Shown here: piece by piece, positions 1-64,000 of the stretch | Layout: each line of letters starts with the position of its first letter | Numbering within the stretch: position 1 is the stretch's first letter | Assembly: GCA_033819885.1 (NCBI GenBank) | Contig: JAQYUZ010000016.1 | Span: 124,001 to 188,000 of the forward strand | DNA: 64,000 nucleotides | Source of the DNA: Microbotryomycetes sp. JL201 | Lineage: Eukaryota > Basidiomycota > Microbotryomycetes | Direction of reading: 5' to 3' | Notes under the pieces: model-generated | Database searches by the model: none | Seen by the model: only the letters and a program-made list of their open reading frames with translations | What the model was told of the DNA's origin: nothing | Position numbers and translations under genes: made by a program

Positions 1-3000
1 CCAGCGGCGAAGAATCAGCTCAACTATCTCGTCGGTCTACTTTTGCTTGAAGTGTGCAGTCAAGTTGCCAGCGTTCGATCAGCCGTCAAAAAGGCTCTTC
101 AAATTTTGTCCGATTCGACGGGCGTGCCTTTGACCGAAATGCTGCTGCCCGTCAGGGATCGGTTGCTGACGCCAATCTTTACAAAACCTCTGCGCGCTCT
201 CGGATTCACGATGCAAATCGGACATATTGATGCCGTGACGTACTGCATCAGCCTGTCACCGCCACTCATCGACTTTGATGAGCAACTCGGTCGACTATTG
301 GCAGAAGCGCTCGGTATCGCGGACGCAGAAGACGCAGCCTTGCTGGGCGGCAAGGTCACGGCCAAGACTACGGCGCCACTCACGCAGCTGCGGGTCGTCT
401 GTGTGCAGTTGCTTTCTGCTGCTCTTGCGTCCCCCGAATTCACAAACCCAGCTCATCAACCCATGCGACTCAAGGCACTGTCGGTCTATTTCAAGTTGCT
501 GTACTCGAAAGCACCTGAAGTTGTCGAAGCATCCTACAAGAGTCTCAAGCAAGTCATGGTCCAGCAAGGCAAATTGCCGAAAGACTTGCTCCAATCCGGA
601 CTCAAGCCGGTCCTCATGAACTTGGCAGACCATAAAAAGCTGTCTGTCGCTAGCTTGCAGGTAATTTGAACCGTGTGCGTTGATGTCCACGCTTTCCGGC
701 GCTGACACTGGGCATCGCAGGGACTTGCGAGGTTGCTCGAACTGTTGACAAACTACTTCAAAGTCGAGATCGGTCACAAATTGATTGACCATTTCCGCAA
801 CTTGGCCGTACCAGCAGACATTTTGCGCGCATCAACCAAGCAGCCCTCTGAAGATGGCGAACTTCAGATCATGGCAGCCATCATTAATATTTTCCACTTG
901 TTGCCGCACCCGGCGGCCGAGATCTTCTTGGAAAACGTCATCACGATCGTCGTTGACGTCGAGAGGCAGTTGAGGAAACTCAAGACGAGCGTTTTCACTG
1001 TACCGCTCGCGAAATACCTTCAACTATACCCGGATGCAGCCGTCAAGTTCTTCATTGAACGAATTGACGATCGTCGATACGTGCAGACGTTCAGAGCTGT
1101 TCTCGCGTCAGATCATGCGCCCCAAGTCAGGCAGCGAGTCATGGACCAGTCATTGGACCTTTTCGAGCGCGCTCTCAACAGTCAAGGCGAAACAGGCTAT
1201 CATGCGGCACTCGTCATTCACGAGCTCATTCAAGTCGAACCCGATTGGATTGGTTCGTGCCGACCTCTGATCGATCGCCTCATCACTCGTTGGGTCTCGG
1301 ACGTTCGTCGCAGCCGGTTGGCGCTCGAGGGCGACCCGCACTTTTCGCAGCTGCGCGAGGATGAAGTCGTATTGCAGATCTTCATCGCCTTTCTCGAAAA
1401 GGCAGAACACATTGATCTCGTCTTCCACGTGATCGATGCGTTCACATTCTGGAATTCTGCCAACTTGACAGTCCTCGGTCGTTTCATTAATCAGCACGTT
1501 GCGCTATCGACCAATGTTACGTTCAAGCGCGCCGTTCTTGACCGTTTCATCGAAATTTATGTCAATGCGGCCGTGACTGTGCCGCACAAGACTGCCGCTT
1601 TGCGTCTAATTGTCAACCCGATTCTGCTCATCTCGTTCTCTCGAGGAAAGAAGGAGGCCGCGTTGATCGACAGCGAGTACATCGCCAAGGTGCACGCCAA
1701 CGTGTGGAACCCGCTTCTGAGCGTCGTTCCCGACCTGCCGACGTTTGACGACGAGGCTCTGAGGATCGAGTTATGCTACTTTTCAACCCTCATCATCAGA
1801 GCGTACCCTCAGCTCGTCGCTGAGAACAAGAAGGACGTCATCAAATTTGGCTGGGTCAATATCAAGCTTGAAGATGTCACAGTCAAGCAGGCGGCCTACG
1901 TCTTGATCGCCAACTTTTTGCAACGCTACGATTCGCCGAGCAAGATCGTCGTGCAAATCTATGTCGCATTGCTCAAGTCGCATCAGCCCGAAGCTCGAGC
2001 TTTGGTGCGCGAGGCACTCGACATTCTCGCGCCATCGCTGCCCAAGAAGATCCCGCCGAGTCCAAACGAGTCGGGCCCGCCATACTGGGCGAAATGGACA
2101 CGCAAGATCTTGATCGAGGATAGTGGCAGCATGGCCTTGCTCGTCAACATTTACCAACTCATAGTGCGACACGCCGACTTGTTCTACCCTACGCGCGAGC
2201 TGTTTGTGCCGCACATGGTTGCCTCACTTACGAAGCTCACGCTTGGTACAAACGTCAACTCGGACTCGCGCGTATTGACTTTGGACGTCATCGAGCTCAT
2301 CTTGAAGTGGGAGCGCAAGCGAATTGAATCGGCCAAGAAGGATGAGGAAGATGTCAAGATGGATGTCGACGAAGCAGAAGCAGAACGTTCGCCGAAGCGA
2401 ACAAAGACCGACCGCGCGGGTTCGACAGGGCCGTCGAGCTCGACAGTGCCGACGACGACGGGCTACATGAGCAACTACTCCGTTCCATCCGGTTTACGAG
2501 ACCAGGTGATCAACAATCTGCTCAGGTTCATCGCCAACTCGCAAGAGGCTCTCGTCCGAAGCAACCTGGTTGCGCGTGCTCTGACGCTCCTCAAGGAGCT
2601 GATTGGTCCCAAATTATGGAGCGATGTGCACGTCAAGCTCGGCTTCTTTCAGCGCACGTTTGCTGCCCACGAGGTCAACGATGACTCGCTCGTTACGTTA
2701 TGCAACTCGGCCGAAGTCCTCAACGTCGTCTCGGCGTACAAGACGCCGGAATGGCACCTGAGCAGCATCGCAACGTTGCACGCCATCTTTGAAAAGGCGT
2801 ACGCGTCTGCAGATTTCCGTCTGCACTCTGCCTTGCGACCAGTGCTCGAACGCGTGTTCGATGCCATACCGACCGGTGCAGCCGCCGACCCGCCGCCTGC
2901 GGACATTCCTCAGGAAGTTTTATCGTTTGTCGACTGGGCTAGATCGCTCATCAAGGAGGGCTTGGGCTCGCTCAATGGTTTGCCGGCCTCGATTCTGCTG

Positions 3001-6000
3001 CTTCAAGCTTGGGCCAAGGCAACTCCGGAGCGCGTTGACGAGTTCTTCCCGCTGCTCATTCGAGTCTTCTCGCGTTATACGAAGGAGCACATTTCAGCCA
3101 CATCGCCTGTTTCGTCGAGCGATCCTCAGCTTCGCTTACTCGTCAGCAGTCTTGAGGTATTGCGTCAGCGAGTCTCTCATCTCGGCGAACATCGTCGCTG
3201 GTTCCTCAGCGCGATCGTGCAACTCGTCGAAAAGTCGTCCAACATTGACGTCTGTCGATTCCTGCTTCAGATGACGCGCAAATGGGTCGCCGAACGCGAT
3301 GAGCAGCATCCGACAAATAAGGAGAAGGCTGGCATATTGCTCAAAATGATGTCGTACGAGTCGCGTGGCAGCGAGGCATTGCTCAAGGACTACCTCAGCT
3401 TGATTCTCGACATTTACACGGACCCAACATTGGCGAGGAGCGAGTTGACGACCAAGCTCGAGCCAGCGTTCTTGACGGGCTGCAAGGTACGCGATCCTGT
3501 CATTCGATCGAAGTTCTTGGCTGTGTTCGACAAAAGTCTTGCCACTGGCTTGTTCTCTCGGTTACACTACATTTTGGGCGTGCAGAGCTGGGAGACACTG
3601 GGCGAGACGTACTGGATGCACCAAGCTCTGGATCTCGCTCTCGGCGCCATCGACACTCAGGACTCGCTGTACACGTCGTCTGCTCCGGCATCAGAGCCTT
3701 CACCGTTCGTCGAGCAACTGCAATCGTTTACGACCGGACAACTCGTCAGCGCCGCTCGACGACTCATTTACGCCGACCCTGCCACGACGCACAGCCTCTG
3801 GGTGGCATTCTTTCAGTCGAGCTGGACATGTCTGCCTCGCCGCGAGCAGCTAGACTTGACAAAATTTGTCGTCGGTCTGATCACGAAAGAATACCACCTG
3901 CGCTCCGTCGATCGTCGACCCAATGTTATTCAAACTTTGCTCGCCGGTGTCTTGGCATGCTCTCCTGCACCGACTTTGCCGCCTCACGTCGTTCGGTATT
4001 TGGCAAAAACATTCAATGCTTGGCACACGGGTCTGGAGCTGTTGCAAGACGGACTCGAAAACCTGCGCGAAGACGAGGCTGTGCGCGAGAGCACGATGGA
4101 CGCTTTGGCAGAGACGTACAGCGAGTTGAGCGAAGAAGACTTGTTCTACGGCTTGTGGCGTCGCCGAGCGGGCTATAACGAGACGAATGCCGCAATCAGG
4201 TGAGCTGATCTGGTCACAAGTAGTTCTGCTTCTGTATTGACAGCCTGCCTGCGACAGTTGGGAGCAAATTGGCGGCTGGGGTCAAGCGCAAGTCTTGTAC
4301 GAGTCGGCGCAAATCACAGCCCGGAGCGGAGTACAGCCCTTCACCGAGAGCGAAATGGCTTTGTGGGAAGACCACTGGATATTGACCGCTCAGAAGTTGC
4401 AGCAGGTGAGCACTGGCCTTTGCATGTGGAGAAACATTCGCTGAATCGCGGCGTACGCCTGAAGTGGGATGTCCTGTCAGAGTACGTTGCAGGTGACATG
4501 GGTCGTTCACGGACCTGACTGACAACTGGGCTTTCATAGGCTGTCAAAGAATGAGGGCAACAAGGAGCTATTACTCGAGTGCGCCTGGCGACTGTCGGAC
4601 TGGAACAACGACCGCGAGATCATCGAAGGTGCTCTCGAATCGATGAGCCCGGTCGCAACACCTCGCCGCCGCGTCTTTGAAGCGTACCTCGCTTTGCTCA
4701 ATGCGTACCAAGTCAAAGCGCCGGATGACGTTCCAGCTCGCAAGCTGTTTGGCAAGCTGTGTGACGAGGGCATTCAGCTGGCACTGCGCAAGTGGTACTA
4801 CTTGCCAGAAGTCGTCTCGCAAGCGCACACGCCTTTGCTTCAAGTCTTTCAACAGTTTGTCGAACTGCAAGAAGCTCAGCAAGTCTTCAACAGCTTGGCG
4901 ACGACGACGACAGCCAACCTCGACCAGCGCTCGAACGAGCTCAAGAGCGTTCTCGGCACGTGGCGCGACCGTCTACCGAACCAATGGGATGACATCAACG
5001 TGTGGAGCGACCTTGTCGCTTGGCGACAACACGTCTTCTCAGCAATCAACAAGGCTTACGTGCCACTCGTGCCGCAACCCGTGCAAGGCGTGCCGCAAAA
5101 CACGAGCTCGTTCGCATACCGCGGATTCCATGAGACGGCTTGGATCATCAACAGGTTTGCGCACGTCGCTCGCAAGCACCATCTCAACGAGGTGTGCATC
5201 ACGTCGCTTACCAAGATTTACACTTTGCCCAACATCGAAATTCAAGAAGCATTCCTCAAGCTGCGAGAGCAAGCCAAGTGCCACTACTCGAACTCGTCGG
5301 AATTGGCGGCCGGTCTCGAAGTTATCAACAATACGAATCTCGCGTACTTCAACAATAGCCAAAAGGCCGAGTTCTTTACGCTCAAGGGTATGTTTTACGC
5401 CAAGCTGCACTTGCATGACGAGGCAAATCAAACGTTCAACTTGGCCGTGTCGATGGAGATGGGTTTCCCGAAAGCGTGGGCCGAATGGGGCGAATACAAC
5501 GACAGAATGTTCAAGGACAATCCGCAAGACCTCAACCTCGCCGCCAACGCCGTCAGCTGCTATCTGCAGGCGGCCGGCTTGTACAAGAGCGCCAAGGCTC
5601 GCAAGCTGCTCGTTCGCATCTTGTGGCTGCTCAGTCTCGACGATGTGAATGGAACGATCGCCAAGGCGTTCGATTCGTACAAGGGCGAGGTGCCGGCTTG
5701 GTATTGGATTACGTTCATCCCGCAATTGCTGCTCGCGCTCTCTCAGCGAGAGGCACGGTACGCTCGTGTCATTCTGCTCAAGATTGCCAAGCTGTTCCCA
5801 CAAGTCCGTCCCGTCTGCTCTATCCGAGTGCGCATCGAAGCTTCAGGGCACTGACATTTGCCTCTTCCTGCAGTCTCTGTTCTTCCAGCTGCGCACGATC
5901 AGGGAAGACTTGTCGATCGCAAAGAGGCAACATGCTCAGAACCAAGCTCGGATCGCTGCCGCCGCTCGCGCTGCAGAGCAAGCCGCTCAGCAAGAAGGAG

Positions 6001-8218
6001 GCGACAAGGCTGAAGGTGGTGCAAATGGTTCCGCGCCCGTGCCCGTCCCTCAGCCGCAGATGACGAATCCGAACGGGCCTCGTCACCCGTGGGAGCACGT
6101 TGATGAGATTATGGCAATCCTCAAAACCGCGTTCCCGTTGCTCGCGCTCTCAATGGAGATGATTGTTGACCAGATCTCGACTCGATTCAAGCCAACTCCA
6201 GAGGAGGACATTTACCGTCTGATCAGCGCGTTGCTTGCGGATTCGCTACAGCAGTTCATTGCACGCGCAAGTCAGCCGCAGGACGATGGCATGTTGTCAC
6301 AAGCCACTGTGGCCAATATCGCTCGCTTCGCAGAAAATTTGCATCCGACCGGCATTAAAGTGAGCAATATCCCTCGTCGTGAGAGTGTACCGCTGACTTC
6401 TAAACCTGGCTTGACAGAACTCGTTCGAGCAAGATTTCCTCAAGTCGAATCCGACGCTACGAGAATATGTTCAACGCCTGCAGCTGTGGCGAGACCGGTA
6501 CGAGACATTACTCAATAAGAAGGCGAAGCGATCGAACTTGGAAGCCGTCAGCCATTGGCTCGTCGAGTTCCAGTATCAAAAGTTTGACGAGATCGAGGTG
6601 CCCGGGCAGTATCTCAAGGCGAGTTGCTCGTCAGACTTCGGGGAGGACTCAGAGCTGACGACAAAGCAAATGCACTTTGCAGCACGAGGACAGCAACACA
6701 AACTTTGTGCGCATCAGCCACTTTGCCAACAAGTTTGATGTCACGAGGTCCCATGGCGTCTACTTCCGCCGCCTCACGATCCATGGCCACGACGGTAGCA
6801 CGCATAGCTTTGCGATCCAAGTGCCATCCGTGCGCACCTCTCGCCGAGAAGAACGTATCATGCAGCTCTTCCGCATGCTCAACTGGTGAGGGAACTCGCC
6901 GGAAGCTTTGGGATCTTGAAGTGCTGACATCGTCTCGACTTTGAACAGCCCCCTTATGACTCGCAAAGAGAGTCGTAAACGCAACTTGTCGTTCAATATC
7001 CCAATCGTTGTGCCCCTTGCGCCTGGCGTTCGTCTCTTTGAGAACGATGCTTCAATCACGAGCTTACAAGATATGTTTGAGCAACATTGCGAGATCGTCG
7101 GCATCAAGAAGGAAGACCCATTGCTCGCTCACACGGAGCGAGTCCGCGCTTTGCACAGGCAAGACCCACCTCTAGGCGTGAGTTGTGTGCGGTTCACCTT
7201 GAGCTGGCCGCACCATTCTGATCTCATCCTGTCAGCGCCCGGAACTATGGAATGGTCGGCAAGAGATTGCCGAAGAAATTGCCTACAAGATGGTGCCTGA
7301 CGATATCCTCAAAAAAGTCAGTCGCGCGCACTCTTCGCGATCGAATCGGCTTGAACGCTGACGAATTCTGTGGGTGCTAGTTCATGACCAAGACGATGGT
7401 CAGCCCGAGCGACGTGTGGCACATTCGCAAACACCTCACGCAACAGATGGCGTCATTCATTTTCATGACGTACATTATGAGCATGGGTGCGCGCCACCCG
7501 AACCGTATCCACATCTCTCGGACAACAGGCAAACTCTTTACTTCGGACATGCTGCCTTGTGAGCGGCGGACGCATTTCTCAGCTTTGACGCATAAAGAAG
7601 CTGACCTTGTGGCGTCGTCTCCTCCCGCGTCTGTTGCAGCAATCACACCCAGCAAGCCCGAGTTTGTCAACGCCGAAGCTGTGCCTTTCAGGTTCACGCC
7701 AAATTTCCAGCGCTTCATTACTCCTGTCGGCACTGAGGGTCTGCTTACGAGCTCAATGATGGCGATCGCGCGGTGTTTGACAGAGTCAGAGGTCAGTCCG
7801 GAGTCGATTGACGAATTCCAAGAGGGCGCGCCACATCAATGACTGACTGCTGCGTCACCATGCCTCTACACAGTCTGCACTCGAGCACCGGCTGAGCTTG
7901 TTCATACGGGAGGAAGTGCTCGTTTGGGCTCAAATGTCAAAGACGGACCCACGTGGCAACCTGCGAGAGCTCGTGTCCAACAATGTTGACGCCGTCGCTC
8001 GACGTGCCAAAGTCATGTCTTGCAAGATGGAGCGAGAAAAGGTGGGTTTCTGGCCATTCCGGAATGAGAGTCGAACTGGCTGCAAATTTACCGATACTCT
8101 CTTGCAGCCGCCGAGTGCCACGATCCCCGTCAATCAAAGCATTCTCGAATTGTTGTTGCAGGCGACGTCTGCACAAAACCTGAGCCGCATGGAGCCGACT
8201 TGGCAACCTTGGCTGTAA
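1..8218 (+). CDS. TRA1: Tra1/TRRAP, SAGA and NuA4 activator-binding subunit (5' end outside window)
   Basis: Giant PIKK-family scaffold that links transcription activators to the SAGA and NuA4 acetyltransferase complexes in the nucleus. Exons: 1-660, 721-4199, 4258-4405, 4465-4481, 4540-5803, 5874-6359, 6418-6618, 6683-6885, 6949-7177, 7236-7316, 7381-7558, 7640-7791, 7874-8041, 8108-8218. They give 2458 residues of the C-terminal part; the reading frame is open at base 1. The helical-repeat and FAT regions are followed by the kinase-like domain and a FATC end finishing MEPTWQPWL. Where active PIKKs have GDRHxxN and DFG, this protein reads GARHPNR and SDML, so it is a pseudokinase, as known for Tra1. 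Exon 4 is only 17 nt and the intron 6619-6682 starts with GC. Introns 7559-7639 and 8042-8107 leave the frame open if unspliced but interrupt conserved sequence. Confidence 0.95.
6619..6682 (+). other. GC-AG intron in TRA1
   Basis: The donor reads AAG|GCGAGT and the acceptor TTTGCAG. Phase 0 on both sides joins PGQYLK to [11 protein letters not shown], matching Tra1 relatives. No GT donor in the vicinity keeps the frame. Confidence 0.85.
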
Positions 8219-8696
8219 GCAATTGCCGCTCGCCTGCTCGCAACGGGAAACTGGCGCTTTCTCGGCTTGTGTTTTCGTTTTGTATTTGTGCGCGTTGAAA
8301 TAGCTGCTGCTGTAGAGATAGATTTGAAAAAGATTTGTAACGATGCATATGACAGTACGTTCTGATTGCGTGCCAGAGTGTTGTTCCGGTTAGGATTCTA
8401 ACCGGAAGTGCTGCGAACGCGCGGTGCGCGTTTGGTGGCTGCCAGCTTGCGAGCGGTCGTGGCAACAACTACGAATCCGAGCCTCACCTAAGCAGACGCT
8501 CAATTTCGGGAGGTCCAATCCGACCCGGCTAGGCCAAACATACACGACGACTGTCGATAGCTCGATCGGCGGCCGCACGAGAGTGCAAGCCTACGCACTT
8601 GCAAGACGACCAAAAGTAGTGCGTCGATGGTCCGTGTGACAAGACTGTAGCACTTTGGAACGCAGCAGAGCTTGGTCGCTAGTGTCTCGCGAACGG
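8219..8696. other. Intergenic region upstream of the Zn2Cys6 gene
   Basis: About 480 bp between the TRA1 stop and the ATG of the transcription factor gene, which lies on the same strand. I find no gene here. It holds the perfect palindrome at 8384-8407, reported separately. An upstream untranslated exon cannot be excluded. Confidence 0.7.
8384..8407. promoter_or_regulatory. 24-bp perfect inverted repeat containing CGG-N12-CCG
   Basis: Two 10-bp arms, TTCCGGTTAG and its exact complement CTAACCGGAA, flank GATT. The arms place CGG and CCG triplets 12 bp apart. Zn2Cys6 dimers are known to bind inverted CGG triplets. The site lies about 290 bp upstream of a Zn2Cys6 gene, so an autoregulatory operator is a reasonable inference. 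A stem-loop at the 3' end of TRA1 transcripts is the alternative. Confidence 0.5.
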
Positions 8697-11600
8697 ATGC
8701 CGTTCAAAGTGGTGCAGTCGTCGAGTGGCCCGAGCGTTGCCAGTTTGGCTGCCGCCGCGTCCGCAGCCGCCGCCGCCGCCGCCGTTCGAGGCTCGACTCA
8801 GTTCGTCTCGCGCCCGGCCGAGTACTCGTCAGAGTCGAGCGCCGCGACGAGCCCTGGAGTGACTGGTGGCACGCCTGCCATCATCATTACCCCGTCCGAT
8901 TGGACGAGGATGCGCGCGACCACTTCCGCGGGTGCGGCAGCAGCTGGCGCTGGAGGTGCGCACGCCTATAGCACCACAAGCTCGCAACACCAGCAGCAGT
9001 ACGCGTACGCAGACGAGCATGACATGCTCGATGACGACGATGATGACATCGACGACGACGACGACGACGACGGGAGCGAGTACGACGCCAACAACGCGAA
9101 CGGTGGCACCGGCCAAGGCCACGGCGGCATACCCGTCTCTGGCTCGGCGTCAGCCGGCGGGCATCACGCTTCACTTGCCAACGTACACCAGCAGCGTCTC
9201 GGCGGCCCCGGGCAGGCAGATACGTCGGCGCCAAGCTCGTCCAACGGCGCGGGCTCGGGCGCGGACACGCCAAAGAAGAAGCAGACGCGCGGCAGTCGCG
9301 CATGCACAGTCTGTCGCAAACTCAAGATGCGATGCGTTGGAGCAGAAGACCCGCCCTGCAAGCGTTGCAGGAACAGTGGCCAGCAGGTCAGTCCATCTCT
9401 TTCTTTGCGCTCGCAGCTGGGCTCTGGCCCGCCTGCGCGATCATTGGCTCGGCCGTCTCGGGTTCCTCGGCCTACGTGTCCACGGCGCTGGGATCGCAAC
9501 ATGGACATGAACTTCTCGTGCAATTTGCACACATCCTCTCACGCTCCCCCTGGACTGGTCACTGACTTCTCAACTGTGTACAGTGTATATTTGAAGAGTC
9601 GCAGCGAGGGCGACGATCAAACCGCAAGACAGACATGATGGCAAAGTCGCTCAAACGCCTAGAATCCACTCTTGAAACTGTTCTCAAATCGATATCGAAT
9701 CCAGGCGCGCTCGCGTCGTCAGCCGGATTGCTCTCTGACCCCAATGTCAGACCCCTCGTACAAAACGCGCTCGGCGGAATAGAGGGCTTATCTGTCGACA
9801 GCTCTTCAGAGTCGCCTCTGCAAAGGTCGTCCGCGGGAGGAGCAGGACCGGCATTGACAGCGACAGACGACACTCCGCTGCCTTCATTGCACTCGTCCGT
9901 TCTGCCGAGTCTGAGGGACGGCGCTAGGTACGAAATTGGTGGTGGAGCGATCGCGTCACCGGATGCCGTCGCGAGCAATTCTAGCGCGCCACAGCGCGGC
10001 GAAGCCCTGTCAACGAGCTCGGCAGCAGGCCCGGGCTCGAACGGCAAGTCGATGGAATGGTCCGGACCGAGAAGTGAACGAACGCGTAGAGACGACAGTC
10101 CGAGATTGCACAGTCTGCCAGACAATACCCTGAACCCGTGAGTTTGCCCTTCCAATTTCCCGATGGAATGAGTCAGGTCGCTAACACCGTGCTCCTCTTC
10201 ACAGTCTGGGATTACTCGCCGAGTATGTCAAAGTTGTACTCTATCCGCATTTCAGGCCATTGATCCATGCTCGCTTTGCAGAGCTTCACTTCAAAATACA
10301 AGAAAACGCGCCGTCACTTTGAACGACGTCTTAGAGACAGCAAACGGCTTGCGTGATACTGACGAGAGAGAAGTAAAGCGCTCAAGGCTAGGCATGGGTA
10401 ATCCGAGCTACTTTCAGCCAGGTCCAATGAATAGTATGCCTTCAATCCCCGCTTGCTTGACGTCCAAAGAGGTCTAAACTTGCGCTCAACCCAGTCCTTC
10501 CGCTGCGGCGGATCGTTTTCGAGCAACGGATGCCGCCTGCCCTGCTTGAAGAAAAGATTCTGTCCGTCGAAGAGGTTGTCGAGCTCTTCTCAATTTTTTT
10601 CGAGCACTGCCACCGGCACGCGCCTTTCTTGGATCCCGACATTCATACACCTGCGACGACAGGCTCTCGCAGTCCATTCTTGTTCACTTGCAGTGAGTCG
10701 TCTCGCTATCCTTTGCTCTGAAGACAAAGATCTTACAAAGACATGAGGTAGTCTGTACTGTGGCCGCACGCTTCTATAAGAAGCGGACTGATGACCTCTA
10801 CCGCAAGTGTTTGCGCATTGCGAAAAAGATTGCATTCGACGCAATGACAAAAGGCTACAAATCAACCGAGATCTGCCAAGGTTTTTTGCTTTTATGCGGT
10901 TGGAACCAGCCTGCCGAACGGTTCGAGGAAGAGCGCACTTGTCAGTCATTGCGGCCTTTGGGCGATCTCAGGAGATGCTCACCCGGCCGTGGTACTGTTG
11001 CAGACCAATTCAGTGGTATCGCAATCCGCATGGCGACAGATTTGAACTTGCATCGAAAGACGTTGACTGTCTTGCCAGACGACGTCAGCGCAGAGACGAA
11101 AACTTTGTATCAGCGCGAGATCATCAATCGGGAACGAACATGGATCTACTGCTACATTTGCGATCGCAGCACGTCGACGCAGATGGGAAAGCCGTTCTCA
11201 ATCCCGAAAGAGGATTTCATTCTGCGGAGTGCGCGAACATGGTACAAAGAATCCAGCGCTTCCAGAACTGATGGTGGATTGTGCGGGATGGTCGAGATGC
11301 ATCGAATTGTCGTGAGTTTGCAGCCGTCACTTAATCAACACTGCGCCAAGGCCTGATCTTGACCGTTGCAGGGCCGCATGATCGACACGCTGTATTCGGA
11401 CACTCGATCTGTGTCGGGGCTCAACACAAACTTGGATTACAACATTCTCAGTGAGCCTGCCAACGCAAATACCAAAGACACGATTTGACCGACTGCTCAT
11501 AATTCAGTGCGAGCGTTCCTGAGTCAACTGGATCAATGGCGTGAGGATTGGACCGAGTTGCACGTCCTCGAAGCCAATCTCGGACAAGAAGGCGGCCGGA

Positions 11601-12777
11601 AACGGGCGGGACAGGGTGCCAAGCCCGCTGGACCCATGACGCAGCAGACGACCATGTATATTGACTTTGCTCGCGAGATGGCCCACTTTTATCATTCATA
11701 GTAAGCTACTCACTCGTCCCCCCGCCGCGACCGCTCTGACTTGTCCTGCTGTTGTCTGTCCGGCAGCTACCGACTGTTTTTACTGTCATTTGCGGTGCAG
11801 GAGGGTCGTGAACGGCCAGATAAGGGCATCGACCTGCCGAGTTACTGCGTCTTGTGCTTTGAGAGCGCGTCCACCATGATCGGTGTGTCCGCATCAGCCC
11901 GAATTCACTCTGAGTTGTTCTTGGTACTCATTCAGTCTCTCATAGGTATCGCTCGCGATTTCCTCGGTCCGAACGGCATGTTACGCTATTCGCTTGACTC
12001 TACATTTGTTTACTTGTCATACGCCGCGACGTTTTTGCTCAAACTGATTTCGCCGACGTTCGCGCATGTCATTGATGAGAATGCGGCTATTCGACTCGTT
12101 CGCGATGTGGCCGAGACATTTGAACGTTCCGCCGTCGACGAAAACCACACGCCAGCTTTGTACGCTTCGTTCCTCAAGACGCTGATTGACAACAAGCTGC
12201 ACGGACCCCGGACTGCACCCGGATCACGAGTGCATACGCGACCAGGATCGCCTGTCACAGGTCAAAGTTCAAGCAACGGCTTGCCACCGGGTGGCCCCGG
12301 TAACGAAAACATGGAGTCGTTGCTCAAGATGAGCGGAGGTGACGTGCATCAGCCATTTGAGGGTGGAGGAGGTATCTCTGGTGAACAACCGGTCGGCGAA
12401 CAAGCGTTCGATAGCATGGCCATGGACACGATGTTGAGCAATGGCGGGTTTTGGGATAATGTGCGTATTTCACAGCTCCGGCCGTAACGCTTACGATAGG
12501 TTGACGTTCTCACGGCTGCACGCAGATGCTCATGCCTGGATTTGGAGGTCCTTTGGCATCCTTATCAGGTGGAACAGGCACCATGCTCGGCAATATCGTG
12601 AGTGTGACTTTGAAAGAATTCAGGGTGTCTTGGTACTGAACTCATTTGCTTTTGTTCACTTAGACTGATCCGTGGAGCGTCACGCCTTTGCACTCTAGAC
12701 CTGGTTCGCCAACGGGAGTCAATCATCACCATCATGCGTTCCCGACTTTTGATTTTGGCGTTCCGCCTTCGTCTTGA
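8697..12777 (+). CDS. Zn2Cys6 fungal-specific transcription factor
   Basis: Nuclear DNA-binding regulator of 1086 residues. Exons: 8697-9386, 9584-10137, 10205-10222, 10282-10433, 10495-10692, 10752-10940, 11004-11311, 11372-11450, 11508-11700, 11767-12460, 12526-12597, 12664-12777. The first ATG in the open frame is 8697; an upstream exon is possible. An acidic run of Asp codons lies at about 9028-9072. The zinc cluster CTVCRKLKMRC then CKRC, with the sixth Cys as the first codon of exon 2, lies near residues 200-232. The middle homology (fungal_trans) region includes FTCICTVAARFY and YQFSGIAIRMATDLNLH. The C-terminus is Gly/Ser/His-rich. The long intron 9387-9583 (197 nt) separates five zinc cysteines from the sixth. 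I cannot assign target genes or a subfamily. Confidence 0.9.
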
Positions 12778-13024
12778 AGCGGCAACTCGCCAGCAATTCT
12801 CAAAAGATCAAAATGAAATGTACTAGAAGAGCTTCCCGAAATCGGTGACGTAGTATCGTTCGTCCGAGTGTTGTAAAACGTGTTTCGTTATTCAAGACCG
12901 CTTTTAGGAAACGTTCGTATGCAACGGTGCGAAACGGATGCAAACAAAGGACTAAGCTACAGTCACGCAGTGGGTGGAAGGTCGTATCGAGTCAGTTTTG
13001 AAAGCGTATTAACATTTGTCGTGT

Positions 13025-14996
13025 TCATGACGTCGGCTTGGTGGTGATTTTGATGCCTGCCGCTCTCGCGACCGACAAGATCTTTTCAGCTTGCAGCAAC
13101 TGTGAAATCGTACAGAGTCAGGATTTCGGCGCTTTGGGATATTTGAACAAGAGCGATGAGACACTCGCCATGGGTGCGTCAATCATGGATGTCGAACCGT
13201 CCTCGGCTTGTAAGCCATATGCGCCGGCGCCTGCTCCCGACGCTGCGTCGTACTGAGACAGCATTTGAACTGCCCTGGCGATCTCTGCAAGTCCGAAGAG
13301 ACACGAAACGAAGGAGTCAGCTTGGAGCACTGAGGGCTTGTACGATCCGAAGTGACTAGCCTTTCTCAGAGGGTGTGAACGCCCTTTGGATGGTCGCTAC
13401 CTGGGCCGGATGTATCGCTTGCTGTTCGAAAATATCGTCAGTGCTCGTCTCCTATCGTCTTCTTCTGGCTTCTCTGAGCTTTTCGTTGCGCACTTTACCA
13501 TCAAAACCGAGCCTCCTGCCTTCTTGACTTTCGTTAAGCAGTCCATCTTCGGCACCTTCGCCTTTGTATGCAGTTCTCACGAGGTCAATAGCGCCGAGAC
13601 CAAATGCTTTTGCAACTGTGACGACAGAGCTCCTGGCAAACAACATTTCCTGGCGAGAATCTGTTCGAACGAGGTTCGAGGCAGCGCAATAATCTTCGGC
13701 GGCAAACTGTAGTCGAGAACATTGAGAACGGCGCCTATCACTTTGTCGCCGGGAAAATGACGCTCACCAATAATGCTTCCGTTCTTGTCGAGCACGTGGC
13801 GATCTGTGAAGCAGACTTCTAGGTCAACAGAGAACGACCCACGTCGAGCAATTTTGATGCGAACCTCTTTCAGATTGATGATGGCGAGCGGACTCTCGAT
13901 ACTGGCAATGATCCTCAACGAGTCTCTGGTCTCTTCGAGAGCGTGCTCGTCGATGGCTCGGTCCACTTTGAGCACGTCCTCGGCACAATTGACTTTGGGT
14001 AGCACAAGACCGTCAAGGTGATTCGCTTTGAGCTATAAGACCGACAACAAGGGTTGAATTTAGCCAAACTGTAATCGGAATCGACTCGATTATGGCTCAC
14101 AATAACCTCAAGGTCGTCCTCGCCGAGCTCATCAGTGTTGATCCTGACAAAGAGACGGCTCGCTGTTTCGCCTACGCTCTGCAAGCTCGCTGACCATCAG
14201 TTCTCGTAGTGAAATGCTAGAAGCTTGAAAAACAAATTTACCTGCAGAACGCTAACGCCACCCAAAAGTGATCAGCTGGCGCACGGCATTTTCTGCCTCG
14301 GGTGTCGACTCACTCGAAAACGTTTCGCCTCGCTTCTCCTTTTTGTCCTGCTGCCACAGAGTCCTGTGTTAATACGTGTCAGCTCCGTGCAGCTTGCTCA
14401 GCCGGACACAAAGGCAAAAGTGAAGGCGCCAGACTGACTTCGAGGTCCAGTATGAGAGCGTCTGGCACGTCCATGGCCAGTTTACCATTCTTTGAAGAAG
14501 ACGACGAGACGTGTGCAAGTGCTTTTTTGAGCATTTTGAGGTTGCTGCCAGGCACGTACAGTAACGCTCTCGTGGGTTTCACGACAGCACGAGACGAGCT
14601 GGGATTCGAACGAGGCTTGAGTTCAGAGTTTGAAGGAGATTTCTGTCCGTTGCGAGCGTGTGTACCTCGATCAGAACCGTTGTCGGCGTCGAGAGAGGCT
14701 GTTGCGTCATTGATCCCGAAGACGGCTGATCTTGACGGTCCTGCAGTCGATGGGCCCACTTTGCCGTCAACAGACGATTCTGTACCTAATTTCTGTTCCT
14801 GCCGGGCCGGAACTGAAGTGAAAGGCCTGTGAATTGTCACAAACGAGCGTCGAGCAAGCGCAGGCGAGGGCGACGACAGAGCTGTTGCTCTCGCGATCGA
14901 CGAAACATGCACGTCATGCACCGCCACTCTGTGAGACCTTGAGATTAAAGAGCTCGCAGCTGCTGCGCATTGGCGACATGTTGATGCTCCGCGCAT
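13025..14996 (-). CDS. Citramalyl-CoA lyase-like protein (CLYBL; HpcH/HpaI aldolase/citrate lyase beta family)
   Basis: Mg-dependent C-C lyase of the CitE/CLYBL family; the mitochondrial members cleave citramalyl-CoA. Exons (minus): 14996-14439, 14363-14314, 14251-14242, 14178-14101, 14032-13865, 13803-13768, 13706-13494, 13421-13361, 13284-13169, 13099-13025; 454 residues. Family motifs are TRALLYVPGSNLKML, ILDLEDSVA, VRINTDE, VLPKVNCAEDV, LLFAAEDYC, RTDSRQEMLFARS and KQAIHPAQ. The first ~60 residues are rich in Arg, Ser and Ala with few acids and look like a mitochondrial presequence. An in-frame ATG at 15080 would add 28 residues and leave only about 14 bp to the MDM34 stop. One exon is just 10 nt and two introns (13360-13285, 13168-13100) start with GC. 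Family membership is firm; the exact substrate is inferred. Confidence 0.9.
13100..13168 (-). other. GC-AG intron in the CLYBL-like gene
   Basis: Read on the minus strand the donor is ATG|GCGAGT and the acceptor TTCACAG. It joins STSMIDAPM to LLQAEKILSVARAAG in phase 0. The nearby GT would shift the frame into a stop. Confidence 0.85.
13285..13360 (-). other. GC-AG intron in the CLYBL-like gene
   Basis: Read on the minus strand the donor is AAAG|GCTAGT and the acceptor ACTTGCAG. It joins FTPSEK to EIARAVQML in phase 1, as the family requires. Confidence 0.75.
14242..14251 (-). other. 10-nt micro-exon of the CLYBL-like gene
   Basis: Read on the minus strand the exon is CGTTCTGCAG. It lies between a 62-nt intron (GTGAGT to GTTAG) and a 63-nt intron (GTAAAT to TTGCAG). 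It supplies D-V-L-Q between EARRNVF and SVGETASRLF. Including it makes the whole coding sequence a multiple of three. The alternative is a single 137-nt intron ending at GCAGAG, which skips these residues and also keeps the frame. Confidence 0.7.
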
Positions 14997-15094
14997 CTTG
15001 CAGCTCGGAGAGCACGAGCGAGCAAGCGAACAATTCTCAAAAGACGAGTCGTGACAACAACAGTAACAAGCAACGCGCATCCAGATCACATGAG

Positions 15095-17991
15095 CTATAC
15101 AAAACCTCCCACGACAGGCCCGCCTGTCATTTTGCGCTTCATCTTTTCAATCAAGTGTGCAGTCGACGGGAAATAATCACTGAGCTCGCTCAGAGCCAGA
15201 TTGCTGTTTGCGTATCCCAAGCCTGCATGCTGACTCGACAGACCCGTACCGGACCTCGCGTCGAGTGAGAGAGCTCGGACATGTCTCTTGTTACCGGCAC
15301 TGGTCGTTCGAGTTCGAGGTGGCGCCAACGAGCTACTTCGTGTAGAACTTGCTGGTATTCCTCTCGTCAACAATGACGATCTTCGGGACCACCTTCCTCC
15401 ATCATTCAAGTCTGGCTCGTGAGAACCCGAACCGGCTCTGCTTGAAGACGCCACAACAGAGCGTCCGTCCGAATTGGGTCGGGTCGTGCTCGTTCCGTCG
15501 GAGGATACGGGAGCAACTGCCGAACCAATTCTGTACACGCGTTTTCTCTTTGCTTTGACAGGATCGCCGCTTGAGCCAACGCCACCACTGCTTGTTGAAC
15601 ATTGTTTCGAATCGACAATGGCTCCAAGCCGAGGCGCGGTCAGCCTCGCAAGCGTTCCTCCCGCGCTGGTCGAACTGAAACCTCGATTGAGTACGTGGGG
15701 ACTGCTTCGCGCAGTGAAATGCTCATGGCTTCTCGTAAACGGACTCAAAGTCTGATTCGAGTGAGTCAATGTCGCCAGATGAGCACAAGAATCGTTCAAG
15801 TTGGGGTTGATCGTGATGCCCAAATCATCTTCGTAAGAAGAGTGATTCAAAACAGATGAAGGTGACCTCGACAACAAATCAATCGGGTCTGGTCGAGGCT
15901 TCGGAAACACTTCGTGCTCTGGCTCTGGTTCTGGGTCGGGAGCCTCTGACGGGCTGTGCGTCACATCGTCCAACGGGGAAGCCGACAAGTCGTCGCCTTT
16001 CGCGGCCGTCGAGAAATGGGAAAGTCCTGACCGATGAAACTGATGAGACCCCCTGATCGCGTGTGAATGACTGGTCGAATGTGTAGAATTCTGTCGCGAG
16101 AGAGTCGGCGCAGACACAAAAGAGGGCGTTTTGGACGGCATCCTCGCGAATGGAAAGTGTGGTGTCGAGGTGCCTGATCCGGCACGTGAATGAGATGCGA
16201 AATGCTCGAGCCGGTCGTCCTGAAACTGCCGATATGTCGGACTGCCGAGCAGCTCACCTATCGTTGACGTGGTTGACTCTGGCACGTGAGCAGTCATAGT
16301 AGAGGGGCTTCCATGTGCCGATAATGAGCTATTGCTGACCGCGCGAGTTCTCATTTGAGATTGAGTGTGCAAGATGCGCGGTCGCGTGATCGTTCCGCCG
16401 CCCACAGCCGGAATCGTTTCCAAGGCGCCCCGGAATCCGGTCTTGAAATCAGTCTCGCTCGCTTCACTCACGCGCCCGAGACCTAAGTACGACCGCCGCC
16501 TTGCGTGTCGGTCATCGAACGCGTCGACATCGGGGACTGGCTCGGCCAGCTCGCTATGGAGATCCATCTCTTCGACGAAATCGGGCTCGAACCAGTCTTG
16601 TTTGTCTTGCATATCATCATCGTGCAGTACTTCTTGTTGAGGTGGTCCGGGGTCCAGTACGCCGCCAAGGCCACGAGCAGCTGTTCCACTCTGCACCAGA
16701 CGCTGGTACTGACCAAATCCCGCATGAGTCGGGATAGAATCTGGCCTCAGGCCGTATGTCGGGTCGTACGATTCAATTGACTCTGGCACACTTTGCGGCT
16801 CTGGCTTGATCGTCTGGCTCGATGTTGTGCGCTGTTTGGTCGGGGAGCTGAATACAGATCGTTTACCTTGCGAGCTTTTGCGGTACAGAGGGCGGGTTTC
16901 GACTTGGTCGTGCATCGAGAATGTCGTGTCGACATCGGATCCAACAGAGACGCTCTCGGCACCTAGACTCATCGTGCTCATCCTCGTCGTCAGCCGCCGG
17001 TCGTGTCCGGCCTTTGCGCCGTCATCTCTCATATATGCCGTTCTCGTTTGGATTTTGGCATCTCTGGAGAAACCTTGAGGGGCGAGACTGCCTTTTTTAG
17101 GCAGAGCAGCAGCCGTCTCTTCACTGGCCGTCTTGACTTCGCCCGACAACCATTTCTGACTCAGGCGATGAATCACTGATGGCAGGTCGCTCCTGAACGC
17201 TTCCCTCAATTGGGCTTCAATCTCCGTTTGGATAAATCCGGCGACAGATTCGACGCCATCAAATGACGACGAGACGTTGACGGATTCGAGAGGGTCATTC
17301 TTGAAAACGAGTGTGATACCCTTCTGTCGAGATACGACGAGGACAACGATCGCTCTCAGAGACAATGAAGACAACCTCAACGTCATTGGCACCACGAGCG
17401 GTGCGGCCGCGAACAGGATTCTGGGGGCGCCAAGGATGTCTAGAGACGGTCGAGGGACGTTGAGCGGGTTTGCCTGAGTGCGATCTTGTTAGCGTTGCAA
17501 GGCGAGCGCGCAGGCTCATGTCAGAGCGCACTTGAACTTTTGTCTGAAGCACAATGTAGGCATTGCCAGCATATGTCAAGCGAAAGATGCCCCGGAATCG
17601 GTCCGTCGAGAGGTCCCCGATCTCAAGGATCTCTAGTTCCGGTGGCTATTGGACCGGTAGATATTAGCTTTGGAGTCAGGCGAGTGTGCTTGCGACTTGC
17701 GATCGTGCCCATATTGAGCTCTTTGACTTCGATGCGGTCAGCGATAATCGGAGGCTTCTCGCCCTTGTTGAGAGCCTGTGCGAGTACACTAGCATGCGAT
17801 TAGCATTCAATAGAAGTATGTTTTTCTGACCGCAGCGTAACAGGCGTCTTCAAGAATGTGCGGCGACAGACAATGCCGGAGACTGCCTGGCGTTTGTGTA
17901 CCGGCAAGAGACAGCTCACCTGAGCCAGCATTTCCTTGGCGTCCGTGTAAAAGTCCTCGCTGAACGTCGGCCATTCAAAGTTAAACGACAT
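15095..17991 (-). CDS. MDM34: Mdm34, ERMES mitochondrial outer-membrane subunit
   Basis: Component of the ER-mitochondria encounter structure, which tethers the two organelles and moves phospholipids. Exons (minus): 17991-17920, 17775-17701, 17645-17532, 17473-15095; 879 residues. The start [18 protein letters not shown] is the conserved Mdm34 N-terminus. The SMP lipid-binding domain follows to about residue 200, with [41 protein letters not shown] and [18 protein letters not shown]. The remaining ~650 residues are Ser/Thr/Arg-rich and low complexity, ending [14 protein letters not shown]. Intron 17700-17646 uses a GCAAGT donor. The first intron is long for this window (144 nt). MET6 is transcribed divergently. 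Confidence 0.95.
17646..17700 (-). other. GC-AG intron in MDM34
   Basis: On the minus strand the donor is ATC|GCAAGT and the acceptor AATAG. It joins ELNMGTI to [12 protein letters not shown] in phase 0, exactly the conserved Mdm34 sequence. Confidence 0.9.
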
Positions 17992-19192
17992 GGCGCAAGC
18001 GGCTCGCGTGCACCGCGGCACGGACGGCGCGCGATGTCACACTGAATACACAACACGCCTTTGGACCTTCGGACGAGTGTTGCACACAGAGTTTGACCCG
18101 TGAAGAAACAAGGCGAGGCAGCAATGAGTGAGAACTGCCACGACTCGCAACGACAAAAAGGTTGAGGGGCTCGAGCGCATACGTGTCGCTCTCGAAGCTC
18201 GCGACTACATTTCAGCGAGCACAGCTCAGAGCTTCTTTGGACATCGTGGAGCTCACTTCAGTACGGTTGAGTAATGAATGATCGTGCCTTTCAGGTAGTT
18301 TAACGGTGGCAAGGTGCGCGGACACAGATGGACATTGTTCCACAATTTGCTCGACTCTTGCATAGCATCAGGGTAATCGGGTCGCTGCGATGGGCTTTCT
18401 AGGGCTCAAACTGACTGACAGACGTCAGAGCTGCGCTAGACCGCCAGGTTTGCGTCGATACTGTTGCCAGTGCGTCATCATTTCCCGTACTCCAACCTCA
18501 GACACAGTCACGGCCATCAGCTGCCAGCTTTTGAAACAGAATCGTCAAGTGATGACCGCGTGAAGTGCTGACGGCAGCCATCGTTCAGCACGCAGGCGCC
18601 ACTGACAACCCGCACAAGACTCGCCGCTTGCCTATGAGGTCCCGGCCCAAAGTGATGAAAAAAAGGCTGATTCACAGCCAAAATTTAAAGGCATGATGTG
18701 TTTTGTCTTGTCGCTGTCGAGCATATCCGAATCGGCTAAACTTCAAGATTCTGCCCTGTACACGAGGGAAAAAAAATGCTGGACGCAAACCTGATCTAGT
18801 TTGGAATGAACCTGGACTTTGAACAGACTAAGAAGCAATCAGCGAATGCTCTTGCCACTCGGGCTCGCCGGCAAAACCGCGACGCCGGCGCAGGCGCCTG
18901 CCCTCGGAGGCTCATTAAAGCTTATCTGATCAGGAGAGATTGATCTTTGGCGATTGTTTCGAGTATCGGTGGCGTGCGAACGCCTCTTCGCTATTGTCAT
19001 GCGGATTCGCCTCCCCCTGTCTCCATTTCGGCGAGCACGCGATCGGTTTGGGCACTGCGAGAGATGAGCGCCGGCTCAGCGCTGAACCTCTTCTTGCTTT
19101 CCCACCCACCCTCTTCGTCTAAGAACGCCGCGTCCGCGCTAGACAAGAGCCATCTTTCCCCTTCCTCTCTTCAAATACCTCAACACTACACT
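17992..19192. promoter_or_regulatory. Shared upstream region of MDM34 (-) and MET6 (+)
   Basis: About 1.2 kb between divergent genes with no reading frame I would call. Next to the MET6 leader is a pyrimidine-rich tract at about 19151-19190, a common feature upstream of highly expressed fungal genes. I do not see a clear TATA box. Confidence 0.6.
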
Positions 19193-19359
19193 GTGAGTAA
19201 CGCGAAGGGGGAGCCGAGGGCGCTCGGGCCCGGTTGACTCGTTGACACGTGCGAGCGCGCTCGGGCCCTTTTTTTCTTCTGGCTGAGCGCGCTTCCCGCG
19301 TGACTGTCATGCAAGCTTGAGCAAGTTTAGTAAAACTGACCGCACGCTTTCATCTGTAG
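19193..19359 (+). other. Probable 5'-leader intron of MET6
   Basis: Donor ACT|GTGAGT at 19193, branch-like AAAACTGAC at about 19332-19340, acceptor CATCTGTAG at 19359, 13 nt before the ATG. The intron is 167 nt. It carries two copies of the 12-mer GCGCTCGGGCCC (19220-19231 and 19257-19268). Between them lie two GTTGAC copies and a CACGTG box at 19246-19251, the type of site bound by Cbf1-like factors at sulphur genes. Splicing is inferred from signals only. Confidence 0.7.
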
Positions 19360-19372
19360 TCCTTTGCACAAC

Positions 19373-21985
19373 ATGGTGCAGTCTGCTGTGCTCGGTTTCC
19401 CTCGCATCGGCGCGAAGCGCGAGGTCAAGAAGGCACTCGAGGCATACTGGGCAGACAAGATTTCTGCAGAAGACTTGCAAAAGGTCGCCAAGGACACTCG
19501 TCTTGCATCCTGGAAGGCCATCAAGGACGCAGGTGTCGACGTCATCCCCTCGTGAGCTTCTCCATACTTTTTTCCTTCCACCCCCTTCGCTGGCGAACCC
19601 CCCACTCAGCCCATGCTCGGGCCCCCTCACCCGCTTAAACAAACTTTGACTGACTCCTGTTCCCTCATGGCAGCGGTGACTTTACCTTGTATGACCATGT
19701 CTTGGACTTTTCACTCAACTTCAATGTAAGCTCAATGCTGTCGGCTTCATTTGAATTGCACGGTGACTGACCCTTCGCCCGCCTTTGTTTCAGGTTATCC
19801 CGGCCAAGTACGCTCAGGCCGAGATCTCAGACCTCGACAGGTACTTCGCCATGGGTCGCGGCCGTCAACGTGATGGCGTTGATCTGCCGGCCCAGGAGAT
19901 GCAAAAGTGGTTCGATTCGAACTACCACTGTGAGCTTTGTACCTCGCAGTGATCGCGGACAGAGCTGACAACCTTGCTCTGTGCAGACTTGAAGGGCGAG
20001 GTCTCTTCAAAGACTGAGTTCAAACTCGCTGGTACCAAGTATGTGGACGAGTTCACAGAGGCAAAGGACGCCGGTTTCACTACTCGCCCGGTTGTCCTCG
20101 GTCCTATCACCTACTTGTTGTTGGGCAAGACGGGCCGTGACGAAACATCGTCATCGTTCAAGCCGATCGACGTGCTCGACAAGCTCGTGCCCGTCTTCGG
20201 CGAGCTCTTGAAGAAGCTCGAGGCTGCTGGTGCAACCGAAGTTCAGATTGACGAGCCTGCACTCGTCCTTGATGCCGCCGACTCTCTCGCTGAACAATTC
20301 ACCAAGACATATGAGACCCTCGCCAAGGCCGCCCCTGGTCTCAAGATCACCCTTGCCACATACTTCGGTCGCCTTGAGAAGAACGTCGAGTACGTCGCCA
20401 AGTTGCCGATCCACGCGCTGCACATCGACGTCGACCGTGCAGCAGGCCAGCTCGACGCCGTCGTTGCCGCCTTGAAGCCGACCAAGCTCTCGCTCTCGCT
20501 TGGTGTCGTTTCTGGCCGTAACATCTGGAAGAACGACTTTGCCGCATCGCTCAAGCTGGCCGAGAAGGTCGTGTCTGAGCTTGGTGCAGACCGCCTTGTG
20601 ATTGCGACGTCGTCGTCGCTTTTGCACACGCCCATCACTCTCGCAAATGAGACCAAGCTCAAGCCCGAGGTTGCCGACTGGTTCTCTTTCGCCACTGAGA
20701 AGACTCACGAGGTGGCCACGATCGCAAAAGCTGTCACCGCGCCCGAGTCTGTCAAGGAGGCTCTCGCCAAGAATGAGGCGTCGATCAAGGCTCGTCGTGA
20801 TTTCGAATCGCAATCTGACGCATCCGTCCGCGACCGCTTGGCTGCTGTCACTCCCGAGATGTACAAGCGTAGCTCGCCTTTCCCCGAGCGCCTCGCCGCC
20901 CAGAACAAGGTCTTCCCGCTCCCCAAATTCCGTAAGTCTGCGCGATGTTCGTTGTGGTCGTGGCCTGGCACTCACCCCCAACTTCTTGTGCAGCCACCAC
21001 CACCATTGGCTCATTCCCTCAAACGAAGGAGATCCGCCTTGCTCGAGCCAAACTCGGAAAGGGCGAGTTGTCTGCTGCCGAGTACGACACGTTCATCGAG
21101 AAGGAGATTCAGAAGGTCGTCGAACTGCAGGAGAAGATTGGCCTCGACATCCTCGTTCATGGCGAGCCGGAGCGCAACGATATGGTCCAGTACTTTGGCG
21201 AGCGCCTCTCTGGCTTTGTCTTCACTGAAAACGCCTGGGTCCAATCATACGGTTCGCGCTATGTGCGACCCCCGATCATTGTCTCTGACGTGTCTCGTCC
21301 CGAGCCGATGACCGTGCGCTGGTCGTCGTACGCGCAGTCGCTGTCGAAGAAGCCTGTCAAGGGCATGTTGACTGGTCCCGTCACGATTCTCAACTGGTCA
21401 TTCCCCCGTGCCGATGTCTCGCGCGAGGTTCAGTCCCGCCAGCTCGCTTTGGCCCTGCGCGACGAGGTTGTTGATCTCGAGAAGGCAGGTATCTTTGCCA
21501 TTCAGGTCGACGAGCCTGCCATTCGCGAGGGTTTGCCTTTGCGCTCTGTTGACTGGGATGCGTACTTGACTTGGGCGGTCGACTCTTTCCGCTTGGCAAC
21601 GGCCGGCGTCAAGGATTCTACGCAGACGCACTCTCACTTCTGCTACTCGGACTTCAACTCGATCTTCTCGCACATTATCAAGCTTGATGCGGACGTCATT
21701 TCGATCGAGGCGTCCAAGTCTGACTTGAAGCTGTTGGACGTGTTCCGCGAGCAAGGTTACCCGAACGCGATTGGCCCTGGCGTGTACGACATTCACTCGC
21801 CTCGTGTGCCGTCGCAGCAAGAGTTGCAAGACCGCATTGCGGCGTTCCTCGCTGGTCTCAAAACGCAAGACATCTTTGTCAATCCTGATTGTGGTCTCAA
21901 GACGCGTCAAGAGAAGGAGGTTGTCGAGTCGTTGACCAACTTGGTCGCCGCCGCAAAGTGGGCTCGCGAGAAGTACGCCGCCTAA
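19373..21985 (+). CDS. MET6: Cobalamin-independent methionine synthase
   Basis: Transfers a methyl group from 5-methyltetrahydropteroyl-triglutamate to homocysteine in the cytosol, the last step of methionine synthesis. Exons: 19373-19551, 19674-19725, 19794-19929, 19987-20931, 20994-21985; 767 residues, the usual fungal length. The N-terminal half starts [17 protein letters not shown]. The catalytic half has [10 protein letters not shown] and [15 protein letters not shown]. The expected zinc ligands are His and Cys in HSHFCYSDF, Glu in [10 protein letters not shown] and Cys in NPDCGLKTR. Codon choice is biased to C-ending codons, as expected for an abundant protein. Four coding introns and one leader intron, all GT-AG. 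Confidence 0.97.
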
Positions 21986-22494
21986 ACCCTCAAAAGTTCG
22001 TGGACCAACTCGGACAAAAGAAAAGTTTTCAACAATAATTACGCTCGTCTCGTTTCACGCATTTCAACAATTCGCATGGGTTTGTCTTTTTCGGGATTTG
22101 GATTTTCGTTGCTTGTATGAAGTTCGCGTGGGTTTGGCCTCTCAACGGGGACCCAAGCGGACCAAGGTTCTTGTGCATTTTCTCTTTTGATATCAGCGGA
22201 CTCCACTCCGTGACACGTTGGATACCCTTTGCCTCTAAAACATGTAGTGAATGAAAACCGAGGAAATATGTTTGCTTTGCAATGCACTCGAACCAACATG
22301 AAAAAAAGGTGCCTCGCGTGCGATGACGCATGTTTCAAGTGGTCGATCACCTTTAGTTTTTGACCTGTGCTCTTGCTCTTGCGCGTGCAAGCCAGGTTTT
22401 CTTTTTCGGTCGCACGAGGTGAGAGCGGAGTGTGATCAGATTAAGAAAGACGAGAGCAGATGAACGGGCCGCTGTTGTCGCGTGCTGAGCGTGC
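21986..22494. other. Intergenic region between MET6 and the GH63-like gene
   Basis: About 510 bp holding the MET6 3' end and the upstream region of the next gene on the same strand. Only frame shadows are present; I see no gene or RNA. Confidence 0.6.
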
Positions 22495-25400
22495 ATGATC
22501 TTGAGACGATCGCTCGGTCGCGCACGCAGTCAATCGTCGTCGTCGGTCAACGCGCGCGCGCGAACGCTCTTGGCTCTTGTTTGCGCCAACGCTGACTCGA
22601 TCTCGCCCAACGCGCACCTTTGTGTCCAAGGCAGTGACAGGAGCGAGATGACTGACACGCCTCGAGGAGCGGCGACGCCGCCAACGAGTTCGTTGTCCGA
22701 GCGACGTCGGTCCGATTCGACCGCGACAAACCCGCCAAAGCTGTCAGGCTTGACGACGGCGACCTCGAACCCTTCGAGTGGTTCGACGACGCCTTTGCCG
22801 GTCAAGGCTGCCGCCGGCGTCGTCAGAGACGCTGACGCGCCCGCACTCAACGTCGTCACGAGCGAGTTGCAAGACTTGAACGTCGACACGCCGCAAGCAG
22901 CACCCACCGTAAACCGATCGGGTACGATCAAGTCTCGTATCAACCAACCAAAGCCGGGACCGAGGCGTCCGAGCGAGGGTGGCGGATACGACGGCGAGAT
23001 TGAACGTCATGGCCAAGCGAACGACTTTCAAGACACGGACGACGAGGATGACGCTTTAGCAACCGCAGACAAAAACGCCAACGCGAATAAAGGTGCGCGT
23101 TTCCGATCGAGCCATTCACGAAAACGTCAAGCAACGCTGCTGACGGTGTTCCCATCTGCTTCGCCCGCAGGTGGATCCTACGAGTTTCCACGCGAAGACT
23201 TGCACAAATCGACCAGACGCAATTTCAACCCGTCTTCTTCGTGCCATTCACACCCCGGTCGCTTGCCTTTCAACTCGCGCACTCAATCGTTCCGCAACGG
23301 CACCGCCCCTCACGGAGGCTTGAACGGCGCGACCGCGGGGCACCGCTCCCGCACGACGAGCTTGTCGAGCACTCGATCGTTCGAAGCGACAAACCATCCG
23401 TTCCCCACTCCGGGTCAAAAGTTTACAAAGACACAGCCGTTCGCGGATTGGAAATCTGTCGAAGAAAAGCGCCTGATCGAAGACGAGAAAAAAGAAAAAC
23501 ACTGGAAACGCTGGGGACCGTACCTGTCAGAGCGCCAGTGGGTCAGTTTGTTCTGTCTCACCTGCATCGCATGATTCAAGCCACTGACGCAAGGCGATCG
23601 ATCGTCCGCTTTTCGGTTCCTCAATTTTCTTGCCCCAGGCAACCGTTCGCGAGGATTATTCTGCCAACGGCGATGCGTGGAGCCATTTCCCTCACGAGCA
23701 TGCCCGCTCAAGGGCTTACCGCTGGGGTGAAGACGGCATTGGTGGCCTGTCAGACAACCACGGAAAAATGTGCTTGTCCTTCGCGCTTTGGAACGGCGTC
23801 GATCCGATACTCAAAGAACGTCTGTTTGGCGTGACCGGCCACCAAGGCAACCATGGAGAAGACGTCAAGGAGCTGTACTGGTATCTCGACTCAACCCCTA
23901 CTCACTCGTATATGAAGATGCTGTACAAATACCCACAGCGCGAATTTCCTTACGAGCGCCTGGTGCGAGAGAACCAAATGCGCGACCGCGACGTTGACGA
24001 GTTTGAGATCACCGACACGGATCTGTTTGACGATGACAGATACTGGGACATTTTCATCGAAGTATGTCGGCTTTACACATGTGCAGAGCTTGAAAGGAAG
24101 CTTCAGACGGACGAGCTGCTTACTTTGTCCCGAATCACACCTACAGTACGCCAAGGACGAAGACTTGGCCGAGGGCATCTCAGTTCGCATCACGGCGTAT
24201 AACCGGGGCCCCGAGCCTGCTGATTTGCACATTATCCCGCAATTGTGGTTCCGCAACACGTGGTCGTGGCCAAAGGACCGCCCTACTGGTCCGAAAATGC
24301 CGTCTCTGAAGCAGGTCGGAGAGGGCATCGTCCAAGCAGACGAGGAGCACCTCGGTCGCTACTACCTGCACTGCGTGTCTAGTCCTGCGCCCGTCAACCC
24401 ACGTCAAAAGGGAGACGACGCCACCGTGTTTACTGAAGAGATTGTCACGCCAGAGTTGATGTTCACCGAGAACGACACCAACTTTGAGAGGCTGTACGGC
24501 GGCAAGAACCAAAGTGCGTATGTCAAAGACGCCTTCCACGATCATATCATTCCCAAGCACCGTCCGGCCATGCCAAAAGTCGCCAAGCAGCACGGCACGC
24601 CTCGACCGGACGACGACGGACAGACGACGCCTAACGCCGAGGTGCAAGAGCCTCAGTTTGAAGCTCAACCGGACACTCGCCAGTTTGTGAACCCAGAGAA
24701 GAAAGGTACCAAAGTCGGCGCGCACTATGCGTTCCACAATGTGCCTGCGAACGGAGGTTGCGCCGTCGTGCGACTGAAATTGACAAAGCGCACGGCTGAA
24801 GAAGACTCGTCAATTCAAGATGAGGAAAGCTTTGACTGGGTCGTCGAGGAACGACGCGGTGACTCTGATGAGTTCTACTCGAGGTTCAACTCTGGCGCGC
24901 TCAGTGACGATCTACGCAACATTATGCGACAAGCGTTGTCGGGCATGCTCTGGACGAAACAGTTTTACATGTTTATCCAGAAAGAATGGATCGAAGGTGA
25001 CCCGGGACAACCAGCACCTCCGCCTGAACGCAAATGGATTCGCAACAGAGAGTGGAAGCACCTGCACATCGAGGACGTCTTGTCGATGCCAGACAAGTGG
25101 GAGTACCCTTTCTTTGCCATTTGGGACTCTGCATTCCACTGCATTCCGTTGGCTATGGTCGATCCCGCGTACGCCAAGAAGCAGCTCGATATTATGACGC
25201 GAGAATGGTACATGAAACCGGACGGTGCCTTGCCAGCTTACGAATGGAACTTTGGCGACGTCAATCCTCCAGTTCACGCTTGGGCTACATTCCGCGTCTT
25301 TAAACTCGAGCGCAAGATGCACGGTCGAGAAGACTTGCAGTTCTTGGAACGCGTATTCCAGAAACTCATGCTCAACTTCACCTGGTAGGTTTGATATTGT

Positions 25401-27068
25401 AGCAAGGCGAAGTTTGTGTCATCTCTGACCCGAGATGACTTGGCAGGTGGGTGAACCGCAAGGATTCAGGCGGCAACAACGTCTTCGAAGGCGGTTTCCT
25501 CGGCTTGGACAACATCTCTCCCTTCAATCGCTCGGAGCGACTGCCTACTGGCGGCACGATGCACCAGGCCGATGGCACGGGCTGGATGGCGTTCTACTGC
25601 TTGTGCATGCTCAACATTGCTTTGGAACTCGCCAAGCACAATCCGGTGTACGAAGACATTGCCAGCAAATTCTTCGAGCATTATTTGTACATTTCGGACG
25701 CCATGACATTCCATGACGGCGACAACGAGCAATCCTTGTGGAACGACGAAGAAGGTTTCTACTTTGACGCCATTTCTTGGGGACCTGGAGAATTTAAGCA
25801 GCTTCCCATCAAGTCCTTGGTCGGTCTCATTCCTTTGTATGCGACTCTGACTCTCGAGCCGGCCACTTTGAAAAAGTTCCCTGGGTTCGCCAAACGGATG
25901 CAGTGGTTCATCGACAACAGGCCAAACATGGCTCAGCGAAACATCGCCAACATGTCGCGTAAGCTGATTAATCAGTGTCGACTGAGCGTCCCCCACGATC
26001 GCTGACGCTTTAACTGTATCACAGTTGGAGGAAAGGGTGACCGTCGTTTGCTGGCCCTGGCAAACGAAGATCGTCTGCGTTTGATCTTGAAGCGCATGCT
26101 CGACGAGGACGAGTTCTTGAGTGACTTTGGTATTCGATCGTGCGTTTCCTTTCTGCATCCTTGACCATGAAGGATCGTTGTTGACCTTCTGTGACACTCG
26201 CAGATTGTCACGGTACCACAAAGACCACCCTTGGTCGATGAATGTGAACGGAGAAGAATTTTCAGTTCACTTTTGGCCGGGTGACTCGCGCAGTGGCATG
26301 TTTGGTGGCAACTCGAATTGGCGTGGACCGATCTGGTTGGCGACAACATTTTTGCTCATCGAGAGTCTGCAAAGATTTTACCAGTACCACGGACACAAGT
26401 TCAAGGTGTCAGTCACGGCAGGCTAGACACAATCCACTTGTGGAAAACTGACGTTGCCTTCTTCTCAAGCGAATGCCCGACTGGCAGTGGCGACGAGATG
26501 AATTTGGCCAACGTTGCCGATGAGATTCAACATCGTATCATTCACATCTTTGCGCGCGATAACGACGTCAGTTTCTGTAACTCTAGTCAACGTCAAAGCT
26601 CATCGCAGCTGACCCTTTCTTTTCCGTCTCACGCAGGGCAACCGAGCTTGCAACGGCGGCAGTGACAAGCTCAACCGCGATCCTCACTTCCGGGATTACG
26701 TGCCTTTCCACGAGTTTTTCCAGTGCGAGACGGGTAAAGGTTTGGGCGCGTCTCATCAAACTGGTTGGACTGGGTGAGTTTTTTCTTTTCCGTCGCGCCT
26801 CTCTGCCTTTTGCGAACTGTCTGCCTGATTTGCGATTCTCTCTCCGTGTCTCAGTCTGATCGCCTACTTCATTTGGAGCGTGGGCGCCAGTGCACGTCTG
26901 CCACGTACTCCACGAACGCCTCGAAGTGCGGCGGCTCACTACTTTGACGAGACTGTTCCTCACACGCCTGGCGCGACGGATTACGAGTATTCTGACACTC
27001 AAACTCCTTACATGTCAGCCGCCGAAGACGGTGGACACGAATCTGCTCCAGAGCCATACGATTTGTAA
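22495..27068 (+). CDS. GH63/MGH1-like glycoside hydrolase family protein (yeast YMR196W type)
   Basis: Homologue of the large YMR196W-type proteins, whose (alpha/alpha)6-barrel resembles mannosylglycerate hydrolase and GH63 glucosidases; substrate unknown. Exons: 22495-23092, 23171-23541, 23639-24061, 24147-25384, 25447-25958, 26025-26139, 26204-26407, 26470-26566, 26637-26773, 26855-27068; 1302 residues. The first ~290 residues are low-complexity Ser/Thr/Pro. The conserved part starts near [17 protein letters not shown]. It includes [76 protein letters not shown] and HQTGWTGLIAYFIW. An in-frame ATG at 22648 (MTDTPRG) is an alternative start. No signal peptide is obvious. Intron 23093-23170 is a multiple of three and could be retained. 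Confidence 0.88.
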
Positions 27069-27560
27069 ATATTTTGGCCAAACAGGTGAGAAGAGAGAAA
27101 AAAAAAAAGAAAACAAGGACAAGGATTCGGACAAAAACAAGGTTAATTTGAATAGACAGAACGATCTTGGGAGACTGGAACAACAGAAAACATGGTTCTG
27201 GACATTTAGTTCATGGATACTTGATTTGCAAGAGCGGTGATTTTTTTTTTTTTCATATCTGTTTCTGTTGAAAGGACATTCGAACAAAACAAGGGAAGCC
27301 TTTTGGTTCATCATGAGATGAGTATATTGCTTTGCATGAAGTAACTCGCTCAAAAAAAAACCCCCCTGCGTACATAACCATGACCTTTGTTTTCCCTTTT
27401 CGATACCTGCCAACACACACACACACACACGCACACACGTTGCGTACACCTTTGACTCTTGCTAGAATCCCAATCTCTGTGTGTGTCTGTGCGCGCATGT
27501 GTGTGTGTGTTTTTCTTTCTTGGGGATATTAAAAAAAAAGTGAGCGAACGGTGCGTGCTC
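27069..27560. other. Convergent 3' region with A/T tracts and CA/TG repeats
   Basis: Region between the convergent ends of the GH63-like gene and BFR1. It contains an A-rich tract near 27098-27112, a T tract near 27242-27254, an A9-C6 run at about 27352-27366, and the inverted CA and TG repeats listed separately. No coding sequence. Confidence 0.75.
27412..27510. repeat. (CA)n and (TG)n microsatellites in inverted orientation
   Basis: A CA-type tract at about 27412-27438 and a TG-type tract at about 27479-27510 are separated by about 40 bp. They are mutually complementary and could fold into a hairpin in single-stranded DNA or in the BFR1 3' UTR. Confidence 0.85.
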
Positions 27561-29737
27561 TCAAGCTTCGACAGAGTCTGCCTTTGTTTCTTCTGCTGCA
27601 TCGGCTTGACCGTTCGACTCGGTTGCAGCGGTGATTGATCCATTGGATTGAGTTTTTGATTCGGCGTCTGCGATACGCTTTTCTGCTGCAGCGATTTTTT
27701 CCTTTGTGACTCGGTCCTGTGATCAGAAAAAAAGAGACAGAAGTCAGCGTAAAGTGGTGGAAATGGATCGAAGAAATGCGCGCTTGCACGCACCTGGTTG
27801 TCACGGAAGTACTTGAGCTTGAGTTCGAGTTGTTCGATCGCTCTAGGAATCTCATTGACCGTCAAGGGCGCGGCAATTCCCAATGTCAACAAAGCCGACA
27901 AGGTTGTGAACGGCAAGTTGAGAGACTCGTCCTTTTTGGTGTCTGCGTCTTCGACAGCAGCTGTCAAAGTTTGCTTCTTGTTGCCACCTTTCTTGGACTT
28001 TTTGCTACCTCCTCCGAATCCGCCCCATGATTCTTCTTCTTGCTCGCCTTTCTTTTTCAGAGCGACAGCACCTTTGGGTGCCTCGGTGTCGACTTTGCGA
28101 ACCTCGAGCTCTGGAACGCCAGCGATCGATTTGCGGTCAAGCAAGCTGCTGCTGCCACTACCGTTCATTTCGTGAGTCGGCGCAATACCGACTCGCTTTT
28201 GCAATGCCGTGATGAGCGTGCGGCAGTCTTCAATCTCACGTTCAAATGCGGGTGCACGGGCTTCCTCGAGCAGTCGCTGGTTGACTTCGTTGCGCTTGCT
28301 CTCTTCAATGGCAGCTCGTTCGGCTCGTTGACGTTCGAGGCGCTTGGCGCGGTCCTCGTTCATCTTTTGGTCTGTCATATGGAGCAGGGAACATACTTAG
28401 CAAAGGAAGGTTCAGCAGCGAAGAAAAGCTGTAGACTGGTGCGTACAGTACTTGTCGTTGGCGGCACGGAAAGCTGCGACAGACTCTTTCTTTTTGGCGA
28501 ACAAGCCGTCAAGCTCTTTGGAGACTGCAAGCGAGAGGGTCAGCTACTCGAATATTCTTCTGAATAGCATGACACGAATGAGCAAGACATACTGGCGTTT
28601 CGCTCGTCGTATAAAGCATCCCGGCCCTTGCTCGCCTCGTCCTGAGCCTTGTTGATCTTGTCAAGTTCTGCGCGAACTTCGTTGAACTTGTCCGAGATGG
28701 CCTTTGCCTCGGGATCGTCCAAGCTTGCCCGGATTTCATCAATCTTTTTCTTTTCGGCGTCAATGGCAGCTTGTTGCTCGCCGAATGATTCGACTGTCTT
28801 GCGCTGCTTCTTGAGGTTGGAGATCTCGGCAAGCGCCTTTTTCTCGTCGACGAGTTTCATCGTGCCGCTCTCGACCTGTCGCTCGAGGCTCCTAGACGCG
28901 CAAAGAATGTGAGCTGAGAGCGTCATTCGGCACGCAGGAGAGATGTGGTGCTCACTTGATTTGGTTGTCTACCTCTGCAACGGACTTGAAGGGCGCCTTT
29001 GCCTTTGCAGCTTGCAAGTCTTTGATCTGCGAGACATTGCAGGCGGGATGTGAGGCGGTGAGTGTGTGATATCGGGGACACCCGCGTTTGGCGGCAGGAC
29101 TGACCCGCTTTCCGACGTTGTCTTGCATCGTCTTGACTTGGTCCAGAGTCTTGCCGCGTCCGCCCTTGAGCCTAGCTTGTTCGGCCCTGAGCTGGTCGAG
29201 CTCTTGCCTGAGCGCTTGTTTGCGTTCCTGATTCGGTCCTCGACCCGACACTGAAGCGATCTTGTTTTTGACTTCGGTCTTTGATAAGTTTCCGGTGCGT
29301 GTGTCAGGTGTGTGCTTGGGAGCGAGTGTTTGTGCGACCGAAGCGGTAGGCCTCTGTACGACGTACCTGCTTCTGTTGAAGGACATCGATTTGCTTGCGC
29401 AGTGCATCTTGTTCTGCGTCGTATGCGGCCTTGTCTGGCTTGCCGGATTGCCTGTCATCGTCCTGGTGAGGTGAAGCAAACCGAGGCGAGAGCAGCAAGC
29501 ACAGCAGACGTGTCAGCACACAGCCAGGCCAGACGCGCGACGCGTGTTCGCGTGTGTATGTGTAGCGTCCACGAGATGCCGTGTGTACGGACGCACCTTT
29601 TTGCTGTCCACGACGACGGCGGCCGGATCTTGGCCGCGTGGAGTGGTCGACAGCGCCGCCGCCTGCTGCTGCTTGCGCGCCTGCAGCTGTTTCTTGGTCG
29701 GCGCAACGTCCGGCGCACCAACGACCACTGCTCCCAT
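27561..29737 (-). CDS. BFR1: Bfr1, polysome-associated coiled-coil protein
   Basis: Cytoplasmic and ER-linked RNA-binding protein of polysomes; in yeast it affects mRNA partitioning, secretion and ploidy. Exons (minus): 29737-29597, 29462-29367, 29278-29105, 29026-28956, 28891-28593, 28524-28447, 28371-27794, 27716-27561; 530 residues. The sequence is a long Lys/Glu/Gln-rich coiled coil from about residue 35 to 350, including KPDKAAYDAEQDALRKQID, VKTMQDNVGKRIKDLQAAKA, EISNLKKQRKTVESF and DKYYQKMNEDRAKRLERQRAE. A basic Gly/Lys stretch and a C-terminal helix follow. Start chosen as the first ATG in frame (MGAVVVGAPDVAPTKKQL). Divergent from the DNA methyltransferase gene. Confidence 0.9.
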
Positions 29738-30118
29738 TGCGCATTTGGTCAGCGACGGGCTCGCACTGCGCACGCGCGCGCGGCCACGCTTACTCGTTTC
29801 GGTTTGACTAAAGCGCAAGCGAAGCTTCAAGTTCGCCTTATGGGTCCGCCGAGAGCAGAATGCGTCATGCTCCAAGCTCGTGGGAAGCAGCAACAGATCA
29901 CTACAAGACACAACACTACATCGCCTGCATCTTGCTATTTCTTGTTAACTCGGAAATCTCTGAGGCCCGTGCGTTGCGCAGACTGGCCTGGTTCACCACA
30001 GACAGCGACCAAGCAAGCATGAATTGCGCACTAGCGCGATCGCAATAAAGTTTAAAGATTAGTCTTCGTCGACTACGCATCTGGGCGCGAAATAGTAGAG
30101 CAGGACAGGCGCAGAGCC
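29738..30118. promoter_or_regulatory. Divergent promoter region of BFR1 (-) and the DNA methyltransferase (+)
   Basis: 380 bp between two divergent start codons. No further gene and no motif I would name with confidence. Confidence 0.5.
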
Positions 30119-33100
30119 ATGGTCGAGCACGAGCATCGCACCCCTGCACTCGGTCAAGACCACGCAGACAGCCGACCACCGCTCGAGCCGGACGATAAAG
30201 TCTTTCTCGGGGACTACGCCGCCTTTTTTGAACGCACAGGGCCTCTGACAGTTAGTCGACGCAACAAGTCTCGTTCAACACACTCGCTCATACAGTTGTG
30301 GGACTGACAGGTTCGTGCAACAGGTCAAGGAGCAAGTCCAGTTCAGCACAATGTGGATGCACACTTGCAAGGCGGCCAGAAAGTGCGAGCGAGACATGGC
30401 CGACAATGTGGCGCCGTCGGAACGACGCTTTCAACGCGAGCTCGAACAACGCAACTTTGTCAGGAAGCTGACCTTCAGACTAGAGAAGCAAGTGTTGAGA
30501 CTGCTGCATGCCTCAACAAATAGACAATCGACACAGAGGCTGGAGACATTCCTGGCCAGACTGAACCAGGTCAGCGCCTCTTCACCAGCTCGAAAACGCT
30601 GAATGGCTGAGAGTCGTGCCGGATTGTGTAGATACAGTACCACACGCTCCACAACGACTTTGATCGGAATGCAGAAGGACTCGAAGTCGCTACTGAGGCT
30701 GAACGAACAACGGTCAGCGATTCAGAAGACGAAATCGTTTTTATAGAACAGCTGTCACATTCGGCTTCGCCAGCAGCTGAGGCAGATGCCGCTTCATGGG
30801 CTTCAGCATCGACGACGTCGACAAAGCTCTCACCGACTGTCAGAGAGTTCGAGACGGATTCATTCGCACCCGACCCAGCAAACGCAAATGGGGGAACGAG
30901 ACAAGAATCGCCGGAGCAGCCTCTCAACTCGAAGCGGAAACGTCAAGCCAAATCTCTGCAGTATGCGAGTCAGATCAAACGAAAGACGCACGTCACTCGC
31001 TCTGGGATCAGCGATCGACTGAGCGGGGACATGAGAACAAAGGTAGAGAGAGCATTGACGGCATTGGAGAAGCCTTGTGAGTCTGTTGGCGACTCGAAGC
31101 ATAAACGCTTGCCTCTGACCTTTGAACAGCGGACAATCCGTTTCACGAGGTCCACCTGTACTCGACGCATGGCTTGGTTCCCCCGGAAAATACGCAACAT
31201 GGCATTAAATTTGCCCTGGACGAGTTCTCGCTGTACGATTCTGGTCAAATGGTTGACCTGCTACGTATCGACAATTTGGTCAAGGCTCATCAAGGCCAGT
31301 ACGAGCTACATGGGATAGCCAATCTGTATTGGGACCCCGAAGAAGCGACGGACGAAGCGCTAGACAGCACGAATATCGCAATCGGATGGAAACGCGTCAT
31401 TGTCTCTGGTTTTGACATTGTACGTCTCAAGCCCGAGACGGACGCGCTGTGGATCGAAACGAGGTACACAAATTACCGTCTGCTTAGGCCGGCGGATGGG
31501 TACGATCGATACGTCGAACGAGCAAGATTGTTCCTGAACTACTTTGCATTCTGTCGATCAAGACATGTACGAGGACAAATGAGAGCCGGACCAGCTGTCA
31601 CTGTCGAGCAATTCAACCGCGCTCTGGCAGCCGAGGATGCGCAAGATTCGACGAATGACCTCGGTCCGGCGTGGGATATGGGTTCCAGAGCTCTCAAGGA
31701 ACTTGATGCTGATGCTCGCTACAAGCTAGCATATATGCTCCACAAGTATCTTCCAGACACCCCATTGTAAGCCAAGATCAACCGTCTTTGCCAAAGTTGT
31801 TAACCACAATCTCGTTCAAAGCGTCACACCCGTCGTGTACGACCTCGTTGCTCCCTTCTTGCGTCAGGGCACAGTCAGGACTTTTGAAAATCACGATCCG
31901 AACGAGGCCGTCCACCGAAGAGATCGAGACGAGAAAGCGCTGAAATGGTACCACGCCGTGGTAGATAGTCTTGCCGGATTCACAATGACTGTCGGAGCGA
32001 CAATCGCGGGTCGTCAAATGGAGAATACGTTGCCTTTCGGGACTGGTCGCAAGATTGAAGTGTATCACGAGGCGCGCATCCGCGGGACATGGTTCAAGTA
32101 AGCACTTCCTTCCAGCAATTCTAGAACGTTTCGATTCTGATGGATCGATGTCTATCCAGAGCCGGCGACTTCATTCTCGTCGCTGGTTCGTATGGAGAGC
32201 CGCATGAAGTCGAGCGCGAATCTGCAGTCAAGACTCCCCTTGACGATGTTGAAGCTTTCCCGAGGGTAGGCATGCCAGTGCCTCCGGTCGACAGCATGCG
32301 TGAGAAGGCGAACTCTCCTCAGCCTTGGTACGTGTTCCGGATTGGAAACCACTTGCGTCTTTGTACGGCGGGACTGTCTCGGGGCAAGATGGCGCGGTCA
32401 TCGGCCCGGCGCAGGTCTCTTGGTTTCATGTTACTTGTCGGAGCATCTCACACCTGTCGTTCTTGCTTTGGCAAAACGACTTGTCAACCGGCTCGGGTGG
32501 CAACGTTGACTGTAGCTGCGAGACGAAGGATGCTAAATGCGAGTGCCCCACTCTACGCCCGTCCCGATACGATGGCTTGAAGGTGCACCGCCGCTCTTGC
32601 ACCCTATCTTTGACGACCTGTGCCCTGCAATCTGGCGCGGGCGGTTTCTTGAGCAGCCTTCGTTGACGGCTGCTTCGGGCGCAGGTTTGGTCGCATTATC
32701 TATTTCTATCGCACAATCAAGAAGAATGCAGGCAGAGGGCCCCTACAGGTCCACATCACTTGGTTCCTGCACCGTCGCTCTAGTCCGTTGTCGAACGTCG
32801 CTTCTCCAAGAGCGCTCGCGTACGTGGACCATTGCGAGACGGTCACGGCTACCGCGATCGCGGCCAAGATCGACATTGCCAGAGTCGACGTCGGACAGAA
32901 ACCTCCTGAAGAGGGTTTGTACTTCGAGTGAGGGCCAAGTATGAAGCAAGAAACACTCGCAGCTGACCTGTGGCTGGACAGCTACTACTGGGACAAGACA
33001 GATGGCTCTTGGCGCGATTTTGCCACCTTGATGGATGGTAAAAATTTCAGTGCATGCGACCAATACCACGTGCCACAATGCGTCGGTTGCGAGCGACGCC

Positions 33101-35842
33101 AGAAGGAGTTCGTTGCGAGCCAAGTCGACCCTGAACCAACGAAGGGAGAAGAGCAAGCTCGCGTACCGCATCCCGTCTGGATCGAAGAGAACAAGTCATT
33201 CTTGTATGACGGTAAGCGCTGCCCTAGAAGACAGGTGAAGGCAGGTCTTGATACCGACTCCAATGTGCAGACGATGTGTATCATGTCGGCGACTATGTTT
33301 ACGTGTCACCACCTGCGCCGGACAAGTCACGTCAATGGCGACAACCTTTTCGACTCGCTCGTCTCATCAGTCTCAACACGGGCGACGAAGAGCCTCTAGA
33401 CCGCGAGACTTATATGACTGTTCGATGGCTGTTTCGTCGAGACGACCTCTTTACGGATCCCAGCAGGCAACGTGATAGCTTGCGAATAGTCGCGACCGAC
33501 TTTGAAAATTCAAAAGTCGAGGTCCAAGAGCTGCGCGGCACTTTCAACGTCCGTCATTGGCACGTCGTGCTCGAGGAAAGCAAGGCCGAAGTCAGGTGCA
33601 ACGATTTGCGGGCGAATGAGTGCGCGGACGTGGCACTCGTGTGGCTGTCAAGGCAGAAGGACACTTTTCATTGCAGCGAGCGTATTTTCGGTGACGCCAA
33701 TGGTATTGCGTGGTACCCGGAGCACGGTGATCCACCGACAAAGCCAATGAAATCGTCGGAACTCGACGACGTGCTAGGGACTTTTAGTGTCTACGATTCA
33801 GCTTCTTACATACCGCAATGCGTCGCTTGCACCAAAGCGGATGACAAGAAGCGACAAGAAGAAACCAAGGTCATGGCTACCATGCCGAAACTCCGCGGTC
33901 TTTCGCTGTACGCTGGAGCGGATCTTTACGGTAGCGGACTAGAGCAAGGGAGGTGCGTTCGTTATCTTCATCCTCAATGATGAAGTTCTGACATCCATAC
34001 AGCTCGGTCCTGGAAACTGTAGCAGGCGTCGAAGTCGATCCTATCGCTTGCGCAGTGAATCGGTCAGGCAAGCTTCTTCGGCTCAGCCGACCTCTACTGA
34101 ATTTGGTTTGCCAGTGCAAACCGACATGGCACAGTCTTCAACGAGACTGTCAGCGACTTTCTCGAACGTGCGTTGAAAGGTGGTGAAGCGGACAAAGATC
34201 AGCCGAGCCGGCCAGGTCCTGATGAGGTCGACATGATCTACGCTGGTTGTCCTTGTCAGGGTGCGCTCGTGTGCCTTTCAAATTCCGAGCGTCGATGGCT
34301 GATGTGCTGCGCGTTTTAGGTTTCTCGATGATCAACAGAGCCAAAAAAGCAGACGACTTGCGCTGTGCCGAGGTCAGGAGATCAGAGCATGCCTCGAGAG
34401 CCAAATGACTGAGATATCTACACAGCCATGGGTCTTTCTATCTTGCATGGATCATTGGCGCCCTTTGTTTGCATCGTTCGAGAACGTTCGGGAAATTCAG
34501 CGATTCGTGCTGCCAGTAGACGGAGCTCCCCTGCTGCTCAGCCTCTTGATAGAATGCTTGCTCGAGCTCGGGTACCAAGTCAGGCCCGCTGTCCTTCAAG
34601 CGGCGCATTACGGAGCTCCGCAAAGTCGTCGTCGTCTAATCTTGACCATTGCAAGGCGCGGCCTCCCGCTTCCTGAAGCACCGCAACCTACGCATGCCTT
34701 TACCGACTTTTTCGCCTCTTTAGACCCTACAACTTATGACGGGTTTCGAAAGGTCAGGCCACAGACAATCAGACACCGTGACGGGCACGCTGCCAATCCA
34801 GCCAACACATTCCAAGATGCTGCATCTGACCTGCCCGTCTTTGGTTATCAAGATCCTTTCAATGATGCCGATCAGGTCGATCAGGATGGACTGCAGCGGT
34901 GGCAACCATTCGTAGGCATTGGGTATGGCGCAAAAGAAGCCTACGTTTGCCCGCCGATGTCACAATTGCAGCGCGAGAGTCGGTTTGAGCTTCGACAGGA
35001 CTCGAAGAGCGGACAATGGCATGTTGTACAGTCAGTCGGGTGTGATGATCAGGTCGTCCCATCAGTGTCGGCGCATCGAGCTTCCCAGCTAGCCCATATC
35101 AAACCGAGGAGTTCGGTCGAAGGGACGCACAATCATGAAGGTCAGCTTCAAGTGCCTTTTGCTTGGTCTGTGGCTGATTGCTGCGCTTTCCTCAAGATAT
35201 TCCCGAAAGCATCGAAACGCGACTTGGACGGTTTACTTTGCGGCCGCCGATACCCCCAGCTCTGCAGCATAAAGTGAGAATACCCGGAAAAACTCCGCTG
35301 CTTGTGGGACATTGCTCATATGCTTCGCCCTGCAGCAATATGATCTGTGGTTCTCGCGCCTCGAGTGGCAGGATGTGATTTCTCCTCTGCGAACGTCAAT
35401 TCCTGTGGACGGTACCTCTCACGGTCGACGAATTCATCCCGAGTCAGCGCGACAGATCTCCATCAGAGAAGCGGCGCGGTGCCAGGGCTTTAGCGATCTA
35501 GACAGTTGGAGCTCGTGCGATGCTGACGATGTGACGCTTGCTGCCGCCTATCGCATGATCGGTAACGCCGTGCCACGGCCTATAGGCGCTGCGCTGGGGC
35601 GATGTCTCCAGAATTCGCTAGTGGGAATTGTCAAAGAAAGACAAGAAGCGGGTCAAGACACAGAACACGTATGGGATGACCTTCGCCGCGAGCTCGAACT
35701 CGTTGAGTTACCGCTGCCGCACGATGAAGTGATATCAGGGACCGGTATCGGCGAGGAATCTCGGTCATCGCGCCAAGCATCAATCATCTCATCCTCATCG
35801 ACTAGCTCGCTCGAAATTCTCGAGTTTCAGTCTGCACAGTGA
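30119..35842 (+). CDS. DNMT1-type cytosine-5 DNA methyltransferase (RFTS-BAH-BAH-MTase)
   Basis: Transfers methyl from SAM to cytosine in DNA; DNMT1 relatives maintain methylation after replication. Exons: 30119-30250, 30324-30569, 30638-31076, 31130-31766, 31822-32097, 32160-32327, 32685-32927, 32982-33211, 33271-33952, 34003-34062, 34115-34260, 34320-34372, 34426-35140, 35197-35273, 35336-35842; 1536 residues. A basic NLS-like stretch (KRKRQAKSLQYASQIKRK) precedes an RFTS domain (FALDEFSLYDSG to RPADGYDRYVERARLFL). BAH1 follows (AGDFILVAGSYG, then PWFGRIIYFYR and VHITWFLHRR), then BAH2 (YHVGDYVYVSPPAPDK, VRWLFRRDDL). Catalytic motifs are present: GCPCQGFS with the nucleophile Cys, FENVRE, GAPQSRRRLILT, REAARCQGFSD and YRMIGNAVPRPIG. 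No CXXC finger is seen. Intron 32328-32684 is exceptional at 357 nt. Confidence 0.93.
32328..32684 (+). other. Unusually long intron inside BAH1 of the DNA methyltransferase
   Basis: Donor TTG|GTACGT and acceptor GGGCGCAG join PQPW to FGRIIYFYR, the expected BAH core. At 357 nt it is five to six times longer than its neighbours (50-73 nt). One frame (32325-32666) is open for 114 codons. A second good acceptor (CCCGGCGCAG) ends at 32414. Confidence 0.8.
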
Positions 35843-36040
35843 TCGCCAGACCGTGACGATTCTGACGACGATATTCGTGTTGGAGGGAAGTATTAAGTTT
35901 CCTTCCGTCATTCTGCATTTCCATATCTTGCATCTCAGAGAATCGCCTGCGCTTGTCGCCACCCCTTGCGAACCAATGGCTTTTGACTCGTAGCACGTTA
36001 CTGTCATTTCGCTCAAGGCCTCGATCGGCTTCTGTTGCAC

Positions 36041-37126
36041 ATGCAGGACAGTGCAGACGACTCTGCACGTGCTGCATCGTCGTCATCGGCCAATGCCGCC
36101 CCGTCCGGACGGCCGTTCAGAGGCTTCTCGCCACCGAGGTGGATTGTCTCGCTCTCTGATGCAGAGTTGAGGTCGCAGAGCTCTACCCCTGGGCGCTCTG
36201 CCATGTCTGACGCAGCTCAACAGCATCGTACGGGCCAATCAAGTCACTCTGGGCCGAACAGACGCACAAAACTCTGCTACGATGGCTTTGACGACGACAT
36301 TCCTTCTTATGGACCAACTTTGCGACGTCGTGGCAACGTCAACTTTGTCAAGGCTCAAGGACTGGAAGCCTCGGAGATGGCACGTCGGCCCGAGATTTCA
36401 GGCGGACAAAACAGAGGTTCATCAGTCAAAGGGTTGTACGAATCTATCGTGGGAATTCAAGTTCCGAACCCGCCCCCTGCCGCTACGCAGCAACATACAA
36501 TTCACACCGAACGAAAACGTACGCCACACGTCGTCGAGGTCGACGTCGATCTTACTGGAGACGACGACGACGACGGAAATGACGAGGACATCCTCATCAT
36601 AGACTCGAGAACAGGTGAACGTACACCGTACGTCGAGTCTAAACCTCGAAGGTACATTGTTCCCCCACCTGCTCCTTCGTCCGTCTTCAACGCCAATCGA
36701 CCTGTCTTGGATCCTGCGCCGTCACGAGCGATTCACGAAATGTTACCGGTGAACCTTGAACCTCTCCAATTGCCACCAAACTACCACTTGAGATCAAGCA
36801 ATGTTGGGTGGCAAATGTTGTCGAGGCAAGGTTGGAACGAGGGCAACGCTCTCGGTCCGGCTGTTGTTGAGCAAGACGTAGACGGGTCCGAGTCGAAACG
36901 GTTAAAGGTGCCTCTGAGGCCTCTTGAGAAGCATGATAGGAGAGGATTGGGTCTCGAGGTCAAGTCGGAGCCACGCAAGACGAGAGCCGAGATTGAAGCT
37001 GAGCGAAAGCGCTTGGCTCTTCTCGAGAGGGATAAACGGGGCAGGAGGGCAAGAGGCATGGAAAGACAGAAGAAGAAGGAAGCGCAAGACCACAGGGCTA
37101 TGCTGGCATATATGAATCGAGATTGA
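36041..37126 (+). CDS. G-patch domain protein
   Basis: Single-exon gene for a 361-residue protein. G-patch proteins activate DEAH-box helicases in splicing or ribosome assembly. The G-patch lies at about residues 250-305: SSNVGWQMLSRQGWNEGNAL, then LKVPLRPLEKHDRRGLGL. An acidic stretch (DLTGDDDDDGNDEDILII) resembling a SUMO-interaction motif lies near residues 168-187. The C-terminus is a basic, charged helix (RAEIEAERKRLALLERDKRG). The N-terminus has SYGPTLRRRGNVNFVKAQ. The start at 36041 is the first ATG in frame. The stop is only 54 bp from the convergent RPAP1 stop. The precise orthologue is not recognised. Confidence 0.85.
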   Translation: MQDSADDSARAASSSSANAAPSGRPFRGFSPPRWIVSLSDAELRSQSSTPGRSAMSDAAQQHRTGQSSHSGPNRRTKLCYDGFDDDIPSYGPTLRRRGNVNFVKAQGLEASEMARRPEISGGQNRGSSVKGLYESIVGIQVPNPPPAATQQHTIHTERKRTPHVVEVDVDLTGDDDDDGNDEDILIIDSRTGERTPYVESKPRRYIVPPPAPSSVFNANRPVLDPAPSRAIHEMLPVNLEPLQLPPNYHLRSSNVGWQMLSRQGWNEGNALGPAVVEQDVDGSESKRLKVPLRPLEKHDRRGLGLEVKSEPRKTRAEIEAERKRLALLERDKRGRRARGMERQKKKEAQDHRAMLAYMNRD

Positions 37127-37180
37127 AGATCGTTTGGGAAATCTTAGGCTTCGCAAGCCCATTCGGTTGTCAATTCTACT

Positions 37181-40100
37181 CTATGCCAACAAATTATCTA
37201 CTTTCGCGCGATCTTCAGATCCGACAAGCTCCAACAGACTGGCCTTTCGCTTGTCGAACGTCCCCGGCAAGTTGACGTAGCAAGCCGGCGGAAGGACGAG
37301 CGCCTCACCCTCTTTCGTCACTTGCTCGTAGCCCAGAATCGCTTTGACGACATCTTTGCACACGTTGACCGAAATGAGCGCCGTTGCCCAGCGCTTCTTG
37401 ACCTCGAGCTTGATCTTGTCGTCTTCCAGTAGCGATTTTTGCAAGTGATGGATTGCCACATAGAACAGAAACTCGTTCTGCGTTTGCGTGACTTTGAGCG
37501 ACAAAAGAGCTTGAATGTATGCCTCCAAAACCGTCTCGTTTGTTTCGACCGGATTCAAGAAGCTCGATAACGCCATTGCATCAAGTCGATCACTGACAAC
37601 GTCTTGAACTCGAGTCGTAATCTTTGGCAAATTATGCGCATAGTCGAACCAGAACAGCTGCCGAAAGTCGGCCGGATAAGACATGGCGAGCGGGGGCAAC
37701 AGGACTAGACCGAACAAGTCATTGCCGAGGGATATAGAGTCGTACAAGCCAACCAAGTCTGTGTACATCTGGTAGAAAGGCGCCGAGCTTACTTTCGACG
37801 ATGGGCCCTCGATCGTGTCTTTGGCTACCCGCAAGTCCGAAGCGAAAACCTGGGCAGGCTGATGTTGAATGCGAAGAGGCCGGACGAGCATCGACATCAA
37901 CTCGCTGACAATGTCGTTCCGGAACAATTCTCGCTCCACTCCGACTTGCTCGAGCACAGCGTCCGCCTTGGCATCCTTTTCAAGCATAAACACTTTGACC
38001 AAGTCAAACAGCAGCTGCGGCGCTTTCACGGACACTCTCGAACACGATGCGTAGACTGCAGTCATTGCAAGAGCGCCTTGCAAGACGTCGAGCTCGGACG
38101 CATTCCAACCTCGTGGCAAGTGATGGAAAACGGGTGACGAGCCAGACCTGAGGAGCTCGTCGACGGCCGACATTGCCCACGTCGGCTCGAGCAATACCGT
38201 GCTGCTCACAAAGGGGTACTGCACCGAAGTGAGCTTGATGTCTTTCGGTGTCGGATGCAAGGGCGCGACGACTCGACCTCCGCTAGCGGTGACGATGACG
38301 TGCTGAACAAATGGGCCGAGCACCGAGCATTTCTCGAGTGCAGCTGTCGGAATGCTTGCACTGGAGATGTGAGAGATCAGGTGCATGAGCTCGTCTCGGA
38401 GTGTGACTTCGTCTCCTGGCCTGGCGCACAATGTAGCGGCGAGGTGTGACTCAAGTTCCCCTCTACATTCGCTGCTGAGCGCCAGCAACAGCGAAGACGA
38501 GTGCCTACCGGTGCTCCATTGCGCAATAGACTGGTAGAGGGCGCCGACAGCAGTCTCGTCAGTGTTCAACGTCCGCCTCCACAAATGCGTCTCGTCCGGT
38601 TCCTCCAGCGCGCGACAGATTCTGATGAGGCCAAGTAACAGAGCAGCATCACATTCAAGGTCGACGGCTGATTGACTCGGGCTCATCAATCGTTGAAACG
38701 CTTGCTTGACCGCCCTCGCTCCGTTACTGCCCGGCACCAAAAGTGCCTTGGCCAACCTTTCTCGCATTGCCTTTCTTTGCCAGAGACCTTGCCTCTCTTT
38801 GTTGATCTTGCAGCCCTCTAACCTAGCCGTCAACAGGTCGAGACCACGCGTCAATGACGTCTTGTCGACTTGCTCAGAATTGGCAGTCTTGATGATGCTC
38901 TCGACGGCAAATTCGTGCCACGGTTCCACTTGACTCCAAGTGATGTCGTGGTTCGTGATATGAGGGTCAATCGCAGCTGTCGTCCACACTGTCAAAAGGT
39001 TCAAAGTGGCTTCCAGGACGGCTTTGTCTTGGAGGTTCGCTTCGACATTGCTGTTGAGCCCAGAAGAAAGGTGCTCGAGCAACGACTCGATTGGGCCCGC
39101 ACCCCTCGTACGTAAGCTGACGTGCAGACCGTATCGAGCAAGGGTCGTCCAAAGTGACAAGGTGGCAGTTACGAGCTTGTAGCCGAGCGCTTTGGTTACT
39201 TCGTCCGACAGTTCCCAAGGCGGAACGCCGAGGAAACGAAGCGTAGAATCGACGCAGCCCTTCTCTGAAAGTGCCTTGGCAGTCGAGCGAGACGACTTGG
39301 CGAGCAGGTCCAGCAGAGCAATCGCTTGTGAACGAGGAGCGCTGCTAGATGCAGAGTCGAGCGAACAAGGCCACGATACGGCGATGAACTGCGTGGAGAG
39401 CGACTCGACTAATTGGGGCGTCTGTATGAGCTGCGTGATGTGTTCATTTTTCGTTGGCGAGCGAGGATTGCCAAGATCTACAACTGCCTGCAGGATGTCG
39501 ATTACTTGAGCGAGCGTAGCAGGCGCAAGACGAGGATGCGCGAGATGCTCAGCGATGGCTGCAAGTGCACCAGTGCCTAGGAAAGTTGCCAAGACTGTCG
39601 TCACCTTGCTTGACTGCGTGCGGATTGGTGTGGCTTCTGGCGGGGTTGTCCACTTCTCTGTCGCCAAAATGACGCGACTAAGGGCAAGGGCTGCGCCAGC
39701 GACGCCGACGTGCTTATCAAAGAGGCCCAGACCGGCCCTAGCTACTGCTTCTGTTCTCAATGATCTCCAAGAGTCGTTCCCGAGCCTCGTGGCGTTCTCA
39801 GATCGAGACAGGATCCGCTCCAAGACGGTCAAAGCTGTAGCACGCTGTGACGACACGGCCGACGACGTAAGGTGTAAGAGAGTCGATACCGTGAATTCTC
39901 CTGTCGAAGACGCGTGCAAATCTGCGGCCGCTACCGGAGCCTCCGCTGCCGACGAAGCTTTGATCTGACCATCGAGGCCAAAGACGGGCGCACTACCTGT
40001 TGTTGTCGCTGGCAAAGGCAACGGTCGGGCGATCCAATCGAGAGCAGGATTCTGCGGCTCGTTTGGGAAAAAGTGGCGCCTGATGTATTCAGGCGAGCCT

Positions 40101-41033
40101 TCGTCTTCGTCCTCGCGGGGCGGATGTACTGTCGCGGCCGGCGGAGGTCGTGGCCTAGGCAATTGAGGACTCTTTTTGAAAGAATCTGCGGGCGGCGGCA
40201 GTGTCGCTTGAGCTTTCTTGCGACCGCGCGCCTCGAGCATTTTAATAATGCTGTCTGACAGTCCCAAGTCTTGCCTGATCTGCCTCTGCTGCTCTTCAAC
40301 TTCTTCTGGTGACATCTTTGCAATGTTCCTGGCATTCTCTTGCGAGATTGACTGCATCATGGTCGACAGCGAGTTATCGATTGCTTCTGCACGCTCGTCA
40401 TCGATTGGCGTTCGATTCGCAGTCCGATGGTTTGAGGTCAAAGTCGCTCGTGGGGAAGAGTGCGCTTTGGCGAAGACTCCTTTGCCAGATGCAGGAAAGC
40501 CAGTTCGCTTCTGGCCCAGCGGTGAGGGAGCAACTGGACCGGGAGCCGACGGAGCAAGGATTGGCGTATCGATGATGTCCCTCTCGAGTACTTGACCAAT
40601 CATACGAGACGAAGGAGTAGTCGTGGATGACGGTGTCGCTTCGTCGAGCTCTTTAGCCGTGATGTTGAATCGCCGAGTGCGCTCGAGCTGCTCCTGCTCC
40701 CTCTGCAGAGCGAAGCGGGACTTTTGCTTGGACTGCGGCTCATCGGAATCTGTTGAAGTACTGCGCTGGGCCTCTTCGTAGTTGCGAATTGTGGGCACTG
40801 GCTCTGCGTCGGTCAAAGACAAGCTCTGTCAGCGGCCTGTGCCACCGAGAAGCACAAGCAACGCTCTGAGACTGACCTGGCATCGCAGTCGAGGCTACTC
40901 GAGGTGGTCTTGACCTGACGATGGTCACTGCTGGCACGTCGGTCTGGCTTTGCAAGCTAATTCGATCGCATCCGTCGTCGTCGAGCGCTTGACGATCCTG
41001 CAGCTCACGCAAGCTGGGGCGCACGCGCTCCAT
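37181..41033 (-). CDS. RPAP1: RPAP1, RNA polymerase II-associated protein 1
   Basis: Factor connecting RNA polymerase II assembly and import with Mediator. Exons (minus): 41033-40877 and 40803-37181; 1259 residues. The N-terminal RPAP1 signature is SQENARNIAKMSPEEVEEQQ followed by IRQDLGLSDSIIKMLEARG. The second signature is PVFGLDGQIKASS and FTVSTLLHLTSSAVSSQRA with LTVLERILSRS. The rest is an alpha-helical repeat region to the C-terminus ending DRAKVDNLLA. The splice chosen joins STAMPE to PVPTIRNYEEAQ (73-nt intron, GTCAGT donor). ATG 41033 (MERVRPSLRELQDRQA) is the first in frame. Divergent from the ACR3 gene by 276 bp. Confidence 0.9.
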
Positions 41034-41309
41034 CCTGTCCGGACACTCGTTGTCAGCTCCCAAGTTTGTCTGCCGTCCGATTGCTGCTCGCCTAGCTCGG
41101 AGCGGGGCTCAGCGGCTTGTGCGACGCCAAGAAACCGAAATGCGAAAAAGCCCAAGGTTCTGCATGAGGTACGCGGTGCGACGAGTCGCTGCTATCCAAA
41201 TCGTCTTGCGCACATGACAAGGCCATGAACAGCAGCAGGCAATTGTTTTCGGTGATTTACGAGCACGTGACGGATCGCCCATTTTTTGAATTTCAAAATC
41301 GAATTCGAA
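41034..41309. promoter_or_regulatory. Divergent promoter of RPAP1 (-) and ACR3 (+)
   Basis: 276 bp between divergent start codons; both genes must share this space. No binding site is named with confidence. Confidence 0.5.
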
Positions 41310-43097
41310 ATGGATGCGAGTGCTCGCTTGGCACGCCACGGCTTCCTTCCTCTCCGTCCAACACTGTCCTCTGCGCCACTCAGCTCGTTCGCTAGGGCGA
41401 CTGAGCAGCATCCGACATTGCCTATCATGGCAGCAGTCACCGATCAACACGCTCCCGGCGCCCCGCTGTCGTCGGCAACGGCCACCTTGACAGGAGAACC
41501 AAACCAAGAGCTTCAACCAGGGCAACAGGCACCCGTCGACTCTGATGCAAACAATACTGCTCCAGGTACGTCTAAGGTGGCTGTCTGTGCCGAAGAGAGA
41601 CGGGGCTTGGCTAATTTCAAAACGGTCAACCTCGCATCAAACACGGCTCTTATAGGCTTGGGAAGGTACGCAGCGCAGCCATTCGTGATATGGTCTTGGG
41701 AGCTTTCAAGGGCTCGGGACTGACTACAGGTGTTGCACGACAGGCTCAAGCTGCTCGACCAACTGCTCGCTCTCTGGATCCTGCTCGCAATGGCAGTCGG
41801 CATCATCATTGGTCGCTTCAGCGACGCGAGTGAAGTCCTCGAAAAGGTCAAATTCGTTGACGTGTCGCTTCCACTCGGTTCGTCGCACCGGGGCCTGACC
41901 TGCTCGACGCCACTAACGAAACCTCGTTCGACAGCGATCGCCTTGTGCTTGATGATGTATCCGATTCTGTGTCGCGTCGATCTGACGGAAATCGGCATTT
42001 TGTTCAAGCGCAAGTCGCTCCTCATCGACCTCGGAGTCTCGCTGTTCATCAACTGGATCTTTGCGCCTCTCCTCATGCTCGGACTCGCTTGGGCATTCCT
42101 CCCAGACAAACAAGAGCTAAGAGACGGCTTGATCCTCGTCGGGATTGCTAGGTGTATTGCCATGGTCAGTGGCGTCGAACAGGATCCTTGCAGCAAAGAC
42201 TTAAGCTTCTTCCCGTGCTCAGGTTCTTGTGTGGACAGACATCGCTGGAGGAGATATCAACTGCAAGTGGCTGTGTGCTCTCGCATGAATGAGCAGCTGC
42301 TGACACCTCTGTTGTCCGCAGATTGCGCCGTCCTTGTCGCGGTCAACTCAGTGCTACAAATCGTGCTCTACTCGCCCCTCGCTATTCTCTTCATCGACGT
42401 TATGGGACCATCTCGACTTGAATCTTCTGGCGTCAACTTTTCGTACGATACAGTCGCCCGTTCCGTTGCCGCCTTCTTGGGAATCCCCCTTGGCGCGGCC
42501 CTCTTGACGCGTGGCCTCTTCTATGCCTTCAAGAAGCAAGAATTCTTCCACAAGACGTTCTTGCCCTTGATTGGTCCTTTGTCGCTCATCTCGCTCTTGT
42601 TTACGACATTGATCATTTTTGCTGCCCAAGGCAAACAAGTGGTCAAGTCAATCACCGACGTCTTGCGCGTCATCGCTCCTTTGCTCGTCTACTTCTTAAT
42701 CATGTTTTTCCTCGTGCTGTGGCTGTGCTACAAATCAAAGATGAGCTATGGCAGGTCGGCGAGTCAAACTTTTACTGGCGCTAGCAACAATTTCGAGGTG
42801 AGTCGAGGCGAGCCAGAGCTTTTGTTGAAGCGTTCAATTGCGCTGACTGGATATTCGCATGTGCAGCTGGCTATCGCGGTAGCAGTTGCGTCCTATGGCG
42901 CTGATTCGCCACAAGCTCTGGCAGCAACTGTAGGCCCTCTGGTTGAAGTACCTGTCCTTGTCACTCTGGCGTATCTCATGGTGTGGTGGAGGAAGAAGCA
43001 GAGATGGGATGTCGATGAAGCTGGTCGACCATGCAGCGCAACTGCGAGCAGTGGCAGATCGTCAAACGCCGAGACTAAAACAGGCGACTTCGTATAG
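41310..43097 (+). CDS. ACR3: Acr3 arsenite efflux transporter
   Basis: Plasma-membrane arsenite/antimonite:proton antiporter of the BART superfamily. Exons: 41310-41665, 41744-41877, 41935-42164, 42223-42262, 42322-42797, 42867-43097; 488 residues. About ten hydrophobic segments are visible, starting LLDQLLALWILLAMAVGIII. Family motifs are ALCLMMYPILCRVDLTEIG, the essential Cys region GIARCIAMVLVWTDIAGGD, YCAVLVAVNSVLQIVLYSP, and the end motif SNNFELAIAVAVASYG with TVGPLVEVPVLV. A hydrophilic N-terminal tail of ~110 residues precedes the first helix; a second in-frame ATG at 41427 would shorten it. Intron 42263-42321 has a GCAAGT donor. No other arsenic gene is nearby. Confidence 0.94.
42263..42321 (+). 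other. GC-AG intron in ACR3
   Basis: Donor AACT|GCAAGT, acceptor GTCCGCAG. It joins GGDIN and YCAVLVAVNS, the conserved Acr3 sequence, in phase 1. Confidence 0.9.
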
Positions 43098-43605
43098 ATG
43101 ATTTAGAAGAATTTCCTAGCCACCATGACGTTGTAGATAAACTTTTGTAACAGTCTTGGTATCCTTGCAATTTGTCTTGCCGCATTCAAGGGTATACTCG
43201 TTTGCCAAATGGGCAAATTGAGATTCACAGGGCATTCACCTGCAGGCAAAAGGCCGAGGGAGGACTAGAGCTCGCCGTGCAGAACCGGGCAACAAGAGCA
43301 CGAGATTCATTGGGCGTTCTTGAGAATGATTTACGGAGTCAGCTTGAATCGGAATGCTTAGGTGCGAGCAGCGATCGGATAAAGGTTGTGGATGTAGAGC
43401 CTGTCTTGACAAGAAGTCGAGGTCAATGGGCGGTGCGTTGACAGTTCTCTACCTCCGCGCAGCGTTGAACAGCGCTCATATCGTTGGGTGATCAGGCTTT
43501 GCCCTTTTGCTCATTTCGTACCGTTTCTGAAGACCTTTTTACTGTGATGGGACATTAGAGTAGCTGTACAACGACAAAATTGAAACTACAGAGACTAAAC
43601 GGTGC
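43098..43605. other. Convergent intergenic region ACR3 / F-box gene
   Basis: About 510 bp between convergent stops. A frame at 43172-43441 is open but has no ATG at its start and no recognisable motif. I call no gene here. Confidence 0.6.
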
Positions 43606-44881
43606 CTAACTATGTATTCTCGCCAGCATCTGTACAAATCTACGCACGTCATCTTCTTCCTCACTCTCAAGTAACGGTCCGTGTTCAATTCGCGCGACCT
43701 TGTCACCCCATTGTCGTTCGAGATGAGTGATGTCAACCATCGTCAACCTATCGTTGCCAGTCAGATCTATGCTGTCCAATCTGAGCTTTGCAGGCAGAAC
43801 AACGGAAGCCAATGTCGTTCGGGTCAGAGCGAGGTAAGACAAATCGATCGTCTGCAAAGTCGGAGGAAGGTCGTTGAGGAATTCCAACAAAGATGAAGTC
43901 GATAAACAGAAAACGGAAGAAAGAGACAAATGTCGCAGTTGCTGGAAAGGCGGTGGCGTCGGCGACTTGGAATTCGGCGAGTACTTTGACGAAGGAATGA
44001 TATCGAAGAAGCCCGAATCGTCAGAGTCCGGTGATTCAAAGTCATTCAGAGTTGCGTCCTCGTCGGCATTGCCACAAGTCGTAGGTAAAGTAGCGACGCC
44101 ACTCCAACTAAGATCGAGCGATTCGAGTTCCGGCAAATCTGAGGCCAGTAGTGCGACATCGTGTACGCCTCGACATGCTTTGAGTCTCAAATGCTTGACT
44201 CGTTGCAAAGCGCCATCGAATGCGACGGTTGATAAAAGGTCGTCTGTGACGGTCGAGAATGACAGGTCTAGCGAGGTTAAACAGTCCGTCAGATTAGGCA
44301 GCAGCAGGCCGAGATGGCCCAACGAGAAGGATCGGAGCGTAAGAGACTGAGTGGCGGGCAGGATTCGCGCAAGGCCGTTGACAAATAGCGGTTTCAATGT
44401 TTTGTCGGCCGACATTGCAATGTGTGGATACATTCTCGGCTGCGACAACATGCCGTTGAACTACAGAAATTGCCCACTGACTTAGTGACAAGGCTAGAAG
44501 ACGCGTACGTGCGGCACTAACCGCTTTGTTGATTTGGCGCAACTTGACGAGTTCGAGAAATGGCAAACACAACATGATCTGCTCGACGATCTCGGTCGGC
44601 AGCTTGCTGAATGTGCTTGGTTTGATAGTGGTGATCCGATCGCTCGTCCTTTGTCGCTTGAACGGTGGCCAGCCTTCTGATGTCATTTCGAGTTGAGACG
44701 CGTGCACGCTGTCCACTGGTCGGTGCCAGACGTTCCAGTGCATGCGAGCGTATATAAATTGGCCTGACAAGGACACTTGTGCCGCATGAACGACTGCAGC
44801 GTCATCTTTCCCGACTTGAATGGGCATTGTTGTCGCCGGCATGCCAGATATCGTCAACAACGGCAGTGCGACGCTACTCAT
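43606..44881 (-). CDS. F-box and leucine-rich-repeat protein
   Basis: Probable substrate receptor of an SCF ubiquitin ligase. Exons (minus): 44881-44522 and 44460-43606; 404 residues. The F-box at about residues 90-125 reads FSKLPTEIVEQIMLCLPFLE with VKLRQINKAF, where the intron falls exactly between Ala and Phe. Leucine-rich repeats follow, for example LTSLDLSFSTVTDDLLS, VKHLRLKACRGVHDVALLA, LESLDLSWSGVATL, LRHLSLSSVFCLST and LQTIDLSYLALTRTTLAS. An acidic Ser/Asp/Pro linker interrupts the repeats at about residues 265-297. Neither the substrate nor a named orthologue can be told from sequence. Confidence 0.82.
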
Positions 44882-45393
44882 GCCGGGAGCTGCTCTAGAG
44901 TGTATTGAGCTCGTACCACGGGATGTGTGTGTTGCTCAGATTGTCGATTGACACCGAAACAACGGTGACCCCCGAGGAGTCCGCAGCATGGGGAAGGTCA
45001 CGTGCTTTCATCAATGGAAGCCGCTTGGCAAAGGCATGGCTAATAGCCGTCTCAACATCGCATATATTCTGGCAACCATGGCCGGGCCTGACTTCTCTGA
45101 TTATGGGGGTCCCCGTTCGATTTTGGCAAGCGCCTGAGCTCAGCAACTCACTGTCATCTCTCGTCAGCATCAAGCCTTCCTTTGCGAGGACTTTCGTCGT
45201 GGCTCCTTCTTCATCTTCTCAATTGCCTCTCGTGCGCTTCGTTGTAGTCATCGTCGCCTGCATCGTCGCCATTGTAGCCTTTGAGCTCGGTCAAGCTCAA
45301 GGTCCGCAGCAACTCTTGTCGTCTGTGGCCAACCTCAGTCGCAACTTTACTCCTCGCAATCCGCAAAGTTCAGTTCGTTCGAACCTACCAACC
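44882..45393. promoter_or_regulatory. Divergent region of the F-box gene (-) and pirin (+)
   Basis: About 510 bp. It is open in the pirin frame for the 162 codons before the pirin ATG. An in-frame ATG at 45103 would add 97 residues with a strongly hydrophobic segment. I treat this as upstream region or an alternative N-terminus. Confidence 0.5.
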
Positions 45394-46950
45394 ATGACTG
45401 CCGCGCGCGTCTCTCGTTCAGTCGTACAGAGCGTCCTCTCACGTGAGACGGCAGAGGGTGCTGGAGCTGTCGTCAGGCGATCAATCGGAACGTGAGCACC
45501 ACAATGTCTACAAACAGACTGAACGCATTTCTAACAGCTTGGTCACGCTGCTCAGAAATGCACTCAGGTCGCTCACGCCATTCCTGATGCTCGATCATTT
45601 CAACGTGAGCGCTTCGATGAGACTCTTTGTCATCTAGATATTGCAGCAGCTTACACCATCACACACACTAGGTGGCTCCCGGGGCCGGCTTCCCTGTATT
45701 TAGATTTCGATTTGTGCTCGCCACAGCCTCGTCGCTAATCTTCTCCGAGTAGGATCACCCTCACCGAGGCATGACTACTTTAACGTACATGTTGACCGGC
45801 GAGTTTCAACATGAAGATTTTGCGGGTCACAAAGGTGGGCCTGACCCAGTGTCTGGATCATTGGCGCAATCGCTTACCAGACGTATCAGGCTTGATTGGC
45901 CCTGGCGACCTTCAATTCATGATTGTAAGCCAAGGAAGAGCGAATAGGCATGCGAACACGAACAACTCAGCTGATGCTTGCGCACACTTCAAAGGCTGGG
46001 AAAGGAATCGTAAGCTTGAAATATGAAAATTGCGCTGGGAGTTCGATCTCTGATCTGATGTGATGCAGGTACACGCCGAAATGCCCGTTCATAAGCCAGG
46101 AGGGGACAACCCCACCGGACTCCAGCTGTGAGCATGCTGATTTTCCTCTAAACAAACAGGATCTTGCGCTAATACAGTCTTGCGCTAGGTGGATAGATTT
46201 GCCCAAAGAGCACAAGCTGACGGACCCGTCGTATCAAGAACTGCGAGCCGATCAAATTCCTTCCGTCCACCCTGCGGACGGCGTGCTCGTCAAAGTCATC
46301 TGCGGGACTGCCGAAGGCAACGATTCGGAAGGCAAGATCTCTTCGCCCGTGCGACCCTTGGGCGGCTGCTGGTTCCTTGACGTCCAATTTTCCAAACGAG
46401 GCGCACAATTTTGGCAAACTATTCCTCAAGGATGGAACGCCTTCACGTACATTCTAGAGGGAGACGTCAAGCACGGTTCGGAAGGGTCCTCCCTGCCCGT
46501 TAAAACCTTCCACACCACAGTCTTGACGAATGAGAGCAACGAGACGGGTGTGTTGCTTGAGGCTGCATCGGACAAGGCGAGGATTGTCATTGTCGCAGGC
46601 GAGCCGCTCAACCAAAACATTGTGCAACATGGTAAGCGGGTCGAGGCTGCATCCGAAGATCAATATATCTGACAATCAGATTACGTCCTTGTGTCCAGGA
46701 CCCTTCGTAATGGCAAGTTGCCGTGCTTGCGTTGCTGATTTAAAGCGCTGGCGTTTGACCTGTTTTCTTTTCCGACCGCAGACCAGCCGTGATGGTATTC
46801 AGGAAGCATTCCAAGACTACATGACTGGCAAGAATGGTTTTGAAAAGGCACACAGCTGGAAATCAGACATTGGCAAGCACGTGAGTACTCGTTCGCAAAG
46901 TCGTTCAAAGCCGTTAGTGACGGTAGCATGTGCACGCTCAGATGATGTGA
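45394..46950 (+). CDS. Pirin family cupin protein
   Basis: Iron-binding bicupin of the pirin family, in other organisms a nuclear cofactor or quercetinase. Exons: 45394-45491, 45568-45604, 45672-45695, 45753-45834, 45890-45924, 45995-46009, 46069-46127, 46189-46631, 46699-46712, 46782-46880, 46942-46950; 304 residues. The N-terminal cupin has SLTPFLMLDHFNVAPGAGF, the metal-ligand pair DHPHRGMTT and the second pair VHAEMP, so all four ligands are kept. The C-terminal cupin contains FWQTIPQGWNAFTYILEGD. The start at MTAARVSRSVVQ fits the family. Exons of 24, 15 and 14 nt are needed to restore conserved sequence. Intron 46713-46781 has a GCAAGT donor. The last three codons (short 61-nt final intron) are the least certain part. 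Confidence 0.88.
45995..46009 (+). other. 15-nt micro-exon of pirin
   Basis: GCTGGGAAAGGAATC encodes A-G-K-G-I. It restores LQFMI-AGKGI-VHAEMP, the conserved pirin ligand loop. Flanking introns are 70 nt (GTAAGC to AAAG) and 59 nt (GTAAGC to GCAG). Confidence 0.85.
46699..46712 (+). other. 14-nt micro-exon of pirin
   Basis: GACCCTTCGTAATG supplies the end of Gly plus P-F-V-M before TSRDGIQEAF. It lies between a 67-nt GT-AG intron and a 69-nt GC-AG intron. Confidence 0.85.
46713..46781 (+). other. GC-AG intron in pirin
   Basis: Donor ATG|GCAAGT, acceptor GACCGCAG. It joins GPFVM to TSRDGIQEAFQDY, matching the pirin family, in phase 0. Confidence 0.88.
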
Positions 46951-47312
46951 GGACGTGCAACGCGTCTTGCTTGAGAATGTCACTTGATAATAGCTCACGT
47001 GTTGGCAATAAAGTCCAACGATTCGGTGGGAGGGGCGGAACACAGCCGATTGAACACTATGGCCATCATTCTGATCTATCTGATGTATGCACCCTGCTGG
47101 CTTCCGATGGTGCCAAAGTTTCTAGGAGTGTATCAGTCGACCCCTGTCGGCCCCACGTCCTTCTCACACGTCAGCGCCGATTGTTGAAGTGCTCCAGCCT
47201 GCCTGCGCTGTCCCTCACCATCACGTCCGCTTTCTTGAACAGGACACGTTTGCTCCACAGTCACTGTGCCCCGCTGCGTCGCATCGTCCCTGTCATCCGT
47301 CACGAGCGCGCC
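46951..47312. other. Gap between pirin and the HIT gene
   Basis: About 360 bp between two genes on the same strand. The pirin frame stays open throughout if the final pirin intron is retained, and it enters the HIT start codon in frame. No separate gene. Confidence 0.6.
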
Positions 47313-48152
47313 ATGTCTTCACACCACGTCGACGCAAACTGCATCTTTTGCAAAATCATCAAAGGTGAGCTCAGTCTTGACATCCCTATTGAATGATCAG
47401 CCCAGAACTGATGACGGTGATCCGATTGCGAAGGCGAGATCCCTTCGTTCAAGTTGATCGAAACGGACAAGACGCAAGTTTATGTCGACTCTTGCACCTT
47501 TTTAAGACGCTGATGATGTCTATCGCTCATCAATCTGCCTCAAAAAAAAATCTAGGTTCTCGTTCTTTGACATCGGACCGCTCTCGAAAGGCCATGCGCT
47601 CGTCATTCCTAAACGTGAGAGAGCATCGCCTTTCAAAAGAGATGATTGACTATTGACATGTTGAGAGTGTGGCTCCACGGTCAGATCACGGAGCCAAGTT
47701 GCACGACATTCCAGATGATTCATTGACAGAACTGCTGCCGATCGCCAAAAAGATTGCTCAAGCTGTCGGAGCGACAGACTACAATATTCTGCAGGCGAGT
47801 CAGACTTTCGTCAAACGATCTACACCAGATGACGGGCCTGATTGGGTCTATCCCTAATGCAGAACAATGGCAGGATTGCTCATCAAGAAGTTGACGTAAG
47901 TCTGGCGGCTGCCGCCAGCGACGAAGCGAACAGGCAACTGACTCGAGGCTCGGTCGATTTAGCACGTGCACGTCCACAGTGAGCAACGATGTAATTTGTT
48001 GAATACATCTGTTATGTCTGACGTGTTCGACATCAGTGATCCCAAAGCCAAAGGCAGGCGACGACGAAGGCTTGGTCGTTGGTTGGCCCGCTCAGAAAGC
48101 CAACATGGAAGAGCTCAAGGCGTTTGTGGAGGAAATCAAAAACAAATTGTAG
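47313..48152 (+). CDS. HNT1: HIT family nucleotide hydrolase (Hint/HNT1 type)
   Basis: Purine-nucleoside phosphoramidase of the histidine-triad family. Exons: 47313-47364, 47434-47473, 47556-47614, 47685-47794, 47863-47895, 47963-47978, 48037-48152; 141 residues, normal for Hint proteins. Motifs in order: DANCIFCKIIKGEIPSFKLI, FSFFDIGPLSKGHALVIPK, HHGAKLHDIPDD, NNGRIAHQEVD and the active-site triad HVHVHMIPKPKAGDD. The 16-nt sixth exon encodes the five residues HVHVH. Introns 47474-47555 and 47795-47862 start with GC (GCAAGT and GCGAGT). The gene converges on the holocytochrome c synthase gene with about 100 bp between stops. Confidence 0.93.
47474..47555 (+). other. GC-AG intron in the HIT gene
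   Basis: Donor GAC|GCAAGT, acceptor AAATCTAG. It joins LIETDKT and FSFFDIGPLSKG in phase 2. No GT site in the preceding exon has the required phase. Confidence 0.88.
47795..47862 (+). other. GC-AG intron in the HIT gene
   Basis: Donor CAG|GCGAGT, acceptor CTAATGCAG. It joins DYNILQ to NNGRIAHQ, the conserved Hint sequence, in phase 0. Confidence 0.9.
47963..47978 (+). other. 16-nt micro-exon encoding the HIT catalytic motif
   Basis: CACGTGCACGTCCACA encodes H-V-H-V-H plus one base of Met. Flanking introns are 67 nt (GTAAGT to TTTAG) and 58 nt (GTGAGC to CATCAG). Confidence 0.9.
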
Positions 48153-48254
48153 AGAAACACCTTCTTCCGCGTTGTATCGGATCGAAAACGTTTTGTGACA
48201 ACATACCATGCGACAGAAGAATGAGTGAGATAGTGAAAAAAAAAGGGCGAAAGC

Positions 48255-49289
48255 CTAGGAGTTTGCGCTCGTCTGCTGCCGAGAAGATGTCGAAGCTGAT
48301 CGCGAGGACGGTGCCGACCAACTGTTCCACCATCTGGTCCACCTCATTGACACACCCTCCCAGTCATCCAAAGCAGGCCTGCAGTCGATGTAAAAAGCCA
48401 AGTTGGGCCTGAAATTATCGACTGCCTCGCTTGATTGGTTCGGTTGGTCGAGTAGCCCGGCCCCTCGGCCAGTGTAGAAATCAATAACGTAGCGTATCCT
48501 TTGAGATTGCGGTTCACTCGAGCCTGGAACGGTAACAGGGCGGTCGACGATCCAGTCGTGGCGGTCGAACGGGGCCGTGTATCTGGCGTTGAACCAGGCA
48601 TCAGCGACATTCGACGAGATCAGGAGCAAGAAAAGGAAAAACTATCATGAAACGTACCCGATCAACGTCTTCCATCTCGCTCTCGGGCTCAGTTGCTTTG
48701 GTTTGCCGATAAAGCTGACGAGCTTTGTCTCGACCTTGTCCGGGTCTTGTCCTTTCGCCCATAATGCCTGCCTCTCCCAATCCAAGACTTGTTGCCATAC
48801 GCGTTCGTTGACTGCATTGTGAATGGGGACCACAATGTTCATGTCCTGGGCTCGCGGATTGCGATTCTTTCGTTGCAGCGCCGAGTAGAACGACGCCGGT
48901 GACGGGTACACCCAGTTTTCCTGCTGCGACGTCGGTGACTGCTCGTATGATAACGCGTCTGAAGCCGAAACGGGCGCAGACCGGGCAGGACAAGCCGTCT
49001 CGGCGGAAGAAGTCGCACTCGGCGTTGCAGCCTGGGGCGGCGCGGCGTCCTTGGGCAGCCATCTCGGTATGCTAGACACTTCTCGGTCTGTACTCAGTTG
49101 AGGCTGTGTCGAACGGGTGCGGGGCGGCAGAGGTGGTTCAGCATGTGGCGAGGGCGGCGACGGATTTGAATTATTGGCAAGCCATTGCTCGCGAGTCGCG
49201 TGGTCAACAGGGCATGCCGACGGCGGAGCAGCTCCTTGCTGGTCGTCAGCTGGCGCCGCGGTACTTGTGCTCGACGTGAACGGCCACAT
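48255..49289 (-). CDS. CYC3: Holocytochrome c synthase (cytochrome c heme lyase)
   Basis: Mitochondrial intermembrane-space enzyme that attaches heme to apocytochrome c. Exons (minus): 49289-48658 and 48582-48255; 319 residues. Motifs: heme-regulatory CPVDHATREQWLA near residue 24, NWVYPSPASFYSALQRK, the heme-ligand His region NIVVPIHNAVNERVWQQ, QLSPRARWKTLIGY with the intron inside the final GY, PFDRHDWIVDRP, and FYIDCRPALDDWEGV near the end. The start MWPFTSSTS is the most likely; earlier codons in frame exist but no better ATG. The ~120-residue low-complexity Ser/Pro/Ala linker after the CPV motif is longer than in animals. Divergent from the Aurora kinase gene. Confidence 0.95.
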
Positions 49290-49498
49290 GATGGCAAGTG
49301 GGCAACAAAGATCGCCGAGCGACGATTGGGTATCATTAAAAGATGAAGAAGAAGGTAAAAACAAAAACAAGCGACGGTCGAACATGCGCATGGCTTGCTG
49401 TTGAAGATGGTATGACAGCCTGTCTCGGTCGACTGCGAAACAAACACGGAGTCGCAACCTTGCGCCGGGGTGAGCTTTCTGCCCGTCTCGCGTACGCC
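49290..49498. promoter_or_regulatory. Compact divergent promoter CYC3 (-) / Aurora (+)
   Basis: 209 bp separate two divergent start codons. Both promoters and 5' leaders must lie here. No specific element is identified. Confidence 0.5.
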
Positions 49499-51583
49499 AT
49501 GACGTCGCGCATCCTCAGTCGCGCATCCAACATCGAGAACAGGCTCGACAACTTTCATTTGCATGAGGACGATGACGGTCGCCGAGGTCAGCAGCATCCT
49601 GTCGCCGCGAAACCCACACTGGTCAGTCAACCAAAGCCCGGTCAAGCACAAGCACAGCAGGGCAAAGTGAGCCCATCGAGGAAGCGGCGCTGCAATGCTT
49701 GAAACGCGTCACTGACGCGCTGCGCTTTCATAGTTCATGCCGGTGCGGTCCTCGGCCGTCGGCACGAGTGGATCATCAGCCAACATTCCGCTCTCGCAAC
49801 GCGCACCGTCGCTCAAACTCGCGACAGCATCCTCAGCGGGCATCAGACCATCTAACGTAACGTCACATACCGCCCCGAACCCGTCATCGTCCCAGCAGCA
49901 GCAACAACAGAAGGCCAGGCTTGGCCAGTCAGCCTCAGCGGGCGTCGGTTCAAGCGCATTGCCATCAAAATTTCAGGGCACATTGAACCACCACGATGCA
50001 AATCCTTCGAGACAAACGAACGCTACCGCCAACAGCTTGCGGCCAGGACAACCCTCAGCAAAACAGACAACGTCTACGACAAGCTCGAGTAGCACCTCCA
50101 GCACGTCAGCTCACCAGGCTCAACTGAGCCTCAACAGCCAAGGAGCACTCACAGGGGATATCGGTTCGTATGACGGGGGCTTTGAGCGTGAGATCGGCAA
50201 TGGCGAAAAAGTAGTCGTCTCTAGCGACTCGGCAAAGCTGCTCGCCATGGACTCGAGCGTTGGGCCGTCAGTCAATCATTGACAGATCGATCCCGATATA
50301 TACCGCTGACTTTGGGCTTGCACTGACAGGGCGGCACGCACCCAACCGTTCTCGCTGACTTCGTTCGAGATCGGCAAACCGCTTGGCAAGGGCAAATTCG
50401 GTCGCGTGTATATGGCCCGAACAAAAGTCGAACCACACTACATCGTCGCGCTCAAGTGCTTGTTCAAGGAGGAACTCGTCAAGGCAAAGGTCGAAAAGCA
50501 GCTCAGGCGAGAGATTGAGATCCAGAGTCACTTGGCGTGAGCAGCGCCTGTCCCCCGTTCAAGCAAGCTCACGGCTGAAACTTGCATGCTTGACAGTCAT
50601 CCCAACATTCTGCGCCTTTACGGATACTTTGTACGGCCCTGCAAAGCTTATTCCACAACACGTGAACTGACATAGCGCTTGCGCCTTTGTTTCAGCACGA
50701 CGAGAAGCGGATCTTCTTAATGCTAGAATTTGCAGGCAAGGGCGAGCTGTACAAGCAGCTGCACAGGTCTCACCACTTTAGCGAGAAGCGAAGCAGCCGG
50801 GTGAGCCCATCACGCAAACTGGCCTGTTGTATGATGAGCTGACTCGCGATTGTGTCATAGTATATTGCTCAGATGGCCGATGCACTACAATATTTGCATC
50901 GGAAACACGTCATCCACAGAGATATCAAGCCCGAGAACTTGTTGCTCGGGATCGACGGCGAGCTCAAAATCGGTGATTTCGGCTGGAGCGTGCACGCGCC
51001 AGGCAACAGGCAAGTAGTTGACGTCCACTCGTGCTGTGATACGCTGTGCTGAGCACCTCTCACTGTTCAGACGAACAACCTTGTGCGGCACGCTTGATTA
51101 CCTGCCGCCAGAGATGGTGGAAGGTCGCGACCACTCTGAAAAAGTCGACCTATGGGCACTGGGTGTCTTGACATACGAATTTCTGATTGGCGTGCCTCCG
51201 TTCGAGGATCTGAGTGGCTACAACGGTAGGAGATCGGACGAGGTTTTATCGTGCCTTGCACTTCTGACGAGATGATGTTTACAGCGACATATAAACGAAT
51301 CTCGAAAGTTGACCTCAAATTTCCTACGGACGGAAGCGCGCCAAGCCTAGAAGCCCAAGACTTGATTAGACGTGTGAGCCTTTCGAACTTTCTTTTAAAA
51401 GCGGTCCGAGAGACCGATCGGTCTGACTTTACCCCACGTCAGCTGTTGAGACATGAACCGAACCAACGGCTTCCCCTCGACCAAGTCTTGCAACATCCGT
51501 GGATCCTGAAATACAAGAAGAAGACGTCGACAAGTTCGGGTGGAGCTGGGGGACCGGGAATGGCCAGGCCTTCAAGGGTCTGA
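49499..51583 (+). CDS. IPL1: Aurora kinase (Ipl1-like)
   Basis: Mitotic Ser/Thr kinase of the chromosomal passenger complex. Exons: 49499-49666, 49734-50266, 50330-50536, 50597-50630, 50696-50800, 50861-51009, 51071-51225, 51285-51373, 51443-51583; 526 residues. A low-complexity Ser/Thr/Gln N-terminal region starts [19 protein letters not shown]. The kinase domain begins near [20 protein letters not shown]. It has the ATP-binding Lys in [38 protein letters not shown] with the activation-loop Thr, and [10 protein letters not shown]. The end motif is [10 protein letters not shown]. The exon 49499-49666 is joined by a GTGAGC donor to exon 2. Intron 51010-51070 in the activation loop uses a GCAAGT donor. 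Confidence 0.95.
51010..51070 (+). other. GC-AG intron in the Aurora activation loop
   Basis: Donor AACAG|GCAAGT, acceptor TGTTCAG. It joins SVHAPGN and [11 protein letters not shown] in phase 2, rebuilding the conserved activation loop. Confidence 0.9.
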
Positions 51584-51881
51584 GGACGTGCGATCGCCGC
51601 ATTTGATTTGGTTTTATGATCGGGATCGTTTTCATGTTGCTTCGTTGTCGCCTCAGTTGTAAAATGTTGCTCATCTTTCAACAACGAAAAGTTTGAGAGC
51701 TCGAGCAGCGCCGACATTGCCACGTTAACCGTTGTATACACGAGCACGAAACCTCGACCCCGATCCACTCGTGTTTCGGCAAGTACTTTGAAAATCAAAG
51801 CCAGGCTGGCCCGAGCTCTCGCTCGTCCAATTCTCCGGTCACTTTGAAGCCAACGACCTATAGCAACGGACGTGTCAAAGG

Positions 51882-52973
51882 ATGACGGAACCATCGACAC
51901 ACTCTCGTGCGCCTAAACGTCGCCGCCGCAGCAGTACGCACAGCTCCGACAGCTGCAGCAGTCACTCGTCAAGTTGCAGCGCATGTTGGCTGCCAGCATC
52001 GGGTCAAGCTACAATGGACAGTGACGTTATTGTTGGACCTTCAACAAAGTCAGCCAGGTCGGCGTAAGCTCGCTCTTCTTGTCTGCTGCTCTCTCGTTCT
52101 GCGAGGCGCAATGTTGAGCCAGAAGCTAATGTTTGACAAAACCGGTCTACATGGAACGCGCGATGTTGTATATCCGCGCAGCTGTTCATCGACGAAATGG
52201 AAATGCACAATTTCGCCGACCTGTTCAGGAACGCCAGGCGGCGTGTCGTTTTCAACGTTCGAAGCCTACTCTAGCCACTTGCTCCAGTTCCACGAATTCA
52301 TTTGTCGAGCTCGGACACAGAGGAACGATCCGAGCTTGCAAAGAAATTTCGGACGCGACAAGATGGAAGTAGGATCTGCATCCCGATTGAAAGTAGCGAA
52401 TTTAGGCGCCAGATCGGAAGAGGAACAGTCGGGAGACATCATCGAATGCTCAAAGGTATTTCCAAACAAGAGGATGCTCGAACTGCACCAAAGGGAATTC
52501 CATGACCCTGTTTGGCAACTCGGGTTGGAGCGGAACGAACGAGTGGCAAGTCTTTCTCGCGCAATACAAATCATGACGACGATACATGAGCTGATATTGC
52601 TCGGGCAATTTTTTCATGCACCTTGCGACGCTTACAGTACGAGTGTTTCGAAGCGTCATGTGGTCGTAAATTTCGAACGCCAAAAAAGCGGAGACTGCAC
52701 CTGGTTGACAAGCATTCGTACCCTCGAAATTACTTTTTCAACGTCGTTGTCAATGGTCTTGACGGACTGAGCGAGAATGGTGATGGCAGCATGCTCATTA
52801 AGCCGAGGGGTGGCAACAAACCAGAAGACGACCACGCCGTCTCGCGAGGCGCTTCGGCGCAAAGAATCCCAGTCACGAAGGAGTTGTCAGAGGTAGAGGG
52901 GATGATGGGAAAGCTGGCGCTCAAAGAGCTTGTCCCTCGTCAAGTACTTAGAAAAACGAGAGGTGTCACGTGA
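51882..52973 (+). CDS. ZNF511-like C2H2 zinc-finger protein
   Basis: Homologue of the ZNF511 family; molecular role unclear. Exons: 51882-52063, 52182-52545, 52638-52973; 293 residues. After a Ser/Cys-rich N-terminus comes a first finger KCTISPTC with FEAYSSHLLQFHEFIC. A second finger follows (ECSKVFPNKRMLELHQREFHD), then YECFEASCGRKFRTPKKRR with LHLVDKHSYPRNYFF, the diagnostic ZNF511 end. The Cys pair of the second finger appears to be split by about 50 inserted residues. The last intron is best read with a GCAAGT donor at 52546; a GT three bases earlier (52543) also keeps the frame but fits the consensus poorly. The first intron (118 nt) is longer than usual, so this part is less certain. 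Confidence 0.78.
52546..52637 (+). other. Probable GC-AG intron in the ZNF511-like gene
   Basis: Donor GAGTG|GCAAGT, acceptor CGCTTACAG. It joins LERNERV to YECFEASCGRKF in phase 0. The competing donor GTGGCA at 52543 would remove one Val. Confidence 0.65.
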
Positions 52974-54328
52974 TCACCCACCCGTAGGACTATTCGCCTC
53001 TTGATACGTCAGAAGAGCTGCAATCCAGGGAGACTCGCGCGTCCCAAATCTCTCGTGCTTGCCAAAGTGCTAACGAAAGTTTGCAAGCGATCGAGAGCGA
53101 TGCCGCTGGCGGAAGTTCGATGACGGTTTTTGATCTCGCAACCGAGCGCATGGCATTAGAGAGATTTGTTTCCTCGATGTCGGTTGCTGTGCTAGTAGGT
53201 TCTCGAATACTGAAAAAGATGCGGGTGAGCATGAAGTCACTCTTCGCATGCGCTTCCTTTGTCCGTGAGCGTGCGAGCAAGCCACAATAGCCTTCAAATT
53301 GCAGAACTCTTTGCCCCCATGCGCCTCTCGCTGTTCATGGTGCAAACAGTCAAGGGATGGGAGCAGGCTTTTTCGTGGTTCTGTTTGTGTTGCGCGACGC
53401 AAGAGTGAGCCTAAATTCGAAAAAGGAGCCCGGGCCAGAAACTGAGACAGACCACGCGGCACTCGGTATCTCGGCAAGAGATTTTCCCGCAATCTTCTGT
53501 GCGGGATTGTTAGAGTTGCATTTATTTGCTTCGTTGACATTCTTTCAGCATATCTCGGCTCGATCACGGACGAAGGAACATGGACACGTCGTATAGTTTT
53601 GCCACACGGCAAAGTGACGTCCCGCTCAGCAGGTTCAAATCGGGAACGCAGGGGCAATTCATCGCATGTGCTGCCATGTGGAGCAGGTCAAGGTCCCTGT
53701 GACTCTATTCTTTCAAAACTTGTGCACACGAATCTATCCACAGCGGTGCGTTTGCACGCTCGAGTGTGTCGTGCCACCGAAAAGAACGTTTTGATCACGA
53801 GTCATGTGATTGGCCATTGACTGTCTCGCTTGATGAAAGCAGTCTAGTTATACCTAATCGGCGAGAAGCTGGAACCACATGAACAACCCATTTATACCGG
53901 CAGCCTGCCGACTCTTGATTTGTGCACAGGCCCCCCAATTTTTTCCAAAGGTCCAGGGCGCAAAACGGGGTTTTTGCAATGGATGGAAAACATGAAAAAT
54001 CTTTGAGGTGTACTGCAAGAGTTTTCTAGTACTCTTGTGCCGCTGCAGCTCGACAGCTGACGTGCCAAGTGGACGTGTGCATTTTGCGCAGCGTGCGATC
54101 ACCCTCGTCGCGTGCGCTCCTAGCGCGTTTCAGTCGTCGCCTCCCACAACGCCGTCTCGTGCCTCGCAACCCTTGGTTCCCCTGCAGTCAGCTGCACGGT
54201 TCTCGAGTGTGATCCTTATTGGACCCACAACTTGAGCTCTGCTGTTCTGTCGCGCGCCTTGGCGCACATCGTTCAGAGGTCGGCCAAACGGCCAAAAGAC
54301 GCGGGCGCGTCTCCCGCCAGCCTCCACT
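52974..54328. other. Long region upstream of the Msb2-like gene
   Basis: About 1.36 kb without a gene I can support. Reading frames here, such as 53070-53657 on the minus strand, lack recognisable motifs and splice into nothing convincing. It probably holds the regulatory region of the mucin gene. Confidence 0.55.
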
Positions 54329-57300
54329 ATGGCCCGCACGAGGCCAGCGTCATTCGTTACAGCATATGCGGCTCTCGTGTGCGCCTGTGCGATCGCTGCC
54401 GTTTCTGCAGACAGTGGTGGCGCTGCGCCGGCGCGTCGTTTGCGGCTCGGACTGGCCGCCGCAGCAGGCACGCACTCGCACAACGACGGGCAACCCGCAC
54501 CGGTCAACAAGCGCGCACGCCAGTTTGGCAACGAGAAGAGACAGGTCGTCGACGTCGTCGAAGAGGTCGTTTCTCGAGGTGAGCCCAGGACGCGGGGCAC
54601 GCATGCGCACGGGGCAACGGCGGCGGTGTTTGGAGCGGCAAAGCACGCACCAGGCGCGAGCGTCAGCACACAGGACTGCACTAGCAGCCAAGGAAGATCT
54701 GCACAGAGCTCAATGGCGGCGCCTGTCACCGCGTTTGTCGGGCACATCGTGCATCGCTAGCCGCCACGCTCCTCGTTGTCGCCTTCGGCATTCCGGCCGG
54801 CTTGGTCTGTGACGACCCATGCTGACACACGAACACTGTTCTACCCGCAGTTATTCGTGAGACAGTCCTGCGCAACGGTACTACCGTCGACGTGACGGAC
54901 ACTGTCACAACCACTGTACCTGTCGAAACAAAATCCTCTGCCTCGTCAACCATCACGTTCACGGACGAGGAAGCTACGAGCACGTCCAAGCCACGCGCAT
55001 CAGCCGGTAGCGCCAGTAGCAGTGAATCGTCATCATCATCATCGTCGGAACCAGCCACCTCAACCCGCGGCGAATCAACGACCGATGGCAGCGACAGTTC
55101 GAACCTCATGTCATCGACCCAGTCCTCATCGACACGGGAACAGACGTCAATCTCAAAAACGGACGAGTCAAGTATATCGACTATCTCGGCAGCTGATCCA
55201 ACCTCATCGGCGGCTCCAGCAGCCACAACTGAGCCGAGCTCAATAGAACCGTCATCGACCCGAGACTCGGCTTCCGCCTCAGCCACGTCTTCCTTCCAGA
55301 CCTCAACGGCTGACGACAACGCAAGCTCGACTCGCGCCAGCAGTACCAGCGAAAGTGCCTCTGCAGCGACGACCTTGAGCGCATCAGTCACGGCCGACGC
55401 CTCGTCTACTACCCCCGCTCCATCTTCGACTCAGTCGTTCGGAGGCATTCTGAGCTTAATCAGCAACCTCTTTCCAGGCACGACCAGCGACGAATCGTCG
55501 TCGACGGCCTCCGCCACCTCGGCGGACTCTGCCTCGGCTGTGAGCTCGAGTACGGAAGACACCAGCTCGCCATCTGCAACTCGCTCGGGCGCCGCCACGT
55601 CTAGCGACAGTGATTCCACCACCGCTACTCGTTCTTCCGCTGCCAGCTCTGCTTCGTCGACCGACGCCGACTCTTCTTCTGCTGCGACGACCGCCGCTTC
55701 TTCGACTAGTGATGGCGGCATCTTGCCGCCCCTGCCTACGCTCATCTCGAGCATCGTTAGTCAAGTCTCAAGCGCCATCAACCCCGAGACGAGCACATCC
55801 GCAGACCAGTCGTCGATGACTGCCAGTGCCAGCGAAACATTGTCCACGACGCTAGCAGACTCGTCCTCCAGCTCGGCTGCGGCACCTTCCCCTAGTGATG
55901 GTGAGGAGACTATCCATTGGCTGATGCATGAGCCCAGTGAGCTGACCATTTTTGGCGAGTACAGAGCCTTCCTTGACAGTCATTCTGCCGACCTTGCCTA
56001 CTTTGCTGCCGCCAACCACGACGGCCGAGAGCACCGATCCAGCATCTAGCTTACTGACTTCCACCACCACAACGCCGACTTCTGCTGCGACGTCGACTGA
56101 TACTGGTACTGCGTCGACCTCGGCAGCGGGTTCGACCCCGCCCGCATCGCCCACCAGCGTTGTTACCTCGGCTGCCGCTGGCACGACCTCGCAGGACGAG
56201 ACAAAACCAGTGACGACTTCAACAGCGCCCGTCGTATCCATTCCTACCTTTATAAGTGGGACAACTACCTTTGTGCCTGTCGAGACATCAACCGTGCCGC
56301 TCTCTTCGACGACGGTTGTCAGTGCGACGACAGACTCGGCCGCAAATTCGCCTTCTGCTACGACGGTCATCAGCGGCACAACGGTTGTTGCCCCTGTCGA
56401 GTCTTCATCGACAGAATCTGCCCCGGCAACGACAGTTGTAAGTGGCGGGACGACAGCAGTGCCCGCCTCGTCCGCAACCGGCTCGGTAGCACCGGCATCG
56501 TCAGATGCGACCGCAGTCAGTTCCAGCGTGGCTTCGGCAAGCGGCGCCTCCTCGGCTATTGGAGTGAACACGTCCGTTGCCAGCGCCACAGTCACGGCTG
56601 CCCCTTCCGTGTCGCAATCCGCAGCAGAAAGCGAGTCGGTCTCCGAGACCCCGACACGAACCAACAGCGAGTGAGTTATGACAGCGGCGGCATCCCGTCT
56701 TTTGATGACAGCAGCTGATCGTGTATTTGTAGTTTCAATTGGCTGCCAACTTCGACATTGCTGATCAATACGCAGAGCTCGACAGCGACCGCTGCGGAAC
56801 CGACACCGACTTCCGACACGGGTGCGTCGACGGCCATGGTCGACGGCAAGCCATCAGTCACGATCACGTCGCAGGCATCGTTCCCGACCAACTTGCCAAG
56901 TCGAATCGTGCCGGCGGACGAGAGTCCGTCCGAAGACCAGCCTGCTGCGGCCAACAGTCCCGACGCTGTGCAAACATCTGTCGTCTCGATTCTTCTGAGC
57001 GATTCTATGCCGTGGACTTGGGTGGTATCAAATTCCGATGCCTCGGGCCAGATACTGTACTACATGCCCATCATCTTGGCTCAGGCGCTCGGCATAGACG
57101 AGAGCGAAGTCGACACGATTGCCTTACAGGCGTATCAGACGACATCGTACAGTTCGACATCCACTGGCGAACAGATTTTGACCGTCTATCTAGCTAAACT
57201 CCCGTCCATTTACGTCGACGCACTCGAGTCGATGCTCAAGGCCGGCAACTCTCCTCTGTACAACCAAGGAGGCATCCAGTCTCAGCTCGCAAGCCAGTTT

Positions 57301-57978
57301 GTGCCAACCTTCTCTGTCAAGAGCTTTTCGATGCAAGGATCCGGCTTGGACTCGGATGATTCTGGCGAATCTTCGACTGGCGCGGTTCGAGTCAAGAAGC
57401 CGGACAACTCCAATAAGATCATTATCGCCGTTGTCGTCACTGGCGGCATTATTTTGATTGCGATCGCCGCTTATTTAGCCTGGAGGGCCACGACAAAAGG
57501 CGCGATCCACCTTGGTGAACACTCGCCTGCCAACTCGCCCCGGATGAGTCCGAGAGACTGGGCCGCGCCTCGCATGGATCCGACTTTAAGGCAATTCCAA
57601 CTCGGAGGTGGGCGCACCCAGTTCAGAGACTATGATCGCGACTCTATCTCGACGACGAGTACGGCGAGCACTGGGTTCTCGAGCGAACGTGAGCGACAGA
57701 GACGGTATCAACAGCAAGCTGTTTCTGCCTCTGCTCGCCGGAACCTCAGTCAGGGCGGTAGTGCTGGCGACAGGAGTAGTGGCAGCAGCAGCGGTGAAGG
57801 CGGCAGTCGAAACAGTTGGTGGAGGTTCAGCCAAGGCAGTATGTCGGGACAAGGCAGGAGCAGTTCTGGACACAGTGCCGGAGGAGGAGCTGGAAGTGAC
57901 ATGAGGGAGGGACCACGGCGTGTCACAATCATGAGAGGTCCGAATGGACATGTCGACCCGTCGTTGATCGGCAGGTGA
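54329..57978 (+). CDS. MSB2: Msb2-like signalling mucin
   Basis: Single-pass surface glycoprotein that senses the cell envelope and feeds Cdc42 and MAPK signalling. Exons: 54329-54578, 54851-55900, 55965-56670, 56733-57978; 1083 residues. The start MARTRPASFVTAYAALVCAC is a signal peptide, cleaved probably after VSA. A Ser/Thr-rich mucin region of roughly 600 residues follows. The conserved Msb2 extracellular domain near residues 765-860 contains MPWTWVVSNSDASGQILYYM, ALGIDESEVDTIALQAYQT and YLAKLPSIYVDALESMLK. A transmembrane helix (IIIAVVVTGGIILIAIAAYL) is near residues 895-915. A basic Ser/Gly-rich cytoplasmic tail of ~165 residues ends GHVDPSLIGR. The first intron is 272 nt. The stop overlaps a donor-like CAG|GTGAGT, so a further exon is possible. 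Confidence 0.85.
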
Positions 57979-58455
57979 GTCGTGACTTGATTTTGCTTAT
58001 TTTGGGCCAATAGAGGAACTAATGATCTCGGCCGTTCGTGCAGACCTCAAATTCAATCCAATTCACTTTTGCTATGACACTTTTATGACGCAAACGCAAT
58101 TTGTTCACCTTTTTTCAAACCGTACGGCGACTGAGGTTTTCGACGCCTTGGCTCGTCGGCACATTCTTTTCCTCTCTCAATTTTTATTCACACACGATGG
58201 ACCCTGTTTTTGATTAGATACCAAATGCCCGTTCGTTGGCGTTTCACCTTTTTCCGATTTTCCCTTTTTTGCCTTTTTGGTTTTGGTGTAGGACGGGATT
58301 TTCTTCTGACGTTTGTTTGCCAAAGCTGTTGATCAATTTTGGCCCATTATGAGTTTCGTAAATCGAACCCTTGAGACTTGAAGGGCCGCAGCGCGAGGCT
58401 GTTGACACTTGGCCTTGGTCTGGCAAAGTCTTGCTCTTTCGCGCCCGCGAGGACC
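57979..58455. other. Intergenic region between MSB2 and BBC1
   Basis: About 480 bp, T-rich in the first 350 bp. No gene seen. It contains the MSB2 3' end and the BBC1 promoter. Confidence 0.6.
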
Positions 58456-61400
58456 ATGTCGTCTGTGAGTTGTGATCTGGACTGATCTATGCTCGACCGC
58501 GTACACCATCAGTGAATGACGCACGCGTGTTGGCCCCTCTCCCCCACATGACGAGGCGTGGTCCGTTGACTGACTAGCCCGTTCGACCAGACATACCCTT
58601 ATCAAGCTGTGGCGACGCTTAAATACAAGTCTCCTCCTGGGTCCGGCTCGAGTGTTCAATTTGCCAAGGGCGAGCGCGTCACCGTCACCGGCCAGGCCGA
58701 TGACGAGGGGGACTGGCTTCAAGGCACGACGTTGGACGGTACACAGGGCGTCTTTCCTAGCTCGTTCGTTCAAAAGGTCGACGGTGATGACGAGAATGAC
58801 GGCGAAGAACGCGGGGCACCCACCCGAGACAGTGACACCCTCACCGAGGCGGCAGCGACAACTGCGAAAGGCTCAAGTGCCGCTGTCGACATGACATCGC
58901 AAACCAACGCCGCGGAGCAAGACGTCTCACCAGAACCTGCCGCTTCGAAGCCAGCTGGAGATGGAGCAGGGCCGGCACTAGGTTCTGCCACCGCTCGTCC
59001 AAATTCGCCACCAGAGGCACCAAAGAAACCATCATCATTACGGGACAGGATCGCAGCTTTCAATGCAGCCGGAGCCCAGCCTCCACCTCCCGTTCCTCGA
59101 GCAACCAAACCGTTCGTGTTCAAGAAGCCAGTCACCACAGAAACAGCCTCCTCGACGTCACCTCCATCTGCACAACCGACGACCATTTCGCCGCCACCGT
59201 TCGCTCACACTTCTGCGACATCTCCTACATCTGCTGCGGTCGATGAAAAGGCCTCGACCACGAACAAAGCATTCAGTGCCGAAGACGCGCGAGAAAGTAT
59301 CGGCAAAGGAGGCAGTTTGAAAGATCGAATTGCGGCTCTGCAGGGAATGACGCTGGATACTCCTTCTGCACCCGGTCGAGCGCCGAAACCATGGAAGAAA
59401 AAGTCTATTGAAGTCGAAGGAGAACAAGAGCAATCTGCGGCAGGGACGGCGGAAACGGCCTTGGAGACAGAGGTGCCGGTGGACGAAGCTGATGGACAGG
59501 TCAAGGACGAGCGACCAGACGAGTGTGAGACAACGGCACAGAGCGAAAGTGCCCACGTTCCTGGCTTCGAACCTGCAGAAGAAGAGGAACAAAGCAAGAC
59601 GACGGACGACGCGGTAGAACAAGCACGCAAGCCTGAACCCTTTGTTGCTCAACCTTTGGAAGACAACGATAACATGGACGGTACGGCGCCTTCGCCGTGT
59701 GATACAAATTTTGAAGAACCGGCTCGACAGGAGACGGCGGAGAGCAGTCACGAAGCGGACGAGGGCGAGCAAGATGAAAAGGACAAAAGGGCGGCAATCG
59801 CAGCTAGAATGGCGGGTCTGGGTGGTCAACGCGTAGGGATGGCGATGCCTGCTCTGCCGAAAAGAGCAGGTCCGCCCCGTCGCAAGCCTGCTGCAGCGGC
59901 TGGCCCGGAACCTGTGGAAACGCCCAAAACATCAGCTGACGCATTGCCGACGACTGCACTGGCTACGCAGGAGTGTGTTCATGAAAGGAGTCTATTCTGT
60001 GGGACAAGTTGAGCTGATTAATGGTATTGTCTCGTTCAGACCTGAAGAGAGCGCGAAAATGGGGTCAATCAAATCTGACGCTGGCGTAGCGGCAGGTGCT
60101 TCCGCAGGCGTTGCTACCGGGGCAGGCTTGCTCGCCGCTACGAAAGAAAATGCAGATCACGAAGCCAAAGGGGCCGATGAAGACGATTTTGACACGCCAG
60201 CTCTTCCCAAGCCGTCACCGCCTCCAGCAACAGTTCCCGCACCATCGAGCTCTGCCGACCAGGACGGATCGAACGAGCACGAGCTTGAGCCAGTAGAACC
60301 CGCCGAGCCAGAGTTGGCAGACGACGAGGCTGATTCTGGCGGCGAGCCGACATCCGAACAAGTCGCGGGCGTGCCACCGCCACTTCCAGTCGGACGCCCA
60401 CCGATGCCCCCGCCAATGACATCCGATGTAGACGAGGTAGTCGATGACCGGGCCTCCCACCAGCCACTGTTGACTACGACGCACGAGATCGATTCCGGCG
60501 TGACAGAGACTTCACCGCCTCCAATCTCGCCGCTCGCTCCAGGTCGCCCTCCGATCCCTGTAGTCCCCGCTTCATTTGACTCGCCTCAGCATGAGACGGA
60601 ACAAGACCCAATGGCGTCGACTTTGCAGCGAGATGTAGCTGTAGCACCCGGAGTCTCGGGCGAAGAGTCGACAGCAATAGACGGACCCTCGTCACCAGTT
60701 CCTACCAGAGCGCCTCCACCACCTGTAGGTCGACCTGCTATTCCAGCCATTCCCGCGACGTTCGCCACGACGACGGTGTCCGATGAGTCTGATGACAGAC
60801 GACCGATCGATATTCCACGAGGAGAACCTGCAGTTTTGGAGAATACTGTCGAAGATGATGTTGCACAAGCAGAGATTGCTGCAGATGATGGGGAAGAGTC
60901 TGGACAACAAGCCGACGTTGAAGACGAAACTGCTGGAGCAACTCCTCCACCTCCACCACCCGGTCGACCTGTTCCGCCACCGTCTGCTGACGGGGCCATC
61001 GTCGGTCAGCCGTCGACTTTGGAAGAATCTCGACCTGCTGAAAGTACACGCCCAGAAGAGGACGGCGAAGCAGAAGAAGAGGAGGAGGAAGATCCAGAGC
61101 TTGCTCGTAGGCGAGCGATTGCCGCTCGAATGGCGAAACTTGGCGGTATGAATATGCGCATGGGGCCGATGATTCCGCCTATTGGCGGTATCAGGAAACC
61201 GCCTGCTAGCGCGGTCAAGAAGCAGAAGGAGGAAGATGAACAAGGATCGCCAGACTTCGGCGAAACCGCCGATCGTGAGACGACTGGTCGGGGTGAGCCG
61301 CTAGTCTCGTTCTCGTGCTTGAAGCACGTCACCCTGCACTAACTGACGTGACACTTGATGCCCAGGTGCAGAAGACTCGGACGCGCCGCCTGCTCCGCGA

Positions 61401-62742
61401 AGGATTCCAGGCTTCCCCGCAGGGGGATTTGCGTTACCTGGCATCGCACCAATTCGCCCTCCCCCTTCAGCTGCAGCCGAGGAAGATGATGCAGAAGCTC
61501 AGGAAGAGTCGGTCCGAGCCGACCAGGAGGAGGAAAAGCTGACTGCGCAGCCGCAGCCGCCACCACTGCCGACTGGTAGGCCATCAGTTCCGACGCTAGC
61601 TACGCCGAACGATGACCAAACTGCTGAGCCCGAGCCCATGGACCGAGAAGATGGACCGTCAACATCGTCGCCGCCACCTTTGCCTGTCGCACGACCGCCA
61701 GTTATCGCATCCAAGAACGTGGCCGAGCCCGAGCAGCTCGAGACGGCAGACGATGAAGATGAGCAAGAATCTGCGCAAGAATCTGCGCCTCAGCCGCCGC
61801 CTCGTCCTGCTGGTGGTCTGCCTCCGCCGCCACCAGCATCTGGTCCCCCTCCCGTGCCTACCGAAGCACGAGAAACGGTCCCCACGTCACCCGTCTCCAA
61901 AAGCAGTGGCGTAGGATTTGGGTTATTTAAGCCCAAGTCACGTCAAGGCAGCGTGCCGTCAATCGAGCCCGTGACCAGTCGTACAAGCATCGATGCGCCT
62001 TCGAGATCGTCCTTCGAGGGCGGTGAAGTGTACAGATCGAATTCTGTGCATTCATCTGGCGCAAAGCCGTTGCCTGCGGTCGATGAGTCGGCCAACATTA
62101 CTGTAGCTGCTCCGCCACCATCGTCAAATCTTGATCCGGCGCAGTTGGTTCAGTTTTCGACAACGTTGGGAGCCCAAGTATTTGCTGCCGCTCACACAAG
62201 GTTGAATGATAAGGGAGCCAAAGAATCTCGTGGCGGTCAAGGGTTGTTGGAGTTTTGCTTGGCGAGGGCGACGAATCCTCGTATGCCAAACGAATTTGTT
62301 TACGGAGAGACTGTGTTGCACGTCGAAGGTGGCAAAGGTAACAGTGGCAAAAGTGGAGGGTCGACAGAGATTGATGAACCGCGAGCCGGAGACGGTGAGT
62401 GGCTCGGAGACGGTGCCGTTCCATGAGCGCTAACATTTCTTTTTCTTTCTGTTTTCGGTCCGTTTGTTGCTTGCCTGCTTGTTGCGGCTTTCCTTTATCG
62501 TGTTTTCAACAGTCGTCGTATTCCACGATACAAAGTTCAAGCATAATTTGACGACGAGCCGGGTCGGTTCTGCTCAATCACCGTTCGCGGCTGTAGTTGC
62601 GAGTTGGGACTCGAAGAAGCGCAAGCTCAAGACGATCGAGGTCAACGTCAAGGACAACCAAGTGGAGGAAGGTTCGCACAGGCTCGAGGATTTGAAACAG
62701 GGTCATGTCATCGTGTACCGCGTCGTGCCGAACCCTGTCTGA
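58456..62742 (+). CDS. BBC1: Bbc1/Mti1-like SH3 protein of actin patches
   Basis: Adaptor at endocytic actin patches that binds type I myosin and restrains Arp2/3 activation. Exons: 58456-58464, 58591-59972, 60040-61292, 61366-62394, 62513-62742; 1300 residues. The first coding exon is just Met-Ser-Ser, after which an SH3 domain begins at once (TYPYQAVATLKYKSPP, GDWLQGTTLDGTQGVFPSSF). A long acidic, proline-rich middle carries many PPPPVxRP-type segments. The conserved Bbc1 C-terminal domain runs from LDPAQLVQFSTTLGAQVFAA through LLEFCLARATNPRMPNEFVY to VEEGSHRLEDLKQGHVIVYR. Internal repeats: SLRDRIAAF/SLKDRIAAL and AIAARMAGLGG/AIAARMAKLGG. Confidence 0.92.
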
Positions 62743-63319
62743 TGCCCGGGAGGTTTAATTTTCGTTTCGGCATCCGTGTCTCTGTAATGAATGTCTTTCA
62801 GAACAATGGATTATCCTCAATATGAGCGAATGATTATTGGGTGAGGGATATTCCTCCGCTTGTTGCGGCTGTCGTGTCGCTCGCGCCTGCTCGCTCTTGC
62901 AAGTTTTCAAGGGGGGCCAGACTTGGTTAGTGCCTGCGTGTGGACGCCCAGGGATCGACCGACCCAGCGAGCATCAAAATTACCATTTAGCAGTGTCAAT
63001 AGGATGGAAAAGTAATCAAGTGAATTGTTGTGCTCTGGTCTTGCGACGACGAGCGTCCGATCGTTGTGGCAACCGGCGAGTTGGCGCTCGAGATCACGAG
63101 ATAGTCGTCTCCTTTCGCCGCGCACACTCCAGAGACTGTCGCACGACGCACAAACCCTGGTCATCAGGTGAGCTGGCGGTTACATGGCATATGTGTGATT
63201 GGATCGCTGACTAGCACGCGATAGTACATTGCATGGCCGTCGATTAAAGTCGGTTGCAACGGCAGGCGTCATTCGTGCGACCACACCGATTATACAAACG
63301 CACGTGCGCTCACGAGGCA
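62743..63319. other. Intergenic region downstream of BBC1
   Basis: About 580 bp with no supported gene; the open frame at 62837-63214 has no recognisable content. It presumably holds the promoter of the next gene. Confidence 0.55.
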
Positions 63320-64000
63320 ATGCCACCGCACCACCGGGCGTTTACCAACTCTGTCGAAGAGCGGCGCAAAGCTCAAGGCGGCGTCGTGACTCGACGGGCG
63401 CACCTTGACGCTCAGGCGGCGATCAGTGGCACAAGACGCGGGGTCGAGACCGTTGACCCCAGTACGCAACAGCAAGCGCACGCGACGACGTCTGCAGGCG
63501 ACTCGGTCGACCCAACAACCGGCTCGACACCCGCGCCAACGCGCAAGCGCTGTCCGCGGTCGAGTACAGACGCGAGCGCCGAGGCACAGGCCGCGATGGA
63601 CGAGCGCCCACACGCTCCACGGCGATCGGCACGCCTCTCGAGACCAACGGGCTCGCCATCGACAAGCTCTCCACATAAAACACATCTGTCGCCGCATTCA
63701 GACTCAGCCTCGGCTTCGTCCGCGGACCAGGCACCGCTTCCCGCGCGCAGCTCGGCCGAGGCGAGCTCTCCGACATCGGAGCCTCACGCTGCGCAACAAC
63801 CTCTACGGCGACGATCGCCAAAACTCGATCAGAACGCGCCACACCCTCTCGCAGCAGACTCGACCTCTGCTGCCTCTGCCGTCGCCGTAGCCGCAACCTC
63901 GGACAGGCAGTCGCCACTCGCACCAGTCGCTTCTGCCGAGCAACCGACGATGCACATGGCGACATCGCCACGGCCTCCTCAGTTGCAACGACGCCTGTCA
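63320..64000 (+). CDS. 5' part of an unrecognised low-complexity protein gene (runs off the window)
   Basis: From ATG 63320 the frame is open without a stop to the last base, 227 codons. It starts MPPHHRAFTNSVEERRKAQG. The composition is Ser/Ala/Pro/Arg/Gln-rich with short basic motifs such as RRSARLSRP and LRRRSPKL, and no hydrophobic segment, so it looks like the disordered N-terminal tail of a nuclear or regulatory protein. I do not recognise a family. Overlapping frames on both strands are also open because the DNA is GC-rich. This frame is preferred for its ATG, full openness and protein-like repetition of SP and RR motifs. Confidence 0.55.
   Translation, partial: MPPHHRAFTNSVEERRKAQGGVVTRRAHLDAQAAISGTRRGVETVDPSTQQQAHATTSAGDSVDPTTGSTPAPTRKRCPRSSTDASAEAQAAMDERPHAPRRSARLSRPTGSPSTSSPHKTHLSPHSDSASASSADQAPLPARSSAEASSPTSEPHAAQQPLRRRSPKLDQNAPHPLAADSTSAASAVAVAATSDRQSPLAPVASAEQPTMHMATSPRPPQLQRRLS

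Follow-up and report, generated by a model that had tools for sequence, protein, structure and literature searches.

In the yeast Microbotryomycetes sp. JL201, introns whose first two bases are GC, where GT is near-universal, are found genome-wide as far as we sampled, and the sequence makes it very probable that these are ordinary U2-type introns with a C at the second base, tolerated in a strong donor context. The observation began with a window of 64,000 nucleotides from a single contig, for which an original prediction had named ten introns starting with GC. Reading the letters at all ten coordinates bore this out: each starts with GC and ends with AG on a consistent strand, the donors are GCAAGT (six), GCGAGT (three) and GCTAGT (one) as had been tallied, and we likewise count eight genes that hold them.

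GC-AG introns in the window

The introns are listed below with the evidence at each junction, a slash marking the position of the intron in the protein (CLYBL, citrate lyase beta-like).

6619..6682, + strand: GC-AG intron, Tra1 gene; GCGAGT; PDB alignment without a gap at GQYLK/HEDSN; gene-model call
13285..13360, - strand: GC-AG intron, CLYBL gene; GCTAGT; PDB alignment without a gap at FTPSEK/EIARA; gene-model call
13100..13168, - strand: GC-AG intron, CLYBL-like gene; GCGAGT; PDB alignment without a junction gap at SMIDAPM/LLQAEK, with a five-residue gap just upstream; insert of a public JL221 protein starts Ala-Ser here
17646..17700, - strand: GC-AG intron, Mdm34 gene; GCAAGT; junction alignment without a gap to five relatives
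42263..42321, + strand: GC-AG intron, ACR3-type (SBF family) transporter gene; GCAAGT; extent of a junction-spanning Pfam SBF match only, 116 residues against 115 profile positions
46713..46781, + strand: GC-AG intron, pirin gene; GCAAGT; PDB alignment without a gap at GPFVM/TSRDG
47474..47555, + strand: GC-AG intron, HNT1 gene; GCAAGT; PDB alignment without a gap at LIETDKT/FSFFD; public JL201 model reads 47506-47555 as protein
47795..47862, + strand: GC-AG intron, HNT1 gene; GCGAGT; PDB alignment without a gap at NILQ/NNGRIAHQ; same junction in public JL201 and NB124-2 proteins
51010..51070, + strand: GC-AG intron, Aurora kinase gene; GCAAGT; PDB alignment without a gap in the activation loop
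52546..52637, + strand: possible GC-AG intron, C2H2-like gene; GCAAGT; weak zf-C2H2 match below cut-off; gene not called by the model

Protein evidence anchors nine of the ten, seven by residue alignment to solved proteins, one by alignment to relatives and one by how far a Pfam match extends; searches of the PDB with the start of Mdm34 and with the ACR3 model returned no match. The earlier statement that each intron is fixed by conserved protein on both sides is thus upheld for nine, that at 42263 by Pfam extent only, while the donor of the tenth remains ambiguous between GC and GT as read from its sequence. There, as had also been anticipated, a plausible GT alternative exists: an in-frame GTGGCA donor lies three bases upstream and differs in outcome by one codon. 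Counting the anchored introns against the GT introns called by our gene model, the GC share of the window is 9 of about 107 (98 GT calls plus nine anchored GC), as compared to 10 of about 112 by the original count.

GC donors across the genome

To the window we added twenty further stretches of this genome, 10 kb each (L002-L021), giving 264 kb, of which 10.1 kb is N, and analyzed them with a two-strand gene-structure model that was self-trained on sequence without reference to annotation. In a form of the model that leaves the first two donor bases unscored, 41 GC and 253 GT introns were called, as compared to a mean of 10.5 and a maximum of 19 for the other fourteen dinucleotides; this neutral form favours GC, because a donor must be strong at +3 to +6 to be called. 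A two-class form, in which GT and GC have their own weights, called 468 GT and 50 GC introns, divided into 98 and 12 for the window and 370 and 38 elsewhere. Among the ten listed introns the two-class form calls nine and the neutral form eight. Protein thus anchors nine of the 12 GC calls in the window. Three further GC calls there were left out of the window count: that at 9358 is false, as codons of a Zn2Cys6 finger would be lost to it, and those at 32539 and 54756 are unsupported.

Admitting GC as a second class raised the model's score over GT alone by 233, whereas the six decoy dinucleotides tried in its place gained 16 to 71. Since decoys whose weights are retrained absorb between 4 and 8% of calls, as seen with six dinucleotides, we relied instead on fixed-weight decoys, in which the fourteen other dinucleotides were each run at the GC weights; these gave 2 to 12 calls with a mean of 6.6. 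With all sixteen dinucleotides allowed together, the model called 435 GT introns, 45 GC introns and 1 to 8 of each other kind. Similarly, when individual donors were forbidden, a loss of at least 4 was incurred by 73 GT and 19 GC calls and by a mean of 0.9 for the others. The AC decoys in the window and the twenty stretches were somewhat high, with 12 calls of which 10 had an RAGY context (mean 2.4 for the other decoys), an excess that we take for noise. Subtracting the mean decoy count leaves about 43 of the 50 GC calls, or a share of about 8.5%; resampling of the stretches outside the window, before any decoy correction, placed the raw share between 6.7 and 12.1%. At least one of the 50 GC calls is false (9358), and about seven false calls are predicted from the decoys.

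Counts made outside of the model were less informative. Whole-genome counts of donor, branch site and acceptor patterns against a backward control came to 748/267 for GCAAGT, 426/171 for GTAAGT and 146/200 for GAAAGT. Their direction agrees with the model, but GCAAGT is a common word, so these raw counts are confounded and the share was not based on them. A model-free signature of branch site plus acceptor followed 16 of the 216 GCAAGT words and 17 of the 230 GCGAGT words (7% each), with medians of 4.5% and 6%, respectively, over all sixteen starts, and followed GTAAGT and GTGAGT in 33% and 30% of cases. The signal after GC is faint because GCRAGT words are common and dilute the real introns; the resulting excess of about 10 agrees only loosely with the 30 GCRAGT calls.

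For calibration against protein families, the 38 GC calls from the added stretches were all searched against Pfam in pieces no longer than 120 residues, alongside 19 random GT calls and 20 random decoy calls as controls. Junction-spanning matches above the cut-off were obtained for 9 of 38 GC, 8 of 19 GT and 3 of 20 decoy calls, and two further GC calls had such matches below it; these are small samples, and the evidence is one of match extents rather than residue alignments. Restricting the comparison to matches whose lengths in protein and profile differ by three or less left 7 of 38 GC calls (Tcf25, Vps26, short-chain dehydrogenase, SNARE, NIF phosphatase, and Ssl1 twice), 4 of 19 GT calls (PMT, CDC50, HMG-CoA synthase and GOST) and 0 of 20 decoys. 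Scaling 4/19 to the 370 GT calls, the close rule implies a GC share of 7 in about 85, or about 8%, and the loose rule 9 in about 165, or about 5.5%, GC calls faring worse than GT calls here.

These comparisons also bear on the possibility that the GC calls are artefacts of the model, with true donors at nearby GT dinucleotides or with introns misplaced altogether. The decoy calls, the one GC call that is clearly wrong, the in-frame GT at the tenth site and the lower yield of GC calls in the loose Pfam test are what such an account would lead one to expect. It does not, however, accommodate the eight window junctions that align gap-free to solved or related proteins, the ninth that lies in a close-length Pfam match, or the seven junctions outside the window in close-length matches where decoys had none, and we judge it very unlikely. 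Taking the model and the Pfam calibration together, we estimate from sequence that GC donors make up 6 to 9% of introns in the genome as far as it was sampled. A genome-wide extent of the GC donors, which the original prediction had posed as a condition, is supported by calls across the window and the added sequence, at a share to be set against a fungal average of about 1%.

A strong donor context and ordinary U2-type features

GC-AG introns generally have a strong remaining donor, and the introns described herein conform to this. At +4 to +6 all 16 protein-anchored GC donors carry AGT, ten of them being GCAAGT, five GCGAGT and one GCTAGT; among the 468 GT calls, 162 have this ending. Mismatches at +3 to +6 are absent from 30 of 50 GC donors as compared to 84 of 468 GT donors (Fisher p 8e-10), in agreement with the earlier proposal that strong pairing at these positions compensates for the C. 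The ratio of GC to GT donors changes sharply with the sequence at +3 to +6, being 18:16 for AAGT, 12:68 for GAGT, 5:31 for AAGC, 2:68 for GAGC and 1:73 for CAGT in the two-class run, and 17:11, 11:42, 4:23, 4:52 and 0:57, respectively, in the neutral run. Such steep dependence on context, along with a GC content of only about 55% in the window, counts against the idea that high genomic GC content by itself turns GT donors into GC donors. A link of this kind has been published for three algae of about 66 to 70% GC (PMC3033335); for the present genome we find it most improbable.

In their remaining features the GC introns resemble U2-type introns. Their median length, 61.5 as compared to 62 for GT introns, is the same and is typical of fungi. 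The best branch site is an exact CTGAC in 27 of the 50 GC calls and close to it in most others, although this is not independent evidence, since the model itself scores the branch site. The branch site learned from the window and the twenty stretches is itself mostly CTGAC. U12 donors are long, conserved and ATCCTT-like, whereas the donors found here are GCRAGT or GCTAGT. The GC and AG ends (10 of 10), a donor context stronger than that of GT introns and the U2-type branch site and fungal length all agree with the U2-type GC-AG class.

The alga Micromonas pusilla has introners. Its high GC-AG share, reported in PMC3033335, would fit a mobile, introner-like intron family with a GC donor as the source of such introns, in which case many near-identical introns would be expected. 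Instead, an all-against-all blastn comparison of the 518 called introns, with E values up to 1e-3, returned two pairs with matches of 17 to 19 bases, neither of which included a GC intron, and a mobile source is scarcely credible for this yeast.

The account that we favour is one of ordinary U2-type introns, for which a T-to-C change at +2 has probably been tolerated repeatedly wherever the remaining pairing with U1 and U6 could carry an A-C mismatch. C at +2 would then be one of several single mismatches to U1 that are allowed in this lineage, others being C at +3, +4 and +6, and a further permissive factor may raise the share beyond what other fungi have. GTCAGT is the commonest GT donor in the window and the twenty stretches (73 of 468). 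It is also possible, if rather doubtful, that donors in this lineage are kept close to an optimal strength, with about one weak point against U1, such that GC represents a tuning of strength rather than damage. Among AAGT donors GC is as common as GT, and perfect GTAAGT was observed 16 times where independent positions predict 46. Likewise, GT donors with 0, 1, 2 and 3 mismatches at +3 to +6 numbered 84, 280, 90 and 14 as compared to 125, 208, 112 and 22 expected for independent positions, a pattern that can arise in part because very weak donors escape the model.

U1, U6 and U1C

A lineage-specific splicing part that reads GC donors directly, such as a U1 variant that pairs with C at +2 or a change in U1C, Luc7 or Prp8, would be another way to account for their frequency. 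The only U1 found (L001, 1501 onward) scores 31 bits, below Rfam's cut-off, and begins AUACUUACCUUG, with the canonical 5′ end AUACUUACCU. No second copy of U1 was detected in the genome by DNA similarity, nor any U1 in which base 7 is altered so as to pair with C, as snRNA-compensated donors would have, although a strongly diverged U1 would escape these searches. Four genome sites match ATACTTGCCTKG, a U1 start carrying G as its seventh base, and their surroundings are without an RNA family match. The U6 box is the canonical ACAGAGA. The U6 gene, at L022:1501-1683 (G000:C63:52479-52661), is also interrupted beside this box by a GT-AG intron about 67 bases long, ACAGAGAA/GTAAGA...CATTAG/GATTAGC; introns in U6 are known in fungi (PMC5832005).

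Residues 1 to 40 of U1C align without gaps to U1C of solved structures, and the finger is nearly all canonical. Residue 12, however, is His (L024), at a position that adjoins the donor-contacting region. Among the best 120 homologues listed, 115 have the motif at this residue, which is Val-Tyr in 68, Val-Phe in 39, another form in 6 and Val-His in 2, the last being those of NB124-2 and Leucosporidium creatinivorum, both Microbotryomycetes. The genome also holds matches to Luc7, Prp8, the METTL16 family and SNRNP27. With canonical sequence at the U1 5′ end, in the U6 box and over most of the U1C finger, we see no matching snRNA change. The U1 or U6 setting tolerant of C at +2 that the original prediction had put forward therefore finds no backing in the one U1, below cut-off as it is, or in U6, and the inspection of U1 and U1C that it had called for showed an ordinary U1 end and a rare His in U1C. 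That His favours a changed part; the canonical U1 and the four sites lacking an RNA family match weigh against one, as does the strong context kept by the GC donors, which would be unnecessary if C had a reader of its own. On balance we consider a changed part unlikely, and ordinary introns with a tolerated C the better account.

Consequences for public annotation

The public JL201 HNT1 protein is encoded letter for letter by the window DNA, and a search with HNT1 gave relatives from Microbotryomycetes. The protein differs from the spliced HNT1 described here only in residues 18 to 34; these are read from 47506-47555, inside the GC intron at 47474-47555. Over window 47313-47555 the public model thus omits the conserved exon coding GEIPSFKLIETDKT and takes part of a GC intron as protein, yet it splices the second GC intron. 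Similarly, a public Mdm34-lyase protein of JL221 has an insert starting with Ala-Ser exactly at the 13100 site, the expected product of read-through at a GCNAGY donor. Gene finders that disfavour GC donors can thus misread genes here, as in these two proteins. In a separate observation, our gene model fuses Mdm34 to the CLYBL-like gene (window 13025-17991), and the public JL221 protein P0122 is fused likewise; the fusion is probably an annotation artefact.

Comparison with known GC-AG introns

GC-AG introns reportedly occur in Neurospora, in work attributed to Rep et al. 2006. Over 130 fungal genomes their average share is 1.009% (PMC7072748); the introns described herein are alike in being U2-type with C at +2 and an AG acceptor, but their share is several times higher. 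In two other basidiomycetous yeasts the characterised bglA gene has a GC-AG intron, one among 18 introns in Hamamotoa singularis and one among 21 in Rhodotorula minuta (PMC9142197); these are single genes rather than genome shares. We found no other fungal genome with a high GC-AG share in the open-licence literature. Shares far above 1% are given for the algae Aureococcus (39.6%), Micromonas pusilla (22.2%) and Chlorella (7.7%), but no genome in that study has a higher GC content than these three, at 65.9 to 69.5%, as compared to about 55% for our window (PMC3033335). This small-genome relative of the red yeasts, with its moderate GC content, an estimated 6 to 9% of GC donors, canonical pairing ends of U1 and U6 and a nearly canonical U1C finger, offers a clean natural case in which to ask to what extent donor context may pay for the second intron base. 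Since GC-AG introns are already known, this yeast is a strong new case of them rather than a new kind of intron.
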